DNA of 64,000 nt from Mycolicibacterium pulveris. Its GTDB lineage: Bacteria > Actinomycetota > Actinomycetes > Mycobacteriales > Mycobacteriaceae. A program made the position numbers and the translations under genes. Below are positions 1 to 64,000 of the stretch, in pieces. Every line of letters starts with the position of its first letter. Within the stretch, counting starts at the first letter, position 1. The notes beneath the pieces are model-generated. The model did not search any database. It was not told where the DNA came from and was given only the letters and a program-made list of their open reading frames with translations. The DNA lies in contig NZ_AP022599.1 in the NCBI RefSeq assembly GCF_010725725.1, positions 1,178,001-1,242,000 of the forward strand, read 5' to 3'.

Positions 1-274
1 CGTCCTCGGTCTCGGTGTCGTCGACGACGTCCTCGTCCTCGGTGACGTCCGTGTTCTCGGGGTCGACGCCCCCGGCGGCCTCCTCAGCGGCGTCGTCGGC
101 CGAAGCGCCGGTGTCACCGGCCGCCTCGGGCTCCGACTGCGACGACGCCGACGGCCCGGGGCTGGTGCCCGAACTGGGTTCGGCGATCGCGATGCCCGCG
201 CCGACCAGCACGACGCACGACATTCCCGCGGTGAGCACCCCCGCGCTCACCCAGCGCAGCAACCGGTCATTCAT
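1..274 (-). CDS. Secreted acidic protein, N-terminal part only (cut by window edge)
   Basis: The reading frame runs leftward from an ATG at 274 and leaves the window after 91 codons. The first about 32 residues form a signal-type segment: a short basic start (MNDRLLRW), a hydrophobic stretch, then VGAGIAIAEP. They are followed by a Ser/Pro/Asp/Glu-rich low-complexity region (EDEDVVDDTETED at the cut). The layout resembles the N-terminus of the next gene to the right (473-2263), which carries an alpha/beta hydrolase domain after a similar acidic linker. This suggests paralogous secreted enzymes, but the catalytic part is outside the window, so the function cannot be stated. No clear Shine-Dalgarno sequence is visible. 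Confidence 0.75.
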   Translation of the reverse strand, partial: MNDRLLRWVSAGVLTAGMSCVVLVGAGIAIAEPSSGTSPGPSASSQSEPEAAGDTGASADDAAEEAAGGVDPENTDVTEDEDVVDDTETED

Positions 275-472
275 CGCCGTTGCCCTACCGCACAACCGCT
301 GTCAGCGACGTCAATTCCGGACTCCACGACAACCCCGCCCCCGGATCTGCAGCGCACACACCTGCGCTTACCCGCGTCGAGAACCGGTCGACCATGCCTC
401 CTCCTGCCAGTCCCAGCAAACGCTACCGGGTCGCCGCGGCCGCGGAGGCGATTAATCGAAGCGCTTACGAAA

Positions 473-2263
473 TCATGCGGCGATCGAATCCGAGCACGAC
501 TCCCCCGCCGCGGCACCCACCGACGCGGCGACACACGCCGGGTCGAACCGGAAGATTCCGCTACCCAGTTGGACCAGCGGTTGCAGCAGGTTGAGCAGGA
601 ACGGCTTGGTCAGCGTGTTCGGCAACGCGACCAGCATGGCCACCCCGCCGGGAGTGGTGAGCTCCAGAGCCTCGCCGGGTTCCAGGTCGTAGACGCCGGT
701 CGCCTGATCGCCTGCGAACATGTCGTTCGCCCAGGTCACCATCAGATGCTGCGCCGCGGCCACGTTGCGTGCCTGAGAGAATCCGGACACCAGCTGCTGC
801 GAGAACTGGATGACCGGGTTGCCGCCGCGCATCGCGTCGACGTGGGCGCCGCCGACCAGGGTGACGCCGACGAACTGGTCCGGCCGCGCCTCCATCAGCG
901 CGTCGCTGCCGACACCGAACTGGTTCCAGAAGTAGCGCGGCGCGGCGATCTGGTAGATCGGGATGTCGAGCGGCACCTTGCTCAAGGCGCCGGCCATCGA
1001 GTCGTCGAGACCGACGCCGTCGAGCAACACCACACCGGCCAGCCGGTCAGCGCTGCCGTTGTCGATCATGTAGCCGGCCGCCCCCGACACCGCGCCGCCG
1101 CCCAGCGAGTGGCCCATCAGCACCACCCGGTCGGGGATCGGGCCGTCGTAGCCGGCCATCGCCGCGCTTTCGGCGAGCGCGGTGTTGTCCTCGTCGAACA
1201 GGCCGGCGATGGCCTGGTGCATCGGCGGGGCCCCGAGCCAGCAGGCGTTGGCGGCCAGGAAGTTCGAGGTGATCGACGGTGCGACGACGATGCTGTTGGT
1301 TTCGGCGGCCAGCGCCGCTGCGGTGTGGCTGTACCACGGAGCGGCAGCCAGGAAGCCGTGCTGCAGGTAGATCATCCGGTCGGGCGGGTTGTCCTCGGCG
1401 CCCTCGGGGATGTACCAGTCCGCGGGCACGCCGAACCCCTCGCCGGGCGCGCATCCGCAGTCGATGCGCAGTGAGGAACTGCGCACCGTCACCGTGCTGC
1501 CCGGCGGAAGCAGCGGCGGCCCGCCAAGCAGTCGGGTCAACGCGTGGTACACGCCGAAGATCACCGTGCCGACGAAGTCGAGGACGGTGGTCAGCGGATC
1601 CGTGAACAGGGCGGAGATGGGTGCCGCGGGTGCCGCGGCCGCGAACGTGATCGCCTCGACCGTTCCGGCGTCCTTGACCTTGGCGGCGACGTCGTCGACG
1701 ACGCCGACGGTGGCGCGCTGCTGGGTCACGGCCGCGGCGACCGGTTCGGCGGATTCCTCGCCGTCGTCCTCGGCGACGACGGTGTCGACGGGATCGGAGT
1801 CGGCGGCGACGTCCCTGACGGGCGCGGTCGCGGGCTGCTTGACCTGCGCGGTGGACGCGGTGGTGTCGACGAGATCGCTGTCCGAACGGTCCTCGGCGGT
1901 GTCTTCGGCGCTCGGCTCCTCCTCGGCGGCGAGCTCTTCCTCGGCGGCGGGCTCTTCTTCGCCGGCGGGCTCTTCCTCGTCGGTGGGCTCTTCCTCGGCG
2001 GCGGGCTCTTCCTCGTCGGCGGGCTCGGTGAGCTCGGTGTCGTCGACCTCCTCGGAACCCGTCGTCTCGGGCTCGCCGGTGGCCGAATCGGTTGAATCCT
2101 CGGCGCCCTCAGCGGGATTCGCGGTCTGCGAGGTGCTCTTGGTGTCCGACGAGGAACCTGAACCCTCGTCGGCGATCGCGACCCCCGCCCCGACGAACAT
2201 GGCCGCCGTCACCCCGGCGGCGACCACGCTCGCGCTGAACCATTTCAAGATCTCCTCACCCAT
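473..2263 (-). CDS. Secreted alpha/beta hydrolase with acidic repetitive linker
   Basis: The protein is 596 residues from the ATG at 2263; an in-frame ATG at 2305 would add 14 residues ahead of the signal peptide and is less likely. A signal segment (MGEEILKWFSASVVAAG then VGAGVAIADE) leads into about 150 residues of Glu/Asp/Ala/Pro-rich sequence with near-repeats of EEEPAAEEEP type. The C-terminal half is an alpha/beta hydrolase: an oxyanion-type region YLQHGFLAAAPWY, the nucleophile motif GHSLGGG, a later Asp in LLDGVGLDD, and a His in GGAHVDAM. This looks like a cell-wall or exported lipase/esterase; the substrate is unknown. The gene stands alone, with the oxidoreductase upstream in the same direction and a palindromic repeat (2290-2350) between them. 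Confidence 0.8.
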   Translation of the reverse strand: MGEEILKWFSASVVAAGVTAAMFVGAGVAIADEGSGSSSDTKSTSQTANPAEGAEDSTDSATGEPETTGSEEVDDTELTEPADEEEPAAEEEPTDEEEPAGEEEPAAEEELAAEEEPSAEDTAEDRSDSDLVDTTASTAQVKQPATAPVRDVAADSDPVDTVVAEDDGEESAEPVAAAVTQQRATVGVVDDVAAKVKDAGTVEAITFAAAAPAAPISALFTDPLTTVLDFVGTVIFGVYHALTRLLGGPPLLPPGSTVTVRSSSLRIDCGCAPGEGFGVPADWYIPEGAEDNPPDRMIYLQHGFLAAAPWYSHTAAALAAETNSIVVAPSITSNFLAANACWLGAPPMHQAIAGLFDEDNTALAESAAMAGYDGPIPDRVVLMGHSLGGGAVSGAAGYMIDNGSADRLAGVVLLDGVGLDDSMAGALSKVPLDIPIYQIAAPRYFWNQFGVGSDALMEARPDQFVGVTLVGGAHVDAMRGGNPVIQFSQQLVSGFSQARNVAAAQHLMVTWANDMFAGDQATGVYDLEPGEALELTTPGGVAMLVALPNTLTKPFLLNLLQPLVQLGSGIFRFDPACVAASVGAAAGESCSDSIAA

Positions 2264-2289
2264 GACGGCTGAATCTATTGCCCCAACCA

Positions 2290-2350
2290 CCGCCCAAAGG
2301 GACAAACGGGCGGAAAAGTGCGAGTGGATTTCGCCGTTTCGTCGATCTCG
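2290..2350 (+). repeat. 61-bp palindrome-headed interspersed repeat, copy 1
   Basis: The repeat starts with CCGCCC-N12-GGGCGG, a short inverted repeat, and continues to TCGTCGATCTCG. A second copy lies in opposite orientation inside the alpha-mannosidase gene at 12362-12422. By eye the two copies match at 56 of 61 positions. This copy is intergenic, upstream of the hydrolase gene that starts at 2263. Confidence 0.8.
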
Positions 2351-2383
2351 CGGCGGGTAGGCCGGGCGCTCGACGACCGGGAC

Positions 2384-4576
2384 CTAGCTCGCGGGCTCGG
2401 CACGGACCACCCGCACCGGCACGCCGGTCAGCCGCGCCATCCCGGCAAGGCGCTCGATGTCGTCGGGGTGACTCGACATCAGCTTGTTGACGTTGGCACC
2501 GCCGGCGCGGTTGGCCAGCCGCCACCCCGCGGTGCCCTTGTGCCCCCAGCCGTGCGGAACGGCGACCACCCCGGCGACGATGTCCTTGGTGACGATCACG
2601 GGCAGTTCGATCTCGCCGCTGACCGACGCGATCCGCACGACGTCACCGTCGGCGATGTCGGCCGCGGCCGCGTCGTCGACGTGCATGCGGGCGTGCTGGG
2701 TGCGCTCGCCGCGCATCAGCAGCGGCGAGTTGTGCATCCACGAGTTCTCCGAGCGCGCCTCGCGCATGCCGATCAACCGCATCGGATAGCCGTCGGGCAC
2801 GCTGCGCCGGGCCAGCTTGTCGACCTCGCCACTGATCTCGTCGTGGCGCAACCGGACTCGCCGCCCGCGATAGACCACGACATCACGCAGCACCCCAGCG
2901 CGCAGGTTGGCCGCCAGCACCTTGCCGTGCGGATACGAGCCCGTCAACCGCGCGAAACTCAACCCGCCGCGCCGCAGACCGAACCGGTCGCCGCCCTCCC
3001 CCAGCCGGATCAGTGCATCGACAAGCAGCCGCGGGGACAACCGAACACCGAACACCCCCAACATCTTTCGCATAAACGCCTGCATCGCCAGCCCCGGCGT
3101 CAGCCGCCACAGCCGCTGGGCGAGGTCGTCGATGATCTCCCACTCCGCGCGCGCCTGCCCCACCGGCGCGATCACCGCCTCGGTGGCCTGACGGAACGGC
3201 GTGGGCTGCAACGTCTGGAACGGAAGCGGAAAGTCGTCGCGTTCGTACATGCTGGTTACCGGCAGCACGTAATCGCAGTGCGCCAGCGTCTCGTTGACGT
3301 AGAGGTCGATGCCGACCATCAAATCCAGTTGGGCCAAGGCGGATTCGAGTTCATCACCGTTGGGCACCGACAGCACCGGGTTGCCCGCGCTGACGAACAG
3401 CGCCTTGACCTGGCCGCGTCCTGGGGTGGTGATCTCCTTGGCCATCACCCCGGCGGGTTCGGACCCGAGCACCGAGGGGAACCCGCCGATCCGCGAGCGC
3501 CTGCGGAAGTACACCCCCCGCAGCAGCGCCGCGCCTGCCTTGTTCAGCCACCGCTCCCCGGGCAGCCCGTACCGGCCGAACATGGCACCGCCGGGGGCGT
3601 CCAGGTTGCCGGCCACCAGGTTCACCGCGTCGAGCAGATACGTTGTGAGCGTGCCATTTTCACCGGTGCTGGTGCCGACGCGGCCGTACACCGCGGCGCG
3701 GGGGGTGCGCACCAGGTCGCGGGCCAGGTTGCGGACGGTGTCCGGGTCGATCCCGGTGCGCGCCGCGGTGGCCTCGGGGGAAAACGGCCGGGCGAGCTGC
3801 GAGAGCCAGTCGACGCCGTCGGCCTGGCGGGACAGCGACGCCCGGTCGGCGAGGTTCTCGGCGAACATTACCTGCAGCAGCGACAGCAGCAGATACGCGT
3901 CGCCGTCGGGAACGATGCCCAGCCATTCGAACTGCGCGGCGGTCTCGGTCTTGCGCGGATCGATGACCAGCACCCGGCCGCCGCGCTTGACGATGTCGTG
4001 CATGCGGTCCTTGATCCGCGGCTGGGTGAGCACACTGCCATGCGACACAACAGGATTGGCACCGATGACGACCAGCAGGTCGGTGCGCAGCACATCGGGA
4101 ACCGGCAGCGCCAACGGCGTTCCGTACAGCAGCTGGCTGGCCACGAAGCGGTTGTTGACGTCTTGGCTGCCCGCGGTGAACAGATGCATGCGCGGCCCGA
4201 CGCCGGCCATGAACATGTTGAGGCTCAACGTGTGCGAGTAGCTGAATGCCCCGGGATTGCCGAAGTACCAGCCGACGGCGCCCGGCCCGTGCGCACGGTG
4301 AATCGCCGCCAGCCGCCGTGCGATATCGGTCATCGCCTCATCCCACGACACCGGCGAAAAGTGGCCGTCGGCGCCCCGGCGCAACGGGGTCGTCACACGG
4401 TCGGGGTCGTTGACTACCTCGGCGAACGCGATGCCCTTCTGACAGGCGAACCCCGCAGAGACCGGATGGTCCCTATCCGGGCGCAATTCGATCAGCCGGC
4501 CGGCCTCGACGGTGGCGATCATGCCGCACAGCGGCTCGCAGATCCGGCAGAACGTCGGCTTGTGCTCGCGCGTCAT
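2384..4576 (-). CDS. Molybdopterin-dependent oxidoreductase (formate dehydrogenase/DMSO reductase family)
   Basis: This is a 730-residue enzyme from the ATG at 4576; an ATG at 4588 would add four residues. The N-terminus has a 4Fe-4S ligand set C10-X2-C13-X3-C17-X27-C45, typical of the bis-MGD molybdoenzyme superfamily. It is followed by a molybdopterin-binding domain (ANPVVSHGSVLTQPRIKD, VLVIDPRKTETA) and a C-terminal dinucleotide-binding/molydopterin domain (NSWMHNSPLLMRGERTQHARMH, VPHGWGHKGTAGW). There is no TAT signal, so it is probably cytoplasmic. The electron acceptor and substrate are not evident, and no partner subunits or cofactor genes are adjacent. Members of this group are often annotated formate dehydrogenase without proof. 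Confidence 0.85.
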   Translation of the reverse strand: MTREHKPTFCRICEPLCGMIATVEAGRLIELRPDRDHPVSAGFACQKGIAFAEVVNDPDRVTTPLRRGADGHFSPVSWDEAMTDIARRLAAIHRAHGPGAVGWYFGNPGAFSYSHTLSLNMFMAGVGPRMHLFTAGSQDVNNRFVASQLLYGTPLALPVPDVLRTDLLVVIGANPVVSHGSVLTQPRIKDRMHDIVKRGGRVLVIDPRKTETAAQFEWLGIVPDGDAYLLLSLLQVMFAENLADRASLSRQADGVDWLSQLARPFSPEATAARTGIDPDTVRNLARDLVRTPRAAVYGRVGTSTGENGTLTTYLLDAVNLVAGNLDAPGGAMFGRYGLPGERWLNKAGAALLRGVYFRRRSRIGGFPSVLGSEPAGVMAKEITTPGRGQVKALFVSAGNPVLSVPNGDELESALAQLDLMVGIDLYVNETLAHCDYVLPVTSMYERDDFPLPFQTLQPTPFRQATEAVIAPVGQARAEWEIIDDLAQRLWRLTPGLAMQAFMRKMLGVFGVRLSPRLLVDALIRLGEGGDRFGLRRGGLSFARLTGSYPHGKVLAANLRAGVLRDVVVYRGRRVRLRHDEISGEVDKLARRSVPDGYPMRLIGMREARSENSWMHNSPLLMRGERTQHARMHVDDAAAADIADGDVVRIASVSGEIELPVIVTKDIVAGVVAVPHGWGHKGTAGWRLANRAGGANVNKLMSSHPDDIERLAGMARLTGVPVRVVRAEPAS

Positions 4577-4612
4577 CACCAACAGCATGCGCCTTCGGCG
4601 CGGCCGAGTCGA

Positions 4613-5638
4613 CTACTGTCCGGCCGTGCGAACAGGCCCCGTCGACGGCTCGTAACCGTCGCTGCGTTCGAGATCCTCGCGGATCGCGGCCTGCGCGGCC
4701 GGCGGCAGGGTGTGCAGGATCTCGCGCACCCGGGCCTGGCGGCGGGCCACCGCCTTGCGCTCCGGCATGCCCGGCGTCGGGGTGATCTGCCGCGGCACCC
4801 CCTGGATCTCCTCGACCCCGCCGTCGTGATGACCGGCTTCGACCATCGCCTGCTCCTCGGCCATCGTCGACTCGTCCTTCTCCTCCGACATGCCGATCGG
4901 GCCGACCCGCCGTCCGTTGAGGAACTGCTTGACCACCGGCTCATCGCTGGTCAACAACACCTCGCGGGGCCCGAACATCACCAGCTGCCTGCGGAACAAC
5001 ATGCCGATGTTGTCGGGCACGGTGCGCGCGATGTTGATGTTGTGCGTGACGATCAGGATCGTGGCGTCGATCTGGGCGTTGATGTCGATCAGCAGCTGCG
5101 ACAGATACGCGGTACGGACCGGGTCCAGACCGGAGTCGGGCTCGTCGCAGAGGATGATCTCCGGATCCAGCACCAGCGAGCGGGCCAGCCCGGCGCGCTT
5201 GCGCATACCGCCGGAGATCTCACCGGGGAACTTGTTCTCGTCCCCCGCGAGCCCGACCAGCTCGAGCTTCTCCATGACGATGTTGCGGATCTCGCTTTCC
5301 TTCTTCTTGGTGTGCTCACGCAAGGGGAAAGCGGTGTTGTCGTAGATGCTCATCGAGCCGAACAGCGCGCCGTCCTGGAACATCACACCGAACAGCGTGC
5401 GGATCTCGTAGAGCTCCTTGGCCGTGCATTCGACGATGTTGGTGCCGTCGACGATGATCTTGCCGCGATCGGGGCGCAACAAGCCGATCAGACATTTCAG
5501 GAAGACCGACTTACCGGTACCCGACGGACCCAGCAGCACGCTGACCTCACCCGGGGGGATGTCCAGCGTGACGTCTTCCCAGATGCGCTGGGGCCCGAAG
5601 GACTTGGTCAGCCCTTCAACCTGAATGCCGATGCCCAT
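4613..5638 (-). CDS. MceG/Mkl-like ABC transporter ATPase, duplicate copy
   Basis: The protein has 341 residues and carries an ABC ATPase domain (Walker A GPSGTGKS, signature ISGGMRKRAGLARSL, Walker B ILCDEPDSGLDP, switch His in VTHNINIA). A C-terminal extension (MSEEKDESTMAEEQAM onward) is typical of the Mce-system ATPase. It is very similar to the neighbour at 5743-6855, differing mainly at scattered positions, at the N-terminus (it lacks the MAKKNLAEGFRV extension) and in the last about 20 residues. MceG energises Mce lipid/sterol importers at the inner membrane. Position and similarity point to a tandem duplication; the right-hand copy looks like the orthologue. Whether this copy serves specific Mce systems is unknown. 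Confidence 0.88.
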   Translation of the reverse strand: MGIGIQVEGLTKSFGPQRIWEDVTLDIPPGEVSVLLGPSGTGKSVFLKCLIGLLRPDRGKIIVDGTNIVECTAKELYEIRTLFGVMFQDGALFGSMSIYDNTAFPLREHTKKKESEIRNIVMEKLELVGLAGDENKFPGEISGGMRKRAGLARSLVLDPEIILCDEPDSGLDPVRTAYLSQLLIDINAQIDATILIVTHNINIARTVPDNIGMLFRRQLVMFGPREVLLTSDEPVVKQFLNGRRVGPIGMSEEKDESTMAEEQAMVEAGHHDGGVEEIQGVPRQITPTPGMPERKAVARRQARVREILHTLPPAAQAAIREDLERSDGYEPSTGPVRTAGQ

Positions 5639-5668
5639 ACGACCTCACCTCTACTGCTGACGCGGTCC

Positions 5669-5689
5669 GCACCTGATCAAATCAGGTGC
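5669..5689. terminator. Inverted repeat between the two MceG-type genes
   Basis: GCACCTGAT-CAA-ATCAGGTGC is a perfect 9-bp stem with a 3-nt loop. It lies downstream of the mkl gene ending at 5743 and upstream of the duplicate copy starting at 5638. It could be an attenuating terminator without a clear U-tract, or an operator for the second copy. Confidence 0.45.
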
Positions 5690-5742
5690 TCCTAACCAGC
5701 ATGCGCTATTCGCGCAGGTAAGTCGATCGAAACGGGCGGCGG

Positions 5743-6855
5743 TTACCTCTCGGCTGTGGGGATGGCACCGGTCGGGGCGTCGTCCTCGACGGCGTGGTGC
5801 CGCGCGGTCGGGGTGTCGCCGAACTCGTTGGCCGGGTACTGCCGCGTGCCTTCGAGGTCCTCGCGGATCGCGGCCTGCGCGGCCGGCGGCAGGGTGTGCA
5901 GGATCTCGCGCACCCGGGCCTGGCGGCGGGCCACGGCCTGGCGCTCCGGCATGCCCGGCGTCGCCTGGATCTGCGGGGGCACCCCCTGGATCTCCTCGAC
6001 CCCGCCGTCGTGGTGGCCGGCGTCGAACATGGCCTGCTCCTCGGCCATCGTCGACTCGTCCTTTTCCTCCGACATGCCGATCGGGCCGATCCGGCGCCCG
6101 TTGAGGAACTGCTTGACGACGGGCTCGTCGCTGGTCAGCAGCACTTCGCGGGGCCCGAACATGACCAGGTGCTTGCGGAAGAGCATGCCCATGTTGTCCG
6201 GCACGGTGCGCGCGATGTTGATGTTGTGCGTGACGATCAGGATCGTGGCGTCGATCTGGGCGTTGATGTCGATCAGCAGCTGCGACAGATACGCGGTACG
6301 GACCGGGTCCAGACCGGAGTCGGGCTCGTCGCAGAGGATGATCTGCGGGTCCAGCACCAGCGAGCGGGCCAGCCCGGCGCGCTTGCGCATACCGCCGGAG
6401 ATCTCGCCGGGGAACTTGTTCTCGTCGCCGGCCAGACCCACCAGCTCGAGCTTCTCCATGACGATGTTGCGGATCTCGCTTTCCTTCTTCTTGGTGTGCT
6501 CACGCAAGGGGAAAGCGGTGTTGTCGTAGATGCTCATCGAGCCGAACAGCGCGCCGTCCTGGAACATCACACCGAACAGCGTGCGGATCTCGTAGAGCTC
6601 CTTGGCGGTGCACTGGATGACGTCGGTGCCGTCGACGATGATCTTGCCGCGCTCGGGGCGCAGCAAGCCGATCAGGGACTTCAGGAAGACCGACTTACCG
6701 GTACCCGACGGGCCCAGCAGCACGCTGACCTCGCCCGCGGGGATGTCCAGCGTGACGTCCTCCCAAATTCGCTGGGGCCCGAAGGACTTGGTCAGCCCTT
6801 CAACCTGAATACCAATGCCCACGCGAAATCCTTCCGCCAGATTTTTTTTCGCCAC
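5743..6855 (-). CDS. mkl: Mce transporter ATPase MceG (Mkl)
   Basis: This is a 370-residue ABC ATPase starting at a GTG at 6855 with an AGGTGGG-type ribosome site just upstream. Walker A (GPSGTGKS), the signature (ISGGMRKRAG), Walker B (CDEPDSGLDP) and the C-terminal MSEEKDE-TMAEEQ extension match the Mkl/MceG protein of mycobacteria, the shared ATPase of the Mce lipid importers. The neighbourhood (rplJ, rplL immediately upstream) is the same as around Rv0655 in M. tuberculosis. The right-hand copy keeps residues seen in Mkl, such as FRKHLVMFGPREVL and PERGKIIVDGTD, better than the left-hand one, so it is taken as the orthologue. Confidence 0.92.
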   Translation of the reverse strand: MAKKNLAEGFRVGIGIQVEGLTKSFGPQRIWEDVTLDIPAGEVSVLLGPSGTGKSVFLKSLIGLLRPERGKIIVDGTDVIQCTAKELYEIRTLFGVMFQDGALFGSMSIYDNTAFPLREHTKKKESEIRNIVMEKLELVGLAGDENKFPGEISGGMRKRAGLARSLVLDPQIILCDEPDSGLDPVRTAYLSQLLIDINAQIDATILIVTHNINIARTVPDNMGMLFRKHLVMFGPREVLLTSDEPVVKQFLNGRRIGPIGMSEEKDESTMAEEQAMFDAGHHDGGVEEIQGVPPQIQATPGMPERQAVARRQARVREILHTLPPAAQAAIREDLEGTRQYPANEFGDTPTARHHAVEDDAPTGAIPTAER

Positions 6856-6955
6856 AAGTCACCCACCTGTGGCTTGAGTCACTGTAGCTTATGCCGTCTC
6901 GTCAGAACACAAGAGTGCGGTCATCGTGATATTGACGTGGCCGGCAGTACAGACG

Positions 6956-6994
6956 GCTGTGGGGCCGGCCTATTTGCTAGACCAGCCCCACAGC
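6956..6994 (-). terminator. Likely terminator of the rplJ-rplL operon
   Basis: GCTGTGGGGC (6956-6965) pairs perfectly with GCCCCACAGC (6985-6994), 11 bp beyond the rplL stop codon in the leftward direction. There is no strong U-tract, as is common for mycobacterial terminators. Confidence 0.6.
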
Positions 6995-7005
6995 GTCGAA
7001 TTTGC

Positions 7006-7401
7006 CTACTTGACGGTGACCGTCGCGCCGGCGGCCTCGAGCTTCTCCTTGGCCTCGTCGGCCGCAGCCTTGTCGACCTTCTCGAGCAGCGGCTTGGGAG
7101 CGCTGTCGACCAGGTCCTTGGCCTCCTTGAGGCCCAGGCCGGAGACGATCTCGCGGACGACCTTGATGACGCCGATCTTCTTGTCGCCGGCGCCCTCCAA
7201 GATGACGTCGAACTCGGACTGCTCCTCGGCGGCCTCGGCGGGGGCACCGCCGGCGGCAGCGCCGGGGGCGGCCGCGACGGCGACCGGGGCGGCGGCGGTG
7301 ACCTCGAAGGTCTCCTCGAACTTCTTGACGAACTCGGAGAGCTCCAGCAGCGTCAGTTCCTTGAACGCGTCGAGCAGCTCGTCGGTGGACAGCTTGGCCA
7401 T
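7006..7401 (-). CDS. rplL: Ribosomal protein bL12 (L7/L12)
   Basis: The 131-residue acidic stalk protein has an N-terminal dimerisation helix ([30 protein letters not shown]), an Ala/Pro/Gly-rich hinge, and a C-terminal domain ([37 protein letters not shown]) that contacts translation factors. It is separated by 42 bp from rplJ and cotranscribed with it. The length is normal for mycobacteria. Confidence 0.98.
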
Positions 7402-7443
7402 GTTGGGGTCCTTCCTAGTTTTGGATTGGGTGGTATCGGATGG

Positions 7444-7971
7444 TTAAGCGGCTTCTTCGCCGGCCTTCTTCTCTTGCAGTGCCGCGGCCAGTCGCGCGAC
7501 CTGCGACGCCGGAGCGTTGAACAGGCCGGCAGCCTTGGTCAGATTGGCCTTCATCGCGCCGGCCAGCTTGGCCAGCAGCACCTCGCGCGATTCCAGGTCG
7601 GCGATCTGCTCGACCTCGGCGACGCTGAGCGGGCGGCCGTCCATGTAGCCGCCCTTGATGACGAGGGCCTTGTTGTCCTTGGCGAACTTCTTGAGCGCCT
7701 TGGCAGCGTCGACGGCCTCGCCCTTGACGAACGCAATCGCGGTGGGACCGACGAACAGGTCGTCGAGACCCTCGATGCCAGCTTCCGCCGCGGCACGCTT
7801 GACCAGCGTGTTCTTGGCGATCCGATAGCTGGCGGAATCACCGAGCGACCGACGCAGTTCGGCCAGTTGGGCGACCGAAAGACCGCGGAACTCGGTGACG
7901 ACCGTGGCCGTCGACGAGTTGAATCGCTCGACGATGTCGGCAATTGCGGCGGCCTTGTCCTCCGTGGCCAT
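7444..7971 (-). CDS. rplJ: Ribosomal protein uL10
   Basis: The 175-residue L10 anchors L7/L12 dimers to the 50S subunit through its C-terminal helix. The family pattern is visible: [38 protein letters not shown] at the N-terminus and [13 protein letters not shown]. It is the first gene of the rplJ-rplL operon. A GC-rich hairpin at 8031-8056 lies in its leader, consistent with autogenous L10 control. Confidence 0.98.
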
Positions 7972-8030
7972 GCATGCCTCCTCGTGGTTGGTTGTCGACG
8001 TTCCGCCTCAACCGCCCCGAGAATGACGAA

Positions 8031-8056
8031 CGCCCCGACGCAGACAGGTCGGGGCG
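8031..8056 (-). promoter_or_regulatory. rplJ leader hairpin (probable L10 leader element)
   Basis: CGCCCCGAC (8031-8039) pairs perfectly with GTCGGGGCG (8048-8056) around an 8-nt loop, 60 bp upstream of the rplJ start. In many bacteria L10 or L10-L12 binds a leader structure at this position to repress its own operon. Only the stem is seen here; the kink-turn details were not verified. Confidence 0.55.
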
Positions 8057-8221
8057 CACACGAATACAGCGTTAGCCTCGTCCTCCTGCGTGGGCCGCCG
8101 GGTCAAACCCGGACCTTCGACCGATTTTGCAAGCGCTCATCGGTGACCGACGGTCTTCGGTGGAACCGACACAGGATAGCCTGCCGCGCGCCGATCAGCC
8201 AAAACGCCGCCTCCCCTCCGC

Positions 8222-8270
8222 GATTTCGGCGCGTGCATGGCCCGTCAGGGTCGATCAGCGCGCCGAAATC
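8222..8270. repeat. 49-bp terminal-inverted repeat, copy a (overlaps gene end)
   Basis: GATTTCGGCGCG and CGCGCCGAAATC form perfect 12-bp ends around 25 bp. The inner arm overlaps the last codons and stop of the DUF1772 gene. A homologous 49-bp element of the same length ends the ROK gene at 8719-8767. It may act as a terminator. Confidence 0.65.
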
Positions 8271-8695
8271 ACCACGCCGATGACCAGCAGCACGTACAGC
8301 GCGACGAGCAGGAACACCCGCCGCCAGTGCAGCCGGTCCCACAGCCGCGCGTCGTCCCGCGACGCGTCGACCGCCCCTGACCAGCGGCCGATCCGGTTGT
8401 TGACCGGCACCATCAGCGTCACGGTCATCAGCACCACCACGGCCATCACGGCGGCCGCGGTGATGACGTACCAGTCGCGGGTGACGACGGCGGCCGCGAT
8501 GAGCACCAGCAGGGTGCCGATGTACCAGAACGGCATCACCTTGCCCAGCACCCGGCTGCCGTCGCTGCGGGCCTGGGCGAACCCGTCGTCGGGCAGCCGG
8601 GCGAACACCGGGTTGGTGAATGCCGCGACGGCGATCTCGACGCCGACCATCGGGCCGCTGATTAACAGGGCAAGGGATCCCACGACTGCGTCCAT
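8255..8695 (-). CDS. DUF1772 family membrane protein
   Basis: The 146-residue protein has about four hydrophobic segments, including LALLISGPMVGVEIAVAAF, FWYIGTLLVLIAAAVV, VITAAAVMAVVVLMTVTLMVP and VFLLVALYVLLVIGVVI. NPVFARLP and the VPVNNRIGRWS loop fit the DUF1772 (anthrone-oxygenase-like) family. The biochemical role in mycobacteria is not known. The gene ends inside a 49-bp inverted repeat that supplies its last residues VISAR. Confidence 0.7.
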   Translation of the reverse strand: MDAVVGSLALLISGPMVGVEIAVAAFTNPVFARLPDDGFAQARSDGSRVLGKVMPFWYIGTLLVLIAAAVVTRDWYVITAAAVMAVVVLMTVTLMVPVNNRIGRWSGAVDASRDDARLWDRLHWRRVFLLVALYVLLVIGVVISAR

Positions 8696-8718
8696 GCCCT
8701 CGACCCTCGCATCTTTGC

Positions 8719-8767
8719 GATTTGGGCGCGATCATAGCCCGCCGGCGGCTATTACCGCGCCGAAATC
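8719..8767. repeat. 49-bp terminal-inverted repeat, copy b (overlaps gene end)
   Basis: GATTTGGGCGCG (8719-8730) faces CGCGCCGAAATC (8756-8767) with one mismatch. Spacing and core (CAT-GCCCG) match the copy at 8222-8270. It overlaps the stop codon and the last codons (VISAR) of the ROK kinase gene. Confidence 0.65.
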
Positions 8768-9657
8768 ACCAAGGCGGCCGCCCCGATCAGCCCGGCCTCG
8801 CTGCCCAACTCGGCCGGCAGCACCCGCAGGCCGTGCAGGAAGTCCAGCCCGGCGTAGGAGGCCAGCGCCTCGCGCACCGGGTCGAACAGCAGGACGCCGG
8901 ATTTGGCCACGCCGCCGCCGATGACGACGAGGTCCAGATCGCACACGGCGGCCACCGACGCGATCATGGCGGCGACGGCGGTGGCGCCGCGCCGAAACGC
9001 GCGCAGCGCCACGGCGTCTCCCGCGGTGGCGGCGTCGGCGAGTTCCTTGGCGTCGGCGTCGACGGGCGCGTCCCAGCCTTGGGTGCGGGCCCACTGCGCC
9101 ATCCGCGGGCCAGCGGCGATCGTCTCGACGCAGCCGCGCCCGCCGCAGCTGCACGGCGCGCCGTCGGGGTCGACGACGACGTGGCCGACGTGCCCGGCGT
9201 TGCCGGTGCGTCCGCCGTAGGGGGCGCCGTCGAGGACCAACCCGCCGCCGACGCCGGTGGACACCACCATGCCGAGCATGAACCGCGCGGCGCGGCCCGC
9301 CCCCCGCCACCGCTCGCCCAGCGCCATGCACAACCCGTCCCCGCGCAGCCGCACCGGCGCGTCGACCACCGCGGCCACCCGGTCTGCCAGCGGAAAGCGT
9401 TGCCACTCAACGATGTTGATGGGGCTGACGGTCCCGGTTGTCATGTCGATCGGCCCGCTGCACCCGATGCCCACCCCGCGCACGCGGCCGCCGGCCGCCG
9501 CCAGCGCCTCGCCGATCAGCGCTTCGACGGCCGCCCACACCGTCTCGGCGTCACCGTCGGGCGTCGGCGACTTGAGCTTGTGCACCAGGGTGCCGTCGTC
9601 GTCGACGAGGCCGACGGCGATCTTCGTGCCGCCGATGTCGATCGCCAGCGTGGTCAT
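8752..9657 (-). CDS. ROK-family sugar kinase (glucokinase type)
   Basis: The protein has 301 residues from the ATG at 9657, the point where the ATP-binding motif begins (MTTLAIDIGGTKIAVGLVD). The ROK features are all present: the phosphate-1 loop DIGGTK, a GCSGPID motif, VSTGVGGGLVLDG, and the zinc-binding cluster with GHVGHVVVDPDGAPCSCGGRGCVE (His and three Cys). This predicts cytoplasmic ATP-dependent phosphorylation of glucose or a related hexose. The start codon overlaps the stop of the preceding gene (TGATG), indicating translational coupling. The order mannosidase - small gene - ROK kinase matches Rv0648-Rv0650 and suggests a glycan-degradation and sugar-salvage unit. Confidence 0.88.
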   Translation of the reverse strand: MTTLAIDIGGTKIAVGLVDDDGTLVHKLKSPTPDGDAETVWAAVEALIGEALAAAGGRVRGVGIGCSGPIDMTTGTVSPINIVEWQRFPLADRVAAVVDAPVRLRGDGLCMALGERWRGAGRAARFMLGMVVSTGVGGGLVLDGAPYGGRTGNAGHVGHVVVDPDGAPCSCGGRGCVETIAAGPRMAQWARTQGWDAPVDADAKELADAATAGDAVALRAFRRGATAVAAMIASVAAVCDLDLVVIGGGVAKSGVLLFDPVREALASYAGLDFLHGLRVLPAELGSEAGLIGAAALVISAR

Positions 9658-10202
9658 CAGTGCCGGTGGGTGTTGTCGGGCTGGCGCGGGTCGCCGGGGT
9701 GCTCGTAGCCGGGGGCGAGTTCGACGACGGCGGCGCAGCGCGCGTCCAGCCACCGCCGAAACGCGCGGCGACGGGCGGCCCCGCGCAGGTGCGCGGCGAC
9801 CGCGTCGGCGTCGTTGAACCGCAACGGGTTACGTCGCCGGTACGACGCCACCTCTTCGGCGGTGACGTCGACGCCGGCGGTGACGCGGGCGAACACCGCG
9901 CGTGCCAGCGGGTCGGCCAGCGCCGACGCCGCAACGCTGCCGATCTCCATGCGGGTCACCGTGTCGGGCAGCAGGTCGTCCTCGCTCGGCGCATTGTCGG
10001 CGCTCAGCCCCAAGGCCCGGGCCTCGGCGGCGAGCACCCGTTCGGTCACCAGCAGCTGGGTCAGCCAGCGCCGCAACTGCCGTCCCTCGCTGGTGCCGGG
10101 CCGCGGCAGCGCCGACGCCAGCCGCGACGCCCGCAGCTGCGCCTCCCGCGCGTCGACTTCCTCGACCGTCACGGCCACCCCGTCGACCGTCGCCGCGTTC
10201 AT
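9657..10202 (-). CDS. Small conserved protein at the Rv0649 position, SurA-N-like appearance
   Basis: The protein has 181 residues from the ATG at 10202; this ATG overlaps the mannosidase stop (ATGA) and the 3' end overlaps the ROK start (TGATG), so all three genes are coupled. The sequence is helical and Arg/Ala-rich (VTVEEVDAREAQLRASRLASALPRPG, LTQLLVTERVLAAEARALGL, VTAEEVASYRRRNPLRF). This recalls the helical chaperone part of SurA/PpiC-like proteins, but without a PPIase domain. The M. tuberculosis gene at this position is annotated fabD2 (malonyl transacylase); no acyltransferase motif GHSxG is seen here, so that name is not transferred. Confidence 0.7.
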   Translation of the reverse strand: MNAATVDGVAVTVEEVDAREAQLRASRLASALPRPGTSEGRQLRRWLTQLLVTERVLAAEARALGLSADNAPSEDDLLPDTVTRMEIGSVAASALADPLARAVFARVTAGVDVTAEEVASYRRRNPLRFNDADAVAAHLRGAARRRAFRRWLDARCAAVVELAPGYEHPGDPRQPDNTHRH

Positions 10203-13200
10203 CGCACCACCACCTTCACCGCCGGTGAGTACAGCAGGCTTCCCGCACCGCCCACCCGGATCAACGCCCACCACTCCCCGGGCTCGATCCACGCCGGCGG
10301 TGCGACGTCGAAGCCCAGCTCCGCCGTGCCGCCGGCGACCAGCTCGGCACCGAAAGCCGCGGGCCCCAACCACTCCCACGTGCCCCACGGGCTGATCAGA
10401 TGCGCCTCCACCGCGATGTCGGCGTGGGCGTCGGTGCCGACGGTGGCAGATAGGCGCGCTTTTTCGCCGGCCGCGACCTCGACCGGCGACGGCTCGGTCA
10501 CCCACCGCAACAGGCGGTCGGCGGGCGGCGCGGCGACCGACACGACGCAGACGTCCTCGACGACCTGGCGCCACGACGGCGGCATCGCGGGATGGCTGCC
10601 GGTCACCGCCAGCTCCGCGCGCACGGGATACAGCCCCGGTGCCGCTGACGGCGGTACGGTCACGGTCACCTCGGTCTCGAGGTGCTCGCCGGGAGGCAGC
10701 ATGAACGGCAGCTCGGCCGGTTCGGCGGCCCAGCCGTCGGGGCAGAGCAGCCGCACGTGGCCGTGCAGCACCGCGTCACTGCAATCGCTTACCGTCGTTA
10801 GTCGTAGTACCACAGGGGAATTCGGGGCGGCGTCGATGTTCTGCGGGTGCAGGTGAGCGACCACGGGCATGCCGCCGAGCGCGGCGGGCCCGCGGTTGTG
10901 CAGCCAGTAGCGGGCGGACAACGGTTGGGCGGCTTCGGCGTCGGGCGCCAGCACGGTGTGGTCGGCAGCGAGGATGCGGGGCAGGTTGAGCTGGGCCTGT
11001 ACGGTGGCGATCTCGTAGCCGTGCAACCTCAGCTCGCCGGCGGGTGACGGTTGTTCAAGCAGATCGACACGCCTGGCAGACACCCGACGCAACCCGGACT
11101 GCACTGTGACATCGGTTGTCGCCCCGCAGGTTTCCACCAACCTCAGCGTCACGCCGTCGTTCGGCTGCCCGCTCGTGCTGCTGCCGGATTCCAGCGGGTT
11201 GCCCGCGGCTTTCAGTGCACCGAGCTGAACCTTGCCCGCGGGCTCGATCTCCAGCAGCGAGCCTGTGGCGGGCAATCCCCCTGCGGCATCGTGCTTCTCG
11301 GCGACGGCCAGCAGTGGGCGGGAGAATTCCGCGCTGCGGGCGGGAAGGCAGGCGTGGCGCCAGTCGCCGTCGCCGGAGACCAGCGCGTAGTCGAAGGTGT
11401 GGGTCCAGTGCTGCAGCTGGAAGTTGGAGCCGTCGGGCGCGGTGCGCCGGGGCGGGTCGATCCAGGTGCCCGACGGCCACCCGGTACACGACCGCATCAG
11501 CGACATGTGCAGGGTGCCGTCGGATTCCACGGCGAAACCCGGCATTCCGCGGTTGAGCACCGCGACGGTGCGCGCTTCGAACGGCTCCAGCTCGGTCGGC
11601 GCTGTCTGGTCGACGACGATCTCGAAGTCGCCGAGGTCGGTGACCATCTCCGCCACCGCCGCGCCCAGCGCCGAACCCGCGACGATCAGCACGGGCAGCG
11701 CGCGCACGTGCCGCAGGTCGGCGCTGGGCACCCAGGTCGCGGCCAGCGGCGCGACGGGCGGCACCCACACCCTGGCCGTCCCGGTGGTGTACAGCTGGCG
11801 TTTGAGCTCCTCGGTGTAGCCGACGTCGGCTTCGGCCAAAACCGCGGCGGTGAACGCGTTTTCGTCGGGACCGCCGAGCGCGATCCGGGTGTCGGGCAGG
11901 TTGGAGTCGACGCTCAGATCGCCGTAGCGCGGCTTGTCCGCACTGCTGCACGTCGCGGTGACGCCCGCCCGCACCAGCGCGACCAGCAGCTGGCGCGCCA
12001 GCTCCGCCGAGTCGGCTTCCGTCGGCACCACCACCTCGGCCACCGACACCGCGCGCACCCCGTCGCCGACGCGGACCCGCACCGCCGACGAGAGGCCGAA
12101 CCAGCCGTATGCCGGATTGTCCAGTGTCCACGAGTGTTTCGCCGAGTCGACGGCGGATTCGGAGCCGTCGTGCAGCAAGCCGAACCCGCGCCCGATCACC
12201 GCGTCGCCGACCTCGCTGACCGGCAGCGCGCCCGGCACCGGGCACGGCCAGCGCACCCGCAGCAGGCGATCGGCGCCGGTGAACCCGTCGATCGTCGTCT
12301 GGCAGTCCACCCGCGCCACCCCGTGCCAGAGCGTCACGGTCTGCGTGTAGCGCAACAGCGCCGAGATCGACGTTTCGGCGGAATCCACTCGCACTTTCCC
12401 GCCCGTTTGTCCCTTTGGGCGGGGATAGATCGCGCCCTGTACGACGATCCGCTCCCCCAGCGGCCCGCGATAGGCTTGCACGCGCGCGGGCGCGGCCGCC
12501 GAGGTGACGACGGGCCCCTTCGGCAGCAGGTGCCACGGGCCCTCCCCGGCCTCGGGATGCGCGGAATACTCGTCGTAGACGGCCAGTTCGTTGCCGACCC
12601 GCCCGTCGGCGATCAACTCGCGACCACCCTCGCGCAGCGAACAGACGCCGCCGCCGCGCTCCGGGTCCACGGTCAGCCGGTAGTGCGCGTTGCCGATGCT
12701 CACGCCGTCCACCGGCTCCCAGCCCGCCACCGTCTCGTCGGGCCGCAGCCGGTAGGACTGCCACCCCAGCGACGGCACATCGCGGGCCAGCCAGCTCACG
12801 CAGCGACCGTCGGACCACACGTGGGTGGGCAGCGCGGCACCGTCGGGGTCCAGCACTCGCACCCGAGCCGGCTGCGAAAATCTGGCGGTGACGATGTCAC
12901 TGCGCTTGTGCGCCAGCGGATTCCAGACGACGACGTCGCCGTCGACCGCGCTGGACAACAGCGCCAGCGCGTTGTCGCGGGCGGTCCGGCCGAGTTCCCA
13001 GGCGTCGCGCCATCCGGTCAGCAGGTCGAGGTACACCTGATCCGATTCCGAGCCGGTGATCGCGTCGTGGTGGGCGCCGTAGGCCAGCTGCACCCACGCC
13101 TTGGCCAGCGCGGCGCGCGGATAGGTCGCGCCGCCGAGCAGGCCGGCGAACACCGCGAACTTCTCCGCGTCGAGCACCGCGTCCTCGGCGGCCCGGTTGG

Positions 13201-14413
13201 CCTGTTTGGTGTCGATGTAGGACACGTGGCAGCCGGTGTAGATCGGGTTCATGTCGCGGGTCTGCGGCGACGGGGCGGTGCCGCGCGCGGCCAGTTCGCG
13301 GCGCACCGCGGCGAAGAACTCGCGCGGCAGCGCGCAGACGAACCGCGGCCAGGTGTAGCGGGCGTTCCAGTCGCGGTGAATCTCGGTGACCCACTTGTTC
13401 GGTGGCGTGTAGTCGGTGCCCACCGGCAGCAGCACGTTGCGGGTCAGCGCGACCGTCTTCAGCGAGGTGAACAGTTCGTAGGTCGCGGCCTCGGCGTCGG
13501 CGAGGGTCGCTGCGGAATCCATCCACCAGCCGGCCGAGTAGTGCGCGGGCATGTAGTGGGTCAGCAGGCCGCGCCCGGACGGCGCGATCCACTCGAACTC
13601 GCTGCTGAACTGCATCCGTTCGGGGTCGCCGCCGCCGGCCATCGGGCCCCACTGGTGGTGCGGGCCGCGCGCCCAGGAACTCGATGTCAGCCCGGCGTCG
13701 GCGGCCATGCCGGGAAACTGGGGGTCGTGGCCGAACGCGTCGAGCTGCCACGCGGTCTCGGGTGAGGCACCGAGCACGCCGCGTTGAAATCCCGCGCCCG
13801 CCACGAAGTTCCGGACCGTCGTCTCGGGGCTGGTGAGGTTGGTGTTGGGTTCGTTGTAGGTGCCGCCCATGATCTCGACCCGCCCCTCGGCGAGAAAACG
13901 GCGCAGGTCGGCGCGGTCCTCGGGATGGGTGTCCCAGTACGGCTTGAGATAGTCGACCTCGGCGAGCACGAATTTGTATTCCGGTTCACGACGCGCCACT
14001 TCGAGATGTGCCCGCACCAGCTCGAACCCGTTGGTCTGTCGCGCCCGGCCCGGCGGGTCCTCACTCCACACGCTGGTGTAGGCGGCCTGGGTGTTCCACC
14101 ACACCGGGTCGTAGTGAAAGTGGCTGATCATGTACATCGTCCAGCCGGGCTCGGCGACGGTGAACACGAACGGGCTCACGGCCTCGCCGGCGACGACGCG
14201 CGCGTGCCGCTGCTGGCCCACGACCGGATCGGTCACCGTCACTGGGATTTCAACGGTGCCGTCAGCACCGTCCAGCGTGGCCTGCCCGCTCAGCCCGTCG
14301 CCGTCGACGCGCACGGTCTCGCCGCCGTCGGCGTAGCTGACCCGCACCAGTTGCAGCGGCGCGTCCGGCGGCCCGACGAACAGTTCCGTCGACTCGGCCG
14401 AAGTCACCCGCAC
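10199..14413 (-). CDS. Glycoside hydrolase family 38 alpha-mannosidase
   Basis: This is a 1404-residue enzyme, longer than the about 1215 residues of Rv0648. The GH38 catalytic domain lies at about residues 135-420. It contains the zinc-binding HFHYDPVWW segment, the nucleophile region QLDAFGHDPQFPGM, and GAHHDAITGSESDQ. Middle and beta-rich C-terminal domains follow (HNRGPAALGGMPVVAHLHPQN; VTVPPSAAPGLYPVRAEL). There is no signal peptide. It would cleave alpha-mannosidic bonds; the physiological glycan is unknown. A 61-bp interspersed repeat (12362-12422) lies in frame and encodes about 20 residues (PKGQTGGKVRVDSAETS), which may be a palindromic-element insertion. The gene heads a coupled three-gene unit. 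Confidence 0.88.
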   Translation of the reverse strand: MRVTSAESTELFVGPPDAPLQLVRVSYADGGETVRVDGDGLSGQATLDGADGTVEIPVTVTDPVVGQQRHARVVAGEAVSPFVFTVAEPGWTMYMISHFHYDPVWWNTQAAYTSVWSEDPPGRARQTNGFELVRAHLEVARREPEYKFVLAEVDYLKPYWDTHPEDRADLRRFLAEGRVEIMGGTYNEPNTNLTSPETTVRNFVAGAGFQRGVLGASPETAWQLDAFGHDPQFPGMAADAGLTSSSWARGPHHQWGPMAGGGDPERMQFSSEFEWIAPSGRGLLTHYMPAHYSAGWWMDSAATLADAEAATYELFTSLKTVALTRNVLLPVGTDYTPPNKWVTEIHRDWNARYTWPRFVCALPREFFAAVRRELAARGTAPSPQTRDMNPIYTGCHVSYIDTKQANRAAEDAVLDAEKFAVFAGLLGGATYPRAALAKAWVQLAYGAHHDAITGSESDQVYLDLLTGWRDAWELGRTARDNALALLSSAVDGDVVVWNPLAHKRSDIVTARFSQPARVRVLDPDGAALPTHVWSDGRCVSWLARDVPSLGWQSYRLRPDETVAGWEPVDGVSIGNAHYRLTVDPERGGGVCSLREGGRELIADGRVGNELAVYDEYSAHPEAGEGPWHLLPKGPVVTSAAAPARVQAYRGPLGERIVVQGAIYPRPKGQTGGKVRVDSAETSISALLRYTQTVTLWHGVARVDCQTTIDGFTGADRLLRVRWPCPVPGALPVSEVGDAVIGRGFGLLHDGSESAVDSAKHSWTLDNPAYGWFGLSSAVRVRVGDGVRAVSVAEVVVPTEADSAELARQLLVALVRAGVTATCSSADKPRYGDLSVDSNLPDTRIALGGPDENAFTAAVLAEADVGYTEELKRQLYTTGTARVWVPPVAPLAATWVPSADLRHVRALPVLIVAGSALGAAVAEMVTDLGDFEIVVDQTAPTELEPFEARTVAVLNRGMPGFAVESDGTLHMSLMRSCTGWPSGTWIDPPRRTAPDGSNFQLQHWTHTFDYALVSGDGDWRHACLPARSAEFSRPLLAVAEKHDAAGGLPATGSLLEIEPAGKVQLGALKAAGNPLESGSSTSGQPNDGVTLRLVETCGATTDVTVQSGLRRVSARRVDLLEQPSPAGELRLHGYEIATVQAQLNLPRILAADHTVLAPDAEAAQPLSARYWLHNRGPAALGGMPVVAHLHPQNIDAAPNSPVVLRLTTVSDCSDAVLHGHVRLLCPDGWAAEPAELPFMLPPGEHLETEVTVTVPPSAAPGLYPVRAELAVTGSHPAMPPSWRQVVEDVCVVSVAAPPADRLLRWVTEPSPVEVAAGEKARLSATVGTDAHADIAVEAHLISPWGTWEWLGPAAFGAELVAGGTAELGFDVAPPAWIEPGEWWALIRVGGAGSLLYSPAVKVVVR
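12362..12422 (-). repeat. 61-bp palindrome-headed interspersed repeat, copy 2, in frame inside mannosidase
   Basis: Read on the minus strand it begins CCGCCCAAAGGGAC and ends GTCGATCTCG, matching the intergenic copy at 2290-2350 at 56 of 61 positions. Here it is translated as part of the GH38 protein without breaking the frame. Confidence 0.8.
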
Positions 14414-14460
14414 GCCAAAACCCTACGTGCCTCACGCGGTTGCGGGGAGCAGACAGGACG

Positions 14461-14802
14461 TCAGAGCCGGTCGATGATCAGGTCCCGCAACTCCGCAATG
14501 TGCTCGTCAATCGAGCGGAAGGTGGCCCGCGTCTCGGTGCGGAAGCCGACAAACTCGGTCTTGAAAGCCGCGACGTCGGTCTTGAAAGCCGCGACGTCGG
14601 TCTTGAGAGCAGCCATGTCGGTCTTGACTGCAGCCATGTCGGTCTTGACTGCAGCCATGTCGGTCTTGACTGCAGCGAGATCGATCGCGTGTTCTCGCTG
14701 ATTCTCACCGAGCGCGTTCACCGCCCTGAGCACCGCTCCGTAATCGGCTCGAGACGCTTCGAGCGCCGCGACACGCGCCTCTAGGTCGTCGATCCTGGCC
14801 AC
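14461..14802 (-). CDS. Small coiled-coil protein with heptad tandem repeats
   Basis: The 113-residue hydrophilic protein starts MARIDDLEARVAALEASRADYG, a coiled-coil pattern. It then has six 7-residue repeats of the AAVKTDM / AAFKTDV type, encoded by 21-bp tandem units (14554-14679), followed by TEFVGFRTETRATFRSIDEHIAELRDLI. The whole protein is predicted to be one helical rod. No enzymatic motif is present. Similar short coiled-coil proteins occur as hypothetical genes in actinobacteria; the function is unknown. Confidence 0.6.
   Translation of the reverse strand: MARIDDLEARVAALEASRADYGAVLRAVNALGENQREHAIDLAAVKTDMAAVKTDMAAVKTDMAALKTDVAAFKTDVAAFKTEFVGFRTETRATFRSIDEHIAELRDLIIDRL
14554..14679. 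repeat. Six tandem 21-bp units inside the coiled-coil gene
   Basis: The units share GTCGGTCTTGA followed by a variable AAGCCGCGAC, GAGCAGCCAT or CTGCAGCCAT half. Units 4 and 5 are identical. Each codes for one heptad, so gain or loss of units would preserve the frame and the coiled-coil phase. Confidence 0.9.
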
Positions 14803-14853
14803 GACATCATCCTAGGGCCCTCGCGCCCAGGCCCGCCGCGGTTATCCACAGCC

Positions 14854-15621
14854 TCACGACCGTGACACGTCGACCAGCAGCGCGCGGTGATCCGACACCG
14901 GCAACAGCGGCGCGCAGCACCGCTCGACGCGCAGACTCGAGTCGTCGGTGAGGATGTGGTCGAGCTGGCGGGTCGGCGCCTCGGCGGGAAACGTCATGCC
15001 CTGCCCCAGCTCCCGCAGCCCGCTCCAGCGTCGCACCGGGCCTGGCGTCAGGTTCAGATCACCCATCAGCACCGTCGGCGACGCGAACCCCCGCAGATCG
15101 CGCAGCAGGTGGCGCAGCTGCACCCGGTTCCAGCCCGGCACGAACGACAGATGCGTGTTGGCGACGGTCAGCGGGCCCAGCGGCGTGTCCAGCCGGCCCA
15201 CCATCGCCGCGCGCGGCTCCTCGTCGACCACCTTCACCCGGTTCGGCCCCGGCAGATACATCGGAAACCGCATCGGGATCCGCGGCAGCCGCAGCACCTG
15301 CCAGTTCTCCGCGGGAAACCGCGACAGCAGCGCGATGCCGTAGGCCGCGGTGCCGGGCTGCTCATCGCCGGTCGCGGCCATCCACGTCGCGCCCGGCGTG
15401 CCCGAGATCGCGGCCACGAACCGGTGGCTGAGCGCGCCCATCGCCTCCGCGGCGATCGCGGTGAGATCCGTCTTGCCCGACCGCGGCTGGTCGAAGTCGA
15501 CTTCCTGCAGCGCCAGGATGTCGGCGTCGAGCATCTTGACGGCCTCCACGAGCCGGTCCCGCTCGACCACGCCGTCGTGCACGCTGCGTCCGTGCAGGAT
15601 GTTGAAGGTCGCCATCCGCAT
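14854..15621 (-). CDS. Endonuclease/exonuclease/phosphatase (EEP) family protein
   Basis: The protein has 255 residues. The EEP pattern is clear: MATFNILHGR at the N-terminus, ILALQEVDFDQPRSG (metal-binding Glu), NTHLSFVPG, VLMGDLNLTPG (D-x-N) and the C-terminal LDHILTDDS ... VSDHRALLVDV (Asp-His pairs). It is a metal-dependent phosphodiesterase or phosphatase of uncertain substrate, cytoplasmic since no signal is seen. The ATG at 15621 is inside an 18-bp palindrome; an alternative ATG at 15615 removes two residues. Confidence 0.82.
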   Translation of the reverse strand: MRMATFNILHGRSVHDGVVERDRLVEAVKMLDADILALQEVDFDQPRSGKTDLTAIAAEAMGALSHRFVAAISGTPGATWMAATGDEQPGTAAYGIALLSRFPAENWQVLRLPRIPMRFPMYLPGPNRVKVVDEEPRAAMVGRLDTPLGPLTVANTHLSFVPGWNRVQLRHLLRDLRGFASPTVLMGDLNLTPGPVRRWSGLRELGQGMTFPAEAPTRQLDHILTDDSSLRVERCCAPLLPVSDHRALLVDVSRS

Positions 15622-15638
15622 GGGTACTCAAGTACCCA
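15621..15638. promoter_or_regulatory. Perfect palindrome between divergent genes
   Basis: TGGGTACT-CA-AGTACCCA has 8-bp arms. It sits exactly at the start codon of the leftward EEP gene and 29 bp before the rightward nucleotidyltransferase-like gene, so it is a candidate operator shared by both. Confidence 0.45.
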
Positions 15639-15666
15639 CATTGACCGCCGAGCCCTCAGGAGCGAT

Positions 15667-16221
15667 GTGCCCGCACGAAACGACGATCTGCGCGACGCGC
15701 TTCGGCGCGCCGCGTCGGCGCTGCGCGACCACGGGCCCGACTTCGCCCTCGGCGGCAGCTACGCGCTGTGGGTGTTCGGCGGCCCCGAACCGGTGCACGA
15801 CGTGGATTTCGTCGTCGCCGAACCCGACACCGAAGCCGCCGCGCTGACGCTCGAGAAGGCCGGCTTCACCATCGAGCGCACCCCCGAGGACTGGTTGTTC
15901 AAGGCCTGCGTCGAGGACGACTTCGTCATCGACGTGCTGCACCGACTCAACGGCGTGCCGGTCGACGCCGACACCATCAACAGCGCCGAGGAGTACGACG
16001 TGCTCGCCATCCGGATGAAGGTGCTGGCGCCGACGTACGTGATGGCGGAAAAGCTCAATGCCCTGAACGAGCACAACTGCGACTTCTCGGCGCTGCTGCC
16101 CGCGGTGCGCGCGGTGCGCGAACGACTGGACTGGCCGCGGCTGCGCGCCGACACCGCCGACAACCCGTATGCTGCGGCGTTTCTGGTACTCACCGAGAAG
16201 CTGGGCATCACCTCCCCTTGA
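15667..16221 (+). CDS. Nucleotidyltransferase-fold protein (AbiEii/MNT-like)
   Basis: The protein has 184 residues from the GTG at 15667, preceded by AGGAG at 15658. The motif GGSYALWVFGGPEPVHDVDFVV is the GG/S plus D-x-D signature of nucleotidyltransferase-fold proteins. A later metal Asp occurs in DFVIDVLHRL, and VLAPTYVMAEKLNALNE resembles the Lys-containing segment of AbiEii/DUF6036-type proteins. No partner antitoxin is adjacent, so a toxin role is not claimed. The divergent EEP gene shares its upstream region. Confidence 0.7.
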   Translation: MPARNDDLRDALRRAASALRDHGPDFALGGSYALWVFGGPEPVHDVDFVVAEPDTEAAALTLEKAGFTIERTPEDWLFKACVEDDFVIDVLHRLNGVPVDADTINSAEEYDVLAIRMKVLAPTYVMAEKLNALNEHNCDFSALLPAVRAVRERLDWPRLRADTADNPYAAAFLVLTEKLGITSP

Positions 16222-16223
16222 GC

Positions 16224-16283
16224 GCGAGCAGACGCTAACACCCCCAAAACGGGGCTGAAATAGGGGTTTTCACGTCTGCTCGC
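16224..16283. terminator. Inverted repeat between convergent genes, probable bidirectional terminator
   Basis: GCGAGCAGACG (16224-16234) faces CGTCTGCTCGC (16273-16283). Inside them are CACCCCC and GGGGTTTT stretches that could pair further. It occupies nearly all the space between the convergent ends of the nucleotidyltransferase-like and WYL genes. Confidence 0.6.
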
Positions 16284-16285
16284 GG

Positions 16286-17245
16286 TCAGCGGGAACCAGC
16301 CCGCCCTAGGCGCTGCGCGACGGCGGCCACCGCCCGCACCAGCTCCGGCGGCTCGAGCACCTCGAAGTCGGCGCCGACGGCCGCGAAGTACAACACCATC
16401 CGCTCGGGATCGTCGGCGCCGGCGGTGACGATGCACGCGTCGGGCCCGTCGGGTTCGACCGTCACCGACATCGGGGGAAAGCTCTGCGCCACCACGTCTT
16501 CCGGCGCGTGATAGCGCACCCGCGCGACGTAGCGATAGGGCGAGCTGGTGATCGACCGTCGCACATAGCTGGCCGCGTCCGGCGCGTCACGCGCAACGAA
16601 CGTCGTGCCCAGCGCACGCACGTTCGACATCCGGTCCAACCGCAGGCTGCGCCAGTCCTGCCGATCGCGGTCGTAGGCCAGCAGATACCAGCGCCGCCCG
16701 GTGGTCACCAGTTGGTAGGGCTCGAGCCGACGCTCGGTGGCGTTGCCGCGGCCGTCGACGTAGGAGGCGGCGACGTGTTCGTGGTCGCGGCTGGCGCGCG
16801 CCAACGTCATCAGCACCTCGGGTTCGACGGGCGGATCCGGCGACGGCGACGTGAGCGTGACGGTGGCGTCGTGCACCGCGGACACCTGTGACCGCAGCCG
16901 CGACGGCATCACCTGGTCGAGCTTGGACAGCGCCCGCAGCGCCGACTCCCCCACCCCGGCGATCGTCCCGCCCGCGGCCAGCCCTAGACACACCGCCACC
17001 GCGACGGCCTCGTCGGGGTCGAGCAGCAACGGCGGCAACGCCGCACCCGCCCCGAGCTGGTAGCCGCCGCCGTGGCCCTTGCTGGCGTGCACGGGATAAC
17101 CCAGCCCCCGCAGCCGCTCCACGTCGCGGCGCACGCTGCGCGTCGTGACCCCCAGCCGTTCGGCGAGCTCCTCGCCCGTCCACACCCGCCGCGACTGCAG
17201 CAACCCCAGCAGCTGCAGCACCCGGCTCGTCGTTTCGGACACCAC
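16286..17245 (-). CDS. WYL-domain transcriptional regulator (YafY type)
   Basis: This 319-residue protein has an N-terminal DeoR-type helix-turn-helix (RVLQLLGLLQSRRVWTGEELAERLGVTTRSVRRDVERLRGLGYPV) at about residues 7-52. A WYL sensor domain follows (LEPYQLVTTGRRWYLLAYDRDRQDWRSLRLDRMSNV), with a C-terminal extension ending in the ADFEVLEPPELVRAVAAVAQRLGRAG helix. Such proteins regulate neighbouring genes in response to small ligands or nucleic acids. It lies 17 bp downstream of the P-type ATPase in the same direction, so the two are probably cotranscribed. Confidence 0.85.
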   Translation of the reverse strand: MVSETTSRVLQLLGLLQSRRVWTGEELAERLGVTTRSVRRDVERLRGLGYPVHASKGHGGGYQLGAGAALPPLLLDPDEAVAVAVCLGLAAGGTIAGVGESALRALSKLDQVMPSRLRSQVSAVHDATVTLTSPSPDPPVEPEVLMTLARASRDHEHVAASYVDGRGNATERRLEPYQLVTTGRRWYLLAYDRDRQDWRSLRLDRMSNVRALGTTFVARDAPDAASYVRRSITSSPYRYVARVRYHAPEDVVAQSFPPMSVTVEPDGPDACIVTAGADDPERMVLYFAAVGADFEVLEPPELVRAVAAVAQRLGRAGSR

Positions 17246-17262
17246 CGCAGACTGCCACAGTC

Positions 17263-20112
17263 TTAGGACAAAACCCGTCCGCTATAGCGTCGGCGCAGGA
17301 CCACCTTGCGCAGTTCGTCGAACCACAACACCGCGGATGCCATCGCGATCGCCGCGGCCCAGTGCGCGAAGTCCAGACCGGTGGTGCCGAACGCGGCCTG
17401 CAGCAGCGGCAGCTGCACCACCGCGATCTGCGCCAGCGCGCCGAGCGCCACCGCCCCCCACAACCAGGGGTTGCTGAACAGCCGGTGAAACGCGCTGGTG
17501 GTCTCCGAGCGGGAGTTGAACGTGTTGAACAGCTGCGCGAACACCAGCGTGGTGAACCCCGCCGTGCGCGCCACCTCCGGCGAGTCCGAACCCTCGATCA
17601 GCCCGCCGGGCAGGAACATGTCCATGGTCAGCAGCGTCACGGCGGCCATCACCAGGCCGATGAGCAGGATGCCCGTCCACATCTGCCGATCGATGATGCG
17701 GTCGGTCAACCGGCGCGGCGGGCGCATCATCACGTCGTCGATCTCGGGATCCACCCCCATCGCCAGCGCCGGGGTGGAGTCGGTGACCAGGTTGATCCAC
17801 AGGATCTGGGTGGCCAGCAGCGGCACCACGACGGCCTCGCCCGGCCCGGCGGTCAACCCGATGAAGCCCGCGAACACCACCCCGAAGAACACCGTGAAGA
17901 CCTCGCCCATGTTCGACGAGAGCAGGTAGCGCACGAACTTCTTGATGTTGTCGAAGATGATGCGGCCCTGTCGCACCGCGGCGACGATGGTGGCGAAATT
18001 GTCGTCGCCCAGAACCATTTTCGCGGCTTCCTTGGTCACTTCGGTGCCGGTGATGCCCATCGCGACGCCGATGTCGGCGGACTTGAGCGCCGGGGCGTCG
18101 TTGACGCCGTCACCGGTCATCGCCACGATGTGGCCCTGCGACTGCAGCGCATCGACGATGCGCAGCTTGTGCTGCGGCGCCACCCGCGCGTACACCGACG
18201 TCTCGGCGGTGGCGTCGATCAACTCGCGCCCGGACAGTTCGTCGAGTTGCTGTCCGGTGATCGCCGATGCGCCCGCCTCGACGATGCCCAGGTCCTCGGC
18301 GATCCGCACGGCGGTGCCGGGGTGATCGCCGGTGATCATCAGCACCCGGATGCCCGCGCGGCGGGCGTCGGCGATCGCGTCGGCGGCCTCGTCGCGGGGC
18401 GGGTCGATGATGCCGACCACGCCGAGATAGATGAGGTCGTGTTCGAGCGCCTCGTCGACACCGTCACGCACCTCGGCCTCGTCGACGCGCCGATAGGCGA
18501 CCGCCAGGGTGCGGAACGCCTGCCGCGACAGGTCGTCGACGTCGGCGAGCGCGCGCTCACGGCGGGCGTCGTCCAGCGGCACCACGTCGTCGCCGACTTG
18601 CATTGCCGCGCAACGCCCCAGCAGCACGTCGGGTGCGCCCTTGGCGATCAGGGCGGGACGGTCGTCGTCGGCGCGGCAGAACACCGACATCATCTTGCGC
18701 TGGGAGGTGAACGGGATCTCCCCTTCCCGGTGGTAACGCTGGGTGCGTTCGGTCGCGTCGGCGAGCTTGTGCGCGGCGACGAGGAACGCCGCCTCGGTCG
18801 GGTCGCCCTGGATCTCCCACTGGTCGTCGCGGCAGTACAGCGCGGCGTTGTTGGCCAGCGCGCCGCCGGCGACGACCATGCTGGCCTCGGTGGCCAGCGC
18901 CGGGTCGGTGATCTCGCCGCCGTCGTGCAGCGCGGTGCCGTCGGGTCGGTAGCCGACGCCGGTGAGCTCGATCTCGCCGGAGGCCGTGCGGATCCGCTGG
19001 ATGGTCATCTCGTTTTTGGTGAGGGTGCCGGTCTTGTCCGAGGCGATGACGGTGGCCGAGCCCAGCGTCTCCACCGAGTGCAGTTGCTTGACGACGGCGT
19101 TGCGCGCGGCCATCCGCTGCACGCCGATGGCCAACACGACCGACAGGATCGCCGGTAGGCCTTCGGGCACGGCGGCGACCGCCAGCGACACGCCGAGCAG
19201 CAGCACGGTGACGAACTCCGATACCGTGTCGACGTCGTTGATGGCCGCGGTGACGACCATGACCACGACGGCGATGGCGACGACGGTGATCCCGAGCAGC
19301 CTGCTGACACCGGCTATTTCCCGCTGCAGCGGGCTGGGTTCCTCCTCGGTGGCTTCGAGCAGCCCGGCGATGGCGCCCATCTCGGTGGCCATCCCGGTCG
19401 CGGTCACGACCGCGCGGCCCACGCCCTGCGCCACCGCGGTGCCCTTGTAGACCATGCCGCGGCGGTCGCCGAGCGGGACGCGACGCGGCAGGGTCGACGG
19501 GTCCTTGGTGACCGCCTCGCTCTCGCCGGTCAGCGACGCCTCCTGCACCCGCAGCGCCGAGGCCGAAAACAGCCGGGCGTCGGCGCCGACGGCGTCGCCC
19601 TCGTTGAGCACGAGGATGTCGCCGCGCACGAGTTCGTGCGAGGGGACCGTGCGCAGCTCGCCGTCGCGCAGCACGGTCGAGGCCGCCTCCGTCATCGACT
19701 TGAGGGCGGCCACCGCGGTCTCGGCCCGGTTCTCCTGGATCAGGCCGAGCACGGCGTTGAGGACGACGACGGCGGCGATGACCGTCGCGTCGATCGGCAC
19801 GCCCTCGTGGCCCTCGGCCGCCCACGCGATCAGCGAGATGGCGACGGCGCCCAAAAGCAGGTAGATCAGCGGATGCTGGAACTGCGCAAGTAGCCTGCGC
19901 CACAACGGAACCGGGGGCTTGGCGCGCAGCTCGTTGGGTCCGTCCTCCCGGAGCCGGCGCGCGGCCTCGGCGCTGGAGAGCCCGACGGCGGGGTCGACGT
20001 TCAGCTCGGCGGCGACGTCGGCGGGGTCGCGCAGCGACGGGTCGGATGCGACAGTGGCAGCGAGCGAATCCACCCGACCAGTCTGACCCGTGGAGGCGCC
20101 GCGGACAGTCAT
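17263..20112 (-). CDS. P-type cation-transporting ATPase (PMCA/SERCA-like, P2)
   Basis: The protein has 949 residues. The features are an N-terminal cation-ATPase domain (LSSAEAARRLREDGPNEL), TGES (actuator loop), the phosphorylation site DKTGTLTKNE, KGAPDVLL, MITGDHPGT and the hinge GDGVNDAP. Ten or so membrane segments include the PEGLPAIL segment of helix 4 and ILWINLVTDSTPALAMG of helix 6. This pattern belongs to the Ca2+/Mn2+/Na+-type pumps (CtpF-like) rather than heavy-metal pumps, since no CPC motif is present. The ion cannot be fixed from sequence alone. The start could also be the in-frame GTG at VDSLAATVASD. The promoter region is shared with the divergent DinB gene. Confidence 0.9.
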   Translation of the reverse strand: MTVRGASTGQTGRVDSLAATVASDPSLRDPADVAAELNVDPAVGLSSAEAARRLREDGPNELRAKPPVPLWRRLLAQFQHPLIYLLLGAVAISLIAWAAEGHEGVPIDATVIAAVVVLNAVLGLIQENRAETAVAALKSMTEAASTVLRDGELRTVPSHELVRGDILVLNEGDAVGADARLFSASALRVQEASLTGESEAVTKDPSTLPRRVPLGDRRGMVYKGTAVAQGVGRAVVTATGMATEMGAIAGLLEATEEEPSPLQREIAGVSRLLGITVVAIAVVVMVVTAAINDVDTVSEFVTVLLLGVSLAVAAVPEGLPAILSVVLAIGVQRMAARNAVVKQLHSVETLGSATVIASDKTGTLTKNEMTIQRIRTASGEIELTGVGYRPDGTALHDGGEITDPALATEASMVVAGGALANNAALYCRDDQWEIQGDPTEAAFLVAAHKLADATERTQRYHREGEIPFTSQRKMMSVFCRADDDRPALIAKGAPDVLLGRCAAMQVGDDVVPLDDARRERALADVDDLSRQAFRTLAVAYRRVDEAEVRDGVDEALEHDLIYLGVVGIIDPPRDEAADAIADARRAGIRVLMITGDHPGTAVRIAEDLGIVEAGASAITGQQLDELSGRELIDATAETSVYARVAPQHKLRIVDALQSQGHIVAMTGDGVNDAPALKSADIGVAMGITGTEVTKEAAKMVLGDDNFATIVAAVRQGRIIFDNIKKFVRYLLSSNMGEVFTVFFGVVFAGFIGLTAGPGEAVVVPLLATQILWINLVTDSTPALAMGVDPEIDDVMMRPPRRLTDRIIDRQMWTGILLIGLVMAAVTLLTMDMFLPGGLIEGSDSPEVARTAGFTTLVFAQLFNTFNSRSETTSAFHRLFSNPWLWGAVALGALAQIAVVQLPLLQAAFGTTGLDFAHWAAAIAMASAVLWFDELRKVVLRRRYSGRVLS

Positions 20113-20130
20113 AGGACCGCAACTGTCCTA
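20112..20130. promoter_or_regulatory. TAGGAC-N7-GTCCTA operator-like inverted repeat
   Basis: A perfect 6-bp inverted repeat sits in the 39-bp gap between the divergent P-type ATPase and DinB genes. A similar half-site (TGTCCTAAGAC) lies on the minus strand at 17260-17270, over the ATPase stop and just before the WYL regulator. This suggests a target of that regulator, but the second match may be chance. Confidence 0.35.
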
Positions 20131-20151
20131 AAACGGTGAAAGCATCGTGAC

Positions 20152-20670
20152 ATGAACGTGAGCGCGCTAATGGCCGACCAGCTCGACTTTCACTGGACGC
20201 ATCAACTGCGGCCCCGCCTCGACGGGCTCAGCGACGACGAGTACTTCTGGGAACCGGTGCCGGGGTGCTGGACGGTGCGTCGGGACGGGTCGATCGATTT
20301 CGCGTATCCGCCGCCGGAGCCCGCGCCGTTCACCACGATCGCGTGGCGGCTGGCGCACGTCATCGTCGGTGTGCTCGCGGTGCGGAATTACTCGCACTTC
20401 GGCGGCCCGGAGGCGAGCTATGAGACGTGGCGGTACGCGACCGACGCCGCGACGGCGTTGGGTCAGCTCGACGACGCGTACGCCCGCTGGATCGCGGGGG
20501 TGCGGGCGCTGTCCGAGGAGGATCTGAGCCGTCCGGTCGGGCCGGCGGAGGGGCCGTGGTCCGAGCATCCGATGTCGGTGCTGGTGTTGCACATCAACCG
20601 GGAAGTGATTCACCATGGCGCCGAAATAGCTTGTATCCGAGATCTTTACGTCCATACAACTCAGAGGTGA
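20152..20670 (+). CDS. DinB-superfamily protein
   Basis: The 172-residue four-helix-bundle protein begins ADQLDFHWTHQLRPRLDGLSDDEYFWEPVPGCWTV. It has WRLAHVIVGVLAVRN and HINREVIHHGAEIACIRDLY, which supply the three metal-coordinating His typical of DinB/YfiT-like enzymes. Members are often thiol-dependent (mycothiol) transferases or isomerases; the specific substrate is unknown. It is followed after 6 bp by a second DinB protein. Confidence 0.8.
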   Translation: MNVSALMADQLDFHWTHQLRPRLDGLSDDEYFWEPVPGCWTVRRDGSIDFAYPPPEPAPFTTIAWRLAHVIVGVLAVRNYSHFGGPEASYETWRYATDAATALGQLDDAYARWIAGVRALSEEDLSRPVGPAEGPWSEHPMSVLVLHINREVIHHGAEIACIRDLYVHTTQR

Positions 20671-20676
20671 CCAGCG

Positions 20677-21273
20677 ATGCCAGGAATGCCCGCACCCGCA
20701 GCCGATGAACGACAGACGCTACTGAACGTCCTCGCGTTTCAGCAGAACGCGTTCTTCGCGGCGGCGTACGGCCTGACGGATGAGCAGGCGCGTTCCACGC
20801 CGTCGGTGAGCGCGCTGTCGATCGGCGGGCTGATCAAGCACGCGGCGGGCGTGCAGAAGGGGTGGACGGAGCGCGCGAAGTACGCGCCGGAGTTTCCGCC
20901 GAAGGACGAGCGGCCGATGGCAGAGATCATGGCCGAGTACGCCGACCAGTACGTGATGCACTCACACGAGACGCTCGACGGGTTACTGGACCAACTCGAG
21001 CAGCAGAACGCCGAGACGCTGCAGGTGTTGGGCTCGGTGGCGCTGGACACGCCGGTGCCGGTGCCACCCGAGGTGCCGTGGTTTCCCAAGGACGTTGACC
21101 ACTGGGACGTGCGATGGGTGGCGATGCACCTGATCGAGGAGCTGTCCCGGCACGCCGGGCACGCCGACATCATCCGCGAATCCATCGACGGCGCAACGAT
21201 GTACGAGTTGATGGCCGCCCACGAGGAGTGGCCGGAGACGGACTTCATCAAGCGCTGGCGCCCGTCGGCCTAG
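20677..21273 (+). CDS. DinB-superfamily protein (DUF664 type)
   Basis: The protein has 198 residues, starting with AGAGGTG upstream of the ATG. The DUF664 pattern is seen in LLNVLAFQQNAFFAAAYGLTDEQARSTPSVSALSIGGLIKHAAGVQKGW and in RWVAMHLIEELSRHAGHADIIRESIDG, which carry the expected metal His residues. It probably forms an operon with the preceding DinB gene. The last four bases overlap the convergent gene 21270-21623. Confidence 0.85.
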   Translation: MPGMPAPAADERQTLLNVLAFQQNAFFAAAYGLTDEQARSTPSVSALSIGGLIKHAAGVQKGWTERAKYAPEFPPKDERPMAEIMAEYADQYVMHSHETLDGLLDQLEQQNAETLQVLGSVALDTPVPVPPEVPWFPKDVDHWDVRWVAMHLIEELSRHAGHADIIRESIDGATMYELMAAHEEWPETDFIKRWRPSA

Positions 21274-21623
21274 GCAGGCAGGGATTTCAACCACGCGTCC
21301 ATGAAGTCGTCGTCGTTGTCGAAACCCCGCAGTCGCGCAACCTCGTCGAACAAGTCGAGCACGCGCTGGTGGATGTGGTAGGCGGTGGAGCGGGGCATGG
21401 TGCCGGGTCCGTAGACGCCGCGGCGCAGGCGGCGGACCCGGCCGCGGCGCAGCTCCCAGCGCAACGCGTCGGAGACCGCTTTCGAGGGGTTGCCCACCAC
21501 GGCGAAACCCTGCGATTCGAGCAGCTCGAGCATGTCGTAGATGCTGGCCGGGCCGTGCACGTCGAGGTTGTGCGTCAGCACGTACCGCAGTTCGATGCCG
21601 CGTAGGACTCGTTTCTCTGCCAT
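21270..21623 (-). CDS. Small winged-helix-like protein
   Basis: This 117-residue protein has a segment DVHGPASIYDMLELLESQGFAVVGNPSKAVSDALRWELRRGRVRRLRRGVYGPG. That looks like a helix-turn-helix followed by a basic wing of the kind found in AbiEi-type N-terminal or DNA-binding domains. The C-terminal part (YHIHQRVLDLFDEVARLRGF) is helical. A DNA-binding role is inferred from this pattern only. It overlaps the convergent DinB gene by four bases. Confidence 0.6.
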   Translation of the reverse strand: MAEKRVLRGIELRYVLTHNLDVHGPASIYDMLELLESQGFAVVGNPSKAVSDALRWELRRGRVRRLRRGVYGPGTMPRSTAYHIHQRVLDLFDEVARLRGFDNDDDFMDAWLKSLPA

Positions 21624-21696
21624 GACGCCACCCTGGCATCCGGGGCTGACAAATCCTGTTCGCGCGCGGCCGGCTCTGGGGGTACGTATGCCCGAG

Positions 21697-21776
21697 TGCC
21701 AAGCTATGAGCGAATCTTTCGCTCAACTACTACCGCCCCCAACAACTTCAGCGAATCATTCGCTCAGAGCTTGGCA
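21697..21776. repeat. 80-bp interspersed inverted-repeat element, copy A
   Basis: The ends are TGCCAAGCT and AGCTTGGCA. Inside lie GAGCGAA-TCT-TTCGCTC (21708-21724) and AGCGAA-TCA-TTCGCT (21750-21764), each a small palindrome. It resembles copy B at 22064-22143 and copy C at 29112-29190. Similarity to copy B extends into both flanks (GGGGGTACGTA before, ATCCGCACAGTGACCCC after). Confidence 0.85.
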
Positions 21777-21830
21777 ATCCGCACAGTGACCCCGAAGACC
21801 CCAAGGGAAACGCAGCACAAGCAAAGCGCC

Positions 21831-21914
21831 GCCCCGCCCCCGTGAGCCCGGCCGCCCCGCGCCGTCGCCCCGCCCCCGTGAGCCCGGCCGCCCCGCGCCG
21901 TCGCCCCGCCCCCT
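21831..21914. repeat. Tandem 36-bp GC-rich repeat
   Basis: Two identical 36-bp units beginning GCCCCGCCCCCGTGAGCCCG occupy 21831-21866 and 21867-21902, followed by a partial third unit. It lies between the two copies of the 80-bp element, in a stretch with no gene (21624-22189). No coding potential is convincing here. Confidence 0.8.
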
Positions 21915-22063
21915 CGCGCCGCCGGCCCAGGCACCCCGCACCATCCGGGCCGCCCCTGGCCCGCGCCCCCGCGCCCCGCCCCGTTCTTGTCCTTGCCTAG
22001 AACGCAACCACCCACCAGCGGAGCTTCCCCGGCGGACAGGCTCCGGGGGTACGTACGCCCAAG

Positions 22064-22143
22064 TGCCAAGCTATGAGCGAATCTTTCGCTCAACTACTAC
22101 CGCCCCCAGCAACTTCAGCGAATCATTCGCTCAGAGCTTGGCA
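22064..22143. repeat. 80-bp interspersed inverted-repeat element, copy B
   Basis: This copy is almost identical to copy A at 21697-21776 (one internal A/G difference noted, CCCCCAGCAAC against CCCCCAACAAC) and is in the same orientation 367 bp away. It lies just downstream of the TetR gene end (22190). Confidence 0.85.
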
Positions 22144-22189
22144 ATCCGCACAGTGACCCCGGACAGGCCCCCAGGAGAACCGCAGCGCC

Positions 22190-22786
22190 CTACCGCAGCA
22201 CCATCTTCACCGCGTAGTCCACCACCGCATCCAGGTCCGTGCCCAACCGGCCGGCCAGCCACTGCTGCGCCAACTCGGCCATCGCGCCGGTGTACATCGC
22301 CGCGCCCACCTGCGCGGCCACCGGATCGAAATCCGGGTGCAGGCGCCAGCCTTCGGTCAACACGCCCTCGCGCAACTGATCCTGCGTCGCCGCCCGCCGC
22401 GCCGCCAGCACCGGGTTCGACCGCGCATCGGTGAACAACACCCGCCCCCGCCGGGGATCCTCCGAGCTGAACCCCAGTACCGCGGCGATCCCCGCCCGCG
22501 TCCTCGCGCGCAGCGATTCCCCCGCCCCCTCCATCGCCTCGCTCACCGCGACAGCCAACGCCGAGCTCACCTCGTCGTACACCGCGCCCAAGAGATCGTC
22601 GACGTCGGCGAAGCTCTCATAGAAGTACCGGGTGTTCAATCCGCACGCGCGGCACACCGAGCGCACCGACACCGCCGTCTCGCCACCCTCACCGAACAGC
22701 TCGAAGGCCGCGGCGACCAACTGAGCGCGGCGCTCGGCGCGCCGGTCGGTCAGCGGGACGCCGGCCCATCGGGTGGGACTCGTCAC
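22190..22786 (-). CDS. TetR-family transcriptional repressor
   Basis: The protein has 198 residues. Its N-terminal TetR helix-turn-helix (RRAERRAQLVAAAFELFGEGGETAVSVRSVCRACGLNTRYFYESFADVDDLLGAVYDEV) spans about residues 16-75, with the usual TRYFYxxF recognition-helix end. The C-terminal ligand domain is unspecific. It is divergent from the MpaB-oxygenase gene, and two similar 20-bp inverted repeats (22807-22826, 22835-22854) lie in the shared 89-bp promoter region. It probably represses itself and the oxygenase, and perhaps the downstream genes. Confidence 0.88.
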   Translation of the reverse strand: MTSPTRWAGVPLTDRRAERRAQLVAAAFELFGEGGETAVSVRSVCRACGLNTRYFYESFADVDDLLGAVYDEVSSALAVAVSEAMEGAGESLRARTRAGIAAVLGFSSEDPRRGRVLFTDARSNPVLAARRAATQDQLREGVLTEGWRLHPDFDPVAAQVGAAMYTGAMAELAQQWLAGRLGTDLDAVVDYAVKMVLR

Positions 22787-22806
22787 GCCCTCAGCCTAAG
22801 CCGACT

Positions 22807-22854
22807 CTGGTCACGCATGTAACCAGACTGTATTCTGGTCACACGCGTGACCAG
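22807..22854. promoter_or_regulatory. Paired TetR operator-like inverted repeats
   Basis: CTGGTCAC-ACGC-GTGACCAG (22835-22854) is a perfect palindrome with 8-bp arms. CTGGTCAC-GCAT-GTAACCAG (22807-22826) is the same motif with one mismatch. The centres are 28 bp apart, between the divergent TetR and oxygenase genes. Confidence 0.75.
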
Positions 22855-22875
22855 ACCTGAAAAGAGGTTCCCGCC

Positions 22876-23865
22876 TTGTTCCTGCCGCACCAGCTCGTAG
22901 GCCAGATGCTCAACAAGGGTTTCGACCAGGCCGTGAGGCGCAACTTCTTCAAAGGCATGGAATTCGCCGCGCCGGTCGGCGACCCCGGCTGGTTCGGGCC
23001 GGGCAGCGCCGTCTGGCATGTGCACTCGCACACGTACGCGCTGATCTTCGGCCTGCAGTGCGCGGCCTACATGGAACGGCTCGACCCGTCGATCTACTGG
23101 ATGGGCATGCACCACTCGCGGCTGGTCCAACGCGACGAGAACGGCGTCGCGATCCCCAAGATCGACCCCAAGGGCGCCCTGGTGCGGCTCGGCCACTCGG
23201 TGGCGTTCTTCATCGGCACCGCCTACGGCACGACCGAAACCGCCGAGCGGCTGACCCAGACCGTGCGGGCGATGCACCACACCATCAAGGGCACCCGCCC
23301 CGACGGCGCCCCCTACGACGCCGACGACCCCGACTGGCTGCGCTGGAACTACGCCACCGTCGTGTGGGGGCTCGCCACCGCCCACGAGCTCTATCACCCG
23401 AACCCGTTGCGCGGCAAGAAGATCGACAAGTACTACGGCGAGTTCGTCCGCGTCGGCCACGCGCTGGGCGGCACCGACCTGCCGACCACCAAAGCCGAGA
23501 CCGCCGAATGCCTGGAGTCGTATCTGCCCAAACTGGCCGTCACCCACGGCACCGCGATGGCCACCGGCCCGAACCTGCCGATGCCGCAGGCCGCGGTCGA
23601 CTGGGCCATCCGCGACACCATGCCAAAGTGGGCCAAACAGATGATCCAGCACACCGACCCCAACATCGTCGAGCGCACCGCCCGGCGCGCCACGGTGTGG
23701 GGCATCATCAACGGCCTGCAGGCCGCCGCGGGCACCCCGCCGGAGTTCCGCCAGGCCCAAAAACGGGTCAAGTCCGGCACGACCGTCACGCACACCCTGC
23801 CGACCTATCAGCCGGGCGACGACCCGGTACGCACCCGCGAAGAGATCGAACACAGCTTCGCCTGA
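22876..23865 (+). CDS. MpaB/DUF2236 family oxygenase
   Basis: The protein has 329 residues from a TTG start at 22876 preceded by AGAGG. The DUF2236 (MpaB, latex-clearing-like) pattern is seen in PGSAVWHVHSHTYALIFGLQCAAYMERLDPSIYWMGMHHSRL, LGHSVAFFIGTAYGTTETAERLTQTVRAMHHTIKG and WNYATVVWGLATAHELYHPNPL. Its conserved His residues bind haem or metal in characterised members. Substrate and redox partner are not evident. It is the first rightward gene after the TetR operators and is followed after 77 bp by the UbiB-like kinase gene. Confidence 0.8.
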   Translation: MFLPHQLVGQMLNKGFDQAVRRNFFKGMEFAAPVGDPGWFGPGSAVWHVHSHTYALIFGLQCAAYMERLDPSIYWMGMHHSRLVQRDENGVAIPKIDPKGALVRLGHSVAFFIGTAYGTTETAERLTQTVRAMHHTIKGTRPDGAPYDADDPDWLRWNYATVVWGLATAHELYHPNPLRGKKIDKYYGEFVRVGHALGGTDLPTTKAETAECLESYLPKLAVTHGTAMATGPNLPMPQAAVDWAIRDTMPKWAKQMIQHTDPNIVERTARRATVWGIINGLQAAAGTPPEFRQAQKRVKSGTTVTHTLPTYQPGDDPVRTREEIEHSFA

Positions 23866-23942
23866 CGCCCCAAGAGCAGGGACACACCCCTGCTGAAATG
23901 CAGCTTCGCGGCATCCCAGCGACATTTGAGACACTGGGCCCC

Positions 23943-25301
23943 ATGAGTACGACTAAACAGCGCGACGTCGCGAAGCTGGATCGGGTCCCGTTGCCCGTCG
24001 AGGCTGCGCGCATGGGAGCGACGGGTTGGCAGGTAACCCGCACCGGCGCGAGGGTCGTCAGCACGCTGGCCGGCAAAGGCTCGCTGCAGCAGAAGATCAT
24101 CAAGCAGATCCCCAAGACGTTCGCCGATCTGGGGCCGACATACGTCAAGTTCGGCCAGATCATCGCGTCGAGCCCCGGCGCGTTCGGCGAGCCGCTGTCG
24201 CGGGAGTTCCGCAGCCTGCTCGACCGGGTGCCGCCGGCCGACCCCAAGCAGATCCAGAAGCTGTTCCGCGAGGAACTCGGCGACGAGCCCGCCAACCTGT
24301 TCAAGAGCTTCGACGAGAAGCCGTTCGCCAGCGCGTCGATCGCGCAGGTGCACTACGCGACCCTGCACTCCGGCGAAGAGGTCGTCGTCAAGATCCAGCG
24401 CCCCGGCATCCGTCGTCGCGTCGCCGCCGACCTGCAGATCCTCAAACGCGGCGCGCGGCTGGTGGAGTTCGCCAAGCTGGGCCAGCGCCTGTCCGCGCAG
24501 GACGTCGTCGCCGACTTCGCCGACAACCTCGCCGAGGAACTGGACTTCCGGCTCGAGGCGCAGTCGATGGACGCCTGGGTGTCGCACATGCACGCCTCCC
24601 CGCTGGGCAAGAACATCCGTGTGCCGCAGGTCTTTTGGGACCTCACCAGCGAGCGCGTGCTGACGATGGAGCGCATCAATGGCACCCGCATCGACGACGT
24701 GGCCAACATCCGCAAGAAGGGTTTCGACGGCACCGAGCTCGTCAAGGCGCTGCTGTTCAGCGTGTTCGAGGGCGGCCTGAGACACGGCCTGTTCCACGGC
24801 GACCTGCACGCGGGCAACCTCTACGTCGACGACGACGGCAAGATCGTCTTCTTCGACTTCGGCATCATGGGCCGCATCGACCCCCGCACCCGTTGGCTGC
24901 TGCGCGAACTCGTCTACGCCCTGCTGGTGAAGAAGGACCACGCCGCGGCGGGCAAGATCGTCGTGCTGATGGGCGCGGTGGGCACCATGAAGCCCGAGGC
25001 CGAGGCCGCCAAGGACCTGGAGAAGTTCGCCACGCCGCTGACCATGTCGACGCTGGGCGACATGAGCTACGCCGAGATCGGCAAGCAGCTGTCCGCGCTG
25101 GCCGAGGCCTACGACGTCAAGCTGCCCCGCGAGCTGGTGCTGATCGGCAAGCAGTTCCTCTACGTGGAGCGCTACATGAAGCTGCTGGCCCCCAAGTGGC
25201 AGATGATGTCCGACCCGCAGCTCACCGGGTACTTCGCCAACTTCATGGTCGAGGTGTCCCGCGAGCACGATAACGAGCTCGACAGCGAGGTTCAGGCCTA
25301 G
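23943..25301 (+). CDS. UbiB/ABC1/AarF-type atypical kinase (Rv0647c-like)
   Basis: The protein has 452 residues from the ATG at 23943. UbiB-family motifs are visible: the KxGQ motif in YVKFGQIIASSPG, an Ala-rich loop FASASIAQVHYA, the ATP-site Lys in VVVKIQRPG, EELDFRLEAQ, and the catalytic HGDLHAGNLYVDDDGKIVFFDFGIMG. Family members are atypical ATPases/kinases linked to isoprenoid lipid metabolism. The lipG gene follows with no gap (TAG then ATG), so the two are coupled. The neighbourhood equals Rv0647c-Rv0646c next to the mmaA genes, suggesting a role in envelope lipids. Confidence 0.9.
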   Translation: MSTTKQRDVAKLDRVPLPVEAARMGATGWQVTRTGARVVSTLAGKGSLQQKIIKQIPKTFADLGPTYVKFGQIIASSPGAFGEPLSREFRSLLDRVPPADPKQIQKLFREELGDEPANLFKSFDEKPFASASIAQVHYATLHSGEEVVVKIQRPGIRRRVAADLQILKRGARLVEFAKLGQRLSAQDVVADFADNLAEELDFRLEAQSMDAWVSHMHASPLGKNIRVPQVFWDLTSERVLTMERINGTRIDDVANIRKKGFDGTELVKALLFSVFEGGLRHGLFHGDLHAGNLYVDDDGKIVFFDFGIMGRIDPRTRWLLRELVYALLVKKDHAAAGKIVVLMGAVGTMKPEAEAAKDLEKFATPLTMSTLGDMSYAEIGKQLSALAEAYDVKLPRELVLIGKQFLYVERYMKLLAPKWQMMSDPQLTGYFANFMVEVSREHDNELDSEVQA

Positions 25302-26201
25302 ATGCAGGTCCGCAGCGGCATCGCCAAGTCGGGCGAGCTCGACATCTTCTACGAGGACATGGGCGACCCCAACGATCCGGCGGTTTTGCTCATCATGGGT
25401 TTGGGCGCCCAACTTCTGTTGTGGCGCAAGGAGTTCTGCGAAAAGCTCGTCAACCAAGGCCTGCGGGTCATCCGCTTCGACAACCGCGACGTCGGCCTGT
25501 CCAGCAAGCTGGTCGGCCAGCACGTGCAGACGCCGCTGGTGCTGAGGATGATCCGCTCCCAGCTCGGCCTGAAGAGCCCGGCGCCGTACACGCTCGAGGA
25601 CATGGCCGACGACGCGGCCGCGCTGCTGGACCATCTGAACATCGACCGGGCGCATGTCGTGGGTGCGTCGATGGGCGGGATGATCGCGCAGGTCTTCGCG
25701 GCGCGGCACCAGGCCCGCACCAAGACCCTGGCGATCATCTTCTCGAGCAACAACCAGGCGTTGCTTCCGCCGCCGGGGCCGCGGCATCTGCTGGCGATCC
25801 TGCAGCGGCCCAAGGACTCCTCGCCGGAGGCGATCGTCGCCAACGCGATCCGGGTCAACAAGATCATCGGCAGCCCGGGCTATCCACGGGACGAGGCCAC
25901 GCTGCGCGCCGAGGCGATCGAGGCCTATGAGCGCGCCTACTATCCGGCGGGCATCGGCCGGCAGTTCGCCGCGATCCTGGGCAGCGGCAGCCTGCGCCGC
26001 TACGACCGGCAGATCACCGCGCCGACGGTGGTGCTGCACGGCAAGGCGGACAAGCTGATGCGCCCGTTCGGTGGGCGGGCCGTTGCGAAGGCAATCAAAG
26101 ACGCGCGGCTGGTGTTGTATGACGGCATGGGCCATGACCTGCCCGAACCCCTGTGGGACGACATTGTCGGCGAGCTCAAGAACAACTTCTCGGTTCGTTG
26201 A
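25302..26201 (+). CDS. lipG: Alpha/beta hydrolase LipG
   Basis: The protein has 299 residues. It carries the nucleophile elbow GASMGGMIAQV (Ser), an acid residue in LHGKADKLM and the His in YDGMGHDLPEPLW, with an N-terminal RSGIAKSGELDIFYEDMGDPNDPAVLLIMGLGAQ oxyanion region. This is the classic lipase/esterase fold. The start codon directly abuts the stop of the UbiB-like gene. The position between that gene and the mmaA cluster matches lipG (Rv0646c). The substrate is probably an ester of envelope lipids, which is inference. Confidence 0.88.
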   Translation: MQVRSGIAKSGELDIFYEDMGDPNDPAVLLIMGLGAQLLLWRKEFCEKLVNQGLRVIRFDNRDVGLSSKLVGQHVQTPLVLRMIRSQLGLKSPAPYTLEDMADDAAALLDHLNIDRAHVVGASMGGMIAQVFAARHQARTKTLAIIFSSNNQALLPPPGPRHLLAILQRPKDSSPEAIVANAIRVNKIIGSPGYPRDEATLRAEAIEAYERAYYPAGIGRQFAAILGSGSLRRYDRQITAPTVVLHGKADKLMRPFGGRAVAKAIKDARLVLYDGMGHDLPEPLWDDIVGELKNNFSVR

Positions 26202-26311
26202 CTCCCCATAGGCGCGCGTAGCATCGCGCATTGAGTGCTTCAGGGCTTTACGACTGTCGGTGCCGACTTCCGGCAGGGTTCTGATCCGCCCCCGAGAAAG
26301 GCACACAATCG

Positions 26312-27184
26312 ATGGCAGTCAAGACCCGCAAGCTGACGCCTCACTTCAAGGACGTCCAGGCCCACTACGACCTGTCCGACGAGTTCTTCCGGCTCTGGCT
26401 GGATCCCACGCAGACCTATAGTTGCGCGTACTTCGAACGCGACGACATGACGCTGGAAGAGGCGCAACTCGCCAAGATCGACCTGGCCCTGGGCAAACTG
26501 AACCTCCAGCCGGGAATGACGCTGCTCGACGTCGGCTGCGGCTGGGGTTCGACGATGATGCGCGCGATCGAACGCTACGACGTCAACGTCGTCGGGCTCA
26601 CCCTCAGTGAGAACCAGAAGGCTCATGTGGAAGAGGTCTTCGCGCGGTCATCGAGCCCTCGGGACAAGCGGGTCTTGCTGCAAGGGTGGGAGCAGTTCAA
26701 CGAGCCCGTCGACCGGATCGTGTCGATCGGCGCGTTCGAGCACTTCGGGTTCGACCGCTACGACGACTTCTTCACCAACGCCTACGCGCAGCTACCCGAC
26801 GACGGTGTCATGCTGCTGCACACGATCACCGCGCTGACCTTGCCGCAGATGGCCGATCGCGGCATGCCGTTGACGTTCGACGTGGCGCGGTTCGTGAAGT
26901 TCATCCTCACCGAGATCTTTCCGGGCGGTCGGCTGCCGTCCATCGAGAAGGTCGAGGACCACTCCGCCAAGGCCGGCTTCACGCTGGCGCGTCGCCAATC
27001 CCTGCAGCCGCACTATGCGCGCACCCTCGACACCTGGGCGGCCGCGCTGGAGGCTCACCAGGACGAGGCGATCGCTGTCCAATCGCCAGAGGTATACGAC
27101 CGCTACATGCACTACCTCACCGGCTGCGCGAAAGGCTTCCGCGTCGGATACATCGACGTCAATCAGTTCACCCTGCACAAGTGA
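26312..27184 (+). CDS. mmaA2: Mycolic acid cyclopropane synthase, MmaA2 type
   Basis: The 290-residue SAM-dependent methyltransferase contains [45 protein letters not shown], motif [36 protein letters not shown], and an ending ([34 protein letters not shown]) that resembles MmaA2 more than MmaA1, MmaA3 or CmaA2. MmaA2 adds the cyclopropane ring to alpha-mycolates using SAM. The exact double-bond specificity is not provable from sequence. It is followed by an MmaA4-type gene, as in the mmaA cluster. Confidence 0.85.
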
Positions 27185-27328
27185 CGGCCGCCGTCACGTC
27201 GGCTGGACGTAAACGGCTACGCTCTACCGCTTGAGAGGCGTGTCCGCCGTTTAGCCGCCGTGCGTGGAGTACGGTCAAAATATTTACGTGTGTGATTGGC
27301 GTCACCAGGAAAGGCCAAACAGGGAACT

Positions 27329-28225
27329 ATGTCTGACAACTCATCCGGCACTAAGGATCTGACGCCGCATTTCGAGGACATTCAGGCCCATTACGACCTG
27401 TCGGACGACTTCTTCGGCGTCTTCCAGGACCCGACGCGCAAGTACAGCTGCGCGTACTTCACGGGGCCGAACGTGACGTTGTCGGAGGCGCAGGTCGCCA
27501 ACGTCGATCAGCACCTCGACAAGCTCGATCTCAAGCCGGGGATGACGCTGCTGGAGGTCGGCTGCGGCTGGGGCCTGACGCTGCAGCGGGCGATGGAGAA
27601 GTACGGCGTCAACGTCATCGGCCTGACGCTGAGCAAGAACCAGAAGGCCTACTGCGACCAGCTGCTGAGCAAGGTCGACAGCACCCGGACCTTCGACGTG
27701 CGGCTGGAGGGCTGGGAGCAGTTCCACTCCCCCGTCGACCGGATCGTGTCGATCGAGGCGTTCGAGCATTTCGGCTTCGAGCGCTACGACGACTTCTTCA
27801 AGACCTGCTTCGAGATCATGCCCGACGACGGCCGGATGACGATCCAGAGCAGCGTCGGCTACCACCCGTACGATCTGGCCGCGCGGGGAAAGAAGCTGAC
27901 CTTCGAGATGGCCCGCTTCATCAAGTTCATGATCACCGAGATCTTCCCGGGCGGGCGGCTGCCGACCACCCAGATGATGGTCGAGCACGGCGAGAAGGCC
28001 GGCTTTGTGGTGCCCGAGCCGCTGTCGCTGCGCAACCACTACATCAAGACGCTCGGCATCTGGGCCGACCGGCTCGAGCGCAACAAGGACGCGGCCATCG
28101 CGGCCACCGACGAGGAGAACTACAACCGCTACATGCGGTACCTCAAGGGCTGCCAGTACTACTTCATCGACGAGGGCATCGACGTCAGCCTGGTCACCTA
28201 CCTGAAGCCGGGCGCCGCGGCGTAA
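27329..28225 (+). CDS. mmaA4: Hydroxymycolate synthase, MmaA4 type
   Basis: The protein has 298 residues from the ATG at 27329, which has AGGGA at 27321; an upstream in-frame start at 27296 lacks such a site. The features [64 protein letters not shown] and the ending [12 protein letters not shown] match MmaA4 (Hma). That enzyme introduces the methyl-hydroxyl group that is the precursor of keto- and methoxymycolates. No MmaA3-type O-methyltransferase is adjacent, so ketomycolates are the more likely end product of this locus (inference). Confidence 0.85.
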
Positions 28226-28243
28226 TCGGCGTCGCGGCCCGGG

Positions 28244-28888
28244 TCAGTTCATGTTCCACGGCTCGCCGTAGGTGGTGACGCTGTCGCCGTCTGAGGAGAT
28301 CAGCCGGGCGAACGGGCGCAGCACGACGCCGCCGGCCGCACCGGTCACCGTGCCGTGCGCATTGGACACGGCGACAGCGCCTTTGGGCCCCTTGACGTTC
28401 ACCGAGAACGTCGCGACCTCTTGAATGCCGGGGCCGTTGCCGAGGTCGGCGCTGATCGTCGCGCCCGGCAACAGGTTCGGCGTGGTGATGAAGCCGTAGC
28501 CCAGCGCGTCTAGGGGGCCGAGCACCAGCGGCGCGTTGTCGAGCAGCACGTTGGGCGTGGTGTAGCGGAAGCTCATGCCGACGCCCAGCGACCACGGGAA
28601 GCCGATCTGATAGCCCAGTTCTAGCTTGCCGCGAAACGATTTGGCCTTCGGCCCTTTCACGCTGTACTTGGCGCGACCGGCATGAAACCACTCGCGGGTC
28701 AGCCGGTTGCGGTCCATCGGGGTGACGCCCTCGAGGTGCGTGTCCCACTGCTGGATGGTCAGCGTCCGATCCGTGCCGTCGACCACGCTGAGTTCGTTGT
28801 CCATCGTTGCGTGGGAGGTGCCGGTGGCTGCGAACAATACCGCGACAGCGATGACGAACACGAGCCCGACTCGACCAATTGCCTTCAT
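28244..28888 (-). CDS. mspA: MspA-family outer-membrane porin
   Basis: The protein has 214 residues from the ATG at 28888. A signal peptide ends in GTSHA, then mature TMDNELSVVDGTDRTLTIQQWDT. The sequence follows MspA almost throughout, including NRLTREWFHAGRAKY, LELGYQIGFPWSLGVGM, ISADLGNGPGIQEVATFSV, AVSNAHGTVTGAAGG and the exact C-terminus SVTTYGEPWNMN. MspA forms an octameric water-filled pore for nutrients in fast growers. Differences are Asp-Asn instead of Asp-Asp at the constriction (mature 90-91), basic residues (K51, K54, K56, R59, K61) where MspA is mostly acidic or neutral at the rim, and about three extra residues after position 92. Confidence 0.92.
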   Translation of the reverse strand: MKAIGRVGLVFVIAVAVLFAATGTSHATMDNELSVVDGTDRTLTIQQWDTHLEGVTPMDRNRLTREWFHAGRAKYSVKGPKAKSFRGKLELGYQIGFPWSLGVGMSFRYTTPNVLLDNAPLVLGPLDALGYGFITTPNLLPGATISADLGNGPGIQEVATFSVNVKGPKGAVAVSNAHGTVTGAAGGVVLRPFARLISSDGDSVTTYGEPWNMN

Positions 28889-29111
28889 GTCCCCCACTTC
28901 GTCGTCGGCCGCCTGGTCGGCCCAGCGTGTGTCGGTCGTACTGCTATCGCACGTCTGAAAAAGACGCGCAGCGGCTCACCATAGTGATCATCCGCAACAC
29001 AAGAAACATAGCGCGTCCGTAAATTTCGGATGCTGAGGGGGTTCGCGGGGGCTGGGCGAGCCCTCGCCGCCTTCGTCAGACGCGTCGGCTCTGCGGGGTA
29101 GATGTCGCAAG

Positions 29112-29190
29112 TGCCAAGCTATGAGCGAATCTTTCGCTCAACTTCGACGCGGTGTAGCACGTGAGCGAATCTTTCGCTCAGAGCTTGGCA
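29112..29190. repeat. Interspersed inverted-repeat element, copy C (79 bp)
   Basis: It has the same TGCCAAGCT/AGCTTGGCA ends as copies A and B. Both inner palindromes here are GAGCGAA-TCT-TTCGCTC. It lies between the porin promoter region and the end of the PE-PPE hydrolase gene. The rest of 28889-29213 shows no gene. Confidence 0.85.
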
Positions 29191-29213
29191 AAGCAGTAAC
29201 TAGGGGCGAACGC

Positions 29214-30779
29214 TCAGGCCGCGGCCTGCCCGGTGTCGCCGTCGGAGTCGTCGGAGTCACCGGCGTCGGCATCGGCGTCGGCCTCGCCCTCGTCGCCCTG
29301 GTCACCGTCGCCCAAGTCGGCGTCGACGTCCTGGGACTCGACGTCCTCGCTCTCGGTGCCGAGGTCCTCGTCCTCGATGGCGTCCAGGTCCTCGACCTCG
29401 ATGACGTCGGTGCCGTCCTCGGACTCGGTGCCCTCGGTCTCCGAGGCCTCCGAGGTCTCCGAGGTCTCCTCGTCGGTGGCGGAATCCTCGGCGACGTCTT
29501 CTGCGGAGTCCTCTGCGGTGTCCTCTGCCACGTCCTCTGTGGAGTCCTCCGCGACGACTTCGTCTTCGACGACGACGTCGTCTCCGGCCAGTGCCACCTT
29601 GGCCTCCCCGCCCTCGGCGGGCGGCGCGACCATCGTCGCCGCTCCGATGCCGAAGGCGTTCTGGATGCCTTCACCAACCGCCTCGACCAGCTCGGTGCCC
29701 ACCGCCAGCCAGTTCTGGAACGGGTTGAACGGCAGCGGCACCGCCCACCGCGTCTCCCCCGGGTCCCCGCTCCAGTCGTAGCCGAGTTTGATCAGCACCC
29801 GCAGCACGGGCGAAACGAGCTCGACGATCGGCTCGAAGAACGGCTGCAACGGCGCGGGCACGATCTGCATCACCATGTCGATGATCGGCAGGCTCTTGGC
29901 CGGGATCATGAAGTACCGGTTGCCCTGCGAGTCGACACGGCAGTTCGGCCCCGGGCAGGGCCCCGACAGGATCTCGGCGAGCTCTTCCTCGGTGTAGCCG
30001 TAGGCGATCGGGTTGGACGAATTCCCGGTCGGCGTCAGATACCTGCCGTGCACGCCCTGAAACGCCGCGAACGCGTTGATCATCGCGAACGGGTTGAGCC
30101 AGTACCGCGGCGCATAGATCACCGGATCGAACTCGAAGCCGGTGGTCGTGATCTCGAACCCGAGATCGGTCGGCATCGACGGACCGAACGTGATGTCGAG
30201 GAACGGAATCGTCGGCAAGAACCCCAGCCGGGTGAAGATGCCGCCGTCGGGGTTGTAGGCGTTGCCGATCACGAACACCGACAGCCGTTCCTTGAGTTCC
30301 GGGCTGAGGCTGGCGAGGTTGCGCAACTCGTTGGAGACGACGGCACCGCCTTGCGAGTAGCCGGCGAGGATGACGTCATCGTCGGTGTTCACCAACACGT
30401 CGATCAGCGCGGTGTTGAGGTTGGTGACGCCGGTGCCGACCGAATCGTTCCACGTGTTGCACCGGCCGGGCACGCACCACCCGGAGAAGAAGAACAACGG
30501 AAAGAACGACGCGGGATAGTTGACCCCGGCCAGGGTGCAGTCCGTTTCGGCCACGCACTCGGCGGGCAGCGCCTGATCGGTGCCCCCGATGTAGCGGTCG
30601 TAGAAGTGGGGCATGTAGTCCTCGACCACGTTCGCGTTGGGCGTGCCCGTGCCCGGCACGATCAACACGGTGCTGGCCGCCAGGCTCAGGGCCGCCATCA
30701 CGGCCGTGACGACACCGAAGACGGCAGTGCTCAGCGCACCCAGAAAAACGAGGAAGATAGCTCGACCGGCCTTACGCAT
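29214..30779 (-). CDS. Secreted PE-PPE-domain serine hydrolase with acidic tail
   Basis: The protein has 521 residues from the ATG at 30779 (MRKAGRAIFLVFLGALS), giving a proper signal/anchor segment. The PE-PPE domain (cutinase-like) contains TVLIVPGTGTPNANVVEDYMP, the nucleophile motif GYSQGGAVVSNEL, FVIGNAYNPDGG and YAPRYWLNP. The last about 130 residues are a Glu/Asp/Ser-rich tail with short repeats (EDVAEDTAEDSAEDVAEDSA). Hydrolases of this group act on ester bonds of envelope lipids; no PE or PPE N-terminus is present. It is divergent from the membrane EEP gene. Confidence 0.85.
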   Translation of the reverse strand: MRKAGRAIFLVFLGALSTAVFGVVTAVMAALSLAASTVLIVPGTGTPNANVVEDYMPHFYDRYIGGTDQALPAECVAETDCTLAGVNYPASFFPLFFFSGWCVPGRCNTWNDSVGTGVTNLNTALIDVLVNTDDDVILAGYSQGGAVVSNELRNLASLSPELKERLSVFVIGNAYNPDGGIFTRLGFLPTIPFLDITFGPSMPTDLGFEITTTGFEFDPVIYAPRYWLNPFAMINAFAAFQGVHGRYLTPTGNSSNPIAYGYTEEELAEILSGPCPGPNCRVDSQGNRYFMIPAKSLPIIDMVMQIVPAPLQPFFEPIVELVSPVLRVLIKLGYDWSGDPGETRWAVPLPFNPFQNWLAVGTELVEAVGEGIQNAFGIGAATMVAPPAEGGEAKVALAGDDVVVEDEVVAEDSTEDVAEDTAEDSAEDVAEDSATDEETSETSEASETEGTESEDGTDVIEVEDLDAIEDEDLGTESEDVESQDVDADLGDGDQGDEGEADADADAGDSDDSDGDTGQAAA

Positions 30780-30894
30780 ATGTCGAATATCACACAACGC
30801 ACCGGTCCGTGGTGGGAGAACACGACAAAGTTGCTCCAGCAAAGTTTGCCTGGCCGTCCTCAAGCGCACATCGAGCTCAGGTAGACAGTCACAC

Positions 30895-31842
30895 ATGGGT
30901 CGACGGCTGTGGGCCACGCTGGGCGTGGTGGCGACGGTGGCGGCGGCGGCCGCGCTGGCGGTGCGGTTCGTGCCGACCGTCCACCGGCCGCTGGCGGCGA
31001 CGGCGGCGTCGGCGCCCTACCTCATGGTGGGCGCGCCGATCGCGCTGATCGTCTTCGCGGCGCTGCGCCATTGGCTGATGGCCGCGCTCGCCGTGGCGCT
31101 CACCGCGGCGGCGGTCACGGTACAGGCGCCGCTGTACATCGCCGACGACGCGCCCGACGGCGTCACCGTGCGGGTCGCGTCGGCCAACCTGCGCTACGGG
31201 GAAGCCGACGCGGCCTCCGTCGTCGACATGGCCCGCACACACGCCGATATCCTTGCGGTACAAGAACTTACGCCCGAGGCAACACGCCGCATCACGGCAG
31301 CGGGTCTGAACGAACATTTCCCTTATCAAGCATTGCTGCCGCGGGAGGGCCCAGCCGGCGTCGGCATCTGGAGCCGGTATCCGATCGCGTCGAGCTCACC
31401 CGTCGACGGCTTCCGGCTCGGATTCCTCACCGCGCGGGTGCGCATCCCCGACACCGGCACCGAGACGACCGTCGTCACCACGCACCTGTCGGCGCCCTGG
31501 CCCGAACCGATCGAGGGTTGGCGCAACGACATTGCCCACCTCAAAGCCACCCTGCAACGCCTCGCCGCGGCACCGGGCGCGGTGATCGTGGCCGGCGACC
31601 TCAACAGCACCGCCGACATGCGGGAGTTCCGGAGCCTGATCAGCGACGGCTACCGCGACGCCGCAGAACAAGCCGGTGCCGGCCTGGTCCCGACACACCC
31701 CGCCGACATCGGCATACCTCCGGTATGGGCGGTCGACCACATCCTCACCCGCGACTGCACGGCAATCTCGGTGCGCACGTTGGGAATCAACGACACTGAT
31801 CATCGAGCGTTGCTGGCAAGCGTGGTGCTGTCGCGGAAGTAG
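30895..31842 (+). CDS. Membrane-anchored EEP-family phosphodiesterase
   Basis: The protein has 315 residues. The first about 85 form two or three membrane helices (WATLGVVATVAAAAALAVRF, LMVGAPIALIVFAAL, LMAALAVALTAAAVTV). The remainder is an extracytoplasmic EEP domain with VRVASANLRYGEAD, ILAVQELTPEATRR, VVTTHLSAPWP, VIVAGDLNSTADM and VWAVDHILTRDC ... NDTDHRALLASV. The metal-binding Glu, Asp-x-Asn and Asp-His residues are kept, so it is probably active on an envelope phosphodiester; the substrate is unknown. Confidence 0.82.
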   Translation: MGRRLWATLGVVATVAAAAALAVRFVPTVHRPLAATAASAPYLMVGAPIALIVFAALRHWLMAALAVALTAAAVTVQAPLYIADDAPDGVTVRVASANLRYGEADAASVVDMARTHADILAVQELTPEATRRITAAGLNEHFPYQALLPREGPAGVGIWSRYPIASSSPVDGFRLGFLTARVRIPDTGTETTVVTTHLSAPWPEPIEGWRNDIAHLKATLQRLAAAPGAVIVAGDLNSTADMREFRSLISDGYRDAAEQAGAGLVPTHPADIGIPPVWAVDHILTRDCTAISVRTLGINDTDHRALLASVVLSRK

Positions 31843-31915
31843 ATTTTCGATCGGAACGGAAAGATAGGGAAACCCCCGATTCCATTTCGGCTGCCGACCG
31901 CTACTGTGCACGGTT

Positions 31916-32212
31916 ATGGAGGCGGGAGACGAATCCCCGTGCTATCTCGCGGAGTGGTATCTCCCCGAGGTGACCGAAGAGTCCGTCGACGACATGGTGG
32001 CCCGGATCGACGCCGCCGCCGCGACCGTCTCCAACGAAGGCACGCCCGCGCGGCTTCTGGTCACGCTTTCCGTTCCCTCCGACGAGGTGGTCTACGGCGT
32101 GTTCTCCAGCGAGTCCCCGGAGATCGTCTCGAGGATCTGCAACGCGGCAGGCGCCCCGCATCAACGGCTGTCCACCCGCGTGGGCACCCGCATCCGTGAG
32201 CAACGTTCGTAA
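31916..32212 (+). CDS. Small DUF4242-like protein
   Basis: The 98-residue protein reads CYLAEWYLPEVTEESVDDMVARIDAAAATVSNEG, then a beta-rich LLVTLSVPSDEVVYGVFSSESPEIVSRICNAAGAP. This alternation resembles the ferredoxin-like small domain of DUF4242/SCO4226-type proteins. It directly precedes the large LuxR-type regulator (106 bp gap, same direction). No catalytic motif is seen. Confidence 0.6.
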   Translation: MEAGDESPCYLAEWYLPEVTEESVDDMVARIDAAAATVSNEGTPARLLVTLSVPSDEVVYGVFSSESPEIVSRICNAAGAPHQRLSTRVGTRIREQRS

Positions 32213-32318
32213 CGTTGCCATAGACGCCTCCGCCCGGGCGACCCACGCTGATTGACAGTTGACCCCGCCGGCGACCGACGCCGTTATAGTCTCGGTTTGC
32301 TGTCGGGGAGAGGTGGTA

Positions 32319-35045
32319 ATGGCTTCCGGCGTGATCGAGCGGCCGGCTGAACATCGGGTGGTGGCGCAGTTCCTGCAATCCGCCGCCGCGCGCCCGGCAG
32401 CGCTCGTCCTGGAAGGCGAGGCGGGGGTCGGCAAGACCACGATATGGCTCACCGGGGTGGACGACGCCCGAACGCGGGGTTTTCGGGTGTTCTCGGCCCG
32501 GGTCGGCCCGCAGGAGACCACACTCACCTACGCCGCTGTCGCCGATCTGCTCAGCGAAGTGGAGCCGGCCATTCTCGACGCGCTGCCGGAGGTGCAACGC
32601 CACGCCGTCGACCACGTGCTGCTGCGCGCCAGCGGCACCGGCCCCGCAACGGACCAACGCGTGATCACCGCGGCGCTGGTGTCGGTCGTCGAGCAGGCGT
32701 CACGTGACGCACCCGTGCTGGTGGCCATCGACGACGTGCAGTGGCTCGATCCGTCGAGCCAGGCCGTGCTCGCGTCCGCGGCCCGCCGGTTCTCGGGTCC
32801 GATCGGGATGTTGCTCACCGAACGCCACGAGCACGACGGTGACCCGGCGACGTCGGACTGGTTGGAGCTGGCCAGTCCCGACGGCATCGTGCGACACCAC
32901 GTCGGACCGCTGAGCCTGGGCGCGTTGCGCGCGCTGATCACCGCACGTCTCGGGCGGTCGATTGCACGTCCGACGTTGGTGCGCATCGCCGAGATCTCCG
33001 GCGGAAACCCCTTCTACGCTTTGGAATTGGCGGGCGCCATCGAATCGGGCAGCTCCGTGTCCGCGCTGCCCGCCACGCTGGCCGAGGTGATGCGGCTGAG
33101 GATCGGCCGCCTCGACGACGACGCGCAGGAACTCCTGCTGGCCGCCGCGTCCGCCGCGGCTCCGACGGTCGAGTTGCTCGCCGAGGTCACCCGCACCGAC
33201 GCGAAACGCACCCGCGAACTGCTCGACGAGGCAACGGCCAAGGGCATTGTCGAGGTTGACGGCGACGCGGTGCAGTTCAGCCATCCGCTGTTGGCGCGGA
33301 CCGTGTACAACGACGCCACCCGACGCGCGCGAAGGGCCATGCACCGGCGGCTCGCGGAGGTGGCGACGCTGCCCGAGGCGCGAGCCCGGCACATGGCGCT
33401 GGCGGCGTCGAGCGCGGACGACGCGACCCTCGACGCACTCGACGAAGCCGCTGAAGCCGCCCGCGCGCGCGGCGCACCCGCTGCCGCAGCCGAGTTGGTC
33501 GAGTTGGCGATCGGGTTGGGCGGTGACACCCCGCTGCGCCGAATTCGTGGCGCCGAGCACTATCTGCACGCCGGCGATCTGGAGCGTGCCCAGGACATGC
33601 TCGACACGCTGATGGCGCAGAAGCCCGCGGGCCCGCACCGGACGGCGGTGTTGAACCTATTGGCCACCATGCGGATTCACCAGAGCCGCTTCGAAGAAGC
33701 GGTCGCGCTGCTCGAGCAGGCACTCGACACCGCCGACTGCTGCGGCGAGGTACGGGTTCGCACGCTGCTGTTGCTGTCGTACGCGCGACTCAACGCGGGC
33801 GAGTTCGCGCCGGCCCTGCACAACGCCGAACGCGCCGTCACCCACGCGGCCGACGTCGACGACCCGGACCTGACCAGCCAGGCACTGGCGCTGCGGACCG
33901 CCATCGCCTGCATGTGCGGCCGCGGCGTCGACCTGCCCAGTCTTCGGCGTGCGCTGGCGTTGGAGCGCTCCGACAGCGAGGCACCGATCGCGTTCCGTGC
34001 CAGCGGCAACAGCGGGTTGCTGTTGGCGTGGACGGGCCGATTGACCGAGGCCAGTGAACAGTTGGCCGAGCTGCGCCAGACTGACCTGACGTTCGTCGGC
34101 GTGGCGATAGCGCTCAACGAGGTGTGGCGAGGCCGCTACGCCGAAGCCGCGCGGGTGGCCGAGGAGACCGTGGAGCGGGCCGAGCAGCTCGGCGGCGATC
34201 AGCTGTGCGTCGTCGCCAAGGCGGTGCAATCGGTCGTCACCGCACACGTCGGAATGATCGCGGAGACTCGCGAAACTGCAAATGCCGCAATAGCTCTCGC
34301 GCAAAAGTGCGGTGCACCGCACCTGGCGGACTGGGCGTCGATCGGCTTGGGCTTCTTGGAGGCCTCACTTCGCAATTACCGAGACGCGGCACAGATTCTG
34401 CAACCGCTGATGGATCGCTTCCCCTTCGTGCCCGGCACCGAGATCATCAACGCGGCGTACGTGCCCGACGCGGTCAGATCGCTGATCGCACTGGACCGCC
34501 ACGCCGAGGCAGAACCGATGATCGATGCGCTCGAGAACAACGGCCGACTGCTGGACCGGCCGTGGATGTTGGCCATAGGCGCGAGGTGTCGAAGCTGGTC
34601 GCTGGCGGCCCAGGGCGACGTCAAGGGGGCAATCCGCAAGGCACAAGAGGCCCTGGCGCACCATGACCGATTACCGATGCCGTTTGAGCGCGCCCGCGCG
34701 CTGCTGCTGCTGAGCCAGCTGCAACGTCGTAGCCGCAGGAAGGACATGGCGCGCGCGACGGCGTCCGAGGCGCTGCAGATCTTCGAGGGCTTGGGGGCCC
34801 TGATCTGGGTTGACCGCGCCCGCGCCGAACTGGACCGCGACAAAGTGTCCGGTAGGGACGAGTCGGGGTTGACGCCGTCGGAGCGACGAGTCGCCGAGTT
34901 GGCGGCAACGGGGATGACGACGCGGGAAGTCGCCGCGGCGTTGTTCGTCAGCCCGAAGACCGTCGAAGCCAACCTCGCCCGTATCTACCGCAAGCTCGGC
35001 ATCAAATCCCGCGCCGAGCTTGGCCGGCTCATGGCCGACCGCTGA
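32319..35045 (+). CDS. LuxR-family regulator with AAA/NB-ARC-type ATPase (MalT/LAL type)
   Basis: The protein has 908 residues from the ATG at 32319 behind GGGGAGAGG. It shows Walker A GEAGVGKTT (residues 33-41), Walker B VLVAIDDVQWLD, a long TPR-like helical middle (HYLHAGDLERAQDMLDTLM, LEQALDTADCCGEVRVRTLLLLSYARLNAGEFAPAL), and a C-terminal LuxR helix-turn-helix (LTPSERRVAELAATGMTTREVAAALFVSPKTVEANLARIYRKLGIKSR). These large ATP-binding regulators activate transcription on ligand or protein signals. The target genes are not evident; the preceding small gene may be in the same unit. Confidence 0.88.
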   Translation: MASGVIERPAEHRVVAQFLQSAAARPAALVLEGEAGVGKTTIWLTGVDDARTRGFRVFSARVGPQETTLTYAAVADLLSEVEPAILDALPEVQRHAVDHVLLRASGTGPATDQRVITAALVSVVEQASRDAPVLVAIDDVQWLDPSSQAVLASAARRFSGPIGMLLTERHEHDGDPATSDWLELASPDGIVRHHVGPLSLGALRALITARLGRSIARPTLVRIAEISGGNPFYALELAGAIESGSSVSALPATLAEVMRLRIGRLDDDAQELLLAAASAAAPTVELLAEVTRTDAKRTRELLDEATAKGIVEVDGDAVQFSHPLLARTVYNDATRRARRAMHRRLAEVATLPEARARHMALAASSADDATLDALDEAAEAARARGAPAAAAELVELAIGLGGDTPLRRIRGAEHYLHAGDLERAQDMLDTLMAQKPAGPHRTAVLNLLATMRIHQSRFEEAVALLEQALDTADCCGEVRVRTLLLLSYARLNAGEFAPALHNAERAVTHAADVDDPDLTSQALALRTAIACMCGRGVDLPSLRRALALERSDSEAPIAFRASGNSGLLLAWTGRLTEASEQLAELRQTDLTFVGVAIALNEVWRGRYAEAARVAEETVERAEQLGGDQLCVVAKAVQSVVTAHVGMIAETRETANAAIALAQKCGAPHLADWASIGLGFLEASLRNYRDAAQILQPLMDRFPFVPGTEIINAAYVPDAVRSLIALDRHAEAEPMIDALENNGRLLDRPWMLAIGARCRSWSLAAQGDVKGAIRKAQEALAHHDRLPMPFERARALLLLSQLQRRSRRKDMARATASEALQIFEGLGALIWVDRARAELDRDKVSGRDESGLTPSERRVAELAATGMTTREVAAALFVSPKTVEANLARIYRKLGIKSRAELGRLMADR

Positions 35046-35146
35046 TACGGAGCCGCACGGGGCCGCTGCGGATGTCTGAGTAATCTGGCTGCGGCAGTGG
35101 TTTGCTGTCGTAGGCTGTTGCGAAATTCTGACCGACAGGGGGCTTG

Positions 35147-35821
35147 ATGAAATCGTCGTCGTTCGGGGCAAGCGTTGCCATCGTGGCTGTTGCACTCGGC
35201 ATTGGGCTGACCGGCTGCGGATCGGACACCGATACCGAAGCCACGACAACCACGTCGCCCACGGAGACGACGACCGAAACGACCAGTCAACCCGCACCCG
35301 AGATGACAGTCGCGGAATACATCCAACAGAACAACATCGTCGAAACCCCGGTCCACCGCGGCGATCCCGGCGCACCCACGGTCGAGCTACCCATTCCGCC
35401 GGGCTGGCAGAGCGCAGGCAACCGCGCGCCGGCAGATGCCTACGACGCCTTTGTCTACGGGGATCCGACCGTGCCGGGCCAGCCGTCGATCATCGCCTAC
35501 GTCGTCAAGCTCACCGGAGATGTCGACCCGGCGAAGATCCTCGAGTACGCGCCCGCCGAGATTCAGAGACTGCCAGATTATGACGGCCCGACGACCGGTA
35601 GCCCCACGCAGCTGGGCCCGCTCGATGCGACTCAGATCGGCGGTGCCTACATGAAGGATGACGTGTTGCGCGCCGTCGGTCAGATGACCGCGGTGATGCC
35701 GGTCGACGACGGTCTGTACGTCGTGCAGCTCAACGTCGAGAGCCCCGGGCAGCCGGAGCTGGTGCAGCAGCTCACCACCGCGACAGCGGATATCGCGCTG
35801 CGGGCCAACATCGCGCCCTGA
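35147..35821 (+). CDS. LpqN/LpqT-family lipoprotein
   Basis: The protein has 224 residues from the ATG at 35147; a TTG three bases upstream is possible. The lipoprotein signal ends in IGLTGCGS (lipobox Cys), followed by a Thr-rich linker. The LpqN-type domain reads MTVAEYIQQNNIVETPVHRGDPGAPTVELPIPPGWQSAG, TQIGGAYMKDDVLRAVGQMTAVMP and VVQLNVESPGQPELVQQL. Members are exported lipid-anchored proteins of mycobacteria; LpqN has been linked to envelope assembly. Confidence 0.85.
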   Translation: MKSSSFGASVAIVAVALGIGLTGCGSDTDTEATTTTSPTETTTETTSQPAPEMTVAEYIQQNNIVETPVHRGDPGAPTVELPIPPGWQSAGNRAPADAYDAFVYGDPTVPGQPSIIAYVVKLTGDVDPAKILEYAPAEIQRLPDYDGPTTGSPTQLGPLDATQIGGAYMKDDVLRAVGQMTAVMPVDDGLYVVQLNVESPGQPELVQQLTTATADIALRANIAP

Positions 35822-35932
35822 TCAGCGGTTGCCGCGTCGACGGCGTCGTGAGCAATGCCTGATCGCCCTGGGTTCGCACTGGCCAGTAGAGGTTTCGCAA
35901 TCCCGAGCGAACGACACATCTCGCCGCAAATA

Positions 35933-35961
35933 TTGACAGCGACGTCAAGGCCTGTAATGCT
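35933..35961 (+). promoter_or_regulatory. Candidate sigma-A-type promoter of small secreted protein copy 1
   Basis: TTGACA (35933-35938) is followed after 16 bp by TAATGC. The gene starts 43 bp further on, with GGGGGAG as ribosome site. The hexamers were chosen by eye. Confidence 0.5.
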
Positions 35962-36003
35962 TGCAGACGGTAAAAACCTTTGGGGAGAGTACTGGGGGAG
36001 TAA

Positions 36004-36387
36004 ATGCCTGTTTCGGCCGTTTCCAACAAGGTTCGTATCGCCACTGCTGGCGCTGCTGTTGCCGCCGCTGCCGCTTTCGCGCCGGTGGCCGTCAGCCACG
36101 CCACCCCGGCAGTGCCGGCACCCACCGGCTTGGGCTCGTTCTCCGCGGCAGCGGTCGAAGCCTGCAACCCGGCCGCCGAGGACTGCGTCGCCGCCGCCAA
36201 CGGCTCGGGCTCGCGGTACCAGAACCAGTACCTCTGGATCGGTGCGGCCAACCCGAACTTCCAGCCACTGCTCGGGATCACCTTCCCGAACTTCTTCCGG
36301 CTCAACTTCGAAGCCTGCGTGCTCGGCGGCGCCCTGCACCTCTCGCCCTACGGCGGCGGGTTCGTCGGCATCGGCCACGGCTGCTAG
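36004..36387 (+). CDS. Small secreted four-cysteine protein, copy 1
   Basis: The 127-residue protein has a signal peptide (VSNKVRIATAGAAVAAAAAFAPVAVSHA) and a mature part of about 95 residues. Four Cys (EACNPAAEDC, FEACVLGG and the terminal GHGC) probably form two disulfides. It has aromatic/Asn-rich text such as QNQYLWIGAANPNFQPLLGITFPNFFRLNF. I do not recognise the family. It is the divergent member of three tandem paralogues (others at 36609 and 37429), with its own promoter and a strong terminator. The location directly before the polysaccharide locus suggests a surface role, which is inference. Confidence 0.8.
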   Translation: MPVSAVSNKVRIATAGAAVAAAAAFAPVAVSHATPAVPAPTGLGSFSAAAVEACNPAAEDCVAAANGSGSRYQNQYLWIGAANPNFQPLLGITFPNFFRLNFEACVLGGALHLSPYGGGFVGIGHGC

Positions 36388-36403
36388 TAGGTACGGCAAC
36401 TTG

Positions 36404-36430
36404 ATCGAGCCCCCAAATCGGGGGCTCGAT
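36404..36430 (+). terminator. Intrinsic terminator after copy 1
   Basis: ATCGAGCCCCC and GGGGGCTCGAT form a perfect 11-bp stem with a 5-nt loop, 17 bp after the stop codon. Confidence 0.8.
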
Positions 36431-36549
36431 TGCTGTGATCGACCTCTGACACACCGTGAAAACAGTTAGGTTGGCCAATTTGTATGCCCTGCGGGTCTTC
36501 TGGGACTGGCCTCTGGGAAAAGAAAGGATGACCAATACGCGGGTTTCTG

Positions 36550-36579
36550 TTGACAGAGCGCACTGGTATCTGACAAGCT
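36550..36579 (+). promoter_or_regulatory. Candidate promoter of secreted protein copy 2
   Basis: TTGACA (36550-36555) is followed by CAAGCT (36574-36579) after 18 bp. A GAGGGGGG ribosome site precedes the ATG. The same promoter is repeated at 37370-37399. Confidence 0.5.
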
Positions 36580-36608
36580 TCAGCTAATTCTCAAGAGGGG
36601 GGAACCCA

Positions 36609-36986
36609 ATGCATACCGTTTCCAACAAGGTTCGTATCGCTACTGCCGGCGCTGCCGTCGCCGCCGCTGCCGCGTTCGCGCCGGTGGCCGTCAGCCACGC
36701 CAGCCCCGCGGTGCCGGCACCCACCGGCTTGGGCTCGTTCTCCGCGGCAGCGGTCGAAGCCTGCAACCCGGCCGCCGAGGACTGCGTCGCCGCCGCCAAC
36801 GGCTCGGGCTCGCAGTTCCAGAACCAGTACCTCTGGATCGGCGCGGCCAACCCGAACTTCCAGCCACTGCTCGGGATCACCTTCCCGAACTTCTTCCGGC
36901 TCAACTTCGAAGCCTGCGTGCTCGGCGGCGCCCTGCACCTCTCGCCCTACGGCGGCGGCTTCGTCGGCATCGGCCACGGCTGCTAA
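36609..36986 (+). CDS. Small secreted four-cysteine protein, copy 2
   Basis: The 125-residue protein is identical to copy 3 and differs from copy 1 only in the first residues and a few positions (for example SQFQNQ against SRYQNQ). The signal peptide, four cysteines and terminal Cys are all kept. The identical DNA of copies 2 and 3 points to very recent duplication or gene conversion. The function is unknown. Three expressed-looking copies suggest selection for dosage. Confidence 0.8.
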   Translation: MHTVSNKVRIATAGAAVAAAAAFAPVAVSHASPAVPAPTGLGSFSAAAVEACNPAAEDCVAAANGSGSQFQNQYLWIGAANPNFQPLLGITFPNFFRLNFEACVLGGALHLSPYGGGFVGIGHGC

Positions 36987-37063
36987 GGAACCCTCAACGC
37001 CACCACTCGTCCGTCACCAACGCTAGCCGTCGGGGACGGGACGGGTTGGGTGACATAACGAAG

Positions 37064-37120
37064 ACCTCCGAGTGAAGGGGGCACACCGTAAAGGTACGTG
37101 CCCCTCACTTCGGAGGTTTT
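37064..37120 (+). terminator. Long hairpin with T-tract after copy 2
   Basis: ACCTCCG-AGTGA ... GGGGGCAC pairs with GTGCCCC-TCACTT-CGGAGGT, with small bulges, followed by TTTT. The remaining 36987-37362 has no gene; it is low in coding character and looks like degenerate spacer. Confidence 0.75.
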
Positions 37121-37369
37121 CGTGTTTCTGGCGACGGTAATGCTTCCGCTACGTTCCTCTGACCCGCAGGCGCGGAACGCTGCAAAGACTTCGACTGCCC
37201 GTTCCCCAGCTACATCCATGCCGAATGCACCTCCGCACTCGCCGGGCCGGCCCCATTGGTCAGCCGCCCCTAACCTTTCGGACCAGTACGGATGCCCAAT
37301 CTGCATGGCATGTGCGTCTTCTGGCGCCACCGCCGAGGAAGAATGCATTTACCAATGCGTGAGTTTCTG

Positions 37370-37399
37370 TTGACAGAGCGCACTGGTATCTGACAAGCT
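37370..37399 (+). promoter_or_regulatory. Candidate promoter of secreted protein copy 3
   Basis: TTGACA (37370-37375) and CAAGCT (37394-37399) are identical to the promoter of copy 2. It could also drive the DUF4012 gene, which starts 35 bp after copy 3 with no terminator seen between. Confidence 0.5.
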
Positions 37400-37428
37400 T
37401 CAGCTAATTCTCAAGAGGGGGGAACCCA

Positions 37429-37806
37429 ATGCATACCGTTTCCAACAAGGTTCGTATCGCTACTGCCGGCGCTGCCGTCGCCGCCGCTGCCGCGTTCGCG
37501 CCGGTGGCCGTCAGCCACGCCAGCCCCGCGGTGCCGGCACCCACCGGCTTGGGCTCGTTCTCCGCGGCAGCGGTCGAAGCCTGCAACCCGGCCGCCGAGG
37601 ACTGCGTCGCCGCCGCCAACGGCTCGGGCTCGCAGTTCCAGAACCAGTACCTCTGGATCGGCGCGGCCAACCCGAACTTCCAGCCACTGCTCGGGATCAC
37701 CTTCCCGAACTTCTTCCGGCTCAACTTCGAAGCCTGCGTGCTCGGCGGCGCCCTGCACCTCTCGCCCTACGGCGGCGGCTTCGTCGGCATCGGCCACGGC
37801 TGCTAA
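37429..37806 (+). CDS. Small secreted four-cysteine protein, copy 3
   Basis: This gene is identical in sequence to copy 2 (125 residues, Sec signal, four Cys). Unlike copies 1 and 2 it has no terminator hairpin after it, and the DUF4012 gene begins 35 bp downstream in the same direction, so it probably leads into the polysaccharide locus transcript. Confidence 0.8.
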   Translation: MHTVSNKVRIATAGAAVAAAAAFAPVAVSHASPAVPAPTGLGSFSAAAVEACNPAAEDCVAAANGSGSQFQNQYLWIGAANPNFQPLLGITFPNFFRLNFEACVLGGALHLSPYGGGFVGIGHGC

Positions 37807-37840
37807 GGACATCCACACCACAGTTTCGGAAACAATCTGA

Positions 37841-39694
37841 GTGCCCAACTACCCGCGGAACCCATTCAGGCGTGGGTCGAACGACTTCGACGACGATAAC
37901 CCAGAATCGGATAACGGTGACGTACATCGCCGTCGGTTGAACATTTTCAACCGACGTGGCGCGATAGTCGCTGGTCTGGTGCTGCTCGTTGTCCTGGCCT
38001 TCGGTTCCTGGCTTGCGTACGAAGCGGTTCAAGCAAAATCGAATCTGGAGCAGGCGCGGCAAGCCGTGCGCGAAGCGCGTGAGTCCTTACTCAAAGGGGA
38101 CTCCGACGCCACGTCACAGTGGGTCGACAAAGCCGAAGGGCACGCCAACAAGGCAAGGAACGCAACGCATTCACTACCGTGGAACATCTCAGCGGCCATC
38201 CCGTGGTTGGGAAGCCCGTTGAAGACAGGTCAACAGATCGCCGATGTCGTGCAGGCCTTGGCGGTGGACGTCATGCAACCATCGGCGGACGTCGCGGAGG
38301 CGCTGTCGCCGGACCGGCTTCTCGAAGGCGGGCGGGTTGACGTCCAGTTGCTTCGCGATTCGGCTCCGAAGCTGAACGAGATCTCCGCGGCAGCAGCAGA
38401 GCTGGAGGACCAGGCCAACGCGATCGGCGAGCCCACGTACTTTTCGGCGCTCGCCGATGCACGCACTCAACTCCAGGAGCAGTCAGCCAACGTCACCGGG
38501 CTACTCAGGTACACGGATCTGGCCGCGAAGCTCGCTCCCCCGATGATGGGTGCGGACGGACCGCGCAGTTACTTCATGGCGTTTCAGACCAACGCCGAGG
38601 CTCGCGGGACTGGCGGATTGCTCGGCGGCTTTGGCGTTTTGCGCTTCGACAATGGCAAGCCAACCGTCGACAACCTCGGGCCGAACACGGAACTGCATGG
38701 CGCATCCTCGTCGCTGAACCTTGGCCCGGAGTTCGCGCAACAGTACGGGTTCGCCAACCCGTTCACCGACTTCCGGAACAGCAACTTCAGCGCACACTTC
38801 CCGTACGCGGCCCAGATCTGGCGGTCGATGTGGGCTGAACAGTCAGGGATGACGGTCGATGGCGTGATCGCCATCGATCCGGTGGCCTTAAGCTACATTT
38901 TGGGCGCGGTCGGGCCGGTGACGATGCCGGACGGTGAGCGGATCACACAGGACAACGTTGTCGAATTAACCGAATCCACTGCCTACAGTCGGTTTCCCAC
39001 GGATCAGGTGGCCCGCAAGCAGTATCTCCAAGACATTGCCAGCGAGGTGGTGACCAAAGCGACTGGCGAGGTCAAGTCGCCGCGCAAACTGCTCGAAGCT
39101 CTCGGCAAGGCGGCCAGCGAAGGCCGTATCGCGGTGTGGAGCGCGTCTCCGGAGGAACAGGCACTCCTCGAAGAGACCCCGCTGGCGCATGTGATTCCCG
39201 ACGATCCTGCGCCGTATGCCCAGGTTGTGGTCAACAACCTGGGCGGTAACAAGATGGATTACTACTTGACGCGGCAGATTGAGTACGCTGCAGACGGGTG
39301 CGAAGGGGAAACCCGGAAAACCACGGTCACGGTGAATCTGTCGAACGAGGCACCCGACGGCCCGCTTCCTGATTACGTCGCTGGCTTCGCTGGCCTTGAA
39401 AACATCGCAAACAAGCCGCCTGCCGGCACGAATGTCGCGTCGGTTTCACTTGTCGCGACTCAGGGAGCCGACTTGGTGGGTGCGGTCGCCAATGGGCAAA
39501 AGGTGCCGATATTCACGGGCGTGGATCGCGGGCACCCCGTGTTCGAAGCGCAGATCGCGGTACCCAAAGGAGACTCTGTCGAACTGAAGTTCCTTCTCGA
39601 GGAACCAACGACCGCTGGTGAACCTCGCGTGCCGATCCAGCCGCTTGTGGATGAAGTCACGCCGGTGATCTCCGTTCCGGACTGTGAGGCATGA
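37841..39694 (+). CDS. DUF4012 domain membrane protein of the polysaccharide locus
   Basis: The protein has 617 residues from a GTG at 37841. A charged N-terminus is followed by one transmembrane helix (GAIVAGLVLLVVLAFGSWLAY, about residues 40-60), a coiled-coil stretch (NLEQARQAVREARESLLKGD), and a large extracytoplasmic DUF4012 domain (YFMAFQTNAEARGTGGLLGGFGVLRFDNG, DGVIAIDPVALSYILGAVGPV). DUF4012 proteins occur next to exopolysaccharide genes in actinobacteria. The domain is related in appearance to LytR-CpsA-Psr partners, but its activity is not established. A degenerate relic of a second DUF4012 gene follows (39897-40010). Confidence 0.85.
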   Translation: MPNYPRNPFRRGSNDFDDDNPESDNGDVHRRRLNIFNRRGAIVAGLVLLVVLAFGSWLAYEAVQAKSNLEQARQAVREARESLLKGDSDATSQWVDKAEGHANKARNATHSLPWNISAAIPWLGSPLKTGQQIADVVQALAVDVMQPSADVAEALSPDRLLEGGRVDVQLLRDSAPKLNEISAAAAELEDQANAIGEPTYFSALADARTQLQEQSANVTGLLRYTDLAAKLAPPMMGADGPRSYFMAFQTNAEARGTGGLLGGFGVLRFDNGKPTVDNLGPNTELHGASSSLNLGPEFAQQYGFANPFTDFRNSNFSAHFPYAAQIWRSMWAEQSGMTVDGVIAIDPVALSYILGAVGPVTMPDGERITQDNVVELTESTAYSRFPTDQVARKQYLQDIASEVVTKATGEVKSPRKLLEALGKAASEGRIAVWSASPEEQALLEETPLAHVIPDDPAPYAQVVVNNLGGNKMDYYLTRQIEYAADGCEGETRKTTVTVNLSNEAPDGPLPDYVAGFAGLENIANKPPAGTNVASVSLVATQGADLVGAVANGQKVPIFTGVDRGHPVFEAQIAVPKGDSVELKFLLEEPTTAGEPRVPIQPLVDEVTPVISVPDCEA

Positions 39695-39896
39695 GCTTTA
39701 AAATGGCTGCCAAGCACCCTCTCCTCGATGCTCTATTCCGACCGGACCTCGTGCCGCTGACCAGAGCGTTCGAAAAACGGCGATCGCTAATCGAATTCTT
39801 CCCTGGCTGGACAATCCGTCGGCAGTATCTTCAGTTTGATCTGCTCGCGGGGCACCACGGCCACCTGTCGCATCGCGATGTCGCCTCACCTTCAGT

Positions 39897-40010
39897 GCGA
39901 CACCCTATGCCAATCCGGTGGTCGGCGTACTCGGTGGAAACCACAACCCGCCCGCGAGGCGGGAGATCGAGTACTTTGCCGATGGGTGCGGCAACGAGGC
40001 GCGGAAATCA
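39897..40010 (+). pseudogene. Relic of a second DUF4012 gene
   Basis: One frame reads ATPYANPVVGVLGGNH then ARREIEYFADGCGNEARKST. This mirrors PAPYAQVVVNNLGGNK and TRQIEYAADGCEGETRKTT of the intact DUF4012 protein at 37841-39694. The flanking sequence is out of frame or unrelated, so only a fragment of an old duplicate remains. The gene-free stretch 39695-40122 contains nothing else I can identify; a short open frame starting at 39691 on the DUF4012 stop does not look like a real gene. Confidence 0.6.
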
Positions 40011-40122
40011 ACCAGCTTTCGACCAGCTAAACAACGACGTCACTGCCGGATCGTCGTAGTCCGAGTGTCCGGATTGGGCTATCGATGCATAGTATTAAGA
40101 CCAAGCTAATGAGGGGCCAGCG

Positions 40123-41568
40123 TTGACGATCCAAGACTTCGTGAAACTGCTGCGCACTCGTTGGCTCATCATCTTTGCCACCGTCGTCGTCGCAGTAGTG
40201 GGGGCTGTGGCAGTTAATCTGCTAACGACTCCGCTCTATGAGGCGTCGACGAGGCTCTTCGTGTCGACCTCATCAGGGGCAACGCTAGCCGACACGTATC
40301 AGGGAAATCGATTCTCACAGGAACGCGTGATTTCCTATACCGAGCTTCTCAAGGGAGAAACCCTGGCGCAGCGAACAATTGACAAGCTCGACCTCGACAT
40401 GGCGGCCGAGGAACTCCAAGACAACGTCAAGGCCAGTTCAAAACTCGACACAGTACTAATAAATGTGTCTGTTCTGGACGAATCGCCCGTCCGTGCGCGT
40501 GATATCGCCGACGCACTCTCCGACGAGTTCGTCGTTATGGTACGCGAATTGGAGACCCCGCCGGACGGAACCATGCCGAACGCCCGTGTCGTCGTAGAAC
40601 AACGGGCCTCAATCCCAGATGATCCGGTAACTCCCAAGACGACTCGGAATCTAGCAATCGGCCTTTTGCTCGGCTTGCTGTTAGGGGTTGGCCTTGCAGT
40701 ACTACGTGATGTACTGGACAACACCATTAAAGATCGAGAAAATCTTGAAGAAGTGACCGGTGTGGGCTTAGTCGGGAGTATTCCGCTTGATAAGGAACGC
40801 CGAAAGACGCCTGCGATCTCCTTCGAGAGCGACAACTCACTGATGGCCGAAGCCTTGCGGAAGCTTCGCACCAATTTGCAGTTCCTAGCGGTGGATAATC
40901 CGCCGCGTGTAATCGTTGTTACCAGCTCGATGCCCAGTGAAGGCAAATCGACTACCGCGATCAACATCGCACTAGCATTAGCAGAAGCCGAAAACGAAGT
41001 CGTCCTCGTCGAAGGCGATCTGCGGCGACCGAGGATACACAAATATCTGGACTTGGTCGGAACGGTTGGCTTTAGTTCAGTACTAGCAGGCCAAACTGAC
41101 CTTGAGGAATCGCTCCAAAAAACACGCTTTCCCCGACTGACTGCGCTGGCCTCAGGCGTGCTGCCGCCTAATCCGAGCGAATTACTCGGGTCAGAGACAG
41201 CTAAGAAAGTCTTAGACGAGCTTCGCGGTCGATTCGACTATGTCATCATCGATTCTTCCCCGCTACTTGCGGTCACAGATGCTGCGATTCTTGCGGCCAG
41301 CGCTGACGGCGTACTTATCATGGCACGTCACGCGCATACGAAACGTGACCAACTAGCGCACGCAGTCGGAAGTCTTCGAGATGTAGGTGCTCCATTACTT
41401 GGCGCTGTATTCACAATGACGCCTACTCGCGGCGCCTCAAGCTACAGTTACCGCTACTACGGGGAAACAACAACCCAATCCGCTTCCGAAAAGAGTGGCA
41501 TTTTCGGTCGTTTCCGTCGCAACCTCTCAGAGCATCGCCGCCTTGGTTCAGTGGGGCCTCGAGCATAA
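40123..41568 (+). CDS. Polysaccharide co-polymerase/tyrosine autokinase (Wzz plus BY-kinase)
   Basis: The protein has 481 residues from a TTG at 40123 behind GAGGGG. The Wzz chain-length domain has two membrane helices (about residues 14-35 and 176-195). The cytoplasmic BY-kinase has Walker A TSSMPSEGKSTT (267-278), Walker A' VVLVEGDLRRP (293-303; Glu where an Asp is usual) and Walker B YVIIDSSP (373-380). A C-terminal Tyr cluster SYSYRYYG serves autophosphorylation. It controls polymer length and export in Wzy-dependent capsules. The Wzb-like phosphatase at 56735 is its probable partner. Confidence 0.88.
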   Translation: MTIQDFVKLLRTRWLIIFATVVVAVVGAVAVNLLTTPLYEASTRLFVSTSSGATLADTYQGNRFSQERVISYTELLKGETLAQRTIDKLDLDMAAEELQDNVKASSKLDTVLINVSVLDESPVRARDIADALSDEFVVMVRELETPPDGTMPNARVVVEQRASIPDDPVTPKTTRNLAIGLLLGLLLGVGLAVLRDVLDNTIKDRENLEEVTGVGLVGSIPLDKERRKTPAISFESDNSLMAEALRKLRTNLQFLAVDNPPRVIVVTSSMPSEGKSTTAINIALALAEAENEVVLVEGDLRRPRIHKYLDLVGTVGFSSVLAGQTDLEESLQKTRFPRLTALASGVLPPNPSELLGSETAKKVLDELRGRFDYVIIDSSPLLAVTDAAILAASADGVLIMARHAHTKRDQLAHAVGSLRDVGAPLLGAVFTMTPTRGASSYSYRYYGETTTQSASEKSGIFGRFRRNLSEHRRLGSVGPRA

Positions 41569-42048
41569 ATGAGTTCTGGTCCGCCGCGAATGAGTTCTCG
41601 ATACCGTTCACGATCTGCGCGACCCCGGCATCGACTCGTAATGAGTTGTCTTAGGACTCAACGGGACCATCCGGTCTGCAGCCAGCGGTTCGGTGGAAGC
41701 ACCGCACAGAACGCTGACAAAGCAGTCCATGGCGCGGCAACATATGCGTTGGAGCTAGCAACTAAAGTTGGTTGGGATCATCCATCGATCGCACTCAAGC
41801 GGATACATCAGTGTTTCAGGTTCGCATTCGTGTCGGATCCTCGCGGGCGAGCAGTCCCCGCGTCAAGCCTCCGCCTGATTTTCCGGCTACGCCGGCCGTG
41901 TTACGACAACCGCAGCGACAGCCATCCGTGCACGCCCGTGCTCGGTTTACCTCGCACGCTGCCCGGTGAGGTAACGCGACCACCTTCCGAACTCGCCTCC
42001 CGGCACCCAGGCATATAACTCCGTAGATGAACCAAGTTGGAGCTTTTC
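41569..42048 (+). other. Gene-free stretch before the amidotransferase gene
   Basis: No convincing gene is present. ATGAGTT recurs three times near the left end (about 41569, 41590, 41641). The last 30 bases hold a TATAAC-like hexamer and the region before the ATG at 42049, so a promoter for the AsnB-like gene is plausible. Confidence 0.4.
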
Positions 42049-43587
42049 ATGTGCGGCCTATTCGCCACTAACGACCTCAGTACTCGCAATCGGCTTCCAG
42101 AAATTCTGCGCGCTAGGCTCGCCTTTCGCGGGCCCGATTGGCAGTCACCTGTCATCGAGCACAAAGGGTGGCTTTTATACCATGCTCGTCTGTCAATCAT
42201 TGCGCCGACGCCTGAATTTTCGCAGCCATACATCACGAAATCTGGCGGCGCGCTGCTGTTTAACGGCGAAATACTCAATTTTGCCACGCTCGCTAAACAA
42301 TATGGACTTACTAATTCCGGCTCAGACACCGATATACTGGCAAACCTCTTAGAGCTGCCCGGATTTGATCTCAATGCGCTTGAGGGGTTCTTCGCTTTCA
42401 TCTACCTCGACTCGAATGGCAAGATGACTCATTGTGCCCGAGATCGGTTTGGGGTCAAACCGTTGGTGTACGTCAAGTCGCAAAACAACCTGGCAATTTC
42501 TAGTGAAGCTTCGGTGCTGTCAGATCTATATAATCTTCCCCACAGTCAACGTGCGCTCGCAGAATATAAGGCTTTCCGCGCACCGATCTTTACAAGCTCA
42601 TATTTCGACGGCGTAGCCGAAGTCGTTCCAGGGACATGTTTGGTAAACGGCCCATATTTTGACACCCTCGACCACGTCACCGACGATTATCTGCCCGCTA
42701 ACGACGTACAAGATGCCCTAAGTGAGACCTTGCAATCCGCTGTGAGGTCTAGGTTAGTTTCAGACGTCCCTGTCGGACTTCTATTAAGCGGCGGTATTGA
42801 TAGTAATCTAATTCGCGCATATTCCCACAGGAAGTTTCAATGCTTCACCGGAGGTACTGAGAATGATTACGACGTAGAATATGCCGAATCCCTGGGGAGC
42901 GGCGCAGTACACATTGTGGACGTAAGTCGCCAGAAATTCCGCACGCGCTTCAGCGAAATGATTCAGCTAAGGAAAGAGCCGTTATCCGTTCCAAACGAGG
43001 TAATTCTGTCATTTCTAGCCGAACGCTGGCAGAAGAATGGTGGCCGTGTGTTACTTTCCGGTGAAGCAGCTGACGAGTTCTTCGGAGGCTACGATAGAAT
43101 CTTCTATTGGGCTGCAAATGCTGAACGTTTCTGCATAGACACCTTCCTAAATCTATACAGTTATGCTGACGAAAGATCAATCGCGGAAGACATCCGGGCT
43201 GATTTCGAACACTTCTTTAGAAGCTTGCCCGGCATCAGCCCTTTCGAATCCGTCCGTCAGTTCTTCTTAAAGAAGCATCTGCCCGTGCTATTTCGGAGAC
43301 TAGACTTTGCTCTAATGTATGCGGGAGTTGAAGGGCGTGAGCCGTTCGCACATTACGAGATGTTCAAACTCGCGATGCGCATCAAACCGAGTCAGTTATT
43401 CATCAATAAAATTGGTAAACGCCCACTACGGGAGTTGGCGGCCAAATGCTACGGTGACAAATTCGCCTTCGAACCGAAGGTCGGCTTCCCGATCGACGTT
43501 GGATCCATCTTTGGTTATGGGAAAACCGAGGACCGCATCTCAAACTACAAAGTGTGGCGCCAGGAGAATATGAGGCTGATCGCATGA
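42049..43587 (+). CDS. AsnB-like class II glutamine amidotransferase (asparagine synthase family)
   Basis: The protein has 512 residues. The ATG at 42049 is chosen because it places the N-terminal nucleophile Cys directly after Met (MCGLFA); a TTG 12 bases earlier would block it. The glutaminase domain contains RGPDWQS, LFNGEILNF and GSDTDILANL. The synthetase PP-loop is LLLSGGIDSNLI (247-252 region), with LSGEAADEFFGGYDR. In polysaccharide loci such enzymes amidate sugar or other carboxylates using Gln and ATP; glucuronate made by the UGDH in this locus is a possible substrate (inference). The stop overlaps the next gene's start (ATGA). Confidence 0.85.
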   Translation: MCGLFATNDLSTRNRLPEILRARLAFRGPDWQSPVIEHKGWLLYHARLSIIAPTPEFSQPYITKSGGALLFNGEILNFATLAKQYGLTNSGSDTDILANLLELPGFDLNALEGFFAFIYLDSNGKMTHCARDRFGVKPLVYVKSQNNLAISSEASVLSDLYNLPHSQRALAEYKAFRAPIFTSSYFDGVAEVVPGTCLVNGPYFDTLDHVTDDYLPANDVQDALSETLQSAVRSRLVSDVPVGLLLSGGIDSNLIRAYSHRKFQCFTGGTENDYDVEYAESLGSGAVHIVDVSRQKFRTRFSEMIQLRKEPLSVPNEVILSFLAERWQKNGGRVLLSGEAADEFFGGYDRIFYWAANAERFCIDTFLNLYSYADERSIAEDIRADFEHFFRSLPGISPFESVRQFFLKKHLPVLFRRLDFALMYAGVEGREPFAHYEMFKLAMRIKPSQLFINKIGKRPLRELAAKCYGDKFAFEPKVGFPIDVGSIFGYGKTEDRISNYKVWRQENMRLIA

Positions 43588-44006
43588 TAATCGGATACAC
43601 CACTGGAGTTTTCGACTTATTTCATATCGGACATGTCAACCTTCTCCGCAACGCGCGGTCCCTATGCGACAAGTTGATTGTGGGGGTCACAGTCGACGAA
43701 TTGGTCTCATACAAGGGCAAAAATCCAGTAATACCCTTCATGGAGCGAATCGAGGTCGTGCGCGCGTGCCGATATGTCGACGTCGCCATCCCACAACTGT
43801 CGATTGACAAAGTCGAGGCTGTCAACAAGTTGAATGCCAACCGTTTATTCGTAGGTGACGACTGGTACAAAACCGAACGATGGCAGGAAATGGAGGCAGA
43901 CCTGCAAACCTTGGGTTGCGATATCGTCTATCTCCCGTACACGCGTGGCGTTAGCAGCACTCTCATTAATGAGACACTCACGTCTCTACGTGCCGCTCAA
44001 GAATAG
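43584..44006 (+). CDS. Glycerol-3-phosphate cytidylyltransferase-like (TagD family)
   Basis: The 140-residue protein is close to the about 130 of TagD. The HxGH motif FDLFHIGHVNLLRNA and the C-terminal TRGVSSTLI (RTxGISTT-like) motif define the cytidylyltransferase family. KGKNPVIPFMERIEVVRACRYVD is the usual connecting region. The predicted reaction is CTP plus glycerol 3-phosphate to CDP-glycerol, feeding the TagF/TagB-like transferase at 49527. Other polyol- or sugar-phosphates are possible. It is coupled to the AsnB-like gene by a 4-base overlap. Confidence 0.85.
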   Translation: MIIGYTTGVFDLFHIGHVNLLRNARSLCDKLIVGVTVDELVSYKGKNPVIPFMERIEVVRACRYVDVAIPQLSIDKVEAVNKLNANRLFVGDDWYKTERWQEMEADLQTLGCDIVYLPYTRGVSSTLINETLTSLRAAQE

Positions 44007-44196
44007 TTCCGCTGATTCCCGCGGATGTTTACGACGACAAAAGGCAGACCTATATGTGCCGCCGGACAAATAGCCGTTACTCCCCCACGCCACAAGCCAG
44101 AGTGTGGGCGCAGGTACCGGGGCAACGCGAGTCGGCCAAATATTGCTTCGGTGTAGTAGCCCTTAAACTAGCCGGCCACGAAAGGGAGTTGACGAT

Positions 44197-44979
44197 ATGA
44201 AGTTTAGTGAGGTCGAGCGCCTGGTCAAAGGCATTCCATTCATCGATAGAGTCAACGCTGAGGCGCTCTATAGCTTTATTATCGGACAAAATCTGAAAGA
44301 CTGCCTGGAGCTGGGGTTCGCTCACGGTGTCGCGAGTTGCTTCATGGCTGCAGCTCTCGATGAGCTGGGGGGCGGTCGATTAGTTTCGGTGGATATTGAA
44401 TCGGCGCGGGAGTGGCAAAAGCCGAGCATCGAGGAGCTTCTCCAGAGGGTGGGTTTACCACAATACGTGGAGATCCACCGCGAGCGAACGGGATATAACT
44501 GGTATCTTCAGAAGCTTATCGCTCAACGCTCAGAAAATGATCTCAATATCTGCGAACCGATTTTCGATCTCTGCATTATTGATGGTCCGAAGAACTGGAC
44601 GATAGATAGCAGTGCATTCTTCCTTGTTGACAAGCTTCTTAAGCCGGGGGGTTGGATAATTTTCGATGATTATTACTGGAGCTATGCCAGTGCGGATCGA
44701 ACGAGAGATGCAACCGATGGTATCGTGCACCGAGATTTATCAGACTCTGAGCGGACGACGCCCCATATCAGGCAGATTTTCAACCTTCTTGTCATGCAAC
44801 ATCCTGACTACAGTAATTTCCGGATACAAGAAGATTCTGGGTGGGCTTGGGCTCAGAAGACTGATGCCCCACTAAGTACAAAGAGAGTCAGTTATGAGCT
44901 TTCCTACAGTTCACGCGACTATCTGTCGAGAGCTCTCCACAAAGCGCGGCTTGCCCTCACGCGCCAACGGGCCGGGTGA
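44197..44979 (+). CDS. Class I SAM-dependent methyltransferase
   Basis: The protein has 260 residues, with AAAGGGAG 13 bp before the ATG. SAM-binding motif I is LKDCLELGFAHGVASCFMAAAL, motif II acid is LVSVDIES, and FDLCIIDGPKNW and KPGGWIIFDDYYW follow, as in Methyltransf_24-type enzymes. Within this locus it probably methylates a sugar or its substituent. The acceptor is unknown. It converges on the Wzy-like gene with a 6-bp gap. Confidence 0.8.
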   Translation: MKFSEVERLVKGIPFIDRVNAEALYSFIIGQNLKDCLELGFAHGVASCFMAAALDELGGGRLVSVDIESAREWQKPSIEELLQRVGLPQYVEIHRERTGYNWYLQKLIAQRSENDLNICEPIFDLCIIDGPKNWTIDSSAFFLVDKLLKPGGWIIFDDYYWSYASADRTRDATDGIVHRDLSDSERTTPHIRQIFNLLVMQHPDYSNFRIQEDSGWAWAQKTDAPLSTKRVSYELSYSSRDYLSRALHKARLALTRQRAG

Positions 44980-44985
44980 ATGAAG

Positions 44986-46323
44986 TTACGCTTTTGAATT
45001 GAGAGCTTGCCGCATGGTTCCAGAATCGTTGCGGCTCAGGTCGCGTCGGACGTCATTACGCTCCGACCGCGTCACATTTCTTTCTATTGATATTGCTATA
45101 CCGATTGCACACCACGCAGGTACGCTCACGAGCGTCGCATTCTGAAACATTAGCACTTCGGTGCCGTTGTGAATGACGAACATCAGAAACAGCGCGGAAC
45201 CGAAGCGACCTGCTGCTGTGTTAGCTCGGGAGAGGATGCCCCAGAGGTAAAGCAGGAATACAAGTAGAACGCTCAGGCCTAAAATACCGACCTGCAGATA
45301 TACCTGGAGATAGTAGTTATGGGCAGAAAGTTGGGTGGTGAGGAAGTCTCTCGGTAAGGCAGCTGCGCCTAATCCAAAGAGTGGGTTTTCTTTGGCGGCG
45401 CGCAATATATAGGGCCAAAGAAAGTCCCGACCCGAGTTTGCCCGGTGGCCGGATAACTCCATTATTTTCGCAGATAAGCTTGCTGCTAGCGGGGAAGTGT
45501 TTATGTTCAAAAAGAACCAGAGTGTGGCACCGATGGTCGCGACAGACGCGAAGATCCCGATAAACATATAGGTGCGACTGCGCAGTTTCATCGAACAAAC
45601 GAAAGCTATTAAGAAAAGTGCTGAGTAGACAATGAGGGAACGGACATTATATATAAGTGCTAGCGAACCACTGAACGCAAAGAATGCTAGGGCAACCGCC
45701 CACGCAGTTCTTGGTGAAGTGTCAGCGCGCCGAAGAATACAAACGAGAGCGACTGCAGATGCGTAAACCATTGCACTGGCTGTGGCATTCTTGGGTAATT
45801 CCGCGACCGCGATAGCCAATAGATCGACGGTCACGAGTGTAAATAGCAAAACCCTGAACCAGGTGAATGACAAAAATGCCGCGCCATACATTACGAACGC
45901 TAAAAGGACTGTAGCGGTTGATGCAACGGCTACAGTATGCTCCAGGCCTCGGCTACGATTATATGTAAACGCAGCACTCAGTGCATACAGACCAACGAAT
46001 ACCAATACGAATGTGGTCGGCCAGATTATTTGGTCGATCCGCGCAAGCAATATCGGTGTGAGGGTCGCGGTGAAAGCTACCAGAAGCCATCCGCGGGAAT
46101 CGCTGAGCGTCGCCGCAACAGCTGGGTATGAGATAACGAGCAATGCTAACGGCGCGACCACGGCGGCTACTCGAGAGTAGCGCTTCTCGAGGGAAGTGAG
46201 ATGCTGCGAGTTGTCCAAGGAATGAGGGTTGCGCTTCTTTAATTCGCTCGCCTTAGGTCGCACATCCTCCCGCAGTCGATTCGATCCCTGATTGCGGCCC
46301 TGACCCGTCATTGGGCGAGGCAC
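44986..46323 (-). CDS. O-antigen polymerase/ligase (Wzy/WaaL-like)
   Basis: The protein has 445 residues with about ten to twelve hydrophobic helices. The family signature lies in the large loop: SGRDFLWPYILRAAKENPLFGLGAAALP ... SAHNYYLQVYLQVGILGL, as in the O-antigen ligase/polymerase family. It would join lipid-linked repeat units on the outer face of the membrane. A polar N-terminal extension of about 48 residues precedes the first helix, and a later start is possible (ATG at 46311). It is transcribed against its neighbours. It could be a ligase instead, but no second polymerase is seen. Confidence 0.82.
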   Translation of the reverse strand: MPRPMTGQGRNQGSNRLREDVRPKASELKKRNPHSLDNSQHLTSLEKRYSRVAAVVAPLALLVISYPAVAATLSDSRGWLLVAFTATLTPILLARIDQIIWPTTFVLVFVGLYALSAAFTYNRSRGLEHTVAVASTATVLLAFVMYGAAFLSFTWFRVLLFTLVTVDLLAIAVAELPKNATASAMVYASAVALVCILRRADTSPRTAWAVALAFFAFSGSLALIYNVRSLIVYSALFLIAFVCSMKLRSRTYMFIGIFASVATIGATLWFFLNINTSPLAASLSAKIMELSGHRANSGRDFLWPYILRAAKENPLFGLGAAALPRDFLTTQLSAHNYYLQVYLQVGILGLSVLLVFLLYLWGILSRANTAAGRFGSALFLMFVIHNGTEVLMFQNATLVSVPAWCAIGIAISIERNVTRSERNDVRRDLSRNDSGTMRQALNSKA

Positions 46324-46650
46324 CGTAACATGTGAGGCATGCCACTCCGTCGGCGTGAGTATATAAGGTTCGGTCCACTATAAGGTGTTAAGGTCATGAC
46401 TTCAGGCTCTTTGCTGCTTTCACTCTTCAGGCAGTATGCCGCGTAAGTACCATTTGGGGGTTGATCTCTGAATCCATCGGGTGGGACACGTGGTGGCCGG
46501 CAACAGGGAGCCGCGGGTTACATGCGATTGCCAGCCAGCTACGGCAATGCCAGCCAACGAGCACTTGGGTGCGACACGCGCCGCGGACCTGCGACCTTTG
46601 CCAACGGCTACCACGCTAGGTCCCTCACAGCTCCATAGCAGGGTTTTAGG
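46324..46650 (+). other. Intergenic stretch between divergent Wzy-like and glycosyltransferase genes
   Basis: This is a 327-bp region without a convincing gene. It must contain both divergent promoters; AGTATATAAGG near 46355 is an AT-rich candidate. No inverted repeat stands out. Confidence 0.4.
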
Positions 46651-47511
46651 ATGCTTAGAACAAACACCTGGATCGGCAACACGGGTAGGTTCCGTCGGGG
46701 CGGCCGTGTCGGATTGGTCAAGCGTGGTGTAGTCGCTGTACAAGTCGGCTTCTATGTACTTTGGTTGCGCGGAATCAACCTGTTCTCGCTGCGCCGGGTG
46801 ACGGGCGACTGCGATGTCGACGTGTCATTAACAACCTACGGGAACCGCGTGCGATCGGTTTGGAGCACTGTGGAATCCATCGGACGCGGGACCGTGCGGC
46901 CACGCCGAATTATCCTCTGGATCGAAGATCCGTCGATCGTCGCGAATCCGCCTGCCCCACTGCGCCGATTGAGACGGCGGGGGCTCGAAATCAAGCAATG
47001 CGACGACTTCGGACCTCACAAGAAGTACTATCCATACCTCCTGGAAGGCGAACCAACTCGTACTTTAGTCACTGCCGACGATGACATGTACTATCCGCGC
47101 CGCTGGCTTGAAAACCTGCTTGCTGCGCATCGAGATGGCGAAGTAACCGCATACCGGGCGCGCTTACGTACGGACGGACCATACGCGAGTTGGCCCGCAT
47201 GCACGACGGACAAGCCGTCCGACCGAGTGTTTGCTACTGGGGTCTCCGGAGTGGCATATCCGTCTAGTCTGCTGTCTGCACTGCGCGCGCGAGGTGATTC
47301 GTTCATGGACATATGTCCTCGTGCGGACGATTTTTGGCTGCACTTCGCAGCACTCGCAACGGGTCTAACCATCCGGCAAGTCGCAAACTTTCCTGCAGAC
47401 TGGTGGCCGCAGCTCCGACTCGCGGGAACCGGGCTGTGGCCAGAAAACTTGAAAGAAGGCGGGAATGATGCGATCGCTGCCCAAACTGCGCGAGCCTGGC
47501 TACGCCACTGA
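46651..47511 (+). CDS. Glycosyltransferase (GT-A fold, DxD)
   Basis: The 286-residue protein has DVDVSLTTYGNRVRSVWSTVESIGRGTVRPRRIILWIED, a typical start of a GT-A domain. It is followed by TADDDMYYPRRWLENLL (metal-binding DDD at 143-145) and a C-terminal acceptor part (CPRADDFWLHFAALATG). No membrane helix is certain, although residues 27-47 are hydrophobic. It is predicted to add one sugar of the repeat unit at the cytoplasmic membrane; donor and linkage are unknown. Confidence 0.75.
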   Translation: MLRTNTWIGNTGRFRRGGRVGLVKRGVVAVQVGFYVLWLRGINLFSLRRVTGDCDVDVSLTTYGNRVRSVWSTVESIGRGTVRPRRIILWIEDPSIVANPPAPLRRLRRRGLEIKQCDDFGPHKKYYPYLLEGEPTRTLVTADDDMYYPRRWLENLLAAHRDGEVTAYRARLRTDGPYASWPACTTDKPSDRVFATGVSGVAYPSSLLSALRARGDSFMDICPRADDFWLHFAALATGLTIRQVANFPADWWPQLRLAGTGLWPENLKEGGNDAIAAQTARAWLRH

Positions 47512-47964
47512 GGATGCGAACCTCGACACATTCACCCGTCGCGGCGCGACCGGGGCCTCAGCTCCATGGCTCTGTTGATGATCGGCCCTAGGTCGATACT
47601 GCCCGATAGCACCGGTATGGATTCCCACACCCTGCCCAGGACGGTTGCGAGGATCAAACAGTGCTTCAACGGCCTTACTGCTCGGATTTTCCATCTTCAA
47701 CTCGAGCCACGCCAGGGGCAAGCGCTCGTACATTGCTGGCTCCAAATTCTCTGCACTAACGTCTCGGACGACGCCGTGCGCAGCCCTGTGATATCGCTAC
47801 GTACGCCGCGTCCAAGCCAGGAAACAGACGACTCGCGGTATTCGCGGCTAATGCGTTTAGAAAGCAAATAAATGTGCGTTAACGTGCTTGCAATTTTCTG
47901 CGTGATCAAGACCTCAACTTAGATTTTAGTTCGAAGTCGATCACGTGACCACAAGGAGCGGCTC
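47512..47964 (+). other. Gene-poor stretch before the flippase
   Basis: Short open frames on both strands here lack recognisable motifs. On the minus strand 47500-47745 there is a protein-like run (ERLPLAWLELKMENPSSKAVEALFDPRNR) that could be a gene relic, but I cannot assign it. The right end holds the AAGGAG ribosome site (47953-47958) for the flippase. Confidence 0.4.
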
Positions 47965-49254
47965 CTGAACGAGATCGTACGACATATCATCACCGCCCTT
48001 TTCGGCCGAGGCATACTGCGCCTAGCCCAATTTGTTGCGTTTCTATTTCTAGCTCGTCTCATGTCACCGGCCGAATTTGGATGGTTCGGAATAATTACGA
48101 CCACGATCGGCATTGCCGGCATGCTAGGAAGCCTGGGGTTACGTCAAGCCTTCGCCTACGAAATCGGTCAGCACTACCGATCATCAGGTGAAGCCGCAGG
48201 CACCGCACTCGCCGTTTGGTTGCCGTTAGCCGCTGCTACTACAGCTGTTGTGTATCTCCTATACGGCCGAGAATTGCCGCGCTTTTCACCGCCTGAGGCT
48301 GCCGCCATGATCATGCTAGGCGTAAGCACCTTGCTGCTTCTGATGTTTTGTCAAGGTATTTTCTTAGGACGCGGCGATATTCGCGCTTATACGATAAGCG
48401 AAACCATTCCTCGCCTGGTGTTGATGGCGGTTGTAATCCTATGTGCCGCTTTTATCGTCATAGACCTGCAAGTCGCACTGTGGGCGTTCAGCGGAGGCAC
48501 AGCCGTAGCCGCGGTCTACAGTGTGTATGTTGTATTGCAAGATACTGACAAAATTGCGACACGATTCCGCCGATTCAGTGTAACCGTACGGTATGGACTT
48601 ATTAGTGCGGTCAATGCGTCGCTGGTTGCGCTGAGCGCGCGCTTATCAATGTTCGTCATCGAGCACTATTCAGACGCAGCAGCCGCAGGAACATTTTATG
48701 CAGCCGCTCGCGTCAACGAGACCATACTCGAGGCGGCCACCGTCGTAGGTATGGTTTTATTCTCAAACGCAGCTCGCCAGAATAAGCATTCCGGGACCTT
48801 CACCCGTAATGCCAAAATTGCTTCTTGGATGTTGTGGCTGTTTTTCGTACTTGGTGGAGTCGTAGCACTTGCTGCGCCCTTAGTTATAACGGCATTGGTC
48901 GGCTCAGATTACGCCGCAGCGGTCCCAGCTTTACAGATACTTGCCCTTAGCTTTGGCCCGACGGCCGCGACCCGGGTAATTTATCCAACCCTTTCCGGCA
49001 GCGGAGCCCCCCATTTCGGAACTCCGATCATCATCTTCAGCCTCGTGGTGAATACAGTCCTCGCGATGGTCATGGTACCTACGATGGGTATCAATGGCGG
49101 TGCCATCGCAATGGTTGTCGGGCAGTTCGTACTGTTCTTTGGTTATGTGATCGCCTGCCGCACGAATTTTGGCATCAATATTCGTGACTTGCTGCTTCCC
49201 CGCCGGAAAGATGTACAGCGCATGTTTGTTTATTTGTCGCGAAAATATCGGTAA
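47965..49254 (+). CDS. Wzx-type polysaccharide flippase, apparent CTG start
   Basis: The protein has 429 residues if translation begins at the CTG at 47965, six bases after AAGGAG. The in-frame stop at 47920 leaves no ATG, GTG or TTG before 48061. Starting at that ATG would delete the first membrane helix (NEIVRHIITALFGRGILRLAQFVAFLFLARLMSPAEFG), which is exactly where Wzx/MATE-like proteins begin. Ten or more further helices follow. It would flip the undecaprenyl-linked repeat unit across the membrane for the Wzy-like polymerase. Alternatives are an ATT start or a mutated start codon. Confidence 0.82.
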   Translation: MNEIVRHIITALFGRGILRLAQFVAFLFLARLMSPAEFGWFGIITTTIGIAGMLGSLGLRQAFAYEIGQHYRSSGEAAGTALAVWLPLAAATTAVVYLLYGRELPRFSPPEAAAMIMLGVSTLLLLMFCQGIFLGRGDIRAYTISETIPRLVLMAVVILCAAFIVIDLQVALWAFSGGTAVAAVYSVYVVLQDTDKIATRFRRFSVTVRYGLISAVNASLVALSARLSMFVIEHYSDAAAAGTFYAAARVNETILEAATVVGMVLFSNAARQNKHSGTFTRNAKIASWMLWLFFVLGGVVALAAPLVITALVGSDYAAAVPALQILALSFGPTAATRVIYPTLSGSGAPHFGTPIIIFSLVVNTVLAMVMVPTMGINGGAIAMVVGQFVLFFGYVIACRTNFGINIRDLLLPRRKDVQRMFVYLSRKYR

Positions 49255-49526
49255 CGGTTAACTCCTGAAATCCTTATTCCCTGCCGCCGAACTGAAATTG
49301 TCTGAACACCCGCGAGCGCGCCGGGAGCGGACATCCAATTGTGGTCACGCACTTGGCGCGGAAGCCCGACCTTATCCCACTCAAGCCCATTCGGCTCACA
49401 ACAGCCATCAGCTTGCCCGCGTTCGGGGTGCCCGCGCAGATTGACTTTCCCAGCCGAGCGCATCACGAATGGGGGTCCGTTGGTTTGGCGTTTAATTTCG
49501 CGCGCAACGACCTTCATGGTCCTGCG

Positions 49527-50732
49527 TTAGGGCTGCGAAACGTTCCGCGCGCTATGTCTATCCACTACGCCTCGAGCACATAGCTCTTCGAAGATTCGCG
49601 CAGCGACGGCGCCGTCGGCAGCTGCGAGTCCGAGGTGGTCGGCAACTTCAAGGCGCTTCGCCTGTGAAAGCTTGCCGCTCGACTGCACGTCGGAAACATA
49701 GAGCTCAACATCCCGTGCATTCCTGATCCGAGGGCCAGGTAACCAGCTCATTGCATCAGGCGGGTCAAAGCCCCGATTCGAGCTGTACGCTTCTTCATCC
49801 GGCACGATGAAAGCGATCGGTCGATCCAGTGACAGATAGTCAATCCACACGCTTGAATAGTCAGTTAACAAGCCACTGGATAGGCCTATCAATTGGTATA
49901 GAAGCAGGCCCGCTGACAGCAGATCGTCGTTTGTGACTGTGATTGCCCCAGGGATGTGATGGCTATCAGCATCGCTTGGGTGCGGTTTAACGACGGTCTG
50001 AATTCCTGCGCGAGATAGACCGGCGATCGTCATTTGTGCGAGATCATTAGTATCTTGAATGGCCGCAGACATATCGGCATAGCCTCCATTAGAATCGGCT
50101 AACCGAACACTACGGCGAAATGTGGGCATCCAGATCACGAATGGTCGGCTAGGGTCAATTCCGAGTGGCAGAGCTTGACTCCGATTGCCTTGGCCGAATT
50201 GGTCGATCCGCGGACAGCCGGTAACGAGCAATCCATCGTCGGGAAGGCGACACCTCTCGGCCATGATTAACCCAATCTTCTTGGTTCCAGCGATAAGAAA
50301 ATCTGAATGTACCAGCGGTCGACCCCGCGAGTCTGTCAAGACTCCGGCCTTCAGCGGATCTCCGTGCCACAGATTGACCAAGGTCTTCCGTGGCACGCGC
50401 CGCGGACATCCATAGACTCCGTGCGTGAACATCGCAACTTCGGCCGTTACAAATGCCCTCAGACCTGTTAGTGACCGATGCGCAATCGCGTTTAACCTTT
50501 CGCCCTCGATATTAGCGGATCGCAAGACGCGCCTCGCCACTTCGGGGTCAGCAACCAAGAAGTAAACCTGCCCCGGATATCGCGCGGTGATAGCTCTCAC
50601 CATCTCTATCGCATTTCCCTCAGAGTCGGGGTATCCGAAAATGGCGATATGCGGTCGCCTGGGTGTGACCAACATGAGGAGCGATACCGCCCAGTGCTTT
50701 ATCAGCCGTGCAACTTTCCGTTTCCAGGACAA
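49527..50732 (-). CDS. CDP-glycerol glycerophosphotransferase-like (TagF/TagB family)
   Basis: The protein has 401 residues. Family motifs are clear: IAIFGYPDSEGNAIEMVRAI near the N-terminus, LVNLWHGDPLKAGVL (NxWHGxPLK), IAGTKKIGLIMAERCRL, VVKPHPSDAD and LLTDYSSVWIDYLSLDRPIAFIVPDEEAY (TDYSSVxxDY). These enzymes transfer glycerol phosphate from CDP-glycerol during teichoic-acid and related polymer synthesis. Together with the TagD-like gene this predicts glycerol-phosphate decoration of the polysaccharide. It is a single-domain version without the extra N-terminal part of poly-glycerophosphate polymerases, so a single-transfer (TagB-like) activity is as likely as polymerisation. The 272 bp between it and the flippase hold no clear gene. 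Confidence 0.85.
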   Translation of the reverse strand: MSWKRKVARLIKHWAVSLLMLVTPRRPHIAIFGYPDSEGNAIEMVRAITARYPGQVYFLVADPEVARRVLRSANIEGERLNAIAHRSLTGLRAFVTAEVAMFTHGVYGCPRRVPRKTLVNLWHGDPLKAGVLTDSRGRPLVHSDFLIAGTKKIGLIMAERCRLPDDGLLVTGCPRIDQFGQGNRSQALPLGIDPSRPFVIWMPTFRRSVRLADSNGGYADMSAAIQDTNDLAQMTIAGLSRAGIQTVVKPHPSDADSHHIPGAITVTNDDLLSAGLLLYQLIGLSSGLLTDYSSVWIDYLSLDRPIAFIVPDEEAYSSNRGFDPPDAMSWLPGPRIRNARDVELYVSDVQSSGKLSQAKRLEVADHLGLAAADGAVAARIFEELCARGVVDRHSARNVSQP

Positions 50733-51226
50733 ATAGCTTCAGGCTCCGATCATCCGCCAGGTTTTCTCATCACACTACGACAGGTTTTCTCATCACACTA
50801 CGAACGAGATTATCAGGCGGCGGGGCTAACCGAAGCACAGAGGAACCGCTTTAAGCTCCCGGCTCTCCGCGGTTTCTTCGATGGCGTGCCATTATAGGCT
50901 GGGGTCTCGTGTGTCACCCCGCGTGAGGATTCGATCATGCCTCCACTCCCCTGCCAACGATCCAACATCACGGTGACCGGTGGCTAACGCAAGCGATTCT
51001 GGCGACATTCGATACGATCGCTCCGGTGAAGCCGTTTTCGCGTTACAATCAGTTTATCCACAGCAGCGAACCAGTTTGCCGTTTCCCGCGGTTCAAACGT
51101 GAAGCTCGATAGTCGACAAATTCGATGGCCACTCATAGCTTCGACTCTTTCTGGCGTCAGCTATCGAAGCCGTAAGCTTCGAGCGGGTAACCCGCTTCGG
51201 ATCAAGGCGATGGGAGATGGACTACA
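50733..51226. other. Intergenic stretch between divergent TagF-like and GT2 genes
   Basis: This is 494 bp without a convincing gene. It contains a perfect tandem 23-bp repeat (50758-50803) and must carry the promoters of both flanking genes. GGGAGATGG at 51211 is the probable ribosome site of the GT2 gene. Confidence 0.5.
50758..50803. repeat. Perfect tandem 23-bp repeat
   Basis: CAGGTTTTCTCATCACACTA followed by CGA occurs twice with no spacer, about 26 bp upstream of the TagF-like start codon. It may be a regulator-binding direct repeat or a replication-slippage product. Confidence 0.85.
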
Positions 51227-52108
51227 TTGAAACCATTAGTGTCGGTGATCACACCTACGTTCAACTGTCGCAACTACGTCGAGGAAGCAATCGCTTCGGT
51301 GCAGTCTCAGACTTACGATAACTGGGAGCTAGTAATAGTTGATGACTGCTCGGAAGATCATACTTTTGAGCTAGTACAGCGTGTCGCGCAGAATGAGCCC
51401 AGAATCCGGCTGTTTCGTCACGAAATCCGCAAAGGCGCAGGGCCTGCTCGCACCCGAGCGCTAGAGGAAGCGAAGGGACGCTTCATCGCATATCTCGATG
51501 CGGATGATATCTGGTATCCGCGTAAGCTCGAGGTACAAGTTAATTTTATGATCGAAAATTGCTGTGGCTTCTCTTGCACATCGTATGAGGTTATAAGTGA
51601 CAGCGGCAAGCGGATGAATAAGTCGGTTCATATGTTACCGAGAGCTGGCTACCTTGATTATCTAACAAATAATCTCCTGCAGACGGTGGGGATAATGATC
51701 GATACGGATGTCGTGCCCAAAGACCTGCTGCGCATGCCGCCTTTGGAGCGCCGTCAGGACGTAGCTACTTGGCTGCAAATACTGAAAGCTGGCCATATTA
51801 ACTACGGCTTACCAGAAGTGTTGGCCCAGTATCGGAGGTCCAAGAATTCACTTTCCAGCAACAAGTTTAAAGCTGTACGGGGAATCTGGACTCTATATCG
51901 CGACGTCGAAGAGCTTCCATTGCTCTTTAGCTACTATTGTTTTGCTCGCTACGCCGTATTGGCCGTCTGGAAACGATTGTATCTCAATCGGATGCGTCGT
52001 CTCGATAGCCCTGCTTCGTCGACGATTCCGTCAGTAAGCGCCGCTGCGTCCGAATACCACCTGAGGCGTTTGAGCGATGATCCGCAGGTCCCACATCAGA
52101 GACCATGA
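51227..52108 (+). CDS. Family 2 glycosyltransferase
   Basis: The protein has 293 residues from a TTG at 51227; an in-frame GTG 12 bases later is an alternative. The GT2 domain is unmistakable: LVSVITPTFNCRNYVEEAIASVQSQTYDNWELVIVDDCSEDHT, GAGPARTRALEEAKGRFIAYLDADDIWYPRKLE (DxD), and ERRQDVATWLQIL (ED-like acceptor motif). It is predicted to act at the inner membrane face in repeat-unit assembly. Its last 78 bases overlap the end of the convergent sugar-transferase gene; the final about 26 residues are therefore probably a read-through tail without structural role. Confidence 0.85.
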   Translation: MKPLVSVITPTFNCRNYVEEAIASVQSQTYDNWELVIVDDCSEDHTFELVQRVAQNEPRIRLFRHEIRKGAGPARTRALEEAKGRFIAYLDADDIWYPRKLEVQVNFMIENCCGFSCTSYEVISDSGKRMNKSVHMLPRAGYLDYLTNNLLQTVGIMIDTDVVPKDLLRMPPLERRQDVATWLQILKAGHINYGLPEVLAQYRRSKNSLSSNKFKAVRGIWTLYRDVEELPLLFSYYCFARYAVLAVWKRLYLNRMRRLDSPASSTIPSVSAAASEYHLRRLSDDPQVPHQRP

Positions 52109-53500
52109 GCGGACGTATACGGAATCGAGATGCTGAAGGTCCGCGTAAGTGAGGTCGCTACGGCCGCAGACCTGCCAGAGCCCTGTTATTCCCGGCTTGA
52201 CATCGAGGCGAGCCAGCGCGGCGCCGTCAATACGAGCGGACTCCTCGACGGGTAATGGCCGTGGCCCGACCAAGGACATTTCTCCGCGAACCACGTTGAT
52301 AAGTTGAGGAAGTTCATCAAGACTCGTCTTGCGGATGAACGCACCGACGCGAGTAACACGTGGGTCCTCCGCCATCTTAAACAACGGTCCGTCTACTTCG
52401 TTTCGTTGCGCGACTGTGTCGCGCCGCTGCCATGCGTCTGCGGTCATGGAGCGGAACTTAAAAATCCGGAATGGTTTGCCCCTGAGGCCGCCTCGCTCCT
52501 GGCGGAAGAAAACGGGACCTGGGCTGTCCAGCTTGATAGCCAACGCAATGACAAGCAGGATGGGCGAAGCCGCAACAAGGGCAAGCGTTGCAAGGGTTAC
52601 ATCCATGCACCGCTTCGCAATTCGTTCGCTGATTGCGAGCGATAATATCGGCAAATGCATCAAAGTCAGACCGTGCAGCTCTTCTGCCTCGCTGCGCCAA
52701 TTATGCAATTCAAAATAGCGGGGAATCTCTGACACGGGTACTTGGCCCTGGAGCTGGCGCAGCGCTTCGAGCACAATGGCATCGCTTGTGTTTGGAAAGG
52801 CGACGATGACTCGATCAACTTTGTTTGCGGTACATACCAAAGACAGCTCAGAAAGACCTCCCAGCACGTGTGTGCCCGGGGCGACGTTGTCATCTACGTG
52901 TCCGACAACCACGGTGTCTGGGCACCGCCGCAGTCTCGACGTCAGTCGCTCGCTAATGGGTCCGGTACCGACCACCAATATGCGAGTGACCGTAGGGTCG
53001 AACATCCGGACCACCATTCGCCGGCCGAACGGAACTAGAGCGACAGCGGGCAAGGTCATCGCCACCGCTGCTGTTAGCGTCATTCGACCGCTTTCGAGAA
53101 AAAAGGCGCCAGCGGCGAGCGTGAGCAAGGCAGCGGTCGGTACGCAACGCGCTACGACCATGGGTCTCCACCATCCGCTCGGTCGCAACCGGGAGGCTGG
53201 TCGACGATACAACCCGTGCAGATGTAGCGCGGCAGCCATTGAGATCACGGCAAGAACGATCTCTCGAAGGCCAAGATCTCCCGCCCGCTCCGGACTGACC
53301 TGACTTAGAGCTACCGCCCCGACGAGCGCGGAGGTTGTCAGGGTTATTAAATCGGAAAATTGCAAGAGATACCGGTGCCGACGACCGAACCTGGGGGCCT
53401 CCGGACATGTCTTGACGTCACCGTCAACTCGCTGCCGTGGTGACACGAAATTCGGGTCCGCGATCCCACCGACCCGCGAAGGTGTTGCCTCGATTGTCAT
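52031..53500 (-). CDS. Initiating polyprenyl-phosphate sugar-1-phosphate transferase (WbaP/CpsE type)
   Basis: The protein has 489 residues from the ATG at 53500, which follows GGGGAAAG; an ATG 12 bases upstream is possible. About four N-terminal membrane helices are followed by a CoA-binding-like domain (TRILVVGTGPISERLTSRLRRCPDTVVVGHVDD). The C-terminal sugar-transferase domain has KRCMDVTLATLALVAASPILLVIALAIKLDSPGPVFFRQERGG, KFRSM, RKTSLDELPQLINVVRGEMSLVGPRPLP and KPGITGLWQVCGRSDLTY. It starts repeat-unit synthesis by placing a sugar phosphate on undecaprenyl phosphate. Confidence 0.92.
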   Translation of the reverse strand: MTIEATPSRVGGIADPNFVSPRQRVDGDVKTCPEAPRFGRRHRYLLQFSDLITLTTSALVGAVALSQVSPERAGDLGLREIVLAVISMAAALHLHGLYRRPASRLRPSGWWRPMVVARCVPTAALLTLAAGAFFLESGRMTLTAAVAMTLPAVALVPFGRRMVVRMFDPTVTRILVVGTGPISERLTSRLRRCPDTVVVGHVDDNVAPGTHVLGGLSELSLVCTANKVDRVIVAFPNTSDAIVLEALRQLQGQVPVSEIPRYFELHNWRSEAEELHGLTLMHLPILSLAISERIAKRCMDVTLATLALVAASPILLVIALAIKLDSPGPVFFRQERGGLRGKPFRIFKFRSMTADAWQRRDTVAQRNEVDGPLFKMAEDPRVTRVGAFIRKTSLDELPQLINVVRGEMSLVGPRPLPVEESARIDGAALARLDVKPGITGLWQVCGRSDLTYADLQHLDSVYVRSWSLMWDLRIIAQTPQVVFGRSGAY

Positions 53501-53526
53501 ATCTTTCCCCAATGATTCATACGCAA

Positions 53527-55848
53527 CTACCAGCCAAAGCCGACCAGTCTGAGACCAGATCCAACAAAGTCAGCTTCCGGTAGGCAATTGCGGCCGTCCA
53601 ATACGAGGTTTCCTCGCATCACACGCCGCAGCCCAGTTGGATCAATGTCCCGAAACTCCGGCCACTCTGTGACTACTACCACCGCATCCGCTCGGTCAGC
53701 GGCATCGTATACATCAGGCGTAAGCCGTACACCCGCGTATTCGTCGGGCAGAACTTTAACCACTGGATCAAATGCCGAAACCGCTGCACCGGCCGCCAAC
53801 AGCCTGCGTGCAATATCTAATGCCGGAGCGTCACGCAGATCGTCCGTGCCGGGTTTGAAGGTCAATCCAAACAGTGCGATTCTACGTCCCTTGAGAATAT
53901 GTAACTCGCGCTGGAGTTTTCGTATTGCACTCGCTCGCTGCAGCTTATTGATTTCCACTGTCGATTGCAGCATCGAGGACGTATACCCATATTCTTGGCC
54001 CGTCGAAATCAGCGCAGCAACGTCCTTACCGAAGCATGAACCACCCCATCCGACGCCGGGGTTTAAGAAGGCGGCGCCAACACGATGGTCGGCTCCGATG
54101 GCGGGAAGAACCTCACGGGCGTCGGCACCAAAAAGCTCGCAGAGTTGCGCCATCTCATTCGCGAAGCTGATCTTCGTCGCCAAGAATGCATTGGCGGCGT
54201 ACTTGATCATCTCCGCAGATGCCAGTTCGGTAGTAATCAACAATGGCGTGATGCCCTGCCGACCTCGGTCAAATGATTGATCAAGCACCGGCCGGTATAG
54301 CTCTGCTACCCGGTTGACATCAGGCTGGGCTCCGCCGAGCACAATCCGATCTGGGTATAGAAAATCTTCGATTGCGCATCCCTCGCGAAGGAATTCAGGA
54401 TTAGAAACGACGTGAAAAGATAGATCGCGGTCATTTAAAGCGTCCTCAAGGATGGTGCGAGTCCAATTGCCAGAGCCAACCGGGACGGTTGATTTGTTGA
54501 CTATCACCGCGTCCGCGCGTAGATATGGAGCTAATGCTTGAATCGCGCTCTCGAGTTGGGTGAGGTCTGGCGACCCATCCTGACCTGGCGGAGTTCCTAC
54601 GCAGAGGAAAACAAACTCTGCGTCCGATAATGCCTCAGCGTAGCTATCAGTGAACCGCAGCCGACCGGTCGACAAAGTCGACTGGAGTAGCTCGGGAAGA
54701 TTCGGTTCGTGGAACGGTGTTTGACCATTGTTGAGTTGGCCGACCCGCGCCAAATCCGTGTCAAGACCACAAACGGTGTGGCCCAAGGACGCCAAGCAGG
54801 TCGACGTGACCGCGCCGACATAACCGGTGCCGATGACAGCAACACTCCGGCGAGAGAACGCTCGCCTCTGCTGACCAATGCGAAGCAGCCCGACATCTGA
54901 TCTTGATTTTTCGGTGTCTACATCGCGGAACCACGCAATGGTCTCCAGCAAACCTTCACGAACATCGCGCTTCGGTTCCCAATGCAGTTCGTTACGCGCG
55001 AGTGTGATGTCCGGTCGACGCTGCGATGGATCGTCCTGTGGGCGGTCAACAAACTCGACGGGAGCTTCAGATCCAGCAAGTTCACGGATCAGGTTCGCTA
55101 ACTCCAGAACCGTCATTTCATGCGGGTTACCGATATTGACTGGCCCTGCCAGGCCGGAGAACAACAGCCGCAATGCTCCTTCGACCAAGTCGTCGACATG
55201 GCATACAGACCGTGTCTGATTCCCATCGCCGTGAACAGTGAGGGGCATACCAGCAAGTGCCTGGGTGATGAAGGTCGGAATCGCCCGACCGTCGTTGGGC
55301 CGCATCCGAGGGCCGTAGGTGTTGAAAATACGCATAATGGCGGTATCGACACCGTGCTTCTGCCGATATGACGATGTCAGTGCCTCGGCAAAGCGCTTCG
55401 CCTCGTCGTAACATGCGCGCGGACCGACTGGATTTACATTTCCCCAGTAACTTTCGGGCTGGGGATGCACAAGAGGGTCACCGTACGTTTCCGAGGTAGA
55501 CGCCAACAGGTAACGGGCACCCTTTTCTTTCGCGAGACCAAGCGTGTGCAGCGTCCCAAGAGAACCAGCCTTCATCGTCTCGATGGGAAGCTGCGCATAG
55601 TCCACTGGTGACGCAGGGGACGCGAAATGCAGCACGTAATCAACAGGACCGGGTATTGAAATGTAGTCGCTGACATCGACTTTCATCAGTCGAAAACCAT
55701 CGTGGGCCTGAAGGTGTGCTACGTTCTCCGGCGCGCCCGTGACAAAATTGTCGAGGCATATCACATCGATTTCATGTGCGAGCAGTCGTTCTGCGAGGTG
55801 GGAGCCGACGAATCCCGCTCCCCCCGTTATCACTGCCCGGCGCCGCAT
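53527..55848 (-). CDS. Bifunctional UDP-glucuronate decarboxylase / UDP-glucose 6-dehydrogenase fusion
   Basis: One 773-residue frame, starting at an ATG behind AGGGGGGAAGT, joins two enzymes. Residues 1-310 are an SDR UDP-xylose synthase: NAD loop GGAGFVGSH (9-17), T118 and E120 in [11 protein letters not shown]147-x3-K151, [16 protein letters not shown], and [17 protein letters not shown] with R277. Residues 330-773 are a UDP-glucose dehydrogenase: [47 protein letters not shown] and catalytic C605 in [11 protein letters not shown] linker of about 20 residues separates them. The product could turn UDP-glucose into UDP-glucuronate and then UDP-xylose in one protein. It sits next to the initiating transferase. 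Confidence 0.93.
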
Positions 55849-56210
55849 ACTTCCCCCCTAGATCCCCTCGGTCCCCATGTGGGTCCCTATGTGCTGGTAG
55901 GTGCGACACTGCCAGCACGTACGGATGCGGATTCCCTTCCGCACCGTAAAGTAGCCGTCCCCATAACGGCCTTGTCGCTAAGACCCTCCGTTGCAGGTCA
56001 CGGATTCCTGCCTGCCCGACGGTAACAAGAGTCTGTCCTGCCTGCCTCAACTAGACAAACAGCATATTAACTGAAGCTGGCAAGCAAATCAGGGGTTTCC
56101 CTATGTTTTTGCCAGGTGTCCAGCCCCTGACTGGGCCTCCAGCACCGAACACCGCTGTTTGCGGTAGGCGAAAGGCTGAAACGGCTGGAACGACGCTACT
56201 TGGCACCGGC
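55849..56210. other. Gene-free stretch right of the fusion gene
   Basis: No gene is supported. The AGGGGGGAAGT ribosome site of the leftward fusion gene lies at 55851-55861, and its promoter is expected here. AACAGCATATTAACT near 56060 is an AT-rich segment. Confidence 0.4.
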
Positions 56211-56483
56211 TCACCCTCGGACGCACCCCTGAAGCTTGGCGAAGAATTCGGTTAGCTGTGCGCCCGTGCATGGGCCATTCTTACAGCCAACGTTGATATC
56301 TACGGCGGTCGCCAAGACGGCATCCTCGGAGACGACCTTGTTGCCATTGCCCGATGGCGTCAGCAACCTTTGCCGGACTTCGGTCGATTCGTTGGCCGCC
56401 CGGTCGTGTTCACTACGTTCGAAATAGGCATGGTGCCACCGAAGAATGCCGAGGGCGAAGAGCCGCTTCCGCTGGAACCGAAT
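56211..56483 (-). pseudogene. Cryptic short frame, possible 5'-truncated gene
   Basis: A leftward frame of about 90 codons ends at a TGA at 56213-56211 and begins after an in-frame TGA near 56484. It has no ATG, and no start could be fixed. It reads as protein-like text: LFALGILRWHHAYFERSEHDRAANES, VVSEDAVLATAVDINVGCKNGPC and TEFFAKLQGCVRG. I do not recognise the family. It is either a decayed gene or a small protein with an unusual start or an upstream frameshift. The rest of 56484-56734 shows no other gene. Confidence 0.35.
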
Positions 56484-56734
56484 TCACGGATGTGGAACCG
56501 GTCAGCAATACTCAGCGACTGGGTCTCAGGAAGACCGAACGGGCTAAGGACGTTCGACACCGGTACGGCGCACCCTCCGTGCCGGCGCGCCACCCTTTCA
56601 AGCCGCGCGCGGCGGCTAGCTGTCGTTACGCGGCATACTGCAACAACGCTAGCTGACTGGGAGTATCTTACCGGAGCGATGTCCTATCCTATGGTCGGCT
56701 ACCGACACCTCGTTGCCGCCGACAAGGAGTTGTT

Positions 56735-57253
56735 CTGCGCGTACTATTCGTCTGCACTGGAAACATCTGCCGATCACCCATGGCGGAGAGGCTTGTCAAC
56801 GCCTATACCACGCGACTAGGGATCCCTACCCTCAGGGCATCCAGCGCCGGAATTCGCGCTGTAATCGGTCACCCGATCCAACCTGACGCAGCTCTGGTCC
56901 TTCAGCAGCTTGGCGGCGAAACGAATGACTTCGCCGCGCGCCAACTTTCGTCCAAGATCGCTTCAGAGGCCGATCTCGTACTAACCATGACAAGAGCACA
57001 CCGGGATGCAGTTCTGGAACTCGCCCCGCGCCAGCTCCATCGAACATTCACGTTGGGCGTCGCTTCCCAACTTGTGTCGGAACTCGGCGCGCAAACAATC
57101 GGCGACCTCGCCGTGCTCCGTCCGCAATTGTCTGGCGAGGACCAGTTCGATATCCCTGACCCGATCGGCCAGTCGGCCGACTTCCATGCGATGGTTGGTT
57201 CACAAATCGCCAGCTTCCTGCCACCGATAATCGAGTTGTTGCAGAGTGAATAA
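56735..57253 (+). CDS. Low-molecular-weight protein tyrosine phosphatase (Wzb-like), apparent CTG start
   Basis: The protein has 172 residues if it starts at the CTG at 56735, five bases after AAGGAG (56724-56729). This gives RVLFVCTGNICRSPMAERL at the N-terminus, the exact beginning of this family with the CX5R(S) loop (C7, C12, R13). The catalytic Asp loop is in FDIPDPIGQ. The first ATG (56780) would remove the active site. No in-frame ATG, GTG or TTG lies close upstream. It presumably dephosphorylates the BY-kinase at 40123 and so regulates polymer length and export. Confidence 0.85.
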   Translation: MRVLFVCTGNICRSPMAERLVNAYTTRLGIPTLRASSAGIRAVIGHPIQPDAALVLQQLGGETNDFAARQLSSKIASEADLVLTMTRAHRDAVLELAPRQLHRTFTLGVASQLVSELGAQTIGDLAVLRPQLSGEDQFDIPDPIGQSADFHAMVGSQIASFLPPIIELLQSE

Positions 57254-57318
57254 CTCGTTCGATCCCATATCGCGGGTCTTAGCAACCACCATCACAAGGG
57301 GCCAGATCGGCTCAACTA

Positions 57319-57633
57319 TCAGCAATAAGCCCGAATGGCGGCGCGGGCGAAATCTTGCATCTCAGACCCACTCCATCCCATCTTCGTCATCACATCGTTG
57401 TTCACGCGACCCATGTTCGCGTTCGGCCTAGTGCGGTCCAGGCAGTACTGCTTCCCGGCGCGGATTACCTCGGTTTCGTTCGCGTAGGGCACGCCCTCGA
57501 GTTCGAGCAGCTCGATGAATTGGTCGTCGTCCTGACCAGCCTGCGCGGGCGCGACCGCGACCGCGCCGCCGACCCCCACCAGCAGCGCCGCTAACGCCGC
57601 GAAGAGGCAACGGCGAAAAGCATTGAATCCCAT
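57319..57633 (-). CDS. DUF732 family secreted protein
   Basis: The 104-residue protein has a Sec signal (FRRCLFAALAALLVGVGGAVAVAPAQA) and a short mature domain: DDDQFIELLELEGVPYANETEVIRAGKQYCLDRTRPN ... MGWSGSEMQDFARAAIRAYC. The two Cys at fixed spacing and the terminal AYC fit the DUF732 family of mycobacterial exported proteins. The function is unknown. It is convergent with the phosphatase gene and marks the return to normal mycobacterial GC. Confidence 0.85.
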   Translation of the reverse strand: MGFNAFRRCLFAALAALLVGVGGAVAVAPAQAGQDDDQFIELLELEGVPYANETEVIRAGKQYCLDRTRPNANMGRVNNDVMTKMGWSGSEMQDFARAAIRAYC

Positions 57634-57768
57634 TTTCCTCCCCTACTTTTCTGGCCGCTTCTACACCCTGCATTTCGAGCAACCGCACACACACGTTACC
57701 GAAAGCCTGCAGCGCAATCCTCAAAGTCGATCGATCACGCCTCGACCAGCTAAGACGCGGCCGCCCAG

Positions 57769-58389
57769 CTAGGGACTCTGGGCCAACACCGGCGGCCGGG
57801 GCACTTCCTGGCGCCGATCGCCGGGAAAACACGGCGAAGCCCCGATCAGCGTCGGCGCCTGAGTCAGGTCGGTCCGGGCCTGAATATGCAGCACATAACC
57901 ATCCGGGGCGAAGCCGAACCGGTTCGGCTTGTCGAAGCCGTCGCGCTCGACCACGTCCCAGCCCCAGCTCTCCCAGATCCCGCCGACCTGCGCGACGAGG
58001 GCCTTCATGTCGGTCTCGGGCGGCACCCTCATGTCGCGCCAGTCCTCGAGCTTCACCGGGGCGCCGCGGTCGGCGGGATTGTCCTCGCAGTACGTCGTGC
58101 CGTCACCCACCATGTAGCGCGTCCCGTCCAAACTGATGCCCTCCGGCAGCGCGTCGATGGTCTGCTGCAGATACCGCAGCGCCGTGTCCTGCGCCTCCTG
58201 CTGGCTCGTCGGGATCTTCGGCGAGGCCGGAACCGGTGGCTGCTCCGTGGGATCTTTTGCGATCTCGGTGGCCCCTGACGGCGTGGGCGGCCCGAGCGGG
58301 CCCGACGATTCCTGCGCCGACGTGTCACAGGCGGCGATCAGCGCCGCCAGCACCGCCGCGGCGGCCAGCGCTTCGATCGCCCGACGCAT
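57769..58389 (-). CDS. Putative lipoprotein
   Basis: The protein has 206 residues from the ATG at 58389; a GTG just upstream is possible. The signal reads MRRAIEALAAAAVLAALIAAC, a good lipobox, then a Ser/Pro-rich linker. The mature domain (AQDTALRYLQQTIDALPEGISLDGTRYMVGDGTTYCEDN, GGIWESWGWDVVERDGFDKPNRFGFAPDGYVLHIQ) resembles mycobacterial lipoproteins annotated hypothetical, which are often found after DUF1023 hydrolase genes. Here the preceding gene is such a hydrolase, but decayed (58389-58946). The start overlaps its stop. Confidence 0.8.
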   Translation of the reverse strand: MRRAIEALAAAAVLAALIAACDTSAQESSGPLGPPTPSGATEIAKDPTEQPPVPASPKIPTSQQEAQDTALRYLQQTIDALPEGISLDGTRYMVGDGTTYCEDNPADRGAPVKLEDWRDMRVPPETDMKALVAQVGGIWESWGWDVVERDGFDKPNRFGFAPDGYVLHIQARTDLTQAPTLIGASPCFPGDRRQEVPRPPVLAQSP

Positions 58390-58946
58390 CACGGTGTGAA
58401 GGTCGGCGGTGTGACGTCAGTTCTTCCGGCAATGATGCGGCCCATGTTATCCAGCGCCGGGTTGGCCGGGGGACCAAAATAACTGTTGTGCGCGTCGAGC
58501 GTGGGCGTGCCGAAAGGGCCCGCGGCCGCCGCCGCCTCAAACGGGATACCGCCAAAGCGGCTGGTCATCGGGTCCGGACCCAACGTCGCGTACGTGGCGA
58601 TCACGCTCACGTCGTTCTCCGCGCGCGACGCGAACACACTGGCCCCCGACGCCAAGCCCCGATGGCTGGCATTCTCGGCGAGAATCCCCGGACTACCCAC
58701 CGCCACAACGTTGTTCACTCGAGATGATTGCCGTCGAGTGCGGCCGCACCCATCAGCGTCGACCCGTAGCTGTGCCCGATCACCGTATCGACGGACGGAG
58801 CACCTCGTGCGACGCGCGCATCCCCACGTCAGGTCCTGCCGGTGCCCGGCACGAACGTCCAATTGCGTTTGGCGGTATCGGGATTGCCCATCGACACCGC
58901 CGCATGTCCCTCGTCGTCGATCTACCCGAGCAGCCGCGCCACCCCG
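58389..58946 (-). pseudogene. Decayed DUF1023 alpha/beta hydrolase
   Basis: The C-terminal part is well kept (NNVVAVGSPGILAENASHRGL, VFASRAENDVSVIATYATLGPDPMTSRFGG). In other frames upstream are GHSYGSTLMGAAALDGNH (the nucleophile region) and DEEGHAAVSMGNPDTAKRNWTFVPGTG. At least one frameshift, in-frame stops and a missing middle segment separate these parts. The intact family has one continuous frame. The gene is therefore non-functional. Confidence 0.75.
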
Positions 58947-58962
58947 TGGTTGGACCGCGTTC

Positions 58963-61900
58963 CTACACGACTGTTGTGTTGGGGGTGATGGGGATGGTGG
59001 AGACGGTGTTGTTGTCTGGGTTGGTGATGTAGGCGTGGGTGCCGTCGGGGCTGATCGCGATCCAGGTTGGGTTGGTGCCGAAGAGGGTGTCGATGACCGT
59101 GCCGGTGGCGGTGTCGATCACTGAGATGGTGTTGTCCCCGGGGTTGGCGATGTAGGCGCGAGTGCCGTCGGGGGTAAACGCCACACCACCCGGGGTGCCG
59201 CCGACGGTGATGGTGTCGATGACGGTGCCGGTGGCGGTGTCGATCACCGACACGGTGCCATCGAGTTGATTGGTGACATAGACGATATTGCCATCGGGGC
59301 TCAACGCCATACCGACCGGAGCCTCGCCGACGGTGATGGTGGTGACAGTGCCGGTTGCGGTGTCGATCACCGATACGGTGCCATCGAGTTGATTGGTGAC
59401 ATAGACGATGTCCCCGTCGGGGCTGACGGCCACACCGACCGGAGCACTACCCACGGTGATGGTGTCGACCACGGTGCCGGTGGCCGTGTCGATCACCGAC
59501 ACCGAGTCCCCGAGTTGCTTGGCGACATAGGCGATGGCGCCATCAGGACTAAACGCCACACCGCCCGGAGCGCCGTCGACGGTGATGGTGTCGACCACCG
59601 TGCCGGTGGCGGTGTCGATCACCGACACCGTCTCATCACCGGAGTTGGTGACATAGGCCAAGCTGCCGTCGGGGCTGACCGCCACCAGGACGGGAAACTC
59701 ACCGGCGGTGATGGTGTCAAGCACCGTGCCGGTGGCGGTGTCGATCACCGACACCGTGCCATCGGTGACGTTGACGACATAGGCGACATCGCTGTCGGGG
59801 CTGAAGGCCACCCCGAACGGTTGATCACCCACCACGATCTTCGCCGAGGTATCAGACGAGATCGAGATCACCGACACGGTATCCACCGAAGTCTCCGACA
59901 CCGTGTCACCGACATTGTTGACGATGTAGACACGGCTACCGTCGGCGCTGACCGCCAGCAGCGACGGCACATCGCCGGCAGCGACAGTGTCAATAACCGT
60001 GCCGCTGGCCGTATCGATCACCGACACCGAATCATCACCAGCGGTCGTGACATAGGCGATGCTGCCATCAGGACTAAACACCACACCCAGCGGAATACTG
60101 CCCACCGCGATAGTGCCGGTGACGGTGCCGGTGGCAGTGTCGATCACCGACACCGTCTCATCACCGGAGTTGGTGACATAGACCAGAGCGCCATCGGGGC
60201 TGACCGCCACACTGAACGGATCACGCTCCACAGCGATCGTGTCAACCACAGCGTTGGTGGCCGTGTCGATCACCGACACCGAATCATCGTAGGTGTTGGT
60301 GACATAGACGCGGTCCCCATCAGGGCTGACCGCCACACCCAGCGCCCGACCACTCACATCGACGGTGTCGACGACGGTGTTGGTGGCCGTATCGATCACC
60401 GACACCGAATCATCGTTGGTGACATAGACGCGGGCCCCATCAGGACTCACCACCACCCCAAACGGGCGGAAACCCACAGCAACAGTGCCCAATTCGGCAA
60501 ACGTGGTGGCATCAATCACCACCACCGAACCCGCACTGCCGTCATCGGGATCCAACGCGACATAAGCGCGGCTGCCATCAGGACTCAACGCCACCCCGAA
60601 CGGATCGCTGTTACCCACCACACCGAACAAAGCGGCGCTACCGGTAGGCGTTTCCACCGAAACCCGGTCACCGCTGGTGATCCAGACACTGGTGCCATCA
60701 GGACTCACCGCGATCCCATTAGGACTGGAGAAAACACTAAAACCGTCAACCACCACCGCCACACCCGGCGCGATCGGAACATCCACACTGACCGCGGTGA
60801 CCCCACCATTGCCGTCATCCACCGCAACCACGAAACTGTCGAACTGCTGACCCCCAGCAACAAACGCCTCAAGACGCGCCGCCTGCGTCGGCGTATACCT
60901 AAACGTCCCATCAGCATCGACAACCACACCACCCCGGCCCGGCTGACCAATCACCGTGTAACTCAACGCATCCCCATTGGGATCCATCACATTCAGATCC
61001 CCACCAACCACACCCCCAACATCAGGATCACCAAACGTCGGCAACGCCGTCGGCGCCTCATTCCCACCAACCCCCGACACAACCTGGATCACCGATATGG
61101 TGCCGCCGTCGCCGTGGGTGACGTAGGCGAGGCTTCCATCGGGGGTGAATGCCACATAATTCGGGAAGTCACCCACGGTGACGGTGTCGATGACCGAACT
61201 GGTGGCGGTGTCGATCACCGAGATAGTGCCATCGTCGAAATTGGTGATGTAGGCAAGACTTCCGTCGGGGCTGACTGCCACCCGGCTCGGGAAGCCGCCG
61301 ACGGTAATCGTGTCGATCACCGAGTTGGTGACGGTATCGATCACCGATACGGTGCCGTTTAGGCCGTTGGTGACGTAGGCGCGGCCACCACCGGGGCTGA
61401 GCGCCACACCGAACGGTTGATCGCCCACGGTGATACTGCCGGTGACGGTGTTGGTGGCCGTGTCGATCACCGACACCGAATCATCGAGCTGGTTGGTGAC
61501 GTAGACCCGGCCGCCGTCGCGGCTGACGGCCACGCTCAGCGGCGAAGCACCGACGGTGACGGTGTCGATGACGGTGTTGGTGGCCGTGTCGATCACCGAC
61601 ACGGTGCCATCGGCACCGTTGGTGACATAGGCGCGGCTACCGTCGGAGCTGACGGCTACGCCCATTGGCGTATCGCCGACCCCGACGGTGGCGGTGACAC
61701 GGAGTGTGGCCGTGTCGATGACCGAGACTTTGTTCTCGGCGGTGCTGACGATGTAGGCGAGGTCGCCGTCCGGGCTTACCGCAACACTCACGGGAAGGCC
61801 GCGGATGGCCCGGCTGGCGATGGTGATGCCGGTGGCAGTGTCGATCACCGAGACGGTGTTGTCGCTGAAATTGGTGACATAGGCGTGGGTACCGTCGGGG

Positions 61901-63795
61901 CTGAACGCCACGCTCACGGGAACACCGCTTTGGTTGATGGTGTCGGTGACGACAGCTTTACCCGGCTCGATCGGGACATTGGCGACGTCGACCAGGGTCA
62001 TGCCACCATTGCCGTCTTCGACGGTGACGGTGAAGCTGTCGAAGTCCTCATCCGGGGAGGCGAACGCATTGAGGCGCTCCACTTGACTCGGGGTATAGGT
62101 GAAGGTGCCGTCGGCGTTGACGACGACACTCCCCTTGGCCGGGCCAGTGGTCACGGTGAAGGTCAGCTCATCGAGGTCGGGATCGACGACATGGAGGTTG
62201 CCGACGACCAGTCCGTCGGCATCCGGGTCGCTGAACGTCGGTGAGGCGTTCGGAGGATCATTCTCTGCGCTCACGGTGATCGTCACCGTCGCGGTATCCA
62301 GGGTGGTGCCGTCGGAGACGGTGTAGCTGAACGAATCTGGGCCGCTGTAGTCCGCGTCGGGGGTGTAGGTGAACGACCCGTCCGCATTCAGGTCCACGGT
62401 GCCGTGGTTCGGGCCGGTGTGCAGCGCCGCGCTCAGCGAGCCGCCCTCGGGGTCGGTGTCGTTGCCCAACACCCCTGGACCCGCGACGGTCAACACGGAA
62501 TCCTCGGCGACGCTGTAGGCGTCATCGATGGCCACCGGCGCTAAATTCGCCGATGTCACCTCGATGACCACGGTGCCGGTGGAGGCGTGCCCGCCGCTGC
62601 CGCTGGCCAGGCTGCCCAGGCCGTGGACGTGAAAGCCGCTGTCGACATCGGTGACGGTGACGGTGACCTCGTCGGTCAGGACGCCGACCCCATCCCAGCC
62701 CGGATCCGGGGTGTAGGTCCAAGTGCCGGTGGCCTGATCGATGCTGATGGTGCCGTGAGCCGGCCCGCCGGGCTGCCCGCTGGCCGGCACCGAATACCGC
62801 AGCGCATCACCGTCACCGTCGACACCGCCGAACTCGATCGGGGCGCTGACCTGCCCCGGATTGAGCACCAACGTCACCTGGCGCGAATCCTGCACCGAGG
62901 GAGTGTCATTGGACAGCGTCTGGCTGGCCTGGCGCCGCGCCCACGCCAGCATCCCCCACAACATCGCGTTCTCCAGCGGGGCGCCCGGCCCGATGATCGG
63001 CTGGAAAAACCCCACCACCAGATCGACCGTCGCACTCAACAACGCCGCCGGAAGGGCCAACACCGCCGCGATCGGATCCCGCGCCCCGACCCGCACCTCC
63101 GTCGACGCCGGCTCATCCGCGGTCACCGCAGACTCCCCGGCCATCACCACCGGCGCATCCACCACCTCCGGCAGGTCGACATCCGTGTCTACCGGGTCTT
63201 CGTCGGCAGTGCTGGTGTCGTCGCGGTCGGTGACGGTGTCCGCCGCGGAAGGCTCGGTGGGCGGTGCGGATGATGCGGTGGTCGACGCCGCGTTGCGCGA
63301 AGACGGCGACGTGGGCTCCGCAGGAGGCGGCGCGGGCGCATCGGCTTCGGCATCCGTTTCGGCGACCGTGTCGTCATTGGTTTCGACAACGGCGTCATCG
63401 TCATCGCCCTCGTCGAGCAGCTCGGTCTCGTCGGCCGCGACGACGTCGTCGTCGTCCCCGCCGGTCAGGTCGTCGTCGCCGCTCTCGGCGTCGTCTTGAC
63501 CGTCGTCTTGACCGTCAAGGCCATCCGCGTCGGTGTCATCACCGGCTTCGGCGGCGGTCTCGGACTCGGTGTTGGCGGTGGCGCCGTCGCTCTCGGGGGC
63601 CGCGACCGCCGGGGCGATGCCGTAACTCGTCGACACCGCCATGCCCACGCCTAGCGCCACCGCCAGCGCGCCCACCCGGCCGATGTAGCGCGAATACCTC
63701 ACCTCGGTGTTCTGCGCACCCGGCGTCGCGGACCACTCGAGCGCGCCGCCACCCCCTCGCGATGCGATCCGGCGAGCATGCCGCGGCGAGCCCAT
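58963..63795 (-). CDS. Giant secreted YVTN beta-propeller / cadherin-like repeat protein
   Basis: The protein has 1610 residues; AGGGGGG precedes the ATG. A basic N-terminus and signal (YIGRVGALAVALGVGMAVSTSYGIAPAVAA) are followed by about 130 acidic Asp/Glu-rich residues. VCBS/cadherin-like modules follow (GTISIDQATGTWTYTPDPGWDG; VDLNADGSFTYTPDADYSGPDSFSYTVSDG). Then come 7 repeats of YVTN type (AVSPDGxxAYVTNxxDxTVSVIDTATxTVxxTITVG), another VCBS module, and 14 more repeats. By count this makes three seven-bladed propellers. It is probably a surface adhesion or binding protein; there is no enzyme motif. The repeat units are close to identical, so copy number may vary between strains. Confidence 0.88.
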   Translation of the reverse strand: MGSPRHARRIASRGGGGALEWSATPGAQNTEVRYSRYIGRVGALAVALGVGMAVSTSYGIAPAVAAPESDGATANTESETAAEAGDDTDADGLDGQDDGQDDAESGDDDLTGGDDDDVVAADETELLDEGDDDDAVVETNDDTVAETDAEADAPAPPPAEPTSPSSRNAASTTASSAPPTEPSAADTVTDRDDTSTADEDPVDTDVDLPEVVDAPVVMAGESAVTADEPASTEVRVGARDPIAAVLALPAALLSATVDLVVGFFQPIIGPGAPLENAMLWGMLAWARRQASQTLSNDTPSVQDSRQVTLVLNPGQVSAPIEFGGVDGDGDALRYSVPASGQPGGPAHGTISIDQATGTWTYTPDPGWDGVGVLTDEVTVTVTDVDSGFHVHGLGSLASGSGGHASTGTVVIEVTSANLAPVAIDDAYSVAEDSVLTVAGPGVLGNDTDPEGGSLSAALHTGPNHGTVDLNADGSFTYTPDADYSGPDSFSYTVSDGTTLDTATVTITVSAENDPPNASPTFSDPDADGLVVGNLHVVDPDLDELTFTVTTGPAKGSVVVNADGTFTYTPSQVERLNAFASPDEDFDSFTVTVEDGNGGMTLVDVANVPIEPGKAVVTDTINQSGVPVSVAFSPDGTHAYVTNFSDNTVSVIDTATGITIASRAIRGLPVSVAVSPDGDLAYIVSTAENKVSVIDTATLRVTATVGVGDTPMGVAVSSDGSRAYVTNGADGTVSVIDTATNTVIDTVTVGASPLSVAVSRDGGRVYVTNQLDDSVSVIDTATNTVTGSITVGDQPFGVALSPGGGRAYVTNGLNGTVSVIDTVTNSVIDTITVGGFPSRVAVSPDGSLAYITNFDDGTISVIDTATSSVIDTVTVGDFPNYVAFTPDGSLAYVTHGDGGTISVIQVVSGVGGNEAPTALPTFGDPDVGGVVGGDLNVMDPNGDALSYTVIGQPGRGGVVVDADGTFRYTPTQAARLEAFVAGGQQFDSFVVAVDDGNGGVTAVSVDVPIAPGVAVVVDGFSVFSSPNGIAVSPDGTSVWITSGDRVSVETPTGSAALFGVVGNSDPFGVALSPDGSRAYVALDPDDGSAGSVVVIDATTFAELGTVAVGFRPFGVVVSPDGARVYVTNDDSVSVIDTATNTVVDTVDVSGRALGVAVSPDGDRVYVTNTYDDSVSVIDTATNAVVDTIAVERDPFSVAVSPDGALVYVTNSGDETVSVIDTATGTVTGTIAVGSIPLGVVFSPDGSIAYVTTAGDDSVSVIDTASGTVIDTVAAGDVPSLLAVSADGSRVYIVNNVGDTVSETSVDTVSVISISSDTSAKIVVGDQPFGVAFSPDSDVAYVVNVTDGTVSVIDTATGTVLDTITAGEFPVLVAVSPDGSLAYVTNSGDETVSVIDTATGTVVDTITVDGAPGGVAFSPDGAIAYVAKQLGDSVSVIDTATGTVVDTITVGSAPVGVAVSPDGDIVYVTNQLDGTVSVIDTATGTVTTITVGEAPVGMALSPDGNIVYVTNQLDGTVSVIDTATGTVIDTITVGGTPGGVAFTPDGTRAYIANPGDNTISVIDTATGTVIDTLFGTNPTWIAISPDGTHAYITNPDNNTVSTIPITPNTTVV

Positions 63796-63949
63796 AACCA
63801 GTCCCCCCTGAGGTCAGTCCACAGTCCATCCGACGAAGATCGTAAATTGACAGTAACGTCAGGGCAGGCGCAACGAATCGGGTGTTTCCCCATAATCGTC
63901 ATGATCATCAGCAAACCCGACTCGTCGAGCCGACGGCGTTATCGGCGGG

Positions 63950-64000
63950 TCACACCTCCTCGTTTGCCGGCGCGATCGTGATGATCGACACCGCCTCGAC
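63950..64000 (-). CDS. Possible 3' end of a gene entering from the right edge
   Basis: Read leftward from the edge, 16 codons (VEAVSIITIAPANEEV) run into a TGA at 63952-63950. The piece is too short to judge and may be chance. The interval 63796-63949 holds the promoter and ribosome site of the propeller gene. Confidence 0.2.
   Translation of the reverse strand, partial: VEAVSIITIAPANEEV

Follow-up and report, generated by a model that had tools for sequence, protein, structure and literature searches.

The window analysed here, a stretch of 64,000 nucleotides of Mycolicibacterium pulveris (contig NZ_AP022599.1), carries between 37.8 and 57.3 kb an initiating transferase, a flippase, a Wzy-type protein, a Wzz-tyrosine kinase, a phosphatase, glycosyltransferases, a UXS/UGD fusion and modification genes, as found by profile searches. 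The Wzx/Wzy gene classes that a first-pass annotation of this DNA had named are present according to Pfam and curated family profiles. It began the locus at 37841, which is the start of a DUF4012 gene, but the head begins earlier, with a small secreted protein gene present three times at 36004-37806, and its gene list was short of this protein, of the DUF4012 protein and of a CDP-alcohol phosphotransferase-like protein (49527-50732). Open reading frames at 39691-40059, 41569-42018 and 56370-56819 matched no Pfam family and were for this reason set aside as probably not genes. The locus was compared with 27 others, one genome per species (28 loci in all), in which open reading frames were called by length and codon-position GC and not by a gene finder.

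The small secreted protein genes lie in tandem on the forward strand at 36004-36387 (127 aa, with a signal-peptide-like start), 36609-36986 (125 aa) and 37429-37806 (125 aa), and share 94.7-96.8% DNA identity. In the alignment a cysteine pair and a PYG motif are conserved close to the C-terminus; the third copy, whose stop is 35 bp upstream of the DUF4012 gene, belongs to no Pfam family. The family profile has matches in 55 of 198 genomes of the same genus, 48 of which also carry the kinase; 41 matches are upstream of the kinase, and 15 of these 41 are weak (24-43 bits), most of the weak ones covering the N-terminal part only.

The DUF4012 protein (37841-39694, forward strand; PF13196, 159.2 bits) has two hydrophobic stretches, at 41 and 342, of which we take the N-terminal one as a membrane helix and the second as buried, the remainder being taken as outside. 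It is present in 27 of the 28 loci: none occurs in the fetched stretch of G066, while G144 and G056 have it out of place and in inverted orientation. Named relatives come from M. elephantis, M. pulveris, M. holsaticum, M. rutilum, M. phlei and M. arabiense. No LCP (CpsA) gene turned up in what was fetched of the 28 loci, and DUF4012 occupies the head position; in this they differ from the cps loci of pneumococci and group B streptococci. It is possible that this protein is an LCP-like attachment or assembly factor: its raw score with LCP profiles exceeds that of 32 of 32 decoy families, though the hhalign probabilities (0.8-8%, P 0.004-0.043) are below significance and the best decoy hardly differs in P (0.044). 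Its PDB profile search gave no significant match.

Next to the head lies a fusion of Wzz/polysaccharide co-polymerase and BY-kinase (40123-41568, forward strand) with scores above cut-offs (Wzz 36.1 bits against 25.5; eps_fam 171.1 against 108), a tyrosine-rich tail SYSYRYYG, and the CapA1/CapB1 kinase fusion as closest solved sequence (E 8e-41). Its counterpart, a low-molecular-weight tyrosine phosphatase (56735-57253, forward strand; LMWPc 56.2 bits), completes the pair that the first-pass annotation had recognised. The start of the phosphatase gene was unexpected, being a CTG at 56735 behind AAGGAG and not the ATG at 56780, which falls past the catalytic loop. Comparison of loci shows this CTG to be the start: of 32 mycobacterial loci, 25 have it at this very position and 7 have ATG, GTG or TTG there, and a Shine-Dalgarno-like match precedes the start in all 32, which argues for conservation and not decay.

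The flippase named earlier is likewise supported, since Polysacc_synt_3 reaches 34.4 bits on the whole frame (47965-49254, forward strand; cut-off 23) and only 22.2 bits when a shorter open reading frame is scored. No ATG, GTG or TTG start preserves its first helix, the likely start being CTG 47965 behind AAGGAG, and with the threshold applied we count 9 hydrophobic stretches in it, where a typical Wzx has more. The CTG starts in two genes could reflect low expression or, less likely, decay. One might go further and see in the whole locus a degraded or silent island, GC-poor and probably foreign, which makes nothing; the lack of conventional starts in the flippase and phosphatase genes would fit this, but the recognised enzymes are open across most of their family models and the phosphatase start is conserved as described, and we consider such an explanation very improbable.

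The Wzy-type polymerase/ligase (44986-46323, reverse strand; 11 hydrophobic stretches) scores 40.2 bits with Wzy_C (cut-off 31.7), so the earlier naming holds at family level, while Wzy_C by itself does not tell a polymerase from an O-antigen ligase; both the Wzx and the Wzy assignments are putative, given their modest scores. Pfam describes Wzy_C as O-antigen ligase, the family covering ligases and polymerases, and mycobacteria make lipooligosaccharides, which makes it conceivable that the protein puts a short oligosaccharide on lipid or protein and that the product is a lipooligosaccharide-like glycolipid or a glycoprotein. We find this unlikely, as every one of the 28 loci has the Wzz-tyrosine kinase (the loci having been selected for it) and 26 have the phosphatase, which fits chain-length control of a polymer.

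Sugar transfer is represented by the initiating polyprenyl-phosphate sugar-phosphate transferase of WbaP/WcaJ type (52031-53512, reverse strand), which confirms the earlier assignment with 219.7 bits for Bac_transf and 364.3 for EPS_sugtrans (cut-off 295.6); it stays under the cut-offs of the WcaJ and WbaP models and matches WbaP structures with E 7e-46. As to the two glycosyltransferases claimed initially, one is a GT2 enzyme with its Pfam domain (51227-52108, forward strand; Glycos_transf_2, 128.4 bits), and the other, P0009 (46651-47511, forward strand), is a putative glycosyltransferase of an unnamed family with at least 1279 relatives and an invariant DDD motif, for which Pfam gave no family, a PDB profile search gave no significant match, and the matches to KfiA and heparosan synthase B are insignificant (E 1-1.7). 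Precursor supply is suggested by a single chain uniting UDP-glucuronate decarboxylase (UXS) and UDP-glucose dehydrogenase (UGD) (53527-55848, reverse strand; Epimerase and UDPG_MGDP_dh domains), residues 2-309 of which match UXS1 structures (E 5e-104) and residues 335-756 a sugar dehydrogenase. Full-length relatives of it occur in 12 of 198 genomes, its own included, and the corresponding cluster among the compared loci holds 8 fusions and 5 shorter proteins. Modification genes encode an asparagine-synthase-like glutamine amidotransferase (42037-43587, forward strand; Asn_synthase 151.4 bits, GATase_7 72 bits; likely start ATG 42049 with Cys next), a candidate for a uronic-acid amidating enzyme, and a methyltransferase (44197-44979, forward strand; Methyltransf_24, 55.5 bits).

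A cytidylyltransferase of TagD/ethanolamine-phosphate type (43554-44006, forward strand; CTP_transf_like, 73 bits), which the first-pass annotation covered, if at all, under its nucleotide-sugar enzymes or modification genes, probably serves CDP-alcohol supply, matching the CDP-glycerol glycerophosphotransferase-like (TagB/TagF type) protein (reverse strand; PF04464, 110.6 bits) that it had missed. Its best solved relative is an ethanolamine-phosphate cytidylyltransferase (E 7e-25), followed by glycerol-3-phosphate cytidylyltransferase, and the TagB/TagF-type protein has relatives in M. phlei (58%) and Agromyces (50-53%). With these two genes as core and the rest as decoration, the locus might make a teichoic-acid-like poly(polyol phosphate) wall polymer, and the only PDB sequence match of the TagB/TagF-type protein, a solved TagF-like capsule polymerase (E 1.3e-5), can be counted in favour. 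However, this protein is far under the equivalog cut-offs for TarF (25.2 of 550) and TarB (21.6 of 500), and the cytidylyltransferase under that of TagD (83.2 of 165.4), by which a canonical teichoic acid pathway was rejected; a WbaP-type initiating transferase and the Wzx/Wzy families are present, and PF04464 is found in 2 of 198 genomes, the second by a weak partial match, against 57 with the kinase. By this distribution the TagB/TagF-type protein is a type-specific addition, and we regard a teichoic-acid-like product, although slightly ahead of the other alternatives, as improbable.

The gene set fits the lipid-linked, externally polymerised repeat unit proposed initially, with the kinase and phosphatase as a likely control pair, and the following route may be predicted, its catalytic steps and sugar composition being read from family assignments. 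The initiating transferase would place the first sugar phosphate onto a polyprenyl carrier, and the two glycosyltransferases and the TagB/TagF-like protein would lengthen the repeat unit, for which the fused UXS-UGD probably supplies UDP-xylose or UDP-glucuronate and the cytidylyltransferase a CDP-activated alcohol. After decoration by the amidotransferase and the methyltransferase the unit would be flipped by Wzx and then polymerised by the Wzy protein, the Wzz-kinase setting chain length via its tyrosine-rich tail and the phosphatase opposing it. Outside the membrane, DUF4012 and perhaps also the small secreted protein may attach or organise the polymer.

Comparison of the 28 loci shows conserved ends and, between species, a type-specific centre. 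The ends hold the kinase, DUF4012 and the phosphatase, the latter in 26 loci by clustering and in 28 of 28 by its motif. For 24 loci (G056, G067, G136 and G140 have no recognised right end) we compared the centre with the right flank: open reading frames without a relative of 40% identity among the 28 loci make up 204 of 334 in the centre and 74 of 273 in the flank, and GC is 0.588 against 0.660, being lower in the centre in 24 of 24 loci. Among 111 centre ORFs surveyed (of 161 listed; 9 of 14 loci), glycosyltransferases, epimerases and methyltransferases were the commonest families, with Polysacc_synt in 5 and Wzy_C in 4. Identity of DUF4012 and of the phosphatase follows that of rplA (Mantel r 0.37, P 0.005 and r 0.54, P 0.0005; 12 genomes each), whereas kinase identity follows neither rplA (r 0.12, P 0.16) nor DUF4012 (r 0.15, P 0.13), so the head is not one vertically inherited block, and we dismissed that explanation.

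In the source genome the locus sits between mmaA and rplA, adjoined by genes for a mycolic-acid cyclopropane synthase (mmaA-type), L1, L11, NusG and a dehydratase. In 20 of 20 non-carriers, single-contig genomes picked by hand from 141, the mmaA-rplA distance is 0.07-14.1 kb and core genes are absent in between. Against two non-carriers (L248, L249) blastn similarity stops at 35026/35045 and returns at 69983, so that 35046-64000, continued to 69982 beyond the window, finds no nucleotide match there that reaches 150 bp. Fetched stretches of the 27 other loci contained mmaA and/or rplA in 18, purK and GtrA in 6, and neither in 3, which indicates mainly one chromosomal site, empty in non-carriers, plus a second site. 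A plasmid origin was discarded, as megablast found no match in a plasmid collection and the window is within a single contig of 5.48 Mb.

Of 198 sampled genomes of the genus, 57 have an ortholog of the kinase, counting matches of at least 58% identity, with split or partial genes in G041, G121 and G179 included and matches of 55% or less left out; in five of the 57 (G018, G034, G035, G142, G179) the match crosses one stop codon. Named carriers of the kinase are Mycolicibacterium sp. CH28, M. aurum and M. chlorophenolicum. The locus is thus not peculiar to the source genome, and an acquisition unique to this strain is ruled out. All 57 carriers have Bac_transf and 56 have Wzy_C. The first-pass annotation had proposed to look for co-occurrence of flippase, polymerase and kinase: at least 49 of the 57 carriers have a Wzy_C or Bac_transf gene no more than 50 kb from the kinase, the chance expectation being about 3% per gene (some 2 matches per 6 Mb). 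A point against the reading is that a flippase-family match was recorded near the kinase in fewer carriers (at least 22 of 57, one Pfam model being used).

Its suggestion of novelty for the genus needs a restriction. We found no description of a Wzx/Wzy-type locus in mycobacteria in the literature searched, a search of limited reach; comparable loci are, however, published from other actinobacteria. In the CPS/EPS cluster of Bifidobacterium longum 105-A, according to the excerpted account, deletion of the priming gene removes the capsule layer while altered EPS is still secreted, and the priming transferase, DUF4012 and wzz stand in a row, followed by glycosyltransferases, polymerase and flippase, much as here; the same excerpts on this distant actinobacterium do not mention a UXS-UGD fusion or a small secreted protein (PMC5412050). 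The mycobacterial locus differs from it also in occupying, for the most part, a single chromosomal site and in having a centre that varies by type. In the related mycolate genus, R. equi REQ40580-780 is described in the part of the report consulted as a horizontally acquired extracellular polysaccharide region (PMC2947987). In twenty Rhodococcus loci, R. equi not included, the kinase belongs to the family found in the mycobacteria (56-66% identity), and 12 of them show a phosphatase match nearby; DUF4012 was matched in none of the 20 fetched stretches, some of them short (tblastn with the window's protein), and the phosphatase start is ATG in the 7 loci where the motif was found, against mostly CTG in mycobacteria. 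Fixed site, conserved regulatory ends including kinase and phosphatase, and a type-specific centre are shared with pneumococcal and group B streptococcal cps loci (see the LCP review PMC7831098), although the mycobacterial locus has Wzz and kinase fused in a single chain.

Loci of this kind are already known; what is new is the mycobacterial variant. We are confident that the present one is the form which a serotype-type, Wzx/Wzy-dependent surface polysaccharide locus takes in mycobacteria, and we read it as serotype-like and horizontally exchanged. More speculatively, and with clearly less confidence, we may suggest that capsules made by a Wzx/Wzy route, and variable in a serotype-like manner, occur in more than a quarter of the mycobacterial species sampled, a route which we did not find described in the genus; that the head is a module of its own, of small secreted cysteine protein and DUF4012, the latter acting as a distant LCP-like ligase which joins the polymer to the mycolate envelope; and that translation sets the balance of kinase and phosphatase, the latter being translated from a weak but conserved CUG.

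The customary view of the surface polysaccharides of mycobacteria is of a fixed set: arabinogalactan, LAM and alpha-glucan. The locus opens a way to study DUF4012 and the small secreted protein, two families whose function is unknown, and its phosphatase gene offers a natural case of conserved CTG initiation. If a polymorphic fixed-site locus is indeed what we see, many mycobacteria would carry exchangeable capsule types, which would have a bearing on phage receptors, antibody and lectin recognition, biofilms and colony form.

Translation of the window together with family scans, from which the gene list was built, bears out, with corrections, the Wzx/Wzy-type gene set described by the first-pass annotation. 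The window occupies positions 1178001-1242000 of a single contig of 5,484,749 bases. The genes run in the order: three copies of a small secreted protein, a DUF4012 gene, Wzz fused to a BY-kinase (40123..41568), amidotransferase, cytidylyltransferase, methyltransferase, Wzy, the protein P0009, the flippase Wzx, a TagB/F-like transferase, a GT2 glycosyltransferase, the initiating transferase, a fused UDP-glucuronate decarboxylase/UDP-glucose dehydrogenase (UXS-UGD, 53527-55848) and a tyrosine phosphatase. Besides a tyrosine-rich tail, the kinase has the Walker motif GKST and the motif IIDSSP; among solved structures it comes closest to the CapA1/CapB1, BceF and Wzc kinases. In 2-kb steps, GC content is 0.50-0.58 between 40 and 56 kb, against 0.60-0.73 in the rest of the window. 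P0009 (46651-47511) contains no Pfam domain and has at least 1279 relatives, many of them in Mycolicibacterium; their invariant DDD suggests a glycosyltransferase. Adjoining the locus, 58963-63795 encodes a protein of 1610 aa that contains numerous repeats of beta-propeller and bacterial Ig/cadherin-like type, and at 4613-6855 there are two adjacent ORFs whose predicted proteins have nearly alike N-termini and which are presumably ABC ATPases.

The locus is real and widespread, and is not peculiar to M. pulveris. A kinase match of at least 58% identity was found in 57 of 198 same-genus genomes, M. pulveris counted, the rest having more distant matches or none. Genome-wide, all 57 carriers possess Bac_transf and 56 possess Wzy_C (54 above cut-off). 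Within 50 kb of the kinase, a Wzy_C gene occurs in at least 39/57 carriers, a Bac_transf gene in at least 40/57, and one or both in at least 49/57. With the flippase model used, a flippase was seen near the kinase in only 22/57 carriers; either this model misses many flippases or they are absent.

In M. pulveris the flanks, counted in window coordinates, comprise mmaA-type genes of the CMAS family (26.3-28.2 kb) and rplA, rplK, nusG, secE and had (70.0-74.3 kb); these families were confirmed by family scan, except for what we take to be secE. Of 27 other loci, 18 have mmaA and/or rplA inside the fetched stretch, six have purK and GtrA instead, and three have neither pair. All 20 chosen single-contig non-carriers have mmaA following rplA at 73 bases to 14.1 kb (at most 2.2 kb in 15/20), and in none of their fetched stretches did the kinase, DUF4012, phosphatase, initiating transferase or fusion give a match above 45% identity. 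Nucleotide similarity to two non-carriers, L248 and L249, ends at 35,026/35,045 and restarts at 69,983. M. pulveris has a second kinase-Bac_transf-Wzy_C locus at its purE-purK-GtrA site (L179, 804001-824000 of its own genome), which also holds an acyltransferase, a glycosyltransferase and four genes of the secretory lipase family, and whose kinase is 35% identical to that of the first locus.

When the window genes were compared by tblastn with 40 fetched and three named loci, the kinase was found in 43/43 (62-77% identity) and DUF4012 in 38/43 (57-75%), the amidotransferase, methyltransferase, Wzy and TagB/F genes in 0/43, and the cytidylyltransferase, Wzx, P0009 and GT2 gave scattered, mostly weak matches. 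Clustering of 986 ORFs from 28 loci at 40% identity placed the kinase in 28/28, DUF4012 in 27/28 and the phosphatase in 26/28 loci; the initiating transferase is of two types, present in 18/28 and 11/28, with either or both in 25/28. ORFs without a relative among the 28 loci make up 204/334 of the centre versus 74/273 of the right flank, and the GC content of the centre is below that of the right flank in all 24 loci measured, by just 0.002 in genome G066. Among 111 centre ORFs from nine loci, glycosyltransferases, sugar epimerases and methyltransferases are the most frequent families, with Polysacc_synt in five and Wzy_C in four. Conserved ends enclosing a variable, GC-poor centre of sugar enzymes form the pattern of capsule-type loci.

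Exchange through recombination within the ends would be expected to leave ends that track the chromosome around a foreign centre. Pairwise identities of DUF4012 (Mantel r 0.37, P 0.005) and of the phosphatase (r 0.54, P 0.0005) do track those of rplA (12 genomes each); however, kinase identities show no such relation to rplA (r 0.12, P 0.16; 13 genomes) or to DUF4012 (r 0.15, P 0.13; 27 genomes), which stands against the simple version. In genome G144 (stretches L104 and L154 combined), the DUF4012 copy ahead of the kinase is broken into two weak matches, and another copy, intact and inverted, lies on the far side (matches at 2689-3399 and 30140-32083 of the combined locus); DUF4012 is likewise displaced in G056.

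At the head of the locus, a gene for a small, unannotated secreted protein is present three times in tandem (36004-37806). The second and third copies are identical in protein sequence, and a Pfam scan returned no family for the protein. A profile of ten members, taken from kinase-locus neighbours and searched genome-wide, matches 55/198 genomes, 48 of them among the 57 kinase carriers (Fisher P 4e-29). In 41/57 carriers the match shares the strand of the kinase and lies no more than 8 kb ahead of it, mostly at 2.0-2.7 kb and so immediately in front of DUF4012; 26 of these 41 reach at least 70 bits and 15 are weak (24-43 bits). Seven non-carriers were also matched, four of them (G160, G123, G196, G044) at 72 bits or more. 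DUF4012 itself, which has hydrophobic stretches at its N-terminus and at 342, occurs in 79/246 genomes of the phylum and in 0/14 control genomes. In streptococcal cps loci the first place is held by an LCP gene; an LCP profile detected none in the stretches fetched for the 28 loci, whereas the M. pulveris genome has three elsewhere. The alignment of DUF4012 with the LCP profile is collinear, spans the LCP 'DALGGV' and 'R..RQQ' stretches, and has a raw score of 25.4, higher than all 32 decoy families (best 22.8). The match stays weak, at a probability of 0.8-8% and P 0.004-0.043, with the best of the decoys nearly equal at P 0.044, so that an LCP-like ligase function for DUF4012 is only a guess.

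As to the likely product, the domains of UXS-UGD match solved enzymes of both kinds, and we infer that the fusion would supply UDP-glucuronate and UDP-xylose. It is found as a full-length single chain in 12/198 genomes including M. pulveris, the others being 77-86% identical. The TagB/F-like protein is rare in the genus (its family, PF04464, occurs in 2/198 genomes) and has relatives in M. phlei (58% identity) and Agromyces (50-53%); the cytidylyltransferase could be its source of a CDP-alcohol of the glycerol or ethanolamine type. If this chemistry holds, the polymer would be expected to contain xylose and/or glucuronic acid, the latter perhaps amidated, together with an alcohol in phosphodiester linkage.

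By comparison between loci, the phosphatase gene (56735-57253) begins with CTG. Read from CTG 56735, its catalytic Cys is residue 7 and its first Met residue 16, and M. pulveris has no in-frame ATG, GTG or TTG before that Cys. In 32 distinct mycobacterial loci (the 28 combined ones plus L098, L105, L107 and L118) the homologous start position is occupied by CTG in 25, ATG in five, GTG in one and TTG in one, and a Shine-Dalgarno-like match, laxly defined over bases -16 to -4, precedes all 32. In 16 of the 25 CTG cases, reading upstream meets a stop codon before any canonical start. Since CTG makes up 27% of leucine codons within the phosphatase genes, 25/25 CTG would be improbable for an ordinary leucine (about 5e-15, a figure less extreme in truth as the sequences are related). 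Rhodococcus loci with the phosphatase motif have ATG at this position (7/7); in one Phycicoccus locus (L040) the codon is GGA, which places the start of that gene elsewhere. CUG starts are poor initiators, and weak initiation may, we infer, hold the phosphatase level low. The kinase begins with TTG in 13 of the 17 loci, out of 28, readable by motif. In M. pulveris the flippase gene (47965-49254) also seems to begin with CTG, behind AAGGAG.

Among the papers listed by the literature searches, with many subscription papers outside their reach, there was no description of such a mycobacterial locus. In Bifidobacterium longum 105-A (PMC5412050), a priming gene, DUF4012 and wzz lie together in an actinobacterial capsule cluster, and the priming-gene mutant loses the capsule layer while altered EPS is still secreted. 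Further sources were papers on the genome of R. equi (PMC2947987) and on phosphorylation in mycobacteria (PMC4751927), and a review of LCP proteins (PMC7831098). The kind of locus is already known, as Wzx/Wzy capsule loci; what is new, as far as our searches reach, is a mycobacterial locus for a putative surface polysaccharide, fixed in site and variable in type, with a head module of its own and a CTG-started phosphatase.
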